Positions 1 through 64,000 of a stretch of DNA of 64,000 bases are shown in pieces. The position numbers and the translations under genes were made by a program. The DNA lies in assembly GCA_963402885.1 (NCBI GenBank), contig OY727097.1, positions 17,608,001 to 17,672,000 of the forward strand, in the 5' to 3' direction. Below the pieces are notes generated by a model that searched no databases, was not told the origin of the DNA, and was given only the letters and a program-made list of their open reading frames with translations. Within the stretch, counting starts at the first letter, position 1, and each line of letters opens with the position of its first letter. The DNA comes from Antedon bifida. Its lineage: Eukaryota > Echinodermata > Crinoidea > Comatulida > Antedonidae.

Positions 1-194
1 AAGATCTGACGAACGCATTCTCTGACATTCCTCATGTTATACTTCTCCGGACAAATTGTATCAATAATATGCAGCACGTTTAGAGAACCGCTGGTAGTAT
101 CTGGACAACGGAGAAGAGCCGCCACAACAAGTTCTTGAAATGATAGAGGCATCATCAATGTATCGGTGAGATCGGAGAACATCATGCAAGACAT
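1..194 (-). CDS. Protein gene copy 0, 5' exon part, cut by window edge
   Basis: This is the first exon of the 183-residue protein gene, with its ATG at 192-194. It holds about the first 64 codons before the window ends. It carries the common F6 and P31 residues. The remainder lies outside the window to the left. Confidence 0.6.
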   Translation of the reverse strand, partial: MSCMMFSDLTDTLMMPLSFQELVVAALLRCPDTTSGSLNVLHIIDTICPEKYNMRNVRECVRQI

Positions 195-356
195 ATTTAG
201 GTTACTCGTAGTTCGGATAATAGTCGAATGGTAGCTTTTCAGATAATTCAGTTGACTTTAATAGTTGAATGCCGTAAAAATCAAAGGCACACCATTTTAA
301 AAATGTCTTTGTTGGTTAGATATTAATGAAAGAACAAGAAAAACACAATAGAAACA

Positions 357-449
357 ATGGCTGCGTTGAGTAACGCGGGCGCAATCGCAACAATAAACAA
401 TTTTAAAACAATAGAAACGGTAAAGCAAAGAAAGCGGATGACACTTTAA
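357..449 (+). CDS. Candidate 30-residue small ORF, repeated in most units
   Basis: This + strand ORF starts with ATG in a favourable context (ACAATGG) and ends at TAA. The product begins MAALSNAGAIATINNF and ends in a basic stretch KQRKRMTL. Its first third is G+C-rich with CpGs, unlike the A+T-rich surroundings. It lies in the divergent region between the protein gene and U1. I do not recognise it. It could be a real small ORF, a first exon (a possible donor ACG|GTAAAG lies within it), a relic of a gene, or chance. The same ORF starts at 2188, 3162, 4993, 6824, 10202, 12032, 13820, 15636, 17466, 18902, 20733, 22563, 24000, 25831, 27661, 29492, 31305, 33135, 34571, 36402, 38233, 40063, 41499, 43312, 45143, 48502, 51862, 55222, 57053, 61960 and 63773. 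The six units with the 266-bp deletion lack its start. Confidence 0.25.
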   Translation: MAALSNAGAIATINNFKTIETVKQRKRMTL

Positions 450-602
450 TGATTTGTCGGTATGAAATTAAAACTTCCAATACTATTACAAACAACTAGC
501 ATTTAAATTTAGTTGATATGAAAATATGTTTGAGAATAGACTACAGTTACTGTAAGTTACAGAAGATTATATTACCATTTACATTATGACACTGTAACTG
601 AA

Positions 603-610
603 TATAAATA
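603..610 (+). promoter_or_regulatory. TATA-like element upstream of U1
   Basis: TATAAATA lies 76 to 69 bp before U1 nucleotide 1. This is farther than a normal TATA distance (about -30), and animal U1 genes are usually TATA-less and driven by a proximal sequence element. Its role is therefore doubtful. The 395-bp deletion in the U1-less units has its left breakpoint at this element. Confidence 0.25.
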
Positions 611-678
611 CCAGAATGACACTTGTACAACAATACCAAGCCAATATCTCAGCTAAGAACGTGGTATGGCGTTTAAGC

Positions 679-844
679 ATACTTACCTGGCACAGGAGCG
701 ACTTTGATCAGGAAGGAATGTCCTCCCAAGATGAGGCCTCGGCATTGCACACACGGCTGCGGTTGACCCTTGCGATTCCCCCAAACGTGGGGAACTCGGG
801 TGTATAATTTATGGTAGCGGGGGACTGCGTTCGCGCTAACCCCC
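679..844 (+). ncRNA. U1: U1 spliceosomal snRNA, copy 1 (reference copy)
   Basis: U1 is the RNA of the U1 snRNP, which base-pairs with 5' splice sites in the nucleus. The 5' end ATACTTACCTGGC (679-691) is the universal 5'-splice-site recognition sequence. Stem-loop I carries GATCAGGAAGG (nt 28-38), the U1-70K loop, with G where human and Drosophila have C. Stem-loop II shows the U1A-type site ATTGCAC (743-749). Stem-loop III is TTCCCC-CAAACG-TGGGGAA-like around 776-794. The Sm site is AATTTATGG (806-814). Stem-loop IV closes with GGGGG (819-823) and CCCCC (840-844) around GCG-TTCG-CGC. The length of 166 nt is close to human U1 (164). The exact 3' end could be 1-2 nt further. Confidence 0.95.
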
Positions 845-1203
845 AATTCGACATTAATATTAGATAGCCTATGCAGTTCACGATAATCGTTAGGTTAATT
901 AAGAACACTTGATATATAACTATTTATGGTTACATTATCTGTTAAGAAACTTTGTTGGTTTGTAACTATATTTATTTTTCCTTTACAACTGTTGGTATAG
1001 AATATTAACATGCATTGAACGCTTCATGATTATTTCGAAGAATAATATCAATTATAGGCTCAAACTCTAGATTAAACAACATAAAGTAGTCTATTATAGA
1101 ACTTATACTTATTTAAATACTTTTATTACTTTCTGTTAAACGATAATTATATTTCATTTACAATATGTATTAAATGCTATTTAATTATAGATATTTTATT
1201 TAT
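845..1203. other. A+T-rich convergent spacer
   Basis: This stretch separates the 3' end of U1 from the stop codon of the protein gene. Beyond the 3'-box-like element and the AATAAA signals at its right end I see no gene in it. It contains the 18-bp segment (CTTTCTGTTAAACGATAA, about 1130-1147) that is missing from the 1,813- and 1,547-bp unit classes, and the right breakpoint of the 395-bp U1-removing deletion near 1004. Confidence 0.6.
853..865 (+). terminator. 3'-box-like element after U1
   Basis: ATTAATATTAGAT begins about 9 nt after the end of U1. Its AATATTAGA matches 8 of 9 positions of the core AAARNNAGA of the snRNA 3' box, which directs 3'-end formation by the Integrator complex, and the distance is as expected. 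The element is repeated after each complete U1. Known consensus is from vertebrates, so this is an inference. Confidence 0.5.
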
Positions 1204-1204
1204 T
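1195..1204 (-). terminator. Tandem AATAAA poly(A) signals overlapping the stop codon
   Basis: On the - strand the protein gene ends ATG TAA ATAAATAAAA, giving two overlapping AATAAA hexamers, the first sharing a base with the stop codon. The 3' UTR would be very short. The same arrangement is present in every copy with an intact 3' exon. Confidence 0.55.
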
Positions 1205-2025
1205 TACATGTCATATTGTTCTTGTCGAAGAAGTTTGGCGATAGAAAACCTTTGACATTTTACACTCAATGATGAAGACGTAGTATGTACACCGTTTAAT
1301 TGTTCTGTTTCAGTTTGTAAGCAATGTTGTTTTTCGCCATTTCTATCGCTGCAATTCAAGTGGTTTATGGATTGGAGATCTAGCTCCATCGGTGCATTGC
1401 GTGATATCGTATACAGGTATGCCACCCACTCGTTGTAAGTGTTGGATGTTACGTGGTACTTCGTTCCATTCACTATAATGATATATGGCAGATAGTATTG
1501 CCAACCGTCTGTCAATCGATACCTATAACAAGAAAACAAACTTATTTATTAATAATGATGATCATGTAAATAAATAATAAGGATGATAATCAATGGTATT
1601 TCTGTTAAAATTACAAATGTAGGGAGCATTATTAAGTAAAATGACAAAGTACTGTAACCGAATAAGTACTGTAAGTAAGTTGCAGGCAGTGAGTTTTATT
1701 TAAGAAAAGGTTATTACAAATAATGCGTTACCTGTAAAGGCCAACATAGTTATTGCAATGAATAAGTTGGTTTAATAATGTAAATCACATACCTGTGTCT
1801 GTCAACCTTTTCGATATACGGTGATTCACTGAAGATCTGACGAACGCATTCTCTGACATTCCTCATGTTATACTTCTCCGGACAAATTGTATCAATAATA
1901 TGCAGCACGTTTAGAGAACCGCTGGTAGTATCTGTACAACGGAGAAGAGCCGCCACAACAAGTTCTTGAAATGATAGAGGCATCATCAATGTATCGGTGA
2001 GATCGGACAACATCATGCAAGACAT
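1204..2025 (-). CDS. Two-exon gene, 183-residue putative winged-helix protein (reference)
   Basis: I do not recognise this protein. Exon 1 codes from ATG at 2025 down to 1793, exon 2 from 1522 to the TAA at 1204; the intron 1523-1792 has GTATGT and TTTTCTTGTTATAG ends and splits an Arg codon (residue 78) after its second base. The joined product is 183 residues. Residues about 17-83 suggest a winged helix: helices LSFQELVVAALLRC, GSLNVLHIIDTI and NVRECVRQIFSESPY, then wing-like IEKVDRHRYRLTDGW, reminiscent of the forkhead recognition helix pattern. Residues 85-118 are aromatic-rich; 120-165 are polar and probably disordered. No signal peptide or membrane segment is evident. ATG is the first in-frame Met after an upstream stop. 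A DNA-binding role is inference. This copy has L6 and T31, unlike most. Confidence 0.6.
1523..1792 (-). other. Intron of the protein gene with internal acceptor/donor
   Basis: The donor is CACAG|GTATGT and the acceptor TTTTCTTGTTATAG|G. Within it, at 1731-1739, CCTTTACAG is followed directly by GTAACG, an acceptor abutting a donor 61 nt after the first donor. Two direct copies of AGTACTGTAA lie at 1648-1657 and 1665-1674. An ORF-like reading across the acceptor exists but starts with TTG and is intronic. The predicted splice pairing is from sequence only. Confidence 0.55.
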
Positions 2026-2339
2026 ATTTAGGTTACTCGTAGTTCGGATAATAGTCGAATGGTAGCTTTTCAGATAATTCAGTTGACTTTAATAGTTGAA
2101 TGCCGTAGAAATCAAAGGCACACCATTTTAAAAATGTCTTTGTTGGTTAGATATTAATGAAAGAACAAGAAAAACACAATAGAAACAATGGCTGCGTTGA
2201 GTAACGCGGGCGCAATCGCAACAATAAACAATTTTAAAACAATAGAAACGGTAAAGCAAAGAAAGCGGATGACACTTTAATGATTTGTCGGTATGAAATT
2301 AAAACTTCCAATACTATTACAAACAACTAGCATTTAAAT

Positions 2340-2999
2340 TTAGTTGATATGAAAATATGTTTGAGAATAGACTACAGTTATCGTATACAGGTATGCCACC
2401 CACTCGTTGTAAGTGTTGGATGTTACGTGGTACTTCGTTCCATTCACTATAATGATATATGGCAGATAGTATTGCCAACCGTCTGTCAATCGATACCTAT
2501 AACAAGAAAACAAACTTATTTATTAATAATGATGATCATGTAAATAAATAATAAGGATGATAATCAATGGTATTTCTGTTAAAATTACAAATGTAGGGAG
2601 CATTATTAAGTAAAATGACAAAGTACTGTAACCGAATAAGTACTGTAAGTAAGTTGCAGGCAGTGAGTTTTATTTAAGAAAAGGTTATTACAAATAATGC
2701 GTTACCTGTAAAGGCCAACATAGTTATTGCAATGAATAAGTTGGTTTAATAATGTAAATCACATACCTGTGTCTGTCAACCTTTTCGATATACGGAGATT
2801 CACTGAAGATCTGACGAACGCATTCTCTGACATTCCTCATGTTATACTTCTCCGGACAAATTGTATCAATAATATGCAGCACGTTTAGAGAACCGCTGGT
2901 AGTATCTGGACAACGGAGAAGAGCCGCCACAACAAGTTCTTGAAATGATAGAGGCATCATCAATGTATCGGTGAGATCGGAGAACATCATGCAAGACAT
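2340..2999 (-). pseudogene. Protein gene copy 2, truncated 3' exon
   Basis: This copy sits in the 974-bp unit. Exon 1 (ATG at 2999) and the intron are intact, but exon 2 stops at a deletion junction at 2380/2381 after about 38 codons. The reading frame then runs 14 or so codons into former U1-upstream DNA and meets TAA at 2340-2342. The last 67 or so residues, the stop codon and the AATAAA signals are lost. Confidence 0.65.
2371..2390. other. 857-bp deletion junction (974-bp unit)
   Basis: At 2380/2381 the U1-upstream sequence ACTACAGTTA joins directly to TCGTATACAG of exon 2. Comparison with the first unit shows that about 551-1407 is missing, that is the U1 promoter, U1, the spacer and the 3' half of exon 2. 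Microhomology at the junction is only about 2 nt (TA). Confidence 0.85.
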
Positions 3000-3483
3000 A
3001 TTTAGGTTACTCGTAGTTCGGATAATAGTCGAATGGTAGCTTTTCAGATAATTCAGTTGACTTTAATAGTTGAATGCCGTAGAAATCAAAGGCACACCAT
3101 TTTAAAAATGTCTTTGTTGGTTAGATATTAATGAAAGAACAAGAAAAACACAATAGAAACAATGGCTGCGTTGAGTAACGCGGGCGCAATCGCAACAATA
3201 AACAATTTTAAAACAATAGAAACGGTAAAGCAAAGAAAGCGGATGACACTTTAATGATTTGTCGGTATGAAATTAAAACTTCCAATACTATTACAAACAA
3301 CTAGCATTTAAATTTAGTTGATATGAAAATATGTTTGAGAATAGACTACAGTTACTGTAAGTTACAGAAGATTATATTACCATTTACATTATGACACTGT
3401 AACTGAATATAAATACCAGAATGACACTTGTACAACAATACCAAGCCAATATCTCAGCTAAGAACGTGGTATGGCGTTTAAGC

Positions 3484-3649
3484 ATACTTACCTGGCACAG
3501 GAGCGACTTTGATCAGGAAGGAATGTCCTCCCAAGATGAGGCCTCGGCATTGCACACACGGCTGCGGTTGACCCTTGCGATTCCCCCAAACGTGGGGAAC
3601 TCGGGTGTATAATTTATGGTAGCGGGGGACTGCGTTCGCGCTAACCCCC
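3484..3649 (+). ncRNA. U1: U1 snRNA, copy 2
   Basis: Identical in sequence to the reference U1 as far as read by eye, including 5' end, Sm site and closing stem. Confidence 0.95.
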
Positions 3650-4008
3650 AATTCGACATTAATATTAGATAGCCTATGCAGTTCACGATAATCGTTAGGT
3701 TAATTAAGAACACTTGATATATAACTATTTATGGTTACATTATCTGTTAAGAAACTTTGTTGGTTTGTAACTATATTTATTTTTCCTTTACAACTGTTGG
3801 TATAGAATATTAACATGCATTGAACGCTTCATGATTATTTCGAAGAATAATATCAATTATAGGCTCAAACTCTAGATTAAACAACATAAAGTAGTCTATT
3901 ATAGAACTTATACTTATTTAAATACTTTTATTACTTTCTGTTAAACGATAATTATATTTCATTTACAATATGTATTAAATGCTATTTAATTATAGATATT
4001 TTATTTAT

Positions 4009-4830
4009 TTACATGTCATATTGTTCTTGTCGAAGAAGTTTGGCGATAGAAAACCTTTGACATTTTACACTCAATGATGAAGACGTAGTATGTACACCGT
4101 TTAATTGTTCTGTTTCAGTTTGTAAGCAATGTTGTTTTTCGCCATTTCTATCGCTGCAATTCAAGTGGTTTATGGATTGGAAATCTAGCTCCATCGGTGC
4201 ATTGCGTGATATCGTATACAGGTATGCCACCCACTCGTTGTAAGTGTTGGATGTTACGTGGTACTTCGTTCCATTCACTATAATGATATATGGCAGATAG
4301 TATTGCCAACCGTCTGTCAATCGATACCTATAACAAGAAAACAAACTTATTTATTAATAATGATGATCATGTAAATAAATAATAAGGATGATAATCAATG
4401 GTATTTCTGTTAAAATTACAAATGTAGGGAGCATTATTAAGTAAAATGACAAAGTACTGTAACCGAATAAGTACTGTAAGTAAGTTGCAGGCAGTGAGTT
4501 TTATTTAAGAAAAGGTTATTACAAATAATGCGTTACCTGTAAAGGCCAACATAGTTATTGCAATGAATAAGTTGGTTTAATAATGTAAATCACATACCTG
4601 TGTCTGTCAAACTTTTCGATATACGGTGATTCACTGAAGATCTGACGAACGCATTCTCTGACATTCCTCATGTTATACTTCTCCGGACAAATTGTATCAA
4701 TAATATGCAGCACGTTTAGAGAACCGCTGGTAGTATCTGTACAACGGAGAAGAGCCGCCACAACAAGTTCTTGAAATGATAGAGGCATCATCAATGTATC
4801 GGTGAGATCGGACAACATCATGCAAGACAT
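4009..4830 (-). CDS. Protein gene copy 3
   Basis: Complete two-exon copy. It differs from the majority by L6, T31, F74 (V in others; the only copy with it) and F127 (L in most copies). F74 lies in the wing-like part of the putative winged helix. Confidence 0.58.
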
Positions 4831-5314
4831 ATTTAGGTTACTCGTAGTTCGGATAATAGTCGAATGGTAGCTTTTCAGATAATTCAGTTGACTTTAATAG
4901 TTGAATGCCGTAGAAATCAAAGGCACACCATTTTAAAAATGTCTTTGTTGGTTAGATATTAATGAAAGAACAAGAAAAACACAATAGAAACAATGGCTGC
5001 GTTGAGTAACGCGGGCGCAATCGCAACAATAAACAATTTTAAAACAATAGAAACGGTAAAGCAAAGAAAGCGGATGACACTTTAATGATTTGTCGGTATG
5101 AAATTAAAACTTCCAATACTATTACAAACAACTAGCATTTAAATTTAGTTGATATGAAAATATGTTTGAGAATAGACTACAGTTACTGTAAGTTACAGAA
5201 GATTATATTACCATTTACATTATGACACTGTAACTGAATATAAATACCAGAATGACACTTGTACAACAATACCAAGCCAATATCTCAGCTAAGAACGTGG
5301 TATGGCGTTTAAGC

Positions 5315-5480
5315 ATACTTACCTGGCACAGGAGCGACTTTGATCAGGAAGGAATGTCCTCCCAAAATGAGGCCTCGGCATTGCACACACGGCTGCGGTT
5401 GACCCTTGCGATTCCCCCAAACGTGGGGAACTCGGGTGTATAATTTATGGTAGCGGGGGACTGCGTTCGCGCTAACCCCC
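5315..5480 (+). ncRNA. U1: U1 snRNA, copy 3 with G52A
   Basis: Complete copy. The only difference seen is G to A at 5366 (nt 52), in the short linker between stem-loops I and II, so structure should be kept. Confidence 0.93.
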
Positions 5481-5839
5481 AATTCGACATTAATATTAGA
5501 TAGCCTATGCAGTTCACGATAATCGTTAGGTTAATTAAGAACACTTGATATATAACTATTTATGGTTACATTATCTGTTAAGAAACTTTGTTGGTTTGTA
5601 ACTATATTTATTTTTCCTTTACCACTGTTGGTATAGAATATTAACATGCATTGAACGCTTCATGATTATTTCGAAGAATAATATCAATTATAGGCTCAAA
5701 CTCTAGATTAAACAACATAAAGTAGTCTATTATAGAACTTATACTTATTTAAATACTTTTATTACTTTCTGTTAAACGATAATTATATTTCATTTACAAT
5801 ATGTATTAAATGCTATTTAATTATAGATATTTTATTTAT

Positions 5840-6661
5840 TTACATGTCATATTGTTCTTGTCGAAGAAGTTTGGCGATAGAAAACCTTTGACATTTTACA
5901 CTCAATGATGAAGACGTAGTATGTACACCGTTTAATTGTTCTGTTTCAGTTTGTAAGCAATGTTGTTTTTCGCCATTTCTATCGCTGCAATTCAAGTGGT
6001 TTATGGATTGGAAATCTAGCTCCATCGGTGCATTGCGTGATATCGTATACAGGTATGCCACCCACTCGTTGTAAGTGTTGGATGTTACGTGGTACTTCGT
6101 TCCATTCACTATAATGATATATGGCAGATAGTATTGCCAACCGTCTGTCAATCGATACCTATAACAAGAAAACAAACTTATTTATTAATAATGATGATCA
6201 TGTAAATAAATAATAAGGATGATAATCAATGGTATTTCTGTTAAAATTACAAATGTAGGGAGCATTATTAAGTAAAATGACAAAGTACTGTAACCGAATA
6301 AGTACTGTAAGTAAGTTGCAGGCAGTGAGTTTTATTTAAGAAAAGGTTATTACAAATAATGCGTTACCTGTAAAGGCCAACATAGTTATTGCAATGAATA
6401 AGTTGGTTTAATAATGTAAATCACATACCTGTGTCTGTCAACCTTTTCGATATACGGAGATTCACTGAAGATCTGACGAACGCATTCTCTGACATTCCTC
6501 ATGTTATACTTCTCCGGACAAATTGTATCAATAATATGCAGCACGTTTAGAGAACCGCTGGTAGTATCTGGACAACGGAGAAGAGCCGCCACAACAAGTT
6601 CTTGAAATGATAGAGGCATCATCAATGTATCGGTGAGATCGGAGAACATCATGCAAGACAT
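5840..6661 (-). CDS. Protein gene copy 4
   Basis: Complete two-exon copy with the majority residues F6 and P31 but F127 in exon 2, shared with copies 3 and 5. Confidence 0.58.
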
Positions 6662-7145
6662 ATTTAGGTTACTCGTAGTTCGGATAATAGTCGAATGGTA
6701 GCTTTTCAGATAATTCAGTTGACTTTAATAGTTGAATGCCGTAGAAATCAAAGGCACACCATTTTAAAAATGTCTTTGTTGGTTAGATATTAATGAAAGA
6801 ACAAGAAAAACACAATAGAAACAATGGCTGCGTTGAGTAACGCGGGCGCAATCGCAACAATAAACAATTTTAAAACAATAGAAACGGTAAAGCAAAGAAA
6901 GCGGATGACACTTTAATGATTTGTCGGTATGAAATTAAAACTTCCAATACTATTACAAACAACTAGCATTTAAATTTAGTTGATATGAAAATATGTTTGA
7001 GAATAGACTACAGTTACTGTAAGTTACAGAAGATTATATTACCATTTACATTATGACACTGTAACTGAATATAAATACCAGAATGACACTTGTACAACAA
7101 TACTAAGCCAATATCTCAGCTAAGAACGTGGTATGGCGTTTAAGC

Positions 7146-7311
7146 ATACTTACCTGGCACAGGAGCGACTTTGATCAGGAAGGAATGTCCTCCCAAGATG
7201 AGGCCTCGGCATTGCACACACGGCTGCGGTTGACCCTTGCGATTCCCCCAAACGTGGGGAACTCGGGTGTATAATTTATGGTAGCGGGGGACTGCGTTCG
7301 CGCTAACCCCC
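7146..7311 (+). ncRNA. U1: U1 snRNA, copy 4
   Basis: The RNA sequence is standard. A C to T change lies at 7104, 42 bp before nucleotide 1, inside the interval where the proximal sequence element is expected; expression of this copy might differ. Confidence 0.93.
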
Positions 7312-7670
7312 AATTCGACATTAATATTAGATAGCCTATGCAGTTCACGATAATCGTTAGGTTAATTAAGAACACTTGATATATAACTATTTATGGTTAC
7401 ATTATCTGTTAAGAAACTTTGTTGGTTTGTAACTATATTTATTTTTCCTTTACAACTGTTGGTATAGAATATTAACATGCATTGAACGCTTCATGATTAT
7501 TTCGAAGAATAATATCAATTATAGGCTCAAACTCTAGATTAAACAACATAAAGTAGTCTATTATAGAACTTATACTTATTTAAATACTTTTATTACTTTC
7601 TGTTAAACGATAATTATATTTCATTTACAATATGTATTAAATGCTATTTAATTATAGATATTTTATTTAT

Positions 7671-8425
7671 TTACATGTCATATTGTTCTTGTCGAAGAAG
7701 TTTGGCGATAGAAAACCTTTGACATTTTACACTCAATGATGAAGACGTAGTATGTACACCGTTTAATTGTTCTGTTTCAGTTTGTAAGCAATGTTGTTTT
7801 TCGCCATTTCTATCGCTGCAATTCAAGTGGTTTATGGATTGGAAATCTAGCTCCATCGGTGCATTGCGTGATATCGTATACAGGTATGCCACCCACTCGT
7901 TGTAAGTGTTGGATGTTACGTGGTACTTCGTTCCATTCACTATAATGATATATGGCAGATAGTATTGCCAACCGTCTGTCAATCGATACCTATAACAAGA
8001 AAACAAACTTATTTATTAATAATGATGATCATGTAAATAAATAATAAGGATGATAATCAATGGTATTTCTGTTAAAATTACAAATGTAGGGAGCATTATT
8101 AAGTAAAATGACAAAGTACTGTAACCGAATAAGTACTGTAAGTAAGTTGCAGGCAGTGAGTTTTATTTAAGAAAAGGTTATTACAAATAATGCGTTACCT
8201 GTAAAGGCCAACATAGTTATTGCAATGAATAAGTTGGTTTAATAATGTAAATCACATACCTGTGTCTGTCAACCTTTTCGATATACGGAGATTCACTGAA
8301 GATCTGACGAACGCATTCTCTGACATTCCTCATGTTATACTTCTCCGGACAAATTGTATCAATAATATGCAGCACGTTTAGAGAACCGCTGGTAGTATCT
8401 GGACAACGGAGAAGAGCCGCCACAA
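7671..8425 (-). pseudogene. Protein gene copy 5, 5' end deleted
   Basis: Exon 2 (with F127), the intron and most of exon 1 remain, but the first 23 or so codons with the ATG are gone through the 266-bp deletion. The remaining frame opens only with a TTG in foreign upstream sequence, so a normal product is unlikely. Confidence 0.7.
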
Positions 8426-8435
8426 TAAACAATTT
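8415..8435. other. 266-bp deletion junction, type copy
   Basis: GCCGCCACAA joins TAAACAATTT. Compared with a full unit (deleted part 6595-6860) this removes the protein start codon, its 5' leader and the start of the + strand small ORF. Flanks share the microhomology ACAA. The same junction recurs near 46726, 50085, 53445, 58636 and 60183. Confidence 0.9.
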
Positions 8436-8710
8436 TAAAACAATAGAAACGGTAAAGCAAAGAAAGCGGATGACACTTTAATGATTTGTCGGTATGAAAT
8501 TAAAACTTCCAATACTATTACAAACAACTAGCATTTAAATTTAGTTGATATGAAAATATGTTTGAGAATAGACTACAGTTACTGTAAGTTACAGAAGATT
8601 ATATTACCATTTACATTATGACACTGTAACTGAATATAAATACCAGAATGACACTTGTACAACAATACCAAGCCAATATCTCAGCTAAGAACGTGGTATG
8701 GCGTTTAAGC

Positions 8711-8876
8711 ATACTTACCTGGCACAGGAGCGACTTTGATCAGGAAGGAATGTCCTCCCAAGATGAGGCCTCGGCATTGCACACACGGCTGCGGTTGACC
8801 CTTGCGATTCCCCCAAACGTGGGGAACTCGGGTGTATAATTTATGGTAGCGGGGGACTGCGTTCGCGCTAACCCCC
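8711..8876 (+). ncRNA. U1: U1 snRNA, copy 5
   Basis: Standard sequence. It lies in a unit with the 266-bp and 18-bp deletions, leaving 285 bp between the damaged protein gene and U1. Confidence 0.94.
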
Positions 8877-9217
8877 AATTCGACATTAATATTAGATAGC
8901 CTATGCAGTTCACGATAATCGTTAGGTTAATTAAGAACACTTGATATATAACTATTTATGGTTACATTATCTGTTAAGAAACTTTGTTGGTTTGTAACTA
9001 TATTTATTTTTCCTTTACAACTGTTGGTATAGAATATTAACATGCATTGAACGCTTCATGATTATTTCGAAGAATAATATCAATTATAGGCTCAAACTCT
9101 AGATTAAACAACATAAAGTAGTCTATTATAGAACTTATACTTATTTAAATACTTTTATTATTATATTTCATTTACAATATGTATTAAATGCTATTTAATT
9201 ATAGATATTTTATTTAT

Positions 9218-10039
9218 TTACATGTCATATTGTTCTTGTCGAAGAAGTTTGGCGATAGAAAACCTTTGACATTTTACACTCAATGATGAAGACGTAGTAT
9301 GTACACCGTTTAATTGTTCTGTTTCAGTTTGTAAGCAATGTTGTTTTTCGCCATTTCTATCGCTGCAATTCAAGTGGTTTATGGATTGGAGATCTAGCTC
9401 CATCGGTGCATTGCGTGATATCGTATACAGGTATGCCACCCACTCGTTGTAAGTGTTGGATGTTACGTGGTACTTCGTTCCATTCACTATAATGATATAT
9501 GGCAGATAGTATTGCCAACCGTCTGTCAATCGATACCTATAACAAGAAAACAAACTTATTTATTAATAATGATGATCATGTAAATAAATAATAAGGATGA
9601 TAATCAATGGTATTTCTGTTAAAATTACAAATGTAGGGAGCATTATTAAGTAAAATGACAAAGTACTGTAACCGAATAAGTACTGTAAGTAAGTTGCAGG
9701 CAGTGAGTTTTATTTAAGAAAAGGTTATTACAAATAATGCGTTACCTGTAAAGGCCAACATAGTTATTGCAATGAATAAGTTGGTTTAATAATGTAAATC
9801 ACATACCTGTGTCTGTCAACCTTTTCGATATACGGAGATTCACTGAAGATCTGACGAACGCATTCTCTGACATTCCTCATGTTATACTTCTCCGGACAAA
9901 TTGTATCAATAATATGCAGCACGTTTAGAGAACCGCTGGTAGTATCTGGACAACGGAGAAGAGCCGCCACAACAAGTTCTTGAAATGATAGAGGCATCAT
10001 CAATGTATCGGTGAGATCGGAGAACATCATGCAAGACAT
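9218..10039 (-). CDS. Protein gene copy 6
   Basis: Complete two-exon copy with the majority sequence (F6, P31, V74, N96, L127). Confidence 0.6.
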
Positions 10040-10523
10040 ATTTAGGTTACTCGTAGTTCGGATAATAGTCGAATGGTAGCTTTTCAGATAATTCAGTTGA
10101 CTTTAATAGTTGAATGCCGTAGAAATCAAAGGCACACCATTTTAAAAATGTCTTTGTTGGTTAGATATTAATGAAAGAACAAGAAAAACACAATAGAAAC
10201 AATGGCTGCGTTGAGTAACGCGGGCGCAATCGCAACAATAAACAATTTTAAAACAATAGAAACGGTAAAGCAAAGAAAGCGGATGACACTTTAATGATTT
10301 GTCGGTATGAAATTAAAACTTCCAATACTATTACAAACAACTAGCATTTAAATTTAGTTGATATGAAAATATGTTTGAGAATAGACTACAGTTACTGTAA
10401 GTTACAGAAGATTATATTACCATTTACATTATGACACTGTAACTGAATATAAATACCAGAATGACACTTGTACAACAATACCAAGCCAATATCTCAGCTA
10501 AGAACGTGGTATGGCGTTTAAGC

Positions 10524-10689
10524 ATACTTACCTGGCACAGGAGCGACTTTGATCAGGAAGGAATGTCCTCCCAAGATGAGGCCTCGGCATTGCACACACG
10601 GCTGCGGTTGACCCTTGCGATTCCCCCAAACGTGGGGAACTCGGGTGTATAATTTATGGTAGCGGGGGACTGCGTTCGCGCTAACCCCC
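10524..10689 (+). ncRNA. U1: U1 snRNA, copy 6
   Basis: Standard sequence. The downstream spacer has the CAACTTTTGG variant (CAACTGTTGG in most units). Confidence 0.95.
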
Positions 10690-11048
10690 AATTCGACATT
10701 AATATTAGATAGCCTATGCAGTTCACGATAATCGTTAGGTTAATTAAGAACACTTGATATATAACTATTTATGGTTACATTATCTGTTAAGAAACTTTGT
10801 TGGTTTGTAACTATATTTATTTTTCCTTTACAACTTTTGGTATAGAATATTAACATGCATTGAACGCTTCATGATTATTTCGAAGAATAATATCAATTAT
10901 AGGCTCAAACTCTAGATTAAACAACATAAAGTAGTCTATTATAGAACTTATACTTATTTAAATACTTTTATTACTTTCTGTTAAACGATAATTATATTTC
11001 ATTTACAATATGTATTAAATGCTATTTAATTATAGATATTTTATTTAT

Positions 11049-11869
11049 TTACATGTCATATTGTTCTTGTCGAAGAAGTTTGGCGATAGAAAACCTTTGA
11101 CATTTTACACTCAATGATGAAGACGTAGTATGTACACCGTTTAATTGTTCTGTTTCAGTTTGTAAGCAATGTTGTTTTTCGCCATTTCTATCGCTGCAAT
11201 TCAAGTGGTTTATGGATTGGAGATCTAGCTCCATCGGTGCATTGCGTGATATCGTATACAGGTATGCCACCCACTCGTTGTAAGTGTTGGATGTTACGTG
11301 GTACTTCGTTCCATTCACTATAATGATATATGGCAGATAGTATTGCCAACCGTCTGTCAATCGATACCTATAACAAGAAAACAAACTTATTTATTAATAA
11401 TGATGATCATGTAAATAAATAATAAGGATGATAATCAATGGTATTTCTGTTAAAATTACAAATGTAGGGAGCATTATTAAGTAAAATGACAAAGTACTGT
11501 AACCGAATAAGTACTGTAAGTAAGTTGCAGGCAGTGAGTTTTATTTAAGAAAAGGTTATTACAAATAATGCGTTACCTGTAAAGGCCAACATAGTTATTG
11601 CAATGAATAAGTTGGTTAATAATGTAAATCACATACCTGTGTCTGTCAACCTTTTCGATATACGGTGATTCACTGAAGATCTGACGAACGCATTCTCTGA
11701 CATTCCTCATGTTATACTTCTCCGGACAAATTGTATCAATAATATGCAGCACGTTTAGAGAACCGCTGGTAGTATCTGGACAACGGAGAAGAGCCGCCAC
11801 AACAAGTTCTTGAAATGATAGAGGCATCATCAATGTATCGGTGAGATCGGAGAACATCATGCAAGACAT
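11049..11869 (-). CDS. Protein gene copy 7, intron variant
   Basis: Complete two-exon copy with the majority protein. The intron has one T fewer (GGTTAATAATG instead of GGTTTAATAATG on +), which makes reading from exon 1 through to the internal donor open and in frame with exon 2 (20 extra residues if that donor is used). Confidence 0.6.
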
Positions 11870-12353
11870 ATTTAGGTTACTCGTAGTTCGGATAATAGTC
11901 GAATGGTAGCTTTTCAGATAATTCAGTTGACTTTAATAGTTGAATGCCGTAGAAATCAAAGGCACACCATTTTAAAAATGTCTTTGTTGGTTAGATATTA
12001 ATGAAAGAACAAGAAAAACACAATAGAAACAATGGCTGCGTTGAGTAACGCGGGCGCAATCGCAACAATAAACAATTTTAAAACAATAGAAACGGTAAAG
12101 CAAAGAAAGCGGATGACACTTTAATGATTTGTCGGTATGAAATTAAAACTTCCAATACTATTACAAACAACTAGCATTTAAATTTAGTTGATATGAAAAT
12201 ATGTTTGAGAATAGACTACAGTTACTGTAAGTTACAGAAGATTATATTACCATTTACATTATGACACTGTAACTGAATATAAATACCAGAATGACACTTG
12301 TACAACAATACCAAGCCAATATCTCAGCTAAGAACGTGGTATGGCGTTTAAGC

Positions 12354-12494
12354 ATACTTACCTGGCACAGGAGCGACTTTGATCAGGAAGGAATGTCCTC
12401 CCAAGATGAGGCCTCGGCATTGCGATTCCCCCAAACGTGGGGAACTCGGGTGTATAATTTATGGTAGCGGGGGACTGCGTTCGCGCTAACCCCC
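12354..12494 (+). pseudogene. U1: U1 snRNA copy 7, stem-loop II deleted
   Basis: The 5' end, stem-loop I, stem-loop III, Sm site and stem-loop IV are intact, but 25 nt are missing after CCTCGGCATTGC. The loss takes the rest of the U1A-binding loop and the 3' side of stem-loop II. Breakpoints share the direct repeat TTGC. Such an RNA could still bind Sm proteins and U1-70K but should not bind U1A normally and cannot form the four-way junction properly. Confidence 0.9.
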
Positions 12495-12835
12495 AATTCG
12501 ACATTAATATTAGATAGCCTATGCAGTTCACGATAATCGTTAGGTTAATTAAGAACACTTGATATATAACTATTTATGGTTACATTATCTGTTAAGAAAC
12601 TTTGTTGGTTTGTAACTATATTTATTTTTCCTTTACAACTGTTGGTATAGAATATTAACATGCATTGAACGCTTCATGATTATTTCGAAGAATAATATCA
12701 ATTATAGGCTCAAACTCTAGATTAAACAACATAAAGTAGTCTATTATAGAACTTATACTTATTTAAATACTTTTATTATTATATTTCATTTACAATATGT
12801 ATTAAATGCTATTTAATTATAGATATTTTATTTAT

Positions 12836-13657
12836 TTACATGTCATATTGTTCTTGTCGAAGAAGTTTGGCGATAGAAAACCTTTGACATTTTACACTCA
12901 ATGATGAAGACGTAGTATGTACACCGTTTAATTGTTCTGTTTCAGTTTGTAAGCAATGTTGTTTTTCGCCATTTCTATCGCTGCAATTCAAGTGGTTTAT
13001 GGATTGGAGATCTAGCTCCATCGGTGCATTGCGTGATATCGTATACAGGTATGCCACCCACTCGTTGTAAGTGTTGGATGTTACGTGGTACTTCGTTCCA
13101 TTCACTATAATGATATATGGCAGATAGTATTGCCAACCGTCTGTCAATCGATACCTATAACAAGAAAACAAACTTATTTATTAATAATGATGATCATGTA
13201 AATAAATAATAAGGATGATAATCAATGGTATTTCTGTTAAAATTACAAATGTAGGGAGCATTATTAAGTAAAATGACAAAGTACTGTAACCGAATAAGTA
13301 CTGTAAGTAAGTTGCAGGCAGTGAGTTTTATTTAAGAAAAGGTTATTACAAATAATGCGTTACCTGTAAAGGCCAACATAGTTATTGCAATGAATAAGTT
13401 GGTTTAATAATGTAAATCACATACCTGTGTCTGTCAACCTTTTCGATATACGGAGATTCACTGAAGATCTGACGAACGCATTCTCTGACATTCCTCATGT
13501 TATACTTCTCCGGACAAATTGTATCAATAATATGCAGCACGTTTAGAGAACCGCTGGTAGTATCTGGACAACGGAGAAGAGCCGCCACAACAAGTTCTTG
13601 AAATGATAGAGGCATCATCAATGTATCGGTGAGATCGGAGAACATCATGCAAGACAT
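12836..13657 (-). CDS. Protein gene copy 8
   Basis: Complete two-exon copy with the majority protein sequence; its unit has the 18-bp spacer deletion. Confidence 0.6.
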
Positions 13658-14141
13658 ATTTAGGTTACTCGTAGTTCGGATAATAGTCGAATGGTAGCTT
13701 TTCAGATAATTCAGTTGACTTTAATAGTTGAATGCCGTAGAAATCAAAGGCACACCATTTTAAAAATGTCTTTGTTGGTTAGATATTAATGAAAGAACAA
13801 GAAAAACACAATAGAAACAATGGCTGCGTTGAGTAACGCGGGCGCAATCGCAACAATAAACAATTTTAAAACAATAGAAACGGTAAAGCAAAGAAAGCGG
13901 ATGACACTTTAATGATTTGTCGGTATGAAATTAAAACTTCCAATACTATTACAAACAACTAGCATTTAAATTTAGTTGATATGAAAATATGTTTGAGAAT
14001 AGACTACAGTTACTGTAAGTTACAGAAGATTATATTACCATTTACATTATGACACTGTAACTGAATATAAATACCAGAATGACACTTGTACAACAATACC
14101 AAGCCAATATCTCAGCTAAGAACGTGGTATGGCGTTTAAGC

Positions 14142-14307
14142 ATACTTACCTGGCACAGGAGCGACTTTGATCAGGAAGGAATGTCCTCCCAAGATGAGGC
14201 CTCGGCATTGCACACACGGCTGCGGTTGACCCTTGCGATTCCCCCAAACGTGGGGAACTCGGGTGTATAATTTATGGTAGCGGGGGACTGCGTTCGCGCT
14301 AACCCCC
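14142..14307 (+). ncRNA. U1: U1 snRNA, copy 8
   Basis: Standard sequence; the spacer after it has the 18-bp deletion. Confidence 0.95.
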
Positions 14308-14648
14308 AATTCGACATTAATATTAGATAGCCTATGCAGTTCACGATAATCGTTAGGTTAATTAAGAACACTTGATATATAACTATTTATGGTTACATTA
14401 TCTGTTAAGAAACTTTGTTGGTTTGTAACTATATTTATTTTTCCTTTACAACTGTTGGTATAGAATATTAACATGCATTGAACGCTTCATGATTATTTCG
14501 AAGAATAATATCAATTATAGGCTCAAACTCTAGATTAAACAACATAAAGTAGTCTATTATAGAACTTATACTTATTTAAATACTTTTATTATTATATTTC
14601 ATTTACAATATGTATTAAATGCTATTTAATTATAGATATTTTATTTAT

Positions 14649-15470
14649 TTACATGTCATATTGTTCTTGTCGAAGAAGTTTGGCGATAGAAAACCTTTGA
14701 CATTTTACACTCAATGATGAAGACGTAGTATGTACACCGTTTAATTGTTCTGTTTCAGTTTGTAAGCAATGTTGTTTTTCGCCATTTCTATCGCTGCAAT
14801 TCAAGTGGTTTATGGATTGGAGATCTAGCTCCATCGGTGCATTGCGTGATATCGTATACAGGTATGCCACCCACTCGTTGTAAGTGTTGGATGTTACGTG
14901 GTACTTCGTTCCGTTCACTATAATGATATATGGCAGATAGTATTGCCAACCGTCTGTCAATCGATACCTATAACAAGAAAACAAACTTATTTATTAATAA
15001 TGATGATCATGTAAATAAATAATAAGGATGATAATCAATGGTATTTCTGTTAAAATTACAAATGTAGGGAGCATTATTAAGTAAAATGACAAAGTACTGT
15101 AACCGAATAAGTACTGTAAGTAAGTTGCAGGCAGTGAGTTTTATTTAAGAAAAGGTTATTACAAATAATGCGTTACCTGTAAAGGCCAACATAGTTATTG
15201 CAATGAATAAGTTGGTTTAATAATGTAAATCACATACCTGTGTCTGTCAACCTTTTCGATATACGGAGATTCACTGAAGATCTGACGAACGCATTCTCTG
15301 ACATTCCTCATGTTATACTTCTCCGGACAAATTGTATCAATAATATGCAGCACGTTTAGAGAACCGCTGGTAGTATCTGGACAACGGAGAAGAGCCGCCA
15401 CAACAAGTTCTTGAAATGATAGAGGCATCATCAATGTATCGGTGAGATCGGAGAACATCATGCAAGACAT
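14649..15470 (-). CDS. Protein gene copy 9
   Basis: Complete two-exon copy. A silent change (Asn96 AAT to AAC, at 14913) is shared with copy 12. The upstream region has a unique 3-bp insertion near 15600, giving the only 1,834-bp unit. Confidence 0.6.
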
Positions 15471-15957
15471 ATTTAGGTTACTCGTAGTTCGGATAATAGT
15501 CGAATGGTAGCTTTTCAGATAATTCAGTTGACTTTAATAGTTGAATGCCGTAAAAATCAAAGGCACACCATTTTAAAAATGTCTTTGTTGGTTAGATATT
15601 TAAAATGAAAGAACAAGAAAAACACAATAGAAACAATGGCTGCGTTGAGTAACGCGGGCGCAATCGCAACAATAAACAATTTTAAAACAATAGAAACGGT
15701 AAAGCAAAGAAAGCGGATGACACTTTAATGATTTGTCGGTATGAAATTAAAACTTCCAATACTATTACAAACAACTAGCATTTAAATTTAGTTGATATGA
15801 AAATATGTTTGAGAATAGACTACAGTTACTGTAAGTTACAGAAGATTATATTACCATTTACATTATGACACTGTAACTGAATATAAATACCAGAATGACA
15901 CTTGTACAACAATACCAAGCCAATATCTCAGCTAAGAACGTGGTATGGCGTTTAAGC

Positions 15958-16123
15958 ATACTTACCTGGCACAGGAGCGACTTTGATCAGGAAGGAATGT
16001 CCTCCCAAGATGAGGCCTCGGCATTGCACACACGGCTGCGGTTGACCCTTGCGATTCCCCCAAACGTGGGGAACTCGGGTGTATAATTTATGGTAGCGGG
16101 GGACTGCGTTCGCGCTAACCCCC
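15958..16123 (+). ncRNA. U1: U1 snRNA, copy 9
   Basis: Standard sequence in the single 1,834-bp unit. Confidence 0.95.
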
Positions 16124-16482
16124 AATTCGACATTAATATTAGATAGCCTATGCAGTTCACGATAATCGTTAGGTTAATTAAGAACACTTGATATATAACT
16201 ATTTATGGTTACATTATCTGTTAAGAAACTTTGTTGGTTTGTAACTATATTTATTTTTCCTTTACAACTGTTGGTATAGAATATTAACATGCATTGAACG
16301 CTTCATGATTATTTCGAAGAATAATATCAATTATAGGCTCAAACTCTAGATTAAACAACATAAAGTAGTCTATTATAGAACTTATACTTATTTAAATACT
16401 TTTATTACTTTCTGTTAAACGATAATTATATTTCATTTACAATATGTATTAAATGCTATTTAATTATAGATATTTTATTTAT

Positions 16483-17303
16483 TTACATGTCATATTGTTC
16501 TTGTCGAAGAAGTTTGGCGATAGAAAACCTTTGACATTTTACACTCAATGATGAAGACGTAGTATGTACACCGTTTAATTGTTCTGTTTCAGTTTGTAAG
16601 CAATGTTGTTTTTCGCCATTTCTATCGCTGCAATTCAAGTGGTTTATGGATTGGAGATCTAGCTCCATCGGTGCATTGCGTGATATCGTATACAGGTATG
16701 CCACCCACTCGTTGTAAGTGTTGGATGTTACGTGGTACTTCGTTCCATTCACTATAATGATATATGGCAGATAGTATTGCCAACCGTCTGTCAATCGATA
16801 CCTATAACAAGAAAACAAACTTATTTATTAATAATGATGATCATGTAAATAAATAATAAGGATGATAATCAATGGTATTTCTGTTAAAATTACAAATGTA
16901 GGGAGCATTATTAAGTAAAATGACAAAGTACTGTAACCGAATAAGTACTGTAAGTAAGTTGCAGGCAGTGAGTTTTATTTAAGAAAAGGTTATTACAAAT
17001 AATGCGTTACCTGTAAAGGCCAACATAGTTATTGCAATGAATAAGTTGGTTAATAATGTAAATCACATACCTGTGTCTGTCAACCTTTTCGATATACGGT
17101 GATTCACTGAAGATCTGACGAACGCATTCTCTGACATTCCTCATGTTATACTTCTCCGGACAAATTGTATCAATAATATGCAGCACGTTTAGAGAACCGC
17201 TGGTAGTATCTGGACAACGGAGAAGAGCCGCCACAACAAGTTCTTGAAATGATAGAGGCATCATCAATGTATCGGTGAGATCGGAGAACATCATGCAAGA
17301 CAT
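16483..17303 (-). CDS. Protein gene copy 10, intron variant
   Basis: Complete two-exon copy with majority protein and the one-base-shorter intron that opens the extended exon 1 frame. Confidence 0.6.
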
Positions 17304-17709
17304 ATTTAGGTTACTCGTAGTTCGGATAATAGTCGAATGGTAGCTTTTCAGATAATTCAGTTGACTTTAATAGTTGAATGCCGTAGAAATCAAAGGCACA
17401 CCATTTTAAAAATGTCTTTGTTGGTTAGATATTAATGAAAGAACAAGAAAAACACAATAGAAACAATGGCTGCGTTGAGTAACGCGGGCGCAATCGCAAC
17501 AATAAACAATTTTAAAACAATAGAAACGGTAAAGCAAAGAAAGCGGATGACACTTTAATGATTTGTCGGTATGAAATTAAAACTTCCAATACTATTACAA
17601 ACAACTAGCATTTAAATTTAGTTGATATGAAAATATGTTTGAGAATAGACTACAGTTACTGTAAGTTACAGAAGATTATATTACCATTTACATTATGACA
17701 CTGTAACTG

Positions 17710-17730
17710 AATATAAATATTAACATGCAT
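17710..17730. other. 395-bp deletion junction, U1 lost (first of four)
   Basis: AATATAAATA joins TTAACATGC at 17719/17720. Compared with unit 1, about 611-1005 is missing: the proximal U1 promoter, all of U1, the 3' box and part of the spacer. Flanks share the microhomology AATA. The same junction recurs at 22816, 33388 and 40316, always in a 1,436-bp unit. Confidence 0.92.
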
Positions 17731-17918
17731 TGAACGCTTCATGATTATTTCGAAGAATAATATCAATTATAGGCTCAAACTCTAGATTAAACAACATAAA
17801 GTAGTCTATTATAGAACTTATACTTATTTAAATACTTTTATTACTTTCTGTTAAACGATAATTATATTTCATTTACAATATGTATTAAATGCTATTTAAT
17901 TATAGATATTTTATTTAT

Positions 17919-18739
17919 TTACATGTCATATTGTTCTTGTCGAAGAAGTTTGGCGATAGAAAACCTTTGACATTTTACACTCAATGATGAAGACGTAGTA
18001 TGTACACCGTTTAATTGTTCTGTTTCAGTTTGTAAGCAATGTTGTTTTTCGCCATTTCTATCGCTGCAATTCAAGTGGTTTATGGATTGGAGATCTAGCT
18101 CCATCGGTGCATTGCGTGATATCGTATACAGGTATGCCACCCACTCGTTGTAAGTGTTGGATGTTACGTGGTACTTCGTTCCATTCACTATAATGATATA
18201 TGGCAGATAGTATTGCCAACCGTCTGTCAATCGATACCTATAACAAGAAAACAAACTTATTTATTAATAATGATGATCATGTAAATAAATAATAAGGATG
18301 ATAATCAATGGTATTTCTGTTAAAATTACAAATGTAGGGAGCATTATTAAGTAAAATGACAAAGTACTGTAACCGAATAAGTACTGTAAGTAAGTTGCAG
18401 GCAGTGAGTTTTATTTAAGAAAAGGTTATTACAAATAATGCGTTACCTGTAAAGGCCAACATAGTTATTGCAATGAATAAGTTGGTTAATAATGTAAATC
18501 ACATACCTGTGTCTGTCAACCTTTTCGATATACGGTGATTCACTGAAGATCTGACGAACGCATTCTCTGACATTCCTCATGTTATACTTCTCCGGACAAA
18601 TTGTATCAATAATATGCAGCACGTTTAGAGAACCGCTGGTAGTATCTGGACAACGGAGAAGAGCCGCCACAACAAGTTCTTGAAATGATAGAGGCATCAT
18701 CAATGTATCGGTGAGATCGGAGAACATCATGCAAGACAT
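17919..18739 (-). CDS. Protein gene copy 11, intron variant
   Basis: Complete two-exon copy with majority protein and the shortened intron. Its unit lacks U1, so its upstream neighbour on the left is only the remnant spacer. Confidence 0.6.
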
Positions 18740-19223
18740 ATTTAGGTTACTCGTAGTTCGGATAATAGTCGAATGGTAGCTTTTCAGATAATTCAGTTGA
18801 CTTTAATAGTTGAATGCCGTAGAAATCAAAGGCACACCATTTTAAAAATGTCTTTGTTGGTTAGATATTAATGAAAGAACAAGAAAAACACAATAGAAAC
18901 AATGGCTGCGTTGAGTAACGCGGGCGCAATCGCAACAATAAACAATTTTAAAACAATAGAAACGGTAAAGCAAAGAAAGCGGATGACACTTTAATGATTT
19001 GTCGGTATGAAATTAAAACTTCCAATACTATTACAAACAACTAGCATTTAAATTTAGTTGATATGAAAATATGTTTGAGAATAGACTACAGTTACTGTAA
19101 GTTACAGAAGATTATATTACCATTTACATTATGACACTGTAACTGAATATAAATACCAGAATGACACTTGTACAACAATACCAAGCCAATATCTCAGCTA
19201 AGAACGTGGTATGGCGTTTAAGC

Positions 19224-19389
19224 ATACTTACCTGGCACAGGAGCGACTTTGATCAGGAAGGAATGTCCTTCCAAGATGAGGCCTCGGCATTGCACACACG
19301 TCTGCGGTTGACCCTTGCGATTCCCCCAAACGTGGGGAACTCGGGTGTATAATTTATGGTAGCGGGGGACTGCGTTCGCGCTAACCCCC
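19224..19389 (+). ncRNA. U1: U1 snRNA, copy 10 with C47T and G78T
   Basis: C to T at 19270 (nt 47) turns a G-C pair of stem-loop I into G-U, so the stem is kept. G to T at 19301 (nt 78) hits the base that should close the stem-loop II (U1A) loop, replacing C-G with C-U. The RNA may therefore have a weakened stem-loop II. Otherwise complete. Confidence 0.92.
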
Positions 19390-19748
19390 AATTCGACATT
19401 AATATTAGATAGCCTATGCAGTTCACGATAATCGTTAGGTTAATTAAGAACACTTGATATATAACTATTTATGGTTACATTATCTGTTAAGAAACTTTGT
19501 TGGTTTGTAACTATATTTATTTTTCCTTTACAACTTTTGGTATAGAATATTAACATGCATTGAACGCTTCATGATTATTTCGAAGAATAATATCAATTAT
19601 AGGCTCAAACTCTAGATTAAACAACATAAAGTAGTCTATTATAGAACTTATACTTATTTAAATACTTTTATTACTTTCTGTTAAACGATAATTATATTTC
19701 ATTTACAATATGTATTAAATGCTATTTAATTATAGATATTTTATTTAT

Positions 19749-20570
19749 TTACATGTCATATTGTTCTTGTCGAAGAAGTTTGGCGATAGAAAACCTTTGA
19801 CATTTTACACTCAATGATGAAGACGTAGTATGTACACCGTTTAATTGTTCTGTTTCAGTTTGTAAGCAATGTTGTTTTTCGCCATTTCTATCGCTGCAAT
19901 TCAAGTGGTTTATGGATTGGAGATCTAGCTCCATCGGTGCATTGCGTGATATCGTATACAGGTATGCCACCCACTCGTTGTAAGTGTTGGATGTTACGTG
20001 GTACTTCGTTCCGTTCACTATAATGATATATGGCAGATAGTATTGCCAACCGTCTGTCAATCGATACCTATAACAAGAAAACAAACTTATTTATTAATAA
20101 TGATGATCATGTAAATAAATAATAAGGATGATAATCAATGGTATTTCTGTTAAAATTACAAATGTAGGGAGCATTATTAAGTAAAATGACAAAGTACTGT
20201 AACCGAATAAGTACTGTAAGTAAGTTGCAGGCAGTGAGTTTTATTTAAGAAAAGGTTATTACAAATAATGCGTTACCTGTAAAGGCCAACATAGTTATTG
20301 CAATGAATAAGTTGGTTTAATAATGTAAATCACATACCTGTGTCTGTCAACCTTTTCGATATACGGAGATTCACTGAAGATCTGACGAACGCATTCTCTG
20401 ACATTCCTCATGTTATACTTCTCCGGACAAATTGTATCAATAATATGCAGCACGTTTAGAGAACCGCTGGTAGTATCTGGACAACGGAGAAGAGCCGCCA
20501 CAACAAGTTCTTGAAATGATAGAGGCATCATCAATGTATCGGTGAGATCGGAGAACATCATGCAAGACAT
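19749..20570 (-). CDS. Protein gene copy 12
   Basis: Complete two-exon copy, majority protein, with the silent Asn96 change seen in copy 9. Confidence 0.6.
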
Positions 20571-21054
20571 ATTTAGGTTACTCGTAGTTCGGATAATAGT
20601 CGAATGGTAGCTTTTCAGATAATTCAGTTGACTTTAATAGTTGAATGCCGTAAAAATCAAAGGCACACCATTTTAAAAATGTCTTTGTTGGTTAGATATT
20701 AATGAAAGAACAAGAAAAACACAATAGAAACAATGGCTGCGTTGAGTAACGCGGGCGCAATCGCAACAATAAACAATTTTAAAACAATAGAAACGGTAAA
20801 GCAAAGAAAGCGGATGACACTTTAATGATTTGTCGGTATGAAATTAAAACTTCCAATACTATTACAAACAACTAGCATTTAAATTTAGTTGATATGAAAA
20901 TATGTTTGAGAATAGACTACAGTTACTGTAAGTTACAGAAGATTATATTACCATTTACATTATGACACTGTAACTGAATATAAATACCAGAATGACACTT
21001 GTACAACAATACCAAGCCAATATCTCAGCTAAGAACGTGGTATGGCGTTTAAGC

Positions 21055-21220
21055 ATACTTACCTGGCACAGGAGCGACTTTGATCAGGAAGGAATGTCCT
21101 CCCAAGATGAGGCCTCGGCATTGCACACACGGCTGCGGTTGACCCTTGCGATTCCCCCAAACGTGGGGAACTCGGGTGTATAATTTATGGTAGCGGGGGA
21201 CTGCGTTCGCGCTAACCCCC
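21055..21220 (+). ncRNA. U1: U1 snRNA, copy 11
   Basis: Standard sequence. Confidence 0.95.
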
Positions 21221-21579
21221 AATTCGACATTAATATTAGATAGCCTATGCAGTTCACGATAATCGTTAGGTTAATTAAGAACACTTGATATATAACTATT
21301 TATGGTTACATTATCTGTTAAGAAACTTTGTTGGTTTGTAACTATATTTATTTTTCCTTTACAACTGTTGGTATAGAATATTAACATGCATTGAACGCTT
21401 CATGATTATTTCGAAGAATAATATCAATTATAGGCTCAAACTCTAGATTAAACAACATAAAGTAGTCTATTATAGAACTTATACTTATTTAAATACTTTT
21501 ATTACTTTCTGTTAAACGATAATTATATTTCATTTACAATATGTATTAAATGCTATTTAATTATAGATATTTTATTTAT

Positions 21580-22400
21580 TTACATGTCATATTGTTCTTG
21601 TCGAAGAAGTTTGGCGATAGAAAACCTTTGACATTTTACACTCAATGATGAAGACGTAGTATGTACACCGTTTAATTGTTCTGTTTCAGTTTGTAAGCAA
21701 TGTTGTTTTTCGCCATTTCTATCGCTGCAATTCAAGTGGTTTATGGATTGGAGATCTAGCTCCATCGGTGCATTGCGTGATATCGTATACAGGTATGCCA
21801 CCCACTCGTTGTAAGTGTTGGATGTTACGTGGTACTTCGTTCCATTCACTATAATGATATATGGCAGATAGTATTGCCAACCGTCTGTCAATCGATACCT
21901 ATAACAAGAAAACAAACTTATTTATTAATAATGATGATCATGTAAATAAATAATAAGGATGATAATCAATGGTATTTCTGTTAAAATTACAAATGTAGGG
22001 AGCATTATTAAGTAAAATGACAAAGTACTGTAACCGAATAAGTACTGTAAGTAAGTTGCAGGCAGTGAGTTTTATTTAAGAAAAGGTTATTACAAATAAT
22101 GCGTTACCTGTAAAGGCCAACATAGTTATTGCAATGAATAAGTTGGTTAATAATGTAAATCACATACCTGTGTCTGTCAACCTTTTCGATATACGGTGAT
22201 TCACTGAAGATCTGACGAACGCATTCTCTGACATTCCTCATGTTATACTTCTCCGGACAAATTGTATCAATAATATGCAGCACGTTTAGAGAACCGCTGG
22301 TAGTATCTGGACAACGGAGAAGAGCCGCCACAACAAGTTCTTGAAATGATAGAGGCATCATCAATGTATCGGTGAGATCGGAGAACATCATGCAAGACAT
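21580..22400 (-). CDS. Protein gene copy 13, intron variant
   Basis: Complete two-exon copy with majority protein and the shortened intron. Confidence 0.6.
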
Positions 22401-22805
22401 ATTTAGGTTACTCGTAGTTCGGATAATAGTCGAATGGTAGCTTTTCAGATAATTCAGTTGACTTTAATAGTTGAATGCCGTAGAAATCAAAGGCACACCA
22501 TTTTAAAAATGTCTTTGTTGGTTAGATATTAATGAAAGAACAAGAAAAACACAATAGAAACAATGGCTGCGTTGAGTAACGCGGGCGCAATCGCAACAAT
22601 AAACAATTTTAAAACAATAGAAACGGTAAAGCAAAGAAAGCGGATGACACTTTAATGATTTGTCGGTATGAAATTAAAACTTCCAATACTATTACAAACA
22701 ACTAGCATTTAAATTTAGTTGATATGAAAATATGTTTGAGAATAGACTACAGTTACTGTAAGTTACAGAAGATTATATTACCATTTACATTATGACACTG
22801 TAACT

Positions 22806-22826
22806 GAATATAAATATTAACATGCA
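22806..22826. other. 395-bp deletion junction, U1 lost (second)
   Basis: Same junction as at 17719, here at 22816/22817; this 1,436-bp unit has no U1. Confidence 0.92.
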
Positions 22827-23015
22827 TTGAACGCTTCATGATTATTTCGAAGAATAATATCAATTATAGGCTCAAACTCTAGATTAAACAACATAAAGTA
22901 GTCTATTATAGAACTTATACTTATTTAAATACTTTTATTACTTTCTGTTAAACGATAATTATATTTCATTTACAATATGTATTAAATGCTATTTAATTAT
23001 AGATATTTTATTTAT

Positions 23016-23837
23016 TTACATGTCATATTGTTCTTGTCGAAGAAGTTTGGCGATAGAAAACCTTTGACATTTTACACTCAATGATGAAGACGTAGTATGT
23101 ACACCGTTTAATTGTTCTGTTTCAGTTTGTAAGCAATGTTGTTTTTCGCCATTTCTATCGCTGCAATTCAAGTGGTTTATGGATTGGAGATCTAGCTCCA
23201 TCGGTGCATTGCGTGATATCGTATACAGGTATGCCACCCACTCGTTGTAAGTATTGGATGTTACGTGGTACTTCGTTCCATTCACTATAATGATATATGG
23301 CAGATAGTATTGCCAACCGTCTGTCAATCGATACCTATAACAAGAAAACAAACTTATTTATTAATAATGATGATCATGTAAATAAATAATAAGGATGATA
23401 ATCAATGGTATTTCTGTTAAAATTACAAATGTAGGGAGCATTATTAAGTAAAATGACAAAGTACTGTAACCGAATAAGTACTGTAAGTAAGTTGCAGGCA
23501 GTGAGTTTTATTTAAGAAAAGGTTATTACAAATAATGCGTTACCTGTAAAGGCCAACATAGTTATTGCAATGAATAAGTTGGTTTAATAATGTAAATCAC
23601 ATACCTGTGTCTGTCAACCTTTTCGATATACGGAGATTCACTGAAGATCTGACGAACGCATTCTCTGACATTCCTCATGTTATACTTCTCCGGACAAATT
23701 GTATCAATAATATGCAGCACGTTTAGAGAACCGCTGGTAGTATCTGGACAACGGAGAAGAGCCGCCACAACAAGTTCTTGAAATGATAGAGGCATCATCA
23801 ATGTATCGGTGAGATCGGAGAACATCATGCAAGACAT
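23016..23837 (-). CDS. Protein gene copy 14
   Basis: Complete two-exon copy; a silent change in exon 2 (Asn codon before Thr, near 23253) is unique to it. The intron is the longer form, unlike the matching copy 11 of the previous block. Confidence 0.6.
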
Positions 23838-24321
23838 ATTTAGGTTACTCGTAGTTCGGATAATAGTCGAATGGTAGCTTTTCAGATAATTCAGTTGACT
23901 TTAATAGTTGAATGCCGTAGAAATCAAAGGCACACCATTTTAAAAATGTCTTTGTTGGTTAGATATTAATGAAAGAACAAGAAAAACACAATAGAAACAA
24001 TGGCTGCGTTGAGTAACGCGGGCGCAATCGCAACAATAAACAATTTTAAAACAATAGAAACGGTAAAGCAAAGAAAGCGGATGACACTTTAATGATTTGT
24101 CGGTATGAAATTAAAACTTCCAATACTATTACAAACAACTAGCATTTAAATTTAGTTGATATGAAAATATGTTTGAGAATAGACTACAGTTACTGTAAGT
24201 TACAGAAGATTATATTACCATTTACATTATGACACTGTAACTGAATATAAATACCAGAATGACACTTGTACAACAATACCAAGCCAATATCTCAGCTAAG
24301 AACGTGGTATGGCGTTTAAGC

Positions 24322-24487
24322 ATACTTACCTGGCACAGGAGCGACTTTGATCAGGAAGGAATGTCCTTCCAAGATGAGGCCTCGGCATTGCACACACGTC
24401 TGCGGTTGACCCTTGCGATTCCCCCAAACGTGGGGAACTCGGGTGTATAATTTATGGTAGCGGGGGACTGCGTTCGCGCTAACCCCC
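24322..24487 (+). ncRNA. U1: U1 snRNA, copy 12 with C47T and G78T
   Basis: Carries the same two changes as the copy at 19224 and is its higher-order-repeat partner. Confidence 0.92.
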
Positions 24488-24846
24488 AATTCGACATTAA
24501 TATTAGATAGCCTATGCAGTTCACGATAATCGTTAGGTTAATTAAGAACACTTGATATATAACTATTTATGGTTACATTATCTGTTAAGAAACTTTGTTG
24601 GTTTGTAACTATATTTATTTTTCCTTTACAACTTTTGGTATAGAATATTAACATGCATTGAACGCTTCATGATTATTTCGAAGAATAATATCAATTATAG
24701 GCTCAAACTCTAGATTAAACAACATAAAGTAGTCTATTATAGAACTTATACTTATTTAAATACTTTTATTACTTTCTGTTAAACGATAATTATATTTCAT
24801 TTACAATATGTATTAAATGCTATTTAATTATAGATATTTTATTTAT

Positions 24847-25668
24847 TTACATGTCATATTGTTCTTGTCGAAGAAGTTTGGCGATAGAAAACCTTTGACA
24901 TTTTACACTCAATGATGAAGACGTAGTATGTACACCGTTTAATTGTTCTGTTTCAGTTTGTAAGCAATGTTGTTTTTCGCCATTTCTATCGCTGCAATTC
25001 AAGTGGTTTATGGATTGGAGATCTAGCTCCATCGGTGCATTGCGTGATATCGTATACAGGTATGCCACCCACTCGTTGTAAGTGTTGGATGTTACGTGGT
25101 ACTTCGTTCCATTCACTATAATGATATATGGCAGATAGTATTGCCAACCGTCTGTCAATCGATACCTATAACAAGAAAACAAACTTATTTATTAATAATG
25201 ATGATCATGTAAATAAATAATAAGGATGATAATCAATGGTATTTCTGTTAAAATTACAAATGTAGGGAGCATTATTAAGTAAAATGACAAAGTACTGTAA
25301 CCGAATAAGTACTGTAAGTAAGTTGCAGGCAGTGAGTTTTATTTAAGAAAAGGTTATTACAAATAATGCGTTACCTGTAAAGGCCAACATAGTTATTGCA
25401 ATGAATAAGTTGGTTTAATAATGTAAATCACATACCTGTGTCTGTCAACCTTTTCGATATACGGAGATTCACTGAAGATCTGACGAACGCATTCTCTGAC
25501 ATTCCTCATGTTATACTTCTCCGGACAAATTGTATCAATAATATGCAGCACGTTTAGAGAACCGCTGGTAGTATCTGGACAACGGAGAAGAGCCGCCACA
25601 ACAAGTTCTTGAAATGATAGAGGCATCATCAATGTATCGGTGAGATCGGAGAACATCATGCAAGACAT
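24847..25668 (-). CDS. Protein gene copy 15
   Basis: Complete two-exon copy with the majority protein sequence. Confidence 0.6.
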
Positions 25669-26152
25669 ATTTAGGTTACTCGTAGTTCGGATAATAGTCG
25701 AATGGTAGCTTTTCAGATAATTCAGTTGACTTTAATAGTTGAATGCCGTAGAAATCAAAGGCACACCATTTTAAAAATGTCTTTGTTGGTTAGATATTAA
25801 TGAAAGAACAAGAAAAACACAATAGAAACAATGGCTGCGTTGAGTAACGCGGGCGCAATCGCAACAATAAACAATTTTAAAACAATAGAAACGGTAAAGC
25901 AAAGAAAGCGGATGACACTTTAATGATTTGTCGGTATGAAATTAAAACTTCCAATACTATTACAAACAACTAGCATTTAAATTTAGTTGATATGAAAATA
26001 TGTTTGAGAATAGACTACAGTTACTGTAAGTTACAGAAGATTATATTACCATTTACATTATGACACTGTAACTGAATATAAATACCAGAATGACACTTGT
26101 ACAACAATACCAAGCCAATATCTCAGCTAAGAACGTGGTATGGCGTTTAAGC

Positions 26153-26318
26153 ATACTTACCTGGCACAGGAGCGACTTTGATCAGGAAGGAATGTCCTCC
26201 CAAGATGAGGCCTCGGCATTGCACACACGGCTGCGGTTGACCCTTGCGATTCCCCCAAACGTGGGGAACTCGGGTGTATAATTTATGGTAGCGGGGGACT
26301 GCGTTCGCGCTAACCCCC
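26153..26318 (+). ncRNA. U1: U1 snRNA, copy 13
   Basis: Standard sequence. Confidence 0.95.
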
Positions 26319-26698
26319 AATTCGACATTAATATTAGATAGCCTATGCAGTTCACGATAATCGTTAGGTTAATTAAGAACACTTGATATATAACTATTTA
26401 TGGTTACATTATCTGTTAAGAAACTTTGTTGGTTTGTAACTATATTTATTTTTCCTTTACAACTGTTGGTATAGAATATTAACATGCATTGAACGCTTCA
26501 TGATTATTTCGAAGAATAATATCAATTATAGGCTCAAACTCTAGATTAAACAACATAAAGTAGTCTATTATAGAACTTATACTTATTTAAATACTTTTAT
26601 TACTTTCTGTTAAACGATAATTATATTTCATTTACAATATGTATTAAATGCTATTTAATTATAGATATTTTATTTATTTACATGTCATATTGTTCTTG

Positions 26699-27498
26699 TC
26701 AAAGAAGTTTGGCGATAGAAAACCTTTGACATTTTACACTCAATGATGAAGACGTAGTATGTACACCGTTTAATTGTTCTGTTTCAGTTTGTAAGCAATG
26801 TTGTTTTTCGCCATTTCTATCGCTGCAATTCAAGTGGTTTATGGATTGGAGATCTAGCTCCATCGGTGCATTGCGTGATATCGTATACAGGTATGCCACC
26901 CACTCGTTGTAAGTGTTGGATGTTACGTGGTACTTCGTTCCATTCACTATAATGATATATGGCAGATAGTATTGCCAACCGTCTGTCAATCGATACCTAT
27001 AACAAGAAAACAAACTTATTTATTAATAATGATGATCATGTAAATAAATAATAAGGATGATAATCAATGGTATTTCTGTTAAAATTACAAATGTAGGGAG
27101 CATTATTAAGTAAAATGACAAAGTACTGTAACCGAATAAGTACTGTAAGTAAGTTGCAGGCAGTGAGTTTTATTTAAGAAAAGGTTATTACAAATAATGC
27201 GTTACCTGTAAAGGCCAACATAGTTATTGCAATGAATAAGTTGGTTAATAATGTAAATCACATACCTGTGTCTGTCAACCTTTTCGATATACGGTGATTC
27301 ACTGAAGATCTGACGAACGCATTCTCTGACATTCCTCATGTTATACTTCTCCGGACAAATTGTATCAATAATATGCAGCACGTTTAGAGAACCGCTGGTA
27401 GTATCTGGACAACGGAGAAGAGCCGCCACAACAAGTTCTTGAAATGATAGAGGCATCATCAATGTATCGGTGAGATCGGAGAACATCATGCAAGACAT
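26699..27498 (-). CDS. Protein gene copy 16, stop at residue 177
   Basis: Two-exon copy with the shortened intron. CGA to TGA at codon 177 (26701) removes the last seven residues (RQEQYDM). The putative winged helix is untouched. The same change occurs in copies 20 and 24. Confidence 0.55.
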
Positions 27499-27982
27499 AT
27501 TTAGGTTACTCGTAGTTCGGATAATAGTCGAATGGTAGCTTTTCAGATAATTCAGTTGACTTTAATAGTTGAATGCCGTAGAAATCAAAGGCACACCATT
27601 TTAAAAATGTCTTTGTTGGTTAGATATTAATGAAAGAACAAGAAAAACACAATAGAAACAATGGCTGCGTTGAGTAACGCGGGCGCAATCGCAACAATAA
27701 ACAATTTTAAAACAATAGAAACGGTAAAGCAAAGAAAGCGGATGACACTTTAATGATTTGTCGGTATGAAATTAAAACTTCCAATACTATTACAAACAAT
27801 TAGCATTTAAATTTAGTTGATATGAAAATATGTTTGAGAATAGACTACAGTTACTGTAAGTTACAGAAGATTATATTACCATTTACATTATGACACTGTA
27901 ACTGAATATAAATACCAGAATGACACTTGTACAACAATACCAAGCCAATATCTCAGCTAAGAACGTGGTATGGCGTTTAAGC

Positions 27983-28148
27983 ATACTTACCTGGCACAGG
28001 AGCGACTTTGATCAGGAAGGAATGTCCTTCCAAGATGAGGCCTCGGCATTGCACACACGGCTGCGGTTGACCCTTGCGATTCCCCCAAACGTGGGGAACT
28101 CGGGTGTATAATTTATGGTAGCGGGGGACTGCGTTCGCGCTAACCCCC
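27983..28148 (+). ncRNA. U1: U1 snRNA, copy 14 with C47T
   Basis: Complete copy with only the stem-I change C47T at 28029, which converts G-C to G-U. Confidence 0.94.
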
Positions 28149-28507
28149 AATTCGACATTAATATTAGATAGCCTATGCAGTTCACGATAATCGTTAGGTT
28201 AATTAAGAACACTTGATATATAACTATTTATGGTTACATTATCTGTTAAGAAACTTTGTTGGTTTGTAACTATATTTATTTTTCCTTTACAACTTTTGGT
28301 ATAGAATATTAACATGCATTGAACGCTTCATGATTATTTCGAAGAATAATATCAATTATAGGCTCAAACTCTAGATTAAACAACATAAAGTAGTCTATTA
28401 TAGAACTTATACTTATTTAAATACTTTTATTACTTTCTGTTAAACGATAATTATATTTCATTTACAATATGTATTAAATGCTATTTAATTATAGATATTT
28501 TATTTAT

Positions 28508-29329
28508 TTACATGTCATATTGTTCTTGTCGAAGAAGTTTGGCGATAGAAAACCTTTGACATTTTACACTCAATGATGAAGACGTAGTATGTACACCGTT
28601 TAATTGTTCTGTTTCAGTTTGTAAGCAATGTTGTTTTTCGCCATTTCTATCGCTGCAATTCAAGTGGTTTATGGATTGGAGATCTAGCTCCATCGGTGCA
28701 TTGCGTGATATCGTATACAGGTATGCCACCCACTCGTTGTAAGTGTTGGATGTTACGTGGTACTTCGTTCCATACACTATAATGATATATGGCAGATAGT
28801 ATTGCCAACCGTCTGTCAATCGATACCTATAACAAGAAAACAAACTTATTTATTAATAATGATGATCATGTAAATAAATAATAAGGATGATAATCAATGG
28901 TATTTCTGTTAAAATTACAAATGTAGGGAGCATTATTAAGTAAAATGACAAAGTACTGTAACCGAATAAGTACTGTAAGTAAGTTGCAGGCAGTGAGTTT
29001 TATTTAAGAAAAGGTTATTACAAATAATGCGTTACCTGTAAAGGCCAACATAGTTATTGCAATGAATAAGTTGGTTTAATAATGTAAATCACATACCTGT
29101 GTCTGTCAACCTTTTCGATATACGGAGATTCACTGAAGATCTGACGAACGCATTCTCTGACATTCCTCATGTTATACTTCTCCGGACAAATTGTATCAAT
29201 AATATGCAGCACGTTTAGAGAACCGCTGGTAGTATCTGGACAACGGAGAAGAGCCGCCACAACAAGTTCTTGAAATGATAGAGGCATCATCAATGTATCG
29301 GTGAGATCGGAGAACATCATGCAAGACAT
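28508..29329 (-). CDS. Protein gene copy 17, N96Y
   Basis: Complete two-exon copy; Asn96 is Tyr in the IIIVNGTKYH segment, shared with copies 21 and 33. Confidence 0.6.
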
Positions 29330-29813
29330 ATTTAGGTTACTCGTAGTTCGGATAATAGTCGAATGGTAGCTTTTCAGATAATTCAGTTGACTTTAATAGT
29401 TGAATGCCGTAGAAATCAAAGGCACACCATTTTAAAAATGTCTTTGTTGGTTAGATATTAATGAAAGAACAAGAAAAACACAATAGAAACAATGGCTGCG
29501 TTGAGTAACGCGGGCGCAATCGCAACAATAAACAATTTTAAAACAATAGAAACGGTAAAGCAAAGAAAGCGGATGACACTTTAATGATTTGTCGGTATGA
29601 AATTAAAACTTCCAATACTATTACAAACAACTAGCATTTAAATTTAGTTGATATGAAAATATGTTTGAGAATAGACTACAGTTACTGTAAGTTACAGAAG
29701 ATTATATTACCATTTACATTATGACACTGTAACTGAATATAAATACCAGAATGACACTTGTACAACAATACCAAGCCAATATCTCAGCTAAGAACGTGGT
29801 ATGGCGTTTAAGC

Positions 29814-29979
29814 ATACTTACCTGGCACAGGAGCGACTTTGATCAGGAAGGAATGTCCTCCCAAGATGAGGCCTCGGCATTGCACACACGGCTGCGGTTG
29901 ACCCTTGCGATTCCCCCAAACGTGGGGAACTCGGGTGTATAATTTATGGTAGCGGGGGACTGCGTTCGCGCTAACCCCC
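29814..29979 (+). ncRNA. U1: U1 snRNA, copy 15
   Basis: Standard sequence; spacer with the 18-bp deletion. Confidence 0.95.
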
Positions 29980-30320
29980 AATTCGACATTAATATTAGAT
30001 AGCCTATGCAGTTCACGATAATCGTTAGGTTAATTAAGAACACTTGATATATAACTATTTATGGTTACATTATCTGTTAAGAAACTTTGTTGGTTTGTAA
30101 CTATATTTATTTTTCCTTTACAACTGTTGGTATAGAATATTAACATGCATTGAACGCTTCATGATTATTTCGAAGAATAATATCAATTATAGGCTCAAAC
30201 TCTAGATTAAACAACATAAAGTAGTCTATTATAGAACTTATACTTATTTAAATACTTTTATTATTATATTTCATTTACAATATGTATTAAATGCTATTTA
30301 ATTATAGATATTTTATTTAT

Positions 30321-31142
30321 TTACATGTCATATTGTTCTTGTCGAAGAAGTTTGGCGATAGAAAACCTTTGACATTTTACACTCAATGATGAAGACGTAG
30401 TATGTACACCGTTTAATTGTTCTGTTTCAGTTTGTAAGCAATGTTGTTTTTCGCCATTTCTATCGCTGCAATTCAAGTGGTTTATGGATTGGAGATCTAG
30501 CTCCATCGGTGCATTGCGTGATATCGTATACAGGTATGCCACCCACTCGTTGTAAGTGTTGGATGTTACGTGGTACTTCGTTCCATTCACTATAATGATA
30601 TATGGCAGATAGTATTGCCAACCGTCTGTCAATCGATACCTATAACAAGAAAACAAACTTATTTATTAATAATGATGATCATGTAAATAAATAATAAGGA
30701 TGATAATCAATGGTATTTCTGTTAAAATTACAAATGTAGGGAGCATTATTAAGTAAAATGACAAAGTACTGTAACCGAATAAGTACTGTAAGTAAGTTGC
30801 AGGCAGTGAGTTTTATTTAAGAAAAGGTTATTACAAATAATGCGTTACCTGTAAAGGCCAACATAGTTATTGCAATGAATAAGTTGGTTTAATAATGTAA
30901 ATCACATACCTGTGTCTGTCAACCTTTTCGATATACGGAGATTCACTGAAGATCTGACGAACGCATTCTCTGACATTCCTCATGTTATACTTCTCCGGAC
31001 AAATTGTATCAATAATATGCAGCACGTTTAGAGAACCGCTGGTAGTATCTGGACAACGGAGAAGAGCCGCCACAACAAGTTCTTGAAATGATAGAGGCAT
31101 CATCAATGTATCGGTGAGATCGGAGAACATCATGCAAGACAT
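30321..31142 (-). CDS. Protein gene copy 18
   Basis: Complete two-exon copy with the majority protein sequence. Confidence 0.6.
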
Positions 31143-31626
31143 ATTTAGGTTACTCGTAGTTCGGATAATAGTCGAATGGTAGCTTTTCAGATAATTCAGT
31201 TGACTTTAATAGTTGAATGCCGTAAAAATCAAAGGCACACCATTTTAAAAATGTCTTTGTTGGTTAGATATTAATGAAAGAACAAGAAAAACACAATAGA
31301 AACAATGGCTGCGTTGAGTAACGCGGGCGCAATCGCAACAATAAACAATTTTAAAACAATAGAAACGGTAAAGCAAAGAAAGCGGATGACACTTTAATGA
31401 TTTGTCGGTATGAAATTAAAACTTCCAATACTATTACAAACAACTAGCATTTAAATTTAGTTGATATGAAAATATGTTTGAGAATAGACTACAGTTACTG
31501 TAAGTTACAGAAGATTATATTACCATTTACATTATGACACTGTAACTGAATATAAATACCAGAATGACACTTGTACAACAATACCAAGCCAATATCTCAG
31601 CTAAGAACGTGGTATGGCGTTTAAGC

Positions 31627-31792
31627 ATACTTACCTGGCACAGGAGCGACTTTGATCAGGAAGGAATGTCCTCCCAAGATGAGGCCTCGGCATTGCACAC
31701 ACGGCTGCGGTTGACCCTTGCGATTCCCCCAAACGTGGGGAACTCGGGTGTATAATTTATGGTAGCGGGGGACTGCGTTCGCGCTAACCCCC
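31627..31792 (+). ncRNA. U1: U1 snRNA, copy 16
   Basis: Standard sequence. Confidence 0.95.
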
Positions 31793-32151
31793 AATTCGAC
31801 ATTAATATTAGATAGCCTATGCAGTTCACGATAATCGTTAGGTTAATTAAGAACACTTGATATATAACTATTTATGGTTACATTATCTGTTAAGAAACTT
31901 TGTTGGTTTGTAACTATATTTATTTTTCCTTTACAACTGTTGGTATAGAATATTAACATGCATTGAACGCTTCATGATTATTTCGAAGAATAATATCAAT
32001 TATAGGCTCAAACTCTAGATTAAACAACATAAAGTAGTCTATTATAGAACTTATACTTATTTAAATACTTTTATTACTTTCTGTTAAACGATAATTATAT
32101 TTCATTTACAATATGTATTAAATGCTATTTAATTATAGATATTTTATTTAT

Positions 32152-32972
32152 TTACATGTCATATTGTTCTTGTCGAAGAAGTTTGGCGATAGAAAACCTT
32201 TGACATTTTACACTCAATGATGAAGACGTAGTATGTACACCGTTTAATTGTTCTGTTTCAGTTTGTAAGCAATGTTGTTTTTCGCCATTTCTATCGCTGC
32301 AATTCAAGTGGTTTATGGATTGGAGATCTAGCTCCATCGGTGCATTGCGTGATATCGTATACAGGTATGCCACCCACTCGTTGTAAGTGTTGGATGTTAC
32401 GTGGTACTTCGTTCCATTCACTATAATGATATATGGCAGATAGTATTGCCAACCGTCTGTCAATCGATACCTATAACAAGAAAACAAACTTATTTATTAA
32501 TAATGATGATCATGTAAATAAATAATAAGGATGATAATCAATGGTATTTCTGTTAAAATTACAAATGTAGGGAGCATTATTAAGTAAAATGACAAAGTAC
32601 TGTAACCGAATAAGTACTGTAAGTAAGTTGCAGGCAGTGAGTTTTATTTAAGAAAAGGTTATTACAAATAATGCGTTACCTGTAAAGGCCAACATAGTTA
32701 TTGCAATGAATAAGTTGGTTAATAATGTAAATCACATACCTGTGTCTGTCAACCTTTTCGATATACGGTGATTCACTGAAGATCTGACGAACGCATTCTC
32801 TGACATTCCTCATGTTATACTTCTCCGGACAAATTGTATCAATAATATGCAGCACGTTTAGAGAACCGCTGGTAGTATCTGGACAACGGAGAAGAGCCGC
32901 CACAACAAGTTCTTGAAATGATAGAGGCATCATCAATGTATCGGTGAGATCGGAGAACATCATGCAAGACAT
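32152..32972 (-). CDS. Protein gene copy 19, intron variant
   Basis: Complete two-exon copy with majority protein and the shortened intron. Confidence 0.6.
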
Positions 32973-33377
32973 ATTTAGGTTACTCGTAGTTCGGATAATA
33001 GTCGAATGGTAGCTTTTCAGATAATTCAGTTGACTTTAATAGTTGAATGCCGTAGAAATCAAAGGCACACCATTTTAAAAATGTCTTTGTTGGTTAGATA
33101 TTAATGAAAGAACAAGAAAAACACAATAGAAACAATGGCTGCGTTGAGTAACGCGGGCGCAATCGCAACAATAAACAATTTTAAAACAATAGAAACGGTA
33201 AAGCAAAGAAAGCGGATGACACTTTAATGATTTGTCGGTATGAAATTAAAACTTCCAATACTATTACAAACAACTAGCATTTAAATTTAGTTGATATGAA
33301 AATATGTTTGAGAATAGACTACAGTTACTGTAAGTTACAGAAGATTATATTACCATTTACATTATGACACTGTAACT

Positions 33378-33398
33378 GAATATAAATATTAACATGCA
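33378..33398. other. 395-bp deletion junction, U1 lost (third)
   Basis: Same junction as at 17719, here at 33388/33389. Confidence 0.92.
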
Positions 33399-33608
33399 TT
33401 GAACGCTTCATGATTATTTCGAAGAATAATATCAATTATAGGCTCAAACTCTAGATTAAACAACATAAAGTAGTCTATTATAGAACTTATACTTATTTAA
33501 ATACTTTTATTACTTTCTGTTAAACGATAATTATATTTCATTTACAATATGTATTAAATGCTATTTAATTATAGATATTTTATTTATTTACATGTCATAT
33601 TGTTCTTG

Positions 33609-34408
33609 TCAAAGAAGTTTGGCGATAGAAAACCTTTGACATTTTACACTCAATGATGAAGACGTAGTATGTACACCGTTTAATTGTTCTGTTTCAGTTT
33701 GTAAGCAATGTTGTTTTTCGCCATTTCTATCGCTGCAATTCAAGTGGTTTATGGATTGGAGATCTAGCTCCATCGGTGCATTGCGTGATATCGTATACAG
33801 GTATGCCACCCACTCGTTGTAAGTGTTGGATGTTACGTGGTACTTCGTTCCATTCACTATAATGATATATGGCAGATAGTATTGCCAACCGTCTGTCAAT
33901 CGATACCTATAACAAGAAAACAAACTTATTTATTAATAATGATGATCATGTAAATAAATAATAAGGATGATAATCAATGGTATTTCTGTTAAAATTACAA
34001 ATGTAGGGAGCATTATTAAGTAAAATGACAAAGTACTGTAACCGAATAAGTACTGTAAGTAAGTTGCAGGCAGTGAGTTTTATTTAAGAAAAGGTTATTA
34101 CAAATAATGCGTTACCTGTAAAGGCCAACATAGTTATTGCAATGAATAAGTTGGTTAATAATGTAAATCACATACCTGTGTCTGTCAACCTTTTCGATAT
34201 ACGGTGATTCACTGAAGATCTGACGAACGCATTCTCTGACATTCCTCATGTTATACTTCTCCGGACAAATTGTATCAATAATATGCAGCACGTTTAGAGA
34301 ACCGCTGGTAGTATCTGGACAACGGAGAAGAGCCGCCACAACAAGTTCTTGAAATGATAGAGGCATCATCAATGTATCGGTGAGATCGGAGAACATCATG
34401 CAAGACAT
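33609..34408 (-). CDS. Protein gene copy 20, stop at residue 177
   Basis: Two-exon copy with the shortened intron and the CGA to TGA change, in a U1-less unit. Confidence 0.55.
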
Positions 34409-34892
34409 ATTTAGGTTACTCGTAGTTCGGATAATAGTCGAATGGTAGCTTTTCAGATAATTCAGTTGACTTTAATAGTTGAATGCCGTAGAAATCAAAG
34501 GCACACCATTTTAAAAATGTCTTTGTTGGTTAGATATTAATGAAAGAACAAGAAAAACACAATAGAAACAATGGCTGCGTTGAGTAACGCGGGCGCAATC
34601 GCAACAATAAACAATTTTAAAACAATAGAAACGGTAAAGCAAAGAAAGCGGATGACACTTTAATGATTTGTCGGTATGAAATTAAAACTTCCAATACTAT
34701 TACAAACAACTAGCATTTAAATTTAGTTGATATGAAAATATGTTTGAGAATAGACTACAGTTACTGTAAGTTACAGAAGATTATATTACCATTTACATTA
34801 TGACACTGTAACTGAATATAAATACCAGAATGACACTTGTACAACAATACCAAGCCAATATCTCAGCTAAGAACGTGGTATGGCGTTTAAGC

Positions 34893-35058
34893 ATACTTAC
34901 CTGGCACAGGAGCGACTTTGATCAGGAAGGAATGTCCTTCCAAGATGAGGCCTCGGCATTGCACACACGGCTGCGGTTGACCCTTGCGATTCCCCCAAAC
35001 GTGGGGAACTCGGGTGTATAATTTATGGTAGCGGGGGACTGCGTTCGCGCTAACCCCC
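34893..35058 (+). ncRNA. U1: U1 snRNA, copy 17 with C47T
   Basis: Complete copy with C47T; higher-order partner of the copy at 27983 (6,910 bp away). Confidence 0.94.
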
Positions 35059-35417
35059 AATTCGACATTAATATTAGATAGCCTATGCAGTTCACGATAA
35101 TCGTTAGGTTAATTAAGAACACTTGATATATAACTATTTATGGTTACATTATCTGTTAAGAAACTTTGTTGGTTTGTAACTATATTTATTTTTCCTTTAC
35201 AACTTTTGGTATAGAATATTAACATGCATTGAACGCTTCATGATTATTTCGAAGAATAATATCAATTATAGGCTCAAACTCTAGATTAAACAACATAAAG
35301 TAGTCTATTATAGAACTTATACTTATTTAAATACTTTTATTACTTTCTGTTAAACGATAATTATATTTCATTTACAATATGTATTAAATGCTATTTAATT
35401 ATAGATATTTTATTTAT

Positions 35418-36239
35418 TTACATGTCATATTGTTCTTGTCGAAGAAGTTTGGCGATAGAAAACCTTTGACATTTTACACTCAATGATGAAGACGTAGTAT
35501 GTACACCGTTTAATTGTTCTGTTTCAGTTTGTAAGCAATGTTGTTTTTCGCCATTTCTATCGCTGCAATTCAAGTGGTTTATGGATTGGAGATCTAGCTC
35601 CATCGGTGCATTGCGTGATATCGTATACAGGTATGCCACCCACTCGTTGTAAGTGTTGGATGTTACGTGGTACTTCGTTCCATACACTATAATGATATAT
35701 GGCAGATAGTATTGCCAACCGTCTGTCAATCGATACCTATAACAAGAAAACAAACTTATTTATTAATAATGATGATCATGTAAATAAATAATAAGGATGT
35801 TAATCAATGGTATTTCTGTTAAAATTACAAATGTAGGGAGCATTATTAAGTAAAATGACAAAGTACTGTAACCGAATAAGTACTGTAAGTAAGTTGCAGG
35901 CAGTGAGTTTTATTTAAGAAAAGGTTATTACAAATAATGCGTTACCTGTAAAGGCCAACATAGTTATTGCAATGAATAAGTTGGTTTAATAATGTAAATC
36001 ACATACCTGTGTCTGTCAACCTTTTCGATATACGGAGATTCACTGAAGATCTGACGAACGCATTCTCTGACATTCCTCATGTTATACTTCTCCGGACAAA
36101 TTGTATCAATAATATGCAGCACGTTTAGAGAACCGCTGGTAGTATCTGGACAACGGAGAAGAGCCGCCACAACAAGTTCTTGAAATGATAGAGGCATCAT
36201 CAATGTATCGGTGAGATCGGAGAACATCATGCAAGACAT
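35418..36239 (-). CDS. Protein gene copy 21, N96Y
   Basis: Complete two-exon copy with Tyr96. Its intron has A to T in the AAGGATGTTAATC stretch (35800), shared with copy 33. Confidence 0.6.
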
Positions 36240-36723
36240 ATTTAGGTTACTCGTAGTTCGGATAATAGTCGAATGGTAGCTTTTCAGATAATTCAGTTGA
36301 CTTTAATAGTTGAATGCCGTAGAAATCAAAGGCACACCATTTTAAAAATGTCTTTGTTGGTTAGATATTAATGAAAGAACAAGAAAAACACAATAGAAAC
36401 AATGGCTGCGTTGAGTAACGCGGGCGCAATCGCAACAATAAACAATTTTAAAACAATAGAAACGGTAAAGCAAAGAAAGCGGATGACACTTTAATGATTT
36501 GTCGGTATGAAATTAAAACTTCCAATACTATTACAAACAACTAGCATTTAAATTTAGTTGATATGAAAATATGTTTGAGAATAGACTACAGTTACTGTAA
36601 GTTACAGAAGATTATATTACCATTTACATTATGACACTGTAACTGAATATAAATACCAGAATGACACTTGTACAACAATACCAAGCCAATATCTCAGCTA
36701 AGAACGTGGTATGGCGTTTAAGC

Positions 36724-36889
36724 ATACTTACCTGGCACAGGAGCGACTTTGATCAGGAAGGAATGTCCTCCCAAGATGAGGCCTCGGCATTGCACACACG
36801 GCTGCGGTTGACCCTTGCGATTCCCCCAAACGTGGGGAACTCGGGTGTATAATTTATGGTAGCGGGGGACTGCGTTCGCGCTAACCCCC
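36724..36889 (+). ncRNA. U1: U1 snRNA, copy 18
   Basis: Standard sequence. Confidence 0.95.
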
Positions 36890-37248
36890 AATTCGACATT
36901 AATATTAGATAGCCTATGCAGTTCACGATAATCGTTAGGTTAATTAAGAACACTTGATATATAACTATTTATGGTTACATTATCTGTTAAGAAACTTTGT
37001 TGGTTTGTAACTATATTTATTTTTCCTTTACAACTGTTGGTATAGAATATTAACATGCATTGAACGCTTCATGATTATTTCGAAGAATAATATCAATTAT
37101 AGGCTCAAACTCTAGATTAAACAACATAAAGTAGTCTATTATAGAACTTATACTTATTTAAATACTTTTATTACTTTCTGTTAAACGATAATTATATTTC
37201 ATTTACAATATGTATTAAATGCTATTTAATTATAGATATTTTATTTAT

Positions 37249-38070
37249 TTACATGTCATATTGTTCTTGTCGAAGAAGTTTGGCGATAGAAAACCTTTGA
37301 CATTTTACACTCAATGATGAAGACGTAGTATGTACACCGTTTAATTGTTCTGTTTCAGTTTGTAAGCAATGTTGTTTTTCGCCATTTCTATCGCTGCAAT
37401 TCAAGTGGTTTATGGATTGGAGATCTAGCTCCATCGGTGCATTGCGTGATATCGTATACAGGTATGCCACCCACTCGTTGTAAGTGTTGGATGTTACGTG
37501 GTACTTCGTTCCATTCACTATAATGATATATGGCAGATAGTATTGCCAACCGTCTGTCAATCGATACCTATAACAAGAAAACAAACTTATTTATTAATAA
37601 TGATGATCATGTAAATAAATAATAAGGATGATAATCAATGGTATTTCTGTTAAAATTACAAATGTAGGGAGCATTATTAAGTAAAATGACAAAGTACTGT
37701 AACCGAATAAGTACTGTAAGTAAGTTGCAGGCAGTGAGTTTTATTTAAGAAAAGGTTATTACAAATAATGCGTTACCTGTAAAGGCCAACATAGTTATTG
37801 CAATGAATAAGTTGGTTTAATAATGTAAATCACATACCTGTGTCTGTCAACCTTTTCGATATACGGAGATTCACTGAAGATCTGACGAACGCATTCTCTG
37901 ACATTCCTCATGTTATACTTCTCCGGACAAATTGTATCAATAATATGCAGCACGTTTAGAGAACCGCTGGTAGTATCTGGACAACGGAGAAGAGCCGCCA
38001 CAACAAGTTCTTGAAATGATAGAGGCATCATCAATGTATCGGTGAGATCGGAGAACATCATGCAAGACAT
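37249..38070 (-). CDS. Protein gene copy 22
   Basis: Complete two-exon copy with the majority protein sequence. Confidence 0.6.
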
Positions 38071-38554
38071 ATTTAGGTTACTCGTAGTTCGGATAATAGT
38101 CGAATGGTAGCTTTTCAGATAATTCAGTTGACTTTAATAGTTGAATGCCGTAAAAATCAAAGGCACACCATTTTAAAAATGTCTTTGTTGGTTAGATATT
38201 AATGAAAGAACAAGAAAAACACAATAGAAACAATGGCTGCGTTGAGTAACGCGGGCGCAATCGCAACAATAAACAATTTTAAAACAATAGAAACGGTAAA
38301 GCAAAGAAAGCGGATGACACTTTAATGATTTGTCGGTATGAAATTAAAACTTCCAATACTATTACAAACAACTAGCATTTAAATTTAGTTGATATGAAAA
38401 TATGTTTGAGAATAGACTACAGTTACTGTAAGTTACAGAAGATTATATTACCATTTACATTATGACACTGTAACTGAATATAAATACCAGAATGACACTT
38501 GTACAACAATACCAAGCCAATATCTCAGCTAAGAACGTGGTATGGCGTTTAAGC

Positions 38555-38720
38555 ATACTTACCTGGCACAGGAGCGACTTTGATCAGGAAGGAATGTCCT
38601 CCCAAGATGAGGCCTCGGCATTGCACACACGGCTGCGGTTGACCCTTGCGATTCCCCCAAACGTGGGGAACTCGGGTGTATAATTTATGGTAGCGGGGGA
38701 CTGCGTTCGCGCTAACCCCC
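38555..38720 (+). ncRNA. U1: U1 snRNA, copy 19
   Basis: Standard sequence. Confidence 0.95.
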
Positions 38721-39079
38721 AATTCGACATTAATATTAGATAGCCTATGCAGTTCACGATAATCGTTAGGTTAATTAAGAACACTTGATATATAACTATT
38801 TATGGTTACATTATCTGTTAAGAAACTTTGTTGGTTTGTAACTATATTTATTTTTCCTTTACAACTGTTGGTATAGAATATTAACATGCATTGAACGCTT
38901 CATGATTATTTCGAAGAATAATATCAATTATAGGCTCAAACTCTAGATTAAACAACATAAAGTAGTCTATTATAGAACTTATACTTATTTAAATACTTTT
39001 ATTACTTTCTGTTAAACGATAATTATATTTCATTTACAATATGTATTAAATGCTATTTAATTATAGATATTTTATTTAT

Positions 39080-39900
39080 TTACATGTCATATTGTTCTTG
39101 TCGAAGAAGTTTGGCGATAGAAAACCTTTGACATTTTACACTCAATGATGAAGACGTAGTATGTACACCGTTTAATTGTTCTGTTTCAGTTTGTAAGCAA
39201 TGTTGTTTTTCGCCATTTCTATCGCTGCAATTCAAGTGGTTTATGGATTGGAGATCTAGCTCCATCGGTGCATTGCGTGATATCGTATACAGGTATGCCA
39301 CCCACTCGTTGTAAGTGTTGGATGTTACGTGGTACTTCGTTCCATTCACTATAATGATATATGGCAGATAGTATTGCCAACCGTCTGTCAATCGATACCT
39401 ATAACAAGAAAACAAACTTATTTATTAATAATGATGATCATGTAAATAAATAATAAGGATGATAATCAATGGTATTTCTGTTAAAATTACAAATGTAGGG
39501 AGCATTATTAAGTAAAATGACAAAGTACTGTAACCGAATAAGTACTGTAAGTAAGTTGCAGGCAGTGAGTTTTATTTAAGAAAAGGTTATTACAAATAAT
39601 GCGTTACCTGTAAAGGCCAACATAGTTATTGCAATGAATAAGTTGGTTAATAATGTAAATCACATACCTGTGTCTGTCAACCTTTTCGATATACGGTGAT
39701 TCACTGAAGATCTGACGAACGCATTCTCTGACATTCCTCATGTTATACTTCTCCGGACAAATTGTATCAATAATATGCAGCACGTTTAGAGAACCGCTGG
39801 TAGTATCTGGACAACGGAGAAGAGCCGCCACAACAAGTTCTTGAAATGATAGAGGCATCATCAATGTATCGGTGAGATCGGAGAACATCATGCAAGACAT
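39080..39900 (-). CDS. Protein gene copy 23, intron variant
   Basis: Complete two-exon copy with majority protein and the shortened intron. Confidence 0.6.
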
Positions 39901-40305
39901 ATTTAGGTTACTCGTAGTTCGGATAATAGTCGAATGGTAGCTTTTCAGATAATTCAGTTGACTTTAATAGTTGAATGCCGTAGAAATCAAAGGCACACCA
40001 TTTTAAAAATGTCTTTGTTGGTTAGATATTAATGAAAGAACAAGAAAAACACAATAGAAACAATGGCTGCGTTGAGTAACGCGGGCGCAATCGCAACAAT
40101 AAACAATTTTAAAACAATAGAAACGGTAAAGCAAAGAAAGCGGATGACACTTTAATGATTTGTCGGTATGAAATTAAAACTTCCAATACTATTACAAACA
40201 ACTAGCATTTAAATTTAGTTGATATGAAAATATGTTTGAGAATAGACTACAGTTACTGTAAGTTACAGAAGATTATATTACCATTTACATTATGACACTG
40301 TAACT

Positions 40306-40326
40306 GAATATAAATATTAACATGCA
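40306..40326. other. 395-bp deletion junction, U1 lost (fourth)
   Basis: Same junction as at 17719, here at 40316/40317. Confidence 0.92.
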
Positions 40327-40536
40327 TTGAACGCTTCATGATTATTTCGAAGAATAATATCAATTATAGGCTCAAACTCTAGATTAAACAACATAAAGTA
40401 GTCTATTATAGAACTTATACTTATTTAAATACTTTTATTACTTTCTGTTAAACGATAATTATATTTCATTTACAATATGTATTAAATGCTATTTAATTAT
40501 AGATATTTTATTTATTTACATGTCATATTGTTCTTG

Positions 40537-41336
40537 TCAAAGAAGTTTGGCGATAGAAAACCTTTGACATTTTACACTCAATGATGAAGACGTAGTATGT
40601 ACACCGTTTAATTGTTCTGTTTCAGTTTGTAAGCAATGTTGTTTTTCGCCATTTCTATCGCTGCAATTCAAGTGGTTTATGGATTGGAGATCTAGCTCCA
40701 TCGGTGCATTGCGTGATATCGTATACAGGTATGCCACCCACTCGTTGTAAGTGTTGGATGTTACGTGGTACTTCGTTCCATTCACTATAATGATATATGG
40801 CAGATAGTATTGCCAACCGTCTGTCAATCGATACCTATAACAAGAAAACAAACTTATTTATTAATAATGATGATCATGTAAATAAATAATAAGGATGATA
40901 ATCAATGGTATTTCTGTTAAAATTACAAATGTAGGGAGCATTATTAAGTAAAATGACAAAGTACTGTAACCGAATAAGTACTGTAAGTAAGTTGCAGGCA
41001 GTGAGTTTTATTTAAGAAAAGGTTATTACAAATAATGCGTTACCTGTAAAGGCCAACATAGTTATTGCAATGAATAAGTTGGTTAATAATGTAAATCACA
41101 TACCTGTGTCTGTCAACCTTTTCGATATACGGTGATTCACTGAAGATCTGACGAACGCATTCTCTGACATTCCTCATGTTATACTTCTCCGGACAAATTG
41201 TATCAATAATATGCAGCACGTTTAGAGAACCGCTGGTAGTATCTGGACAACGGAGAAGAGCCGCCACAACAAGTTCTTGAAATGATAGAGGCATCATCAA
41301 TGTATCGGTGAGATCGGAGAACATCATGCAAGACAT
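40537..41336 (-). CDS. Protein gene copy 24, stop at residue 177
   Basis: Two-exon copy with the shortened intron and the CGA to TGA change, in a U1-less unit, as in copy 20. Confidence 0.55.
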
Positions 41337-41820
41337 ATTTAGGTTACTCGTAGTTCGGATAATAGTCGAATGGTAGCTTTTCAGATAATTCAGTTGACTT
41401 TAATAGTTGAATGCCGTAGAAATCAAAGGCACACCATTTTAAAAATGTCTTTGTTGGTTAGATATTAATGAAAGAACAAGAAAAACACAATAGAAACAAT
41501 GGCTGCGTTGAGTAACGCGGGCGCAATCGCAACAATAAACAATTTTAAAACAATAGAAACGGTAAAGCAAAGAAAGCGGATGACACTTTAATGATTTGTC
41601 GGTATGAAATTAAAACTTCCAATACTATTACAAACAACTAGCATTTAAATTTAGTTGATATGAAAATATGTTTGAGAATAGACTACAGTTACTGTAAGTT
41701 ACAGAAGATTATATTACCATTTACATTATGACACTGTAACTGAATATAAATACCAGAATGACACTTGTACAACAATACCAAGCCAATATCTCAGCTAAGA
41801 ACGTGGTATGGCGTTTAAGC

Positions 41821-41986
41821 ATACTTACCTGGCACAGGAGCGACTTTGATCAGGAAGGAATGTCCTTCCAAGATGAGGCCTCGGCATTGCACACACGGCT
41901 GCGGTTGACCCTTGCGATTCCCCCAAACGTGGGGAACTCGGGTGTATAATTTATGGTAGCGGGGGACTGCGTTCGCGCTAACCCCC
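41821..41986 (+). ncRNA. U1: U1 snRNA, copy 20 with C47T
   Basis: Complete copy with C47T, 6,928 bp from the copy at 34893. Confidence 0.94.
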
Positions 41987-42327
41987 AATTCGACATTAAT
42001 ATTAGATAGCCTATGCAGTTCACGATAATCGTTAGGTTAATTAAGAACACTTGATATATAACTATTTATGGTTACATTATCTGTTAAGAAACTTTGTTGG
42101 TTTGTAACTATATTTATTTTTCCTTTACAACTTTTGGTATAGAATATTAACATGCATTGAACGCTTCATGATTATTTCGAAGAATAATATCAATTATAGG
42201 CTCAAACTCTAGATTAAACAACATAAAGTAGTCTATTATAGAACTTATACTTATTTAAATACTTTTATTATTATATTTCATTTACAATATGTATTAAATG
42301 CTATTTAATTATAGATATTTTATTTAT

Positions 42328-43149
42328 TTACATGTCATATTGTTCTTGTCGAAGAAGTTTGGCGATAGAAAACCTTTGACATTTTACACTCAATGATGAA
42401 GACGTAGTATGTACACCGTTTAATTGTTCTGTTTCAGTTTGTAAGCAATGTTGTTTTTCGCCATTTCTATCGCTGCAATTCAAGTGGTTTATGGATTGGA
42501 GATCTAGCTCCATCGGTGCATTGCGTGATATCGTATACAGGTATGCCACCCACTCGTTGTAAGTGTTGGATGTTACGTGGTACTTCGTTCCATTCACTAT
42601 AATGATATATGGCAGATAGTATTGCCAACCGTCTGTCAATCGATACCTATAACAAGAAAACAAACTTATTTATTAATAATGATGATCATGTAAATAAATA
42701 ATAAGGATGATAATCAATGGTATTTCTGTTAAAATTACAAATGTAGGGAGCATTATTAAGTAAAATGACAAAGTACTGTAACCGAATAAGTACTGTAAGT
42801 AAGTTGCAGGCAGTGAGTTTTATTTAAGAAAAGGTTATTACAAATAATGCGTTACCTGTAAAGGCCAACATAGTTATTGCAATGAATAAGTTGGTTTAAT
42901 AATGTAAATCACATACCTGTGTCTGTCAACCTTTTCGATATACGGAGATTCACTGAAGATCTGACGAACGCATTCTCTGACATTCCTCATGTTATACTTC
43001 TCCGGACAAATTGTATCAATAATATGCAGCACGTTTAGAGAACCGCTGGTAGTATCTGGACAACGGAGAAGAGCCGCCACAACAAGTTCTTGAAATGATA
43101 GAGGCATCATCAATGTATCGGTGAGATCGGAGAACATCATGCAAGACAT
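42328..43149 (-). CDS. Protein gene copy 25
   Basis: Complete two-exon copy. It has Asn96 although it follows a C47T U1, so here the Tyr96 marker has been separated from its usual partner; the spacer also has the 18-bp deletion. Confidence 0.6.
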
Positions 43150-43633
43150 ATTTAGGTTACTCGTAGTTCGGATAATAGTCGAATGGTAGCTTTTCAGATA
43201 ATTCAGTTGACTTTAATAGTTGAATGCCGTAGAAATCAAAGGCACACCATTTTAAAAATGTCTTTGTTGGTTAGATATTAATGAAAGAACAAGAAAAACA
43301 CAATAGAAACAATGGCTGCGTTGAGTAACGCGGGCGCAATCGCAACAATAAACAATTTTAAAACAATAGAAACGGTAAAGCAAAGAAAGCGGATGACACT
43401 TTAATGATTTGTCGGTATGAAATTAAAACTTCCAATACTATTACAAACAACTAGCATTTAAATTTAGTTGATATGAAAATATGTTTGAGAATAGACTACA
43501 GTTACTGTAAGTTACAGAAGATTATATTACCATTTACATTATGACACTGTAACTGAATATAAATACCAGAATGACACTTGTACAACAATACCAAGCCAAT
43601 ATCTCAGCTAAGAACGTGGTATGGCGTTTAAGC

Positions 43634-43799
43634 ATACTTACCTGGCACAGGAGCGACTTTGATCAGGAAGGAATGTCCTCCCAAGATGAGGCCTCGGCAT
43701 TGCACACACGGCTGCGGTTGACCCTTGCGATTCCCCCAAACGTGGGGAACTCGGGTGTATAATTTATGGTAGCGGGGGACTGCGTTCGCGCTAACCCCC
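43634..43799 (+). ncRNA. U1: U1 snRNA, copy 21
   Basis: Standard sequence. Confidence 0.95.
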
Positions 43800-44158
43800 A
43801 ATTCGACATTAATATTAGATAGCCTATGCAGTTCACGATAATCGTTAGGTTAATTAAGAACACTTGATATATAACTATTTATGGTTACATTATCTGTTAA
43901 GAAACTTTGTTGGTTTGTAACTATATTTATTTTTCCTTTACAACTGTTGGTATAGAATATTAACATGCATTGAACGCTTCATGATTATTTCGAAGAATAA
44001 TATCAATTATAGGCTCAAACTCTAGATTAAACAACATAAAGTAGTCTATTATAGAACTTATACTTATTTAAATACTTTTATTACTTTCTGTTAAACGATA
44101 ATTATATTTCATTTACAATATGTATTAAATGCTATTTAATTATAGATATTTTATTTAT

Positions 44159-44980
44159 TTACATGTCATATTGTTCTTGTCGAAGAAGTTTGGCGATAGA
44201 AAACCTTTGACATTTTACACTCAATGATGAAGACGTAGTATGTACACCGTTTAATTGTTCTGTTTCAGTTTGTAAGCAATGTTGTTTTTCGCCATTTCTA
44301 TCGCTGCAATTCAAGTGGTTTATGGATTGGAGATCTAGCTCCATCGGTGCATTGCGTGATATCGTATACAGGTATGCCACCCACTCGTTGTAAGTGTTGG
44401 ATGTTACGTGGTACTTCGTTCCATTCACTATAATGATATATGGCAGATAGTATTGCCAACCGTCTGTCAATCGATACCTATAACAAGAAAACAAACTTAT
44501 TTATTAATAATGATGATCATGTAAATAAATAATAAGGATGATAATCAATGGTATTTCTGTTAAAATTACAAATGTAGGGAGCATTATTAAGTAAAATGAC
44601 AAAGTACTGTAACCGAATAAGTACTGTAAGTAAGTTGCAGGCAGTGAGTTTTATTTAAGAAAAGGTTATTACAAATAATGCGTTACCTGTAAAGGCCAAC
44701 ATAGTTATTGCAATGAATAAGTTGGTTTAATAATGTAAATCACATACCTGTGTCTGTCAACCTTTTCGATATACGGAGATTCACTGAAGATCTGACGAAC
44801 GCATTCTCTGACATTCCTCATGTTATACTTCTCCGGACAAATTGTATCAATAATATGCAGCACGTTTAGAGAACCGCTGGTAGTATCTGGACAACGGAGA
44901 AGAGCCGCCACAACAAGTTCTTGAAATGATAGAGGCATCATCAATGTATCGGTGAGATCGGAGAACATCATGCAAGACAT
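44159..44980 (-). CDS. Protein gene copy 26
   Basis: Complete two-exon copy with the majority protein. A unique G to A change lies in its 5' leader near 45016. Confidence 0.6.
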
Positions 44981-45464
44981 ATTTAGGTTACTCGTAGTTC
45001 GGATAATAGTCGAATAGTAGCTTTTCAGATAATTCAGTTGACTTTAATAGTTGAATGCCGTAAAAATCAAAGGCACACCATTTTAAAAATGTCTTTGTTG
45101 GTTAGATATTAATGAAAGAACAAGAAAAACACAATAGAAACAATGGCTGCGTTGAGTAACGCGGGCGCAATCGCAACAATAAACAATTTTAAAACAATAG
45201 AAACGGTAAAGCAAAGAAAGCGGATGACACTTTAATGATTTGTCGGTATGAAATTAAAACTTCCAATACTATTACAAACAACTAGCATTTAAATTTAGTT
45301 GATATGAAAATATGTTTGAGAATAGACTACAGTTACTGTAAGTTACAGAAGATTATATTACCATTTACATTATGACACTGTAACTGAATATAAATACCAG
45401 AATGACACTTGTACAACAATACCAAGCCAATATCTCAGCTAAGAACGTGGTATGGCGTTTAAGC

Positions 45465-45630
45465 ATACTTACCTGGCACAGGAGCGACTTTGATCAGGAA
45501 GGAATGTCCTCCCAAGATGAGGCCTCGGCATTGCACACACGGCTGCGGTTGACCCTTGCGATTCCCCCAAACGTGGGGAACTCGGGTGTATAATTTATGG
45601 TAGCGGGGGACTGCGTTCGCGCTAACCCCC
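45465..45630 (+). ncRNA. U1: U1 snRNA, copy 22
   Basis: Standard sequence. Confidence 0.95.
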
Positions 45631-45971
45631 AATTCGACATTAATATTAGATAGCCTATGCAGTTCACGATAATCGTTAGGTTAATTAAGAACACTTGATA
45701 TATAACTATTTATGGTTACATTATCTGTTAAGAAACTTTGTTGGTTTGTAACTATATTTATTTTTCCTTTACAACTGTTGGTATAGAATATTAACATGCA
45801 TTGAACGCTTCATGATTATTTCGAAGAATAATATCAATTATAGGCTCAAACTCTAGATTAAACAACATAAAGTAGTCTATTATAGAACTTATACTTATTT
45901 AAATACTTTTATTATTATATTTCATTTACAATATGTATTAAATGCTATTTAATTATAGATATTTTATTTAT

Positions 45972-46726
45972 TTACATGTCATATTGTTCTTGTCGAAGAA
46001 GTTTGGCGATAGAAAACCTTTGACATTTTACACTCAATGATGAAGACGTAGTATGTACACCGTTTAATTGTTCTGTTTCAGTTTGTAAGCAATGTTGTTT
46101 TTCGCCATTTCTATCGCTGCAATTCAAGTGGTTTATGGATTGGAGATCTAGCTCCATCGGTGCATTGCGTGATATCGTATACAGGTATGCCACCCACTCG
46201 TTGTAAGTGTTGGATGTTACGTGGTACTTCGTTCCATTCACTATAATGATATATGGCAGATAGTATTGCCAACCGTCTGTCAATCGATACCTATAACAAG
46301 AAAACAAACTTATTTATTAATAATGATGATCATGTAAATAAATAATAAGGATGATAATCAATGGTATTTCTGTTAAAATTACAAATGTAGGGAGCATTAT
46401 TAAGTAAAATGACAAAGTACTGTAACCGAATAAGTACTGTAAGTAAGTTGCAGGCAGTGAGTTTTATTTAAGAAAAGGTTATTACAAATAATGCGTTACC
46501 TGTAAAGGCCAACATAGTTATTGCAATGAATAAGTTGGTTTAATAATGTAAATCACATACCTGTGTCTGTCAACCTTTTCGATATACGGAGATTCACTGA
46601 AGATCTGACGAACGCATTCTCTGACATTCCTCATGTTATACTTCTCCGGACAAATTGTATCAATAATATGCAGCACGTTTAGAGAACCGCTGGTAGTATC
46701 TGGACAACGGAGAAGAGCCGCCACAA
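45972..46726 (-). pseudogene. Protein gene copy 27, 5' end deleted
   Basis: Lacks the ATG and first 23 or so codons through the 266-bp deletion; exon 2 and intron intact. Confidence 0.7.
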
Positions 46727-47011
46727 TAAACAATTTTAAAACAATAGAAACGGTAAAGCAAAGAAAGCGGATGACACTTTAATGATTTGTCGGTATGAAA
46801 TTAAAACTTCCAATACTATTACAAACAACTAGCATTTAAATTTAGTTGATATGAAAATATGTTTGAGAATAGACTACAGTTACTGTAAGTTACAGAAGAT
46901 TATATTACCATTTACATTATGACACTGTAACTGAATATAAATACCAGAATGACACTTGTACAACAATACCAAGCCAATATCTCAGCTAAGAACGTGGTAT
47001 GGCGTTTAAGC

Positions 47012-47177
47012 ATACTTACCTGGCACAGGAGCGACTTTGATCAGGAAGGAATGTCCTCCCAAGATGAGGCCTCGGCATTGCACACACGGCTGCGGTTGAC
47101 CCTTGCGATTCCCCCAAACGTGGGGAACTCGGGTGTATAATTTATGGTAGCGGGGGACTGCGTTCGCGCTAACCCCC
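47012..47177 (+). ncRNA. U1: U1 snRNA, copy 23
   Basis: Standard sequence, in a 1,547-bp unit. Confidence 0.95.
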
Positions 47178-47518
47178 AATTCGACATTAATATTAGATAG
47201 CCTATGCAGTTCACGATAATCGTTAGGTTAATTAAGAACACTTGATATATAACTATTTATGGTTACATTATCTGTTAAGAAACTTTGTTGGTTTGTAACT
47301 ATATTTATTTTTCCTTTACAACTGTTGGTATAGAATATTAACATGCATTGAACGCTTCATGATTATTTCGAAGAATAATATCAATTATAGGCTCAAACTC
47401 TAGATTAAACAACATAAAGTAGTCTATTATAGAACTTATACTTATTTAAATACTTTTATTATTATATTTCATTTACAATATGTATTAAATGCTATTTAAT
47501 TATAGATATTTTATTTAT

Positions 47519-48339
47519 TTACATGTCATATTGTTCTTGTCGAAGAAGTTTGGCGATAGAAAACCTTTGACATTTTACACTCAATGATGAAGACGTAGTA
47601 TGTACACCGTTTAATTGTTCTGTTTCAGTTTGTAAGCAATGTTGTTTTTCGCCATTTCTATCGCTGCAATTCAAGTGGTTTATGGATTGGAGATCTAGCT
47701 CCATCGGTGCATTGCGTGATATCGTATACAGGTATGCCACCCACTCGTTGTAAGTGTTGGATGTTACGTGGTACTTCGTTCCATTCACTATAATGATATA
47801 TGGCAGATAGTATTGCCAACCGTCTGTCAATCGATACCTATAACAAGAAAACAAACTTATTTATTAATAATGATGATCATGTAAATAAATAATAAGGATG
47901 ATAATCAATGGTATTTCTGTTAAAATTACAAATGTAGGGAGCATTATTAAGTAAAATGACAAAGTACTGTAACCGAATAAGTACTGTAAGTAAGTTGCAG
48001 GCAGTGAGTTTTATTTAAGAAAGGTTATTACAAATAATGCGGTACCTGTAAAGGCCAACATAGTTATTGCAATGAATAAGTTGGTTTAATAATGTAAATC
48101 ACATACCTGTGTCTGTCAACCTTTTCGATATACGGAGATTCACTGAAGATCTGACGAACGCATTCTCTGACATTCCTCATGTTATACTTCTCCGGACAAA
48201 TTGTATCAATAATATGCAGCACGTTTAGAGAACCGCTGGTAGTATCTGGACAACGGAGAAGAGCCGCCACAACAAGTTCTTGAAATGATAGAGGCATCAT
48301 CAATGTATCGGTGAGATCGGAGAACATCATGCAAGACAT
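47519..48339 (-). CDS. Protein gene copy 28
   Basis: Complete two-exon copy with majority protein; the intron carries the altered internal donor and one A fewer in the AAGAAAAGG stretch. Confidence 0.6.
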
Positions 48340-48823
48340 ATTTAGGTTACTCGTAGTTCGGATAATAGTCGAATGGTAGCTTTTCAGATAATTCAGTTGA
48401 CTTTAATAGTTGAATGCCGTAGAAATCAAAGGCACACCATTTTAAAAATGTCTTTGTTGGTTAGATATTAATGAAAGAACAAGAAAAACACAATAGAAAC
48501 AATGGCTGCGTTGAGTAACGCGGGCGCAATCGCAACAATAAACAATTTTAAAACAATAGAAACGGTAAAGCAAAGAAAGCGGATGACACTTTAATGATTT
48601 GTCGGTATGAAATTAAAACTTCCAACACTATTACAAACAACTAGCATTTAAATTTAGTTGATATGAAAATATGTTTGAGAATAGACTACAGTTACTGTAA
48701 GTTACAGAAGATTATATTACCATTTACATTATGACACTGTAACTGAATATAAATACCAGAATGACACTTGTACAACAATACCAAGCCAATATCTCAGCTA
48801 AGAACGTGGTATGGCGTTTAAGC

Positions 48824-48989
48824 ATACTTACCTGGCACAGGAGCGACTTTGATCAGGAAGGAATGTCCTTCCAAGATGAGGCCTCGGCATTGCACACACG
48901 GCTGCGGTTGACCCTTGCGATTCCCCCAAACGTGGGGAACTCGGGTGTATAATTTATGGTAGCGGGGGACTGCGTTCGCGCTAACCCCC
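48824..48989 (+). ncRNA. U1: U1 snRNA, copy 24 with C47T
   Basis: Complete copy with C47T. Confidence 0.94.
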
Positions 48990-49330
48990 AATTCGACATT
49001 AATATTAGATAGCCTATGCAGTTCACGATAATCGTTAGGTTAATTAAGAACACTTGATATATAACTATTTATGGTTACATTATCTGTTAAGAAACTTTGT
49101 TGGTTTGTAACTATATTTATTTTTCCTTTACAACTTTTGGTATAGAATATTAACATGCATTGAACGCTTCATGATTATTTCGAAGAATAATATCAATTAT
49201 AGGCTCAAACTCTAGATTAAACAACATAAAGTAGTCTATTATAGAACTTATACTTATTTAAATACTTTTATTATTATATTTCATTTACAATATGTATTAA
49301 ATGCTATTTAATTATAGATATTTTATTTAT

Positions 49331-50085
49331 TTACATGTCATATTGTTCTTGTCGAAGAAGTTTGGCGATAGAAAACCTTTGACATTTTACACTCAATGAT
49401 GAAGACGTAGTATGTACACCGTTTAATTGTTCTGTTTCAGTTTGTAAGCAATGTTGTTTTTCGCCATTTCTATCGCTGCAATTCAAGTGGTTTATGGATT
49501 GGAGATCTAGCTCCATCGGTGCATTGCGTGATATCGTATACAGGTATGCCACCCACTCGTTGTAAGTGTTGGATGTTACGTGGTACTTCGTTCCATTCAC
49601 TATAATGATATATGGCAGATAGTATTGCCAACCGTCTGTCAATCGATACCTATAACAAGAAAACAAACTTATTTATTAATAATGATGATCATGTAAATAA
49701 ATAATAAGGATGATAATCAATGGTATTTCTGTTAAAATTACAAATGTAGGGAGCATTATTAAGTAAAATGACAAAGTACTGTAACCGAATAAGTACTGTA
49801 AGTAAGTTGCAGGCAGTGAGTTTTATTTAAGAAAAGGTTATTACAAATAATGCGTTACCTGTAAAGGCCAACATAGTTATTGCAATGAATAAGTTGGTTT
49901 AATAATGTAAATCACATACCTGTGTCTGTCAACCTTTTCGATATACGGAGATTCACTGAAGATCTGACGAACGCATTCTCTGACATTCCTCATGTTATAC
50001 TTCTCCGGACAAATTGTATCAATAATATGCAGCACGTTTAGAGAACCGCTGGTAGTATCTGGACAACGGAGAAGAGCCGCCACAA
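49331..50085 (-). pseudogene. Protein gene copy 29, 5' end deleted
   Basis: Lacks the start through the 266-bp deletion; otherwise as copy 27. Confidence 0.7.
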
Positions 50086-50370
50086 TAAACAATTTTAAAA
50101 CAATAGAAACGGTAAAGCAAAGAAAGCGGATGACACTTTAATGATTTGTCGGTATGAAATTAAAACTTCCAATACTATTACAAACAACTAGCATTTAAAT
50201 TTAGTTGATATGAAAATATGTTTGAGAATAGACTACAGTTACTGTAAGTTACAGAAGATTATATTACCATTTACATTATGACACTGTAACTGAATATAAA
50301 TACCAGAATGACACTTGTACAACAATACCAAGCCAATATCTCAGCTAAGAACGTGGTATGGCGTTTAAGC

Positions 50371-50536
50371 ATACTTACCTGGCACAGGAGCGACTTTGAT
50401 CAGGAAGGAATGTCCTCCCAAGATGAGGCCTCGGCATTGCACACACGGCTGCGGTTGACCCTTGCGATTCCCCCAAACGTGGGGAACTCGGGTGTATAAT
50501 TTATGGTAGCGGGGGACTGCGTTCGCGCTAACCCCC
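50371..50536 (+). ncRNA. U1: U1 snRNA, copy 25
   Basis: Standard sequence. Confidence 0.95.
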
Positions 50537-50877
50537 AATTCGACATTAATATTAGATAGCCTATGCAGTTCACGATAATCGTTAGGTTAATTAAGAACAC
50601 TTGATATATAACTATTTATGGTTACATTATCTGTTAAGAAACTTTGTTGGTTTGTAACTATATTTATTTTTCCTTTACAACTGTTGGTATAGAATATTAA
50701 CATGCATTGAACGCTTCATGATTATTTCGAAGAATAATATCAATTATAGGCTCAAACTCTAGATTAAACAACATAAAGTAGTCTATTATAGAACTTATAC
50801 TTATTTAAATACTTTTATTATTATATTTCATTTACAATATGTATTAAATGCTATTTAATTATAGATATTTTATTTAT

Positions 50878-51699
50878 TTACATGTCATATTGTTCTTGTC
50901 GAAGAAGTTTGGCGATAGAAAACCTTTGACATTTTACACTCAATGATGAAGACGTAGTATGTACACCGTTTAATTGTTCTGTTTCAGTTTGTAAGCAATG
51001 TTGTTTTTCGCCATTTCTATCGCTGCAATTCAAGTGGTTTATGGATTGGAGATCTAGCTCCATCGGTGCATTGCGTGATATCGTATACAGGTATGCCACC
51101 CACTCGTTGTAAGTGTTGGATGTTACGTGGTACTTCGTTCCATTCACTATAATGATATATGGCAGATAGTATTGCCAACCGTCTGTCAATCGATACCTAT
51201 AACAAGAAAACAAACTTATTTATTAATAATGATGATCATGTAAATAAATAATAAGGATGATAATCAATGGTATTTCTGTTAAAATTACAAATGTAGGGAG
51301 CATTATTAAGTAAAATGACAAAGTACTGTAACCGAATAAGTACTGTAAGTAAGTTGCAGGCAGTGAGTTTTATTTAAGAAAAGGTTATTACAAATAATGC
51401 GGTACCTGTAAAGGCCAACATAGTTATTGCAATGAATAAGTTGGTTTAATAATGTAAATCACATACCTGTGTCTGTCAACCTTTTCGATATACGGAGATT
51501 CACTGAAGATCTGACGAACGCATTCTCTGACATTCCTCATGTTATACTTCTCCGGACAAATTGTATCAATAATATGCAGCACGTTTAGAGAACCGCTGGT
51601 AGTATCTGGACAACGGAGAAGAGCCGCCACAACAAGTTCTTGAAATGATAGAGGCATCATCAATGTATCGGTGAGATCGGAGAACATCATGCAAGACAT
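50878..51699 (-). CDS. Protein gene copy 30
   Basis: Complete two-exon copy with majority protein and the altered internal donor in the intron. Confidence 0.6.
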
Positions 51700-52183
51700 A
51701 TTTAGGTTACTCGTAGTTCGGATAATAGTCGAATGGTAGCTTTTCAGATAATTCAGTTGACTTTAATAGTTGAATGCCGTAGAAATCAAAGGCACACCAT
51801 TTTAAAAATGTCTTTGTTGGTTAGATATTAATGAAAGAACAAGAAAAACACAATAGAAACAATGGCTGCGTTGAGTAACGCGGGCGCAATCGCAACAATA
51901 AACAATTTTAAAACAATAGAAACGGTAAAGCAAAGAAAGCGGATGACACTTTAATGATTTGTCGGTATGAAATTAAAACTTCCAATACTATTACAAACAA
52001 CTAGCATTTAAATTTAGTTGATATGAAAATATGTTTGAGAATAGACTACAGTTACTGTAAGTTACAGAAGATTATATTACCATTTACATTATGACACTGT
52101 AACTGAATATAAATACCAGAATGACACTTGTACAACAATACCAAGCCAATATCTCAGCTAAGAACGTGGTATGGCGTTTAAGC

Positions 52184-52349
52184 ATACTTACCTGGCACAG
52201 GAGCGACTTTGATCAGGAAGGAATGTCCTCCCAAGATGAGGCCTCGGCATTGCACACACGGCTGCGGTTGACCCTTGCGATTCCCCCAAACGTGGGGAAC
52301 TCGGGTGTATAATTTATGGTAGCGGGGGACTGCGTTCGCGCTAACCCCC
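52184..52349 (+). ncRNA. U1: U1 snRNA, copy 26
   Basis: Standard sequence. Confidence 0.95.
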
Positions 52350-52690
52350 AATTCGACATTAATATTAGATAGCCTATGCAGTTCACGATAATCGTTAGGT
52401 TAATTAAGAACACTTGATATATAACTATTTATGGTTACATTATCTGTTAAGAAACTTTGTTGGTTTGTAACTATATTTATTTTTCCTTTACAACTGTTGG
52501 TATAGAATATTAACATGCATTGAACGCTTCATGATTATTTCGAAGAATAATATCAATTATAGGCTCAAACTCTAGATTAAACAACATAAAGTAGTCTATT
52601 ATAGAACTTATACTTATTTAAATACTTTTATTATTATATTTCATTTACAATATGTATTAAATGCTATTTAATTATAGATATTTTATTTAT

Positions 52691-53445
52691 TTACATGTCA
52701 TATTGTTCTTGTCGAAGAAGTTTGGCGATAGAAAACCTTTGACATTTTACACTCAATGATGAAGACGTAGTATGTACACCGTTTAATTGTTCTGTTTCAG
52801 TTTGTAAGCAATGTTGTTTTTCGCCATTTCTATCGCTGCAATTCAAGTGGTTTATGGATTGGAGATCTAGCTCCATCGGTGCATTGCGTGATATCGTATA
52901 CAGGTATGCCACCCACTCGTTGTAAGTGTTGGATGTTACGTGGTACTTCGTTCCATTCACTATAATGATATATGGCAGATAGTATTGCCAACCGTCTGTC
53001 AATCGATACCTATAACAAGAAAACAAACTTATTTATTAATAATGATGATCATGTAAATAAATAATAAGGATGATAATCAATGGTATTTCTGTTAAAATTA
53101 CAAATGTAGGGAGCATTATTAAGTAAAATGACAAAGTACTGTAACCGAATAAGTACTGTAAGTAAGTTGCAGGCAGTGAGTTTTATTTAAGAAAAGGTTA
53201 TTACAAATAATGCGTTACCTGTAAAGGCCAACATAGTTATTGCAATGAATAAGTTGGTTTAATAATGTAAATCACATACCTGTGTCTGTCAACCTTTTCG
53301 ATATACGGAGATTCACTGAAGATCTGACGAACGCATTCTCTGACATTCCTCATGTTATACTTCTCCGGACAAATTGTATCAATAATATGCAGCACGTTTA
53401 GAGAACCGCTGGTAGTATCTGGACAACGGAGAAGAGCCGCCACAA
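52691..53445 (-). pseudogene. Protein gene copy 31, 5' end deleted
   Basis: Lacks the start through the 266-bp deletion. Confidence 0.7.
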
Positions 53446-53730
53446 TAAACAATTTTAAAACAATAGAAACGGTAAAGCAAAGAAAGCGGATGACACTTTA
53501 ATGATTTGTCGGTATGAAATTAAAACTTCCAATACTATTACAAACAACTAGCATTTAAATTTAGTTGATATGAAAATATGTTTGAGAATAGACTACAGTT
53601 ACTGTAAGTTACAGAAGATTATATTACCATTTACATTATGACACTGTAACTGAATATAAATACCAGAATGACACTTGTACAACAATACCAAGCCAATATC
53701 TCAGCTAAGAACGTGGTATGGCGTTTAAGC

Positions 53731-53896
53731 ATACTTACCTGGCACAGGAGCGACTTTGATCAGGAAGGAATGTCCTCCCAAGATGAGGCCTCGGCATTGC
53801 ACACACGGCTGCGGTTGACCCTTGCGATTCCCCCAAACGTGGGGAACTCGGGTGTATAATTTATGGTAGCGGGGGACTGCGTTCGCGCTAACCCCC
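53731..53896 (+). ncRNA. U1: U1 snRNA, copy 27
   Basis: Standard sequence. Confidence 0.95.
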
Positions 53897-54237
53897 AATT
53901 CGACATTAATATTAGATAGCCTATGCAGTTCACGATAATCGTTAGGTTAATTAAGAACACTTGATATATAACTATTTATGGTTACATTATCTGTTAAGAA
54001 ACTTTGTTGGTTTGTAACTATATTTATTTTTCCTTTACAACTGTTGGTATAGAATATTAACATGCATTGAACGCTTCATGATTATTTCGAAGAATAATAT
54101 CAATTATAGGCTCAAACTCTAGATTAAACAACATAAAGTAGTCTATTATAGAACTTATACTTATTTAAATACTTTTATTATTATATTTCATTTACAATAT
54201 GTATTAAATGCTATTTAATTATAGATATTTTATTTAT

Positions 54238-55059
54238 TTACATGTCATATTGTTCTTGTCGAAGAAGTTTGGCGATAGAAAACCTTTGACATTTTACACT
54301 CAATGATGAAGACGTAGTATGTACACCGTTTAATTGTTCTGTTTCAGTTTGTAAGCAATGTTGTTTTTCGCCATTTCTATCGCTGCAATTCAAGTGGTTT
54401 ATGGATTGGAGATCTAGCTCCATCGGTGCATTGCGTGATATCGTATACAGGTATGCCACCCACTCGTTGTAAGTGTTGGATGTTACGTGGTACTTCGTTC
54501 CATTCACTATAATGATATATGGCAGATAGTATTGCCAACCGTCTGTCAATCGATACCTATAACAAGAAAACAAACTTATTTATTAATAATGATGATCATG
54601 TAAATAAATAATAAGGATGATAATCAATGGTATTTCTGTTAAAATTACAAATGTAGGGAGCATTATTAAGTAAAATGACAAAGTACTGTAACCGAATAAG
54701 TACTGTAAGTAAGTTGCAGGCAGTGAGTTTTATTTAAGAAAAGGTTATTACAAATAATGCGGTACCTGTAAAGGCCAACATAGTTATTGCAATGAATAAG
54801 TTGGTTTAATAATGTAAATCACATACCTGTGTCTGTCAACCTTTTCGATATACGGAGATTCACTGAAGATCTGACGAACGCATTCTCTGACATTCCTCAT
54901 GTTATACTTCTCCGGACAAATTGTATCAATAATATGCAGCACGTTTAGAGAACCGCTGGTAGTATCTGGACAACGGAGAAGAGCCGCCACAACAAGTTCT
55001 TGAAATGATAGAGGCATCATCAATGTATCGGTGAGATCGGAGAACATCATGCAAGACAT
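54238..55059 (-). CDS. Protein gene copy 32
   Basis: Complete two-exon copy with majority protein and the altered internal donor in the intron. Confidence 0.6.
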
Positions 55060-55543
55060 ATTTAGGTTACTCGTAGTTCGGATAATAGTCGAATGGTAGC
55101 TTTTCAGATAATTCAGTTGACTTTAATAGTTGAATGCCGTAGAAATCAAAGGCACACCATTTTAAAAATGTCTTTGTTGGTTAGATATTAATGAAAGAAC
55201 AAGAAAAACACAATAGAAACAATGGCTGCGTTGAGTAACGCGGGCGCAATCGCAACAATAAACAATTTTAAAACAATAGAAACGGTAAAGCAAAGAAAGC
55301 GGATGACACTTTAATGATTTGTCGGTATGAAATTAAAACTTCCAACACTATTACAAACAACTAGCATTTAAATTTAGTTGATATGAAAATATGTTTGAGA
55401 ATAGACTACAGTTACTGTAAGTTACAGAAGATTATATTACCATTTACATTATGACACTGTAACTGAATATAAATACCAGAATGACACTTGTACAACAATA
55501 CCAAGCCAATATCTCAGCTAAGAACGTGGTATGGCGTTTAAGC

Positions 55544-55709
55544 ATACTTACCTGGCACAGGAGCGACTTTGATCAGGAAGGAATGTCCTTCCAAGATGAG
55601 GCCTCGGCATTGCACACACGGCTGCGGTTGACCCTTGCGATTCCCCCAAACGTGGGGAACTCGGGTGTATAATTTATGGTAGCGGGGGACTGCGTTCGCG
55701 CTAACCCCC
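55544..55709 (+). ncRNA. U1: U1 snRNA, copy 28 with C47T
   Basis: Complete copy with C47T. Confidence 0.94.
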
Positions 55710-56068
55710 AATTCGACATTAATATTAGATAGCCTATGCAGTTCACGATAATCGTTAGGTTAATTAAGAACACTTGATATATAACTATTTATGGTTACAT
55801 TATCTGTTAAGAAACTTTGTTGGTTTGTAACTATATTTATTTTTCCTTTACAACTTTTGGTATAGAATATTAACATGCATTGAACGCTTCATGATTATTT
55901 CGAAGAATAATATCAATTATAGGCTCAAACTCTAGATTAAACAACATAAAGTAGTCTATTATAGAACTTATACTTATTTAAATACTTTTATTACTTTCTG
56001 TTAAACGATAATTATATTTCATTTACAATATGTATTAAATGCTATTTAATTATAGATATTTTATTTAT

Positions 56069-56890
56069 TTACATGTCATATTGTTCTTGTCGAAGAAGTT
56101 TGGCGATAGAAAACCTTTGACATTTTACACTCAATGATGAAGACGTAGTATGTACACCGTTTAATTGTTCTGTTTCAGTTTGTAAGCAATGTTGTTTTTC
56201 GCCATTTCTATCGCTGCAATTCAAGTGGTTTATGGATTGGAGATCTAGCTCCATCGGTGCATTGCGTGATATCGTATACAGGTATGCCACCCACTCGTTG
56301 TAAGTGTTGGATGTTACGTGGTACTTCGTTCCATACACTATAATGATATATGGCAGATAGTATTGCCAACCGTCTGTCAATCGATACCTATAACAAGAAA
56401 ACAAACTTATTTATTAATAATGATGATCATGTAAATAAATAATAAGGATGTTAATCAATGGTATTTCTGTTAAAATTACAAATGTAGGGAGCATTATTAA
56501 GTAAAATGACAAAGTACTGTAACCGAATAAGTACTGTAAGTAAGTTGCAGGCAGTGAGTTTTATTTAAGAAAAGGTTATTACAAATAATGCGTTACCTGT
56601 AAAGGCCAACATAGTTATTGCAATGAATAAGTTGGTTTAATAATGTAAATCACATACCTGTGTCTGTCAACCTTTTCGATATACGGAGATTCACTGAAGA
56701 TCTGACGAACGCATTCTCTGACATTCCTCATGTTATACTTCTCCGGACAAATTGTATCAATAATATGCAGCACGTTTAGAGAACCGCTGGTAGTATCTGG
56801 ACAACGGAGAAGAGCCGCCACAACAAGTTCTTGAAATGATAGAGGCATCATCAATGTATCGGTGAGATCGGAGAACATCATGCAAGACAT
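56069..56890 (-). CDS. Protein gene copy 33, N96Y
   Basis: Complete two-exon copy with Tyr96 and the same intron A to T change as copy 21, although 20.6 kb away. Confidence 0.6.
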
Positions 56891-57374
56891 ATTTAGGTTA
56901 CTCGTAGTTCGGATAATAGTCGAATGGTAGCTTTTCAGATAATTCAGTTGACTTTAATAGTTGAATGCCGTAGAAATCAAAGGCACACCATTTTAAAAAT
57001 GTCTTTGTTGGTTAGATATTAATGAAAGAACAAGAAAAACACAATAGAAACAATGGCTGCGTTGAGTAACGCGGGCGCAATCGCAACAATAAACAATTTT
57101 AAAACAATAGAAACGGTAAAGCAAAGAAAGCGGATGACACTTTAATGATTTGTCGGTATGAAATTAAAACTTCCAATACTATTACAAACAACTAGCATTT
57201 AAATTTAGTTGATATGAAAATATGTTTGAGAATAGACTACAGTTACTGTAAGTTACAGAAGATTATATTACCATTTACATTATGACACTGTAACTGAATA
57301 TAAATACCAGAATGACACTTGTACAACAATACCAAGCCAATATCTCAGCTAAGAACGTGGTATGGCGTTTAAGC

Positions 57375-57540
57375 ATACTTACCTGGCACAGGAGCGACTT
57401 TGATCAGGAAGGAATGTCCTCCCAAGATGAGGCCTCGGCATTGCACACACGGCTGCGGTTGACCCTTGCGATTCCCCCAAACGTGGGGAACTCGGGTGTA
57501 TAATTTATGGTAGCGGGGGACTGCGTTCGCGCTAACCCCC
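57375..57540 (+). ncRNA. U1: U1 snRNA, copy 29
   Basis: Standard sequence. Confidence 0.95.
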
Positions 57541-57881
57541 AATTCGACATTAATATTAGATAGCCTATGCAGTTCACGATAATCGTTAGGTTAATTAAGA
57601 ACACTTGATATATAACTATTTATGGTTACATTATCTGTTAAGAAACTTTGTTGGTTTGTAACTATATTTATTTTTCCTTTACAACTGTTGGTATAGAATA
57701 TTAACATGCATTGAACGCTTCATGATTATTTCGAAGAATAATATCAATTATAGGCTCAAACTCTAGATTAAACAACATAAAGTAGTCTATTATAGAACTT
57801 ATACTTATTTAAATACTTTTATTATTATATTTCATTTACAATATGTATTAAATGCTATTTAATTATAGATATTTTATTTAT

Positions 57882-58636
57882 TTACATGTCATATTGTTCT
57901 TGTCGAAGAAGTTTGGCGATAGAAAACCTTTGACATTTTACACTCAATGATGAAGACGTAGTATGTACACCGTTTAATTGTTCTGTTTCAGTTTGTAAGC
58001 AATGTTGTTTTTCGCCATTTCTATCGCTGCAATTCAAGTGGTTTATGGATTGGAGATCTAGCTCCATCGGTGCATTGCGTGATATCGTATACAGGTATGC
58101 CACCCACTCGTTGTAAGTGTTGGATGTTACGTGGTACTTCGTTCCATTCACTATAATGATATATGGCAGATAGTATTGCCAACCGTCTGTCAATCGATAC
58201 CTATAACAAGAAAACAAACTTATTTATTAATAATGATGATCATGTAAATAAATAATAAGGATGATAATCAATGGTATTTATGTTAAAATTACAAATGTAG
58301 GGAGCATTATTAAGTAAAATGACAAAGTACTGTAACCGAATAAGTACTGTAAGTAAGTTGCAGGCAGTGAGTTTTATTTAAGAAAAGGTTATTACAAATA
58401 ATGCGTTACCTGTAAAGGCCAACATAGTTATTGCAATGAATAAGTTGGTTTAATAATGTAAATCACATACCTGTGTCTGTCAACCTTTTCGATATACGGA
58501 GATTCACTGAAGATCTGACGAACGCATTCTCTGACATTCCTCATGTTATACTTCTCCGGACAAATTGTATCAATAATATGCAGCACGTTTAGAGAACCAC
58601 TGGTAGTATCTGGACAACGGAGAAGAGCCGCCACAA
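57882..58636 (-). pseudogene. Protein gene copy 34, 5' end deleted
   Basis: Lacks the start through the 266-bp deletion; also has a silent change in a Ser codon (AGC to AGT near 58599) and a C to A change in the intron near 58279. Confidence 0.7.
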
Positions 58637-58921
58637 TAAACAATTTTAAAACAATAGAAACGGTAAAGCAAAGAAAGCGGATGACACTTTAATGATTTGT
58701 CGGTATGAAATTAAAACTTCCAATACTATTACAAACAACTAGCATTTAAATTTAGTTGATATGAAAATATGTTTGAGAATAGACTACAGTTACTGTAAGT
58801 TACAGAAGATTATATTACCATTTACATTATGACACTGTAACTGAATATAAATACCAGAATGACACTTGTACAACAATACCAAGCCAATATCTCAGCTAAG
58901 AACGTGGTATGGCGTTTAAGC

Positions 58922-59087
58922 ATACTTACCTGGCACAGGAGCGACTTTGATCAGGAAGGAATGTCCTCCCAAGATGAGGCCTCGGCATTGCACACACGGC
59001 TGCGGTTGACCCTTGCGATTCCCCCAAACGTGGGGAACTCGGGTGTATAATTTATGGTAGCGGGGGACTGCGTTCGCGCTAACCCCC
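58922..59087 (+). ncRNA. U1: U1 snRNA, copy 30
   Basis: Standard sequence. Confidence 0.95.
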
Positions 59088-59428
59088 AATTCGACATTAA
59101 TATTAGATAGCCTATGCAGTTCACGATAATCGTTAGGTTAATTAAGAACACTTGATATATAACTATTTATGGTTACATTATCTGTTAAGAAACTTTGTTG
59201 GTTTGTAACTATATTTATTTTTCCTTTACAACTGTTGGTATAGAATATTAACATGCATTGAACGCTTCATGATTATTTCGAAGAATAATATCAATTATAG
59301 GCTCAAACTCTAGATTAAACAACATAAAGTAGTCTATTATAGAACTTATACTTATTTAAATACTTTTATTATTATATTTCATTTACAATATGTATTAAAT
59401 GCTATTTAATTATAGATATTTTATTTAT

Positions 59429-60183
59429 TTACATGTCATATTGTTCTTGTCGAAGAAGTTTGGCGATAGAAAACCTTTGACATTTTACACTCAATGATGA
59501 AGACGTAGTATGTACACCGTTTAATTGTTCTGTTTCAGTTTGTAAGCAATGTTGTTTTTCGCCATTTCTATCGCTGCAATTCAAGTGGTTTATGGATTGG
59601 AGATCTAGCTCCATCGGTGCATTGCGTGATATCGTATACAGGTATGCCACCCACTCGTTGTAAGTGTTGGATGTTACGTGGTACTTCGTTCCATTCACTA
59701 TAATGATATATGGCAGATAGTATTGCCAACCGTCTGTCAATCGATACCTATAACAAGAAAACAAACTTATTTATTAATAATGATGATCATGTAAATAAAT
59801 AATAAGGATGATAATCAATGGTATTTCTGTTAAAATTACAAATGTAGGGAGCATTATTAAGTAAAATGACAAAGTACTGTAACCGAATAAGTACTGTAAG
59901 TAAGTTGCAGGCAGTGAGTTTTATTTAAGAAAAGGTTATTACAAATAATGCGTTACCTGTAAAGGCCAACATAGTTATTGCAATGAATAAGTTGGTTTAA
60001 TAATGTAAATCACATACCTGTGTCTGTCAACCTTTTCGATATACGGAGATTCACTGAAGATCTGACGAACGCATTCTCTGACATTCCTCATGTTATACTT
60101 CTCCGGACAAATTGTATCAATAATATGCAGCACGTTTAGAGAACCGCTGGTAGTATCTGGACAACGGAGAAGAGCCGCCACAA
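59429..60183 (-). pseudogene. Protein gene copy 35, 5' end deleted
   Basis: Lacks the start through the 266-bp deletion. It directly follows another 1,547-bp unit, the only place where two such units are adjacent. Confidence 0.7.
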
Positions 60184-60468
60184 TAAACAATTTTAAAACA
60201 ATAGAAACGGTAAAGCAAAGAAAGCGGATGACACTTTAATGATTTGTCGGTATGAAATTAAAACTTCCAATACTATTACAAACAACTAGCATTTAAATTT
60301 AGTTGATATGAAAATATGTTTGAGAATAGACTACAGTTACTGTAAGTTACAGAAGATTATATTACCATTTACATTATGACACTGTAACTGAATATAAATA
60401 CCAGAATGACACTTGTACAACAATACCAAGCCAATATCTCAGCTAAGAACGTGGTATGGCGTTTAAGC

Positions 60469-60634
60469 ATACTTACCTGGCACAGGAGCGACTTTGATCA
60501 GGAAGGAATGTCCTCCCAAGATGAGGCCTCGGCATTGCACACACGGCTGCGGTTGACCCTTGCGATTCCCCCAAACGTGGGGAACTCGGGTGTATAATTT
60601 ATGGTAGCGGGGGACTGCGTTCGCGCTAACCCCC
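60469..60634 (+). ncRNA. U1: U1 snRNA, copy 31
   Basis: Standard sequence. Confidence 0.95.
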
Positions 60635-60975
60635 AATTCGACATTAATATTAGATAGCCTATGCAGTTCACGATAATCGTTAGGTTAATTAAGAACACTT
60701 GATATATAACTATTTATGGTTACATTATCTGTTAAGAAACTTTGTTGGTTTGTAACTATATTTATTTTTCCTTTACAACTGTTGGTATAGAATATTAACA
60801 TGCATTGAACGCTTCATGATTATTTCGAAGAATAATATCAATTATAGGCTCAAACTCTAGATTAAACAACATAAAGTAGTCTATTATAGAACTTATACTT
60901 ATTTAAATACTTTTATTATTATATTTCATTTACAATATGTATTAAATGCTATTTAATTATAGATATTTTATTTAT

Positions 60976-61797
60976 TTACATGTCATATTGTTCTTGTCGA
61001 AGAAGTTTGGCGATAGAAAACCTTTGACATTTTACACTCAATGATGAAGACGTAGTATGTACACCGTTTAATTGTTCTGTTTCAGTTTGTAAGCAATGTT
61101 GTTTTTCGCCATTTCTATCGCTGCAATTCAAGTGGTTTATGGATTGGAGATCTAGCTCCATCGGTGCATTGCGTGATATCGTATACAGGTATGCCACCCA
61201 CTCGTTGTAAGTGTTGGATGTTACGTGGTACTTCGTTCCATTCACTATAATGATATATGGCAGATAGTATTGCCAACCGTCTGTCAATCGATACCTATAA
61301 CAAGAAAACAAACTTATTTATTAATAATGATGATCATGTAAATAAATAATAAGGATGATAATCAATGGTATTTCTGTTAAAATTACAAATGTAGGGAGCA
61401 TTATTAAGTAAAATGACAAAGTACTGTAACCGAATAAGTACTGTAAGTAAGTTGCAGGCAGTGAGTTTTATTTAAGAAAAGGTTATTACAAATAATGCGT
61501 TACCTGTAAAGGCCAACATAGTTATTGCAATGAATAAGTTGGTTTAATAATGTAAATCACATACCTGTGTCTGTCAACCTTTTCGATATACGGAGATTCA
61601 CTGAAGATCTGACGAACGCATTCTCTGACATTCCTCATGTTATACTTCTCCGGACAAATTGTATCAATAATATGCAGCACGTTTAGAGAACCGCTGGTAG
61701 TATCTGGACAACGGAGAAGAGCCGCCACAACAAGTTCTTGAAATGATAGAGGCATCATCAATGTATCGGTGAGATCGGAGAACATCATGCAAGACAT
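60976..61797 (-). CDS. Protein gene copy 36
   Basis: Complete two-exon copy with the majority protein sequence. Confidence 0.6.
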
Positions 61798-62281
61798 ATT
61801 TAGGTTACTCGTAGTTCGGATAATAGTCGAATGGTAGCTTTTCAGATAATTCAGTTGACTTTAATAGTTGAATGCCGTAGAAATCAAAGGCACACCATTT
61901 TAAAAATGTCTTTGTTGGTTAGATATTAATGAAAGAACAAGAAAAACACAATAGAAACAATGGCTGCGTTGAGTAACGCGGGCGCAATCGCAACAATAAA
62001 CAATTTTAAAACAATAGAAACGGTAAAGCAAAGAAAGCGGATGACACTTTAATGATTTGTCGGTATGAAATTAAAACTTCCAATACTATTACAAACAACT
62101 AGCATTTAAATTTAGTTGATATGAAAATATGTTTGAGAATAGACTACAGTTACTGTAAGTTACAGAAGATTATATTACCATTTACATTATGACACTGTAA
62201 CTGAATATAAATACCAGAATGACACTTGTACAACAATACCAAGCCAATATCTCAGCTAAGAACGTGGTATGGCGTTTAAGC

Positions 62282-62447
62282 ATACTTACCTGGCACAGGA
62301 GCGACTTTGATCAGGAAGGAATGTCCTCCCAAGATGAGGCCTCGGCATTGCACACACGGCTGCGGTTGACCCTTGCGATTCCCCCAAACGTGGGGAACTC
62401 GGGTGTATAATTTATGGTAGCGGGGGACTGCGTTCGCGCTAACCCCC
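62282..62447 (+). ncRNA. U1: U1 snRNA, copy 32
   Basis: Standard sequence. The following spacer has a unique C to G change at 62762. Confidence 0.95.
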
Positions 62448-62788
62448 AATTCGACATTAATATTAGATAGCCTATGCAGTTCACGATAATCGTTAGGTTA
62501 ATTAAGAACACTTGATATATAACTATTTATGGTTACATTATCTGTTAAGAAACTTTGTTGGTTTGTAACTATATTTATTTTTCCTTTACAACTGTTGGTA
62601 TAGAATATTAACATGCATTGAACGCTTCATGATTATTTCGAAGAATAATATCAATTATAGGCTCAAACTCTAGATTAAACAACATAAAGTAGTCTATTAT
62701 AGAACTTATACTTATTTAAATACTTTTATTATTATATTTCATTTACAATATGTATTAAATGGTATTTAATTATAGATATTTTATTTAT

Positions 62789-63610
62789 TTACATGTCATA
62801 TTGTTCTTGTCGAAGAAGTTTGGCGATAGAAAACCTTTGACATTTTACACTCAATGATGAAGACGTAGTATGTACACCGTTTAATTGTTCTGTTTCAGTT
62901 TGTAAGCAATGTTGTTTTTCGCCATTTCTATCGCTGCAATTCAAGTGGTTTATGGATTGGAGATCTAGCTCCATCGGTGCATTGCGTGATATCGTATACA
63001 GGTATGCCACCCACTCGTTGTAAGTGTTGGATGTTACGTGGTACTTCGTTCCATTCACTATAATGATATATGGCAGATAGTATTGCCAACCGTCTGTCAA
63101 TCGATACCTATAACAAGAAAACAAACTTATTTATTAATAATGATGATCATGTAAATAAATAATAAGGATGATAATCAATGGTATTTCTGTTAAAATTACA
63201 AATGTAGGGAGCATTATTAAGTAAAATGACAAAGTACTGTAACCGAATAAGTACTGTAAGTAAGTTGCAGGCAGTGAGTTTTATTTAAGAAAAGGTTATT
63301 ACAAATAATGCGTTACCTGTAAAGGCCAACATAGTTATTGCAATGAATAAGTTGGTTTAATAATGTAAATCACATACCTGTGTCTGTCAACCTTTTCGAT
63401 ATACGGAGATTCACTGAAGATCTGACGAACGCATTCTCTGACATTCCTCATGTTATACTTCTCCGGACAAATTGTATCAATAATATGCAGCACGTTTAGA
63501 GAACCGCTGGTAGTATCTGGACAACGGAGAAGAGCCGCCACAACAAGTTCTTGAAATGATAGAGGCATCATCAATGTATCGGTGAGATCGGAGAACATCA
63601 TGCAAGACAT
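62789..63610 (-). CDS. Protein gene copy 37
   Basis: Complete two-exon copy with the majority protein sequence. Confidence 0.6.
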
Positions 63611-64000
63611 ATTTAGGTTACTCGTAGTTCGGATAATAGTCGAATGGTAGCTTTTCAGATAATTCAGTTGACTTTAATAGTTGAATGCCGTAGAAATCAA
63701 AGGCACACCATTTTAAAAATGTCTTTGTTGGTTAGATATTAATGAAAGAACAAGAAAAACACAATAGAAACAATGGCTGCGTTGAGTAACGCGGGCGCAA
63801 TCGCAACAATAAACAATTTTAAAACAATAGAAACGGTAAAGCAAAGAAAGCGGATGACACTTTAATGATTTGTCGGTATGAAATTAAAACTTCCAATACT
63901 ATTACAAACAACTAGCATTTAAATTTAGTTGATATGAAAATATGTTTGAGAATAGACTACAGTTACTGTAAGTTACAGAAGATTATATTACCATTTACAT
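63611..64000. promoter_or_regulatory. Divergent region, cut by right window edge
   Basis: This is the start of another divergent intergenic region with the small ORF at 63773-63865. The sequence ends before U1; by the standard spacing the next U1 would begin about 95 bp after nucleotide 63610+390, just outside the window. Confidence 0.6.

What the first reader, a model, noticed from the sequence alone, without database searches (positions are those of the whole stretch)
1..64000. U1 snRNA genes co-amplified with an unrecognised spliced protein gene
Each standard unit couples a complete U1 gene with a convergent, two-exon gene for a 183-residue protein. Tandem snRNA arrays are known in animals, but here a protein-coding frame is carried along in more than 30 copies and most copies stay open across both exons with matching splice sites. 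The protein may have a role tied to the array (expression, chromatin or maintenance) or may be a passenger. The sequence shows the linkage; any functional link is inference.
Basis: partly seen in the sequence, partly recalled or inferred. Interest (0 to 1): 0.75.

Follow-up and report, generated by a model that had tools for sequence, protein, structure and literature searches.

The report
U1 RNA array carrying orphan gene
A stretch of eukaryote-type DNA repeats a small splicing-RNA gene about thirty times, and nearly every repeat also carries a small two-part protein gene of no recognised family that was probably copied along with it.

Summary
The 64-kb window is a tandem array with 32 U1 snRNA genes (RF00003, all + strand) and 37 intron-bearing copies of a minus-strand two-exon gene, plus one piece cut by the window start. 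Introns run GTATGT...ATAG in 37 of 37. Both exons are complete in 30 of 37; 27 of these 30 give the full 183-residue protein, 3 stop at codon 177. Six copies lack the start of exon 1, one the end of exon 2; five gene copies have no U1. None of 600 simulated units gave so long a two-exon frame. So a spliced gene rides in a U1 array.

The wider reading is weaker. Copies are homogenised, so their openness is not independent evidence of selection: coding variants are 5 missense, 1 nonsense, 3 silent, and the coding part is not less variable than spacers and intron (low power). No relative was found, but no eukaryote genomes could be searched. A forkhead lead failed its control. Best reading: a passenger gene co-amplified with U1, a new variant of known mixed snRNA arrays such as the Hydractinia histone/U1/U2 repeat. 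A functional tie to the array is not shown.

The parts
1..64000 (.). Tandem array filling the whole window; U1-to-U1 spacings 1830/1831 bp (11 of 31), 1812/1813 (7), 1547 (5), 3266/3267 (4: a U1 unit plus a 1436-bp repeat without U1), and one each of 1565, 1788, 1816, 2805
679..845 (+). U1 snRNA gene (one of 32), 167 bp, full model length, Sm-like AATTTATGG
   Evidence: 128.9 bits, gathering 69.5; alignment of an identical copy; the Sm label is recalled
846..1203 (.). Linker between U1 3' end and the stop codon of the convergent gene, 358 bp; 15 of 32 full copies lack 18 bp
1204..1522 (-). Coding part of exon 2 (stop codon TAA at the low end; AATAAA overlapping and just after it on the minus strand)
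1523..1792 (-). Intron, 270 bp, CAG|GTATGT...TTTGTTTTCTTGTTATAG|GTATC in this copy; GTATGT/ATAG ends in 37 of 37 copies
1793..2025 (-). Coding part of exon 1 (ATG at the high end; in-frame stop upstream)
4831..5314 (.). 484-bp spacer between the divergent start codon and the next U1; the 130 bp before U1 are identical in 30 of 31 full-length U1 copies
3484..5314 (.). One standard 1831-bp unit (U1 start to next U1 start)
12354..12495 (+). U1 copy with 25-bp internal deletion
17304..17918 (.). Stretch holding the junction of a repeat without U1 (U1 and 68 bp before it deleted, with part of the linker); same junction type at 22809, 33381 and 40309
   Evidence: junction letters of this one
7671..8428 (-). 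Gene copy without the first 64 bp of exon 1 and adjoining spacer (266-bp deletion); same at 45972, 49331, 52691, 57882, 59429
2379..2999 (-). Gene copy in the 974-bp repeat: no U1, end of exon 2 missing
26678..27498 (-). Gene copy with codon 177 changed to a stop; same at 33588-34408 and 40516-41336

Best explanation
This is a eukaryotic U1 snRNA tandem array whose founding 1.83-kb segment happened to contain a neighbouring small spliced mRNA gene. Unequal exchange and conversion amplified and homogenised both genes together. U1 dosage most likely keeps the array; the protein gene is mainly a passenger, probably still expressed from the intact copies through its own promoter in the 484-bp spacer that it shares with the next U1. 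Shown: linkage, gene structure, near-identity, block duplications, separate loss of each gene in some repeats. Inferred: expression, passenger status, selection on U1 dosage.
For: 32 of 37 gene copies have a U1 at 340 or 358 bp. Gene model: 183 aa over two exons against 0 of 600 simulated units; exons 42.5 and 39.2% G+C against 26.7% in the intron and 22.9 and 32.2% in the linkers, measured on one copy of each; T-rich acceptor and AATAAA at the stop. Exact repeats up to 5080 bp at an offset of 6928 bp point to multi-unit exchange. No constraint visible among the 30 complete copies: 5 missense, 1 nonsense, 3 silent (silent expected 346 of 1647; p=0.41), coding variant density 9/552 against 11/1112 in linkers and intron (p=0.34). 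A start-less form of the gene occupies six repeats and a U1-less form four.
Against: The frame is still open in 27 of 30 complete copies, and no small indel lies in the coding part of complete copies against 4 small indel sites outside it (p=0.31), so constraint is not excluded. Power is low: 9 coding variants. No transcript data; AATAAA is common by chance in A+T-rich DNA.
Confidence: 0.6

Rival explanations
1. The protein gene is itself selected for high dosage, and the array is a two-product amplification in which both U1 and the protein are wanted (as in histone/snRNA repeats).
For: 27 of 37 copies intact; four 1436-bp repeats keep both exons of the gene without U1 (one of them, 33588, and 40516 carry the early stop); Hydractinia has a repeat with five histone genes, U1 and U2.
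Against: No constraint seen among variants, with low power; a form without the start codon occupies six repeats.
Confidence: 0.22
2. The protein acts on the array or on U1 genes (transcription, chromatin or copy-number control).
For: Regular linkage and a 484-bp spacer shared by the divergent gene and U1; a low-confidence all-helical model of exon 1.
Against: No DNA- or RNA-binding family match; forkhead not supported; no fold match.
Confidence: 0.05
3. The frame is a decaying pseudogene with no product; recent homogenisation keeps it looking intact.
For: Variants look neutral; 10 of 37 copies are truncated or stop early.
Against: Intron ends, AATAAA and frame are intact in the common form; the commonest protein is found in 21 of 30 complete copies.
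Confidence: 0.1
4. The two-exon model is wrong: two unrelated chance frames.
For: Each stop-free run alone is within the chance range.
Against: Joint model beyond all 600 simulations, splice motifs, base-composition steps at exon borders.
Confidence: 0.03

Closest known systems
Hydractinia echinata canonical histone repeat with U1, U2, 5S rRNA and Arg-tRNA (PMC5011920; section 18 and search passages seen)
   Same: U1 in one tandem unit with protein-coding genes
   Different: [quoted passage not shown] Here: 1831-bp unit, one intron-bearing gene with no histone match and with AATAAA at its stop, 37 copies in the window
5S rDNA-snRNA linked repeats: with U1 in a crustacean, with U1, U2 and U5 in a fish, with U1 and U2 in a coral (passages of PMC8167085); with U1 in razor shells (title in the reference list of PMC5011920 only)
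   Same: U1 co-repeated with another gene
   Different: The partner there is 5S rRNA; none was found here
Plain U1 tandem repeats of sea urchins and Xenopus (recalled)
   Same: Short U1 units of 1-2 kb in tandem, as recalled
   Different: No protein gene in the unit, as recalled; not checked here
Drosophila histone and Stellate arrays (passages of PMC12400953)
   Same: Homogenised tandem protein-gene arrays, some units broken by insertions and deletions
   Different: No snRNA gene in the unit in the passages seen

Membership tests
U1 snRNA (RF00003) | Covariance-model match above gathering score over the whole model | tested here: met
   32 of 32 matches reach it; 128.9 bits in 23, lowest 103 in the copy with the 25-bp deletion
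U1 snRNA (RF00003) | 5' end complementary to 5' splice sites | tested here: met
   ATACTTACCTG; complementary to CAG|GTATGT of the array's own intron over -3 to +6 except at +4 (one copy)
U1 snRNA (RF00003) | Transcribed and assembled in snRNPs | not testable with these tools
   No RNA data
Histone-snRNA mixed repeat | Core or linker histone genes in the unit | tested here: not met
   No Pfam histone or PDB histone match for the one protein gene; linker histone H5 pairwise p=0.05 over 17 residues only
5S-U1 linked repeat | 5S rRNA gene in the unit | tested here: not met
   Rfam scan of all 64 kb at gathering scores gives U1 only; one unit at E up to 1 likewise
Forkhead winged helix | Match to the family profile | tested here: not met
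   No Pfam forkhead match with the limit at E 10, though the tool's filters drop most weak ones; own six-sequence profile 1.2 bits, reached by 185 of 2000 shuffles. Pairwise against FOXA2 alone p=0.0135
Forkhead winged helix | Winged-helix fold | tested here: inconclusive
   Exon 1 model of one variant copy, pLDDT 52.8, helices 19-29, 38-52, 57-67; Foldseek best E 5.2, none of the 8 hits is named as a winged helix

The most novel reading that the evidence does not exclude
The orphan protein is encoded in the U1 array because it serves it: a repeat-encoded nuclear factor, made from the spacer shared with U1, that regulates U1 transcription or the size of the array.
Probability: 0.05. Interest if true: 0.85.

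Novelty: new variant of a known kind. Interest (0 to 1): 0.38.

Why it matters
If confirmed, it extends snRNA-array linkages from 5S rRNA and histones to an intron-bearing gene of no recognised family. It would offer a natural case for asking how a passenger mRNA gene fares when concerted evolution acts on a selected RNA gene beside it, and whether a protein can be tied to its own snRNA array.

Tried and rejected
Forkhead or linker-histone identity. I suspected a forkhead by eye (recalled pattern). Pairwise comparison of residues 11-95 with FOXA2 gave p=0.0135 against 2000 shuffles, a target chosen after the fact; a six-sequence forkhead profile gave 1.2 bits, reached by 185 of 2000 shuffles (1648 shuffles were reported with a score at all), and its best domain score of 0.1 by 161. 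Rejected as evidence.

Fold. Exon 1 (residues 1-79 of copy 4009-4830, which differs from the commonest protein by F6L, P31T, V74F and, in exon 2, L127F) gave pLDDT 52.8; exon 2 of the same copy gave 37.0. Foldseek of the exon 1 model against PDB: 8 hits, best E 5.2. The exon 2 model was not searched, nor was the viral structure library. Searches also used exons of that variant copy; searches used the commonest protein.

Relatives. None by peptide patterns plus tblastn in viral contigs (1 stretch matched a pattern, none confirmed) and genome contigs (24 stretches, none confirmed); no exact match of U1 patterns in viral contigs or genome contigs; none for the DNA unit in plasmids or, in near mode only, E. 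coli genomes; none for the protein in phages. The source organism was not identified; no genome is held for the window.

Literature. Nine searches (the last found no paper). The lists were capped (for example 20 of 52, 20 of 191, 15 of 102 papers shown). Among the papers listed I saw no title or printed abstract start that describes a non-histone protein gene inside a U1 repeat. Most subscription papers are not held.

Selection. Tests use the 30 complete gene copies and full-length linkers and introns; variants seen only in truncated copies, the U1 variants and the large deletions were left out of the counts. Power is low (9 coding variants).

Full report
Array. Rfam finds 32 U1 genes, all on the + strand, and no other RNA family at gathering scores. 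ARAGORN found no tRNA. The tandem-repeat tool found nothing because its longest period is 500; TRF with a 2000-bp limit describes the window as successive arrays with periods near 974, 1436, 1547, 1813 and 1831. Of 31 U1-to-U1 spacings, 11 are 1830/1831 bp, 7 are 1812/1813, 5 are 1547, 4 are 3266/3267, and one each is 1565, 1788, 1816 and 2805.

Gene. On the minus strand the standard unit has exon 1 (1793-2025), a 270-bp intron (1523-1792) and exon 2 (1204-1522). All 37 introns have GTATGT and ATAG ends. In the copy read out, the donor is CAG|GTATGT and the acceptor has a T-rich tract, and AATAAA overlaps and follows the stop codon. Exons are 42.5 and 39.2% G+C, the intron 26.7%, linkers 22.9 and 32.2%, measured on one copy of each. 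The null model for two-exon frames gave 0 of 300 at order 1 and 0 of 300 at order 2 reaching 183 residues. Single stop-free runs alone are not unusual.

State of copies. 37 copies: 30 complete, of which 27 encode 183 residues and 3 stop at codon 177; 6 lack the start of exon 1; 1 lacks the end of exon 2. The 30 complete copies hold 9 distinct coding sequences. The six start-less copies share one junction, and the four 1436-bp repeats without U1 share another, so each looks like a single deletion that then spread. Exact repeats reach 5080 bp (30263 and 37191, offset 6928). This is what unequal exchange of multi-unit blocks would leave.

Selection. Among the 30 complete copies there are 9 coding variants: 5 missense, 1 nonsense, 3 silent. 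The neutral expectation for silent changes is 346 of 1647; p=0.41. Variant density is 9 in 552 coding against 11 in 1112 linker and intron bases (p=0.34); small indel sites 0 against 4 (p=0.31). Variants of truncated copies, of U1 and the large deletions are not in these counts. The data neither show constraint nor exclude it. Openness of the copies mostly reflects homogenisation.

Orientation. The gene is convergent with the U1 of its own unit and divergent from the next U1, with 484 bp between start codon and U1 in the standard form. The 130 bp before U1 are identical in 30 of 31 full-length copies. A shared bidirectional promoter is possible but not shown.

Protein. No family in Pfam, NCBIfam or PHROGs and no PDB sequence matched convincingly (best E-value of each search 0.037 to 0.16, and bit scores far under the curated cut-offs where these exist). 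Structure models were poor and the fold search of the exon 1 model found nothing. A forkhead resemblance (pairwise p=0.0135) did not survive a profile test. The protein is an orphan within what I could search, which excludes eukaryote genomes.

Known context. U1 is known in tandem units with 5S rRNA (passages of PMC8167085) and, in Hydractinia echinata, in a 5998-bp histone repeat with U2, 5S rRNA and a tRNA (PMC5011920 section 18; passages). That paper calls linkage of histone clusters with other elements rare. In ten species of Lepidoptera and a caddisfly outgroup, U1 numbered 2 to 31 copies per haploid genome by qPCR (passage of PMC8190105). I saw no U1 repeat with an intron-bearing, non-histone gene among the papers listed by my nine searches; the lists were capped and cover open-licence papers only.

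Verdict. The functional reading is open and I think unlikely. I file it as a new variant of mixed snRNA arrays.

Noticed in passing
window 30263-35342 and 37191-42270: Exact 5080-bp direct repeat (offset 6928), larger than two units: multi-unit block duplication.
   Followed up: partly
window 19224, 24322, 27983, 34893, 41821, 48824, 55544 (position 47 of U1): Seven U1 copies carry C47T, two of them also G78T, each followed by G146T in the next linker (G146T also occurs once without C47T, at the linker from 10691); a second U1 haplotype in the array.
   Followed up: partly
window 706-716 (U1 first stem-loop): The loop reads GATCAGGAAGG, where I recall GATCACGAAGG in most animals (the U1-70K binding loop); the Rfam consensus shows GAUCAaGAAG.
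   Followed up: no
window 5180-5189 and 5227-5236: Inverted pair CAGTTACTGT / ACTGTAACTG 79-135 bp before U1; possible promoter elements or chance.
   Followed up: no
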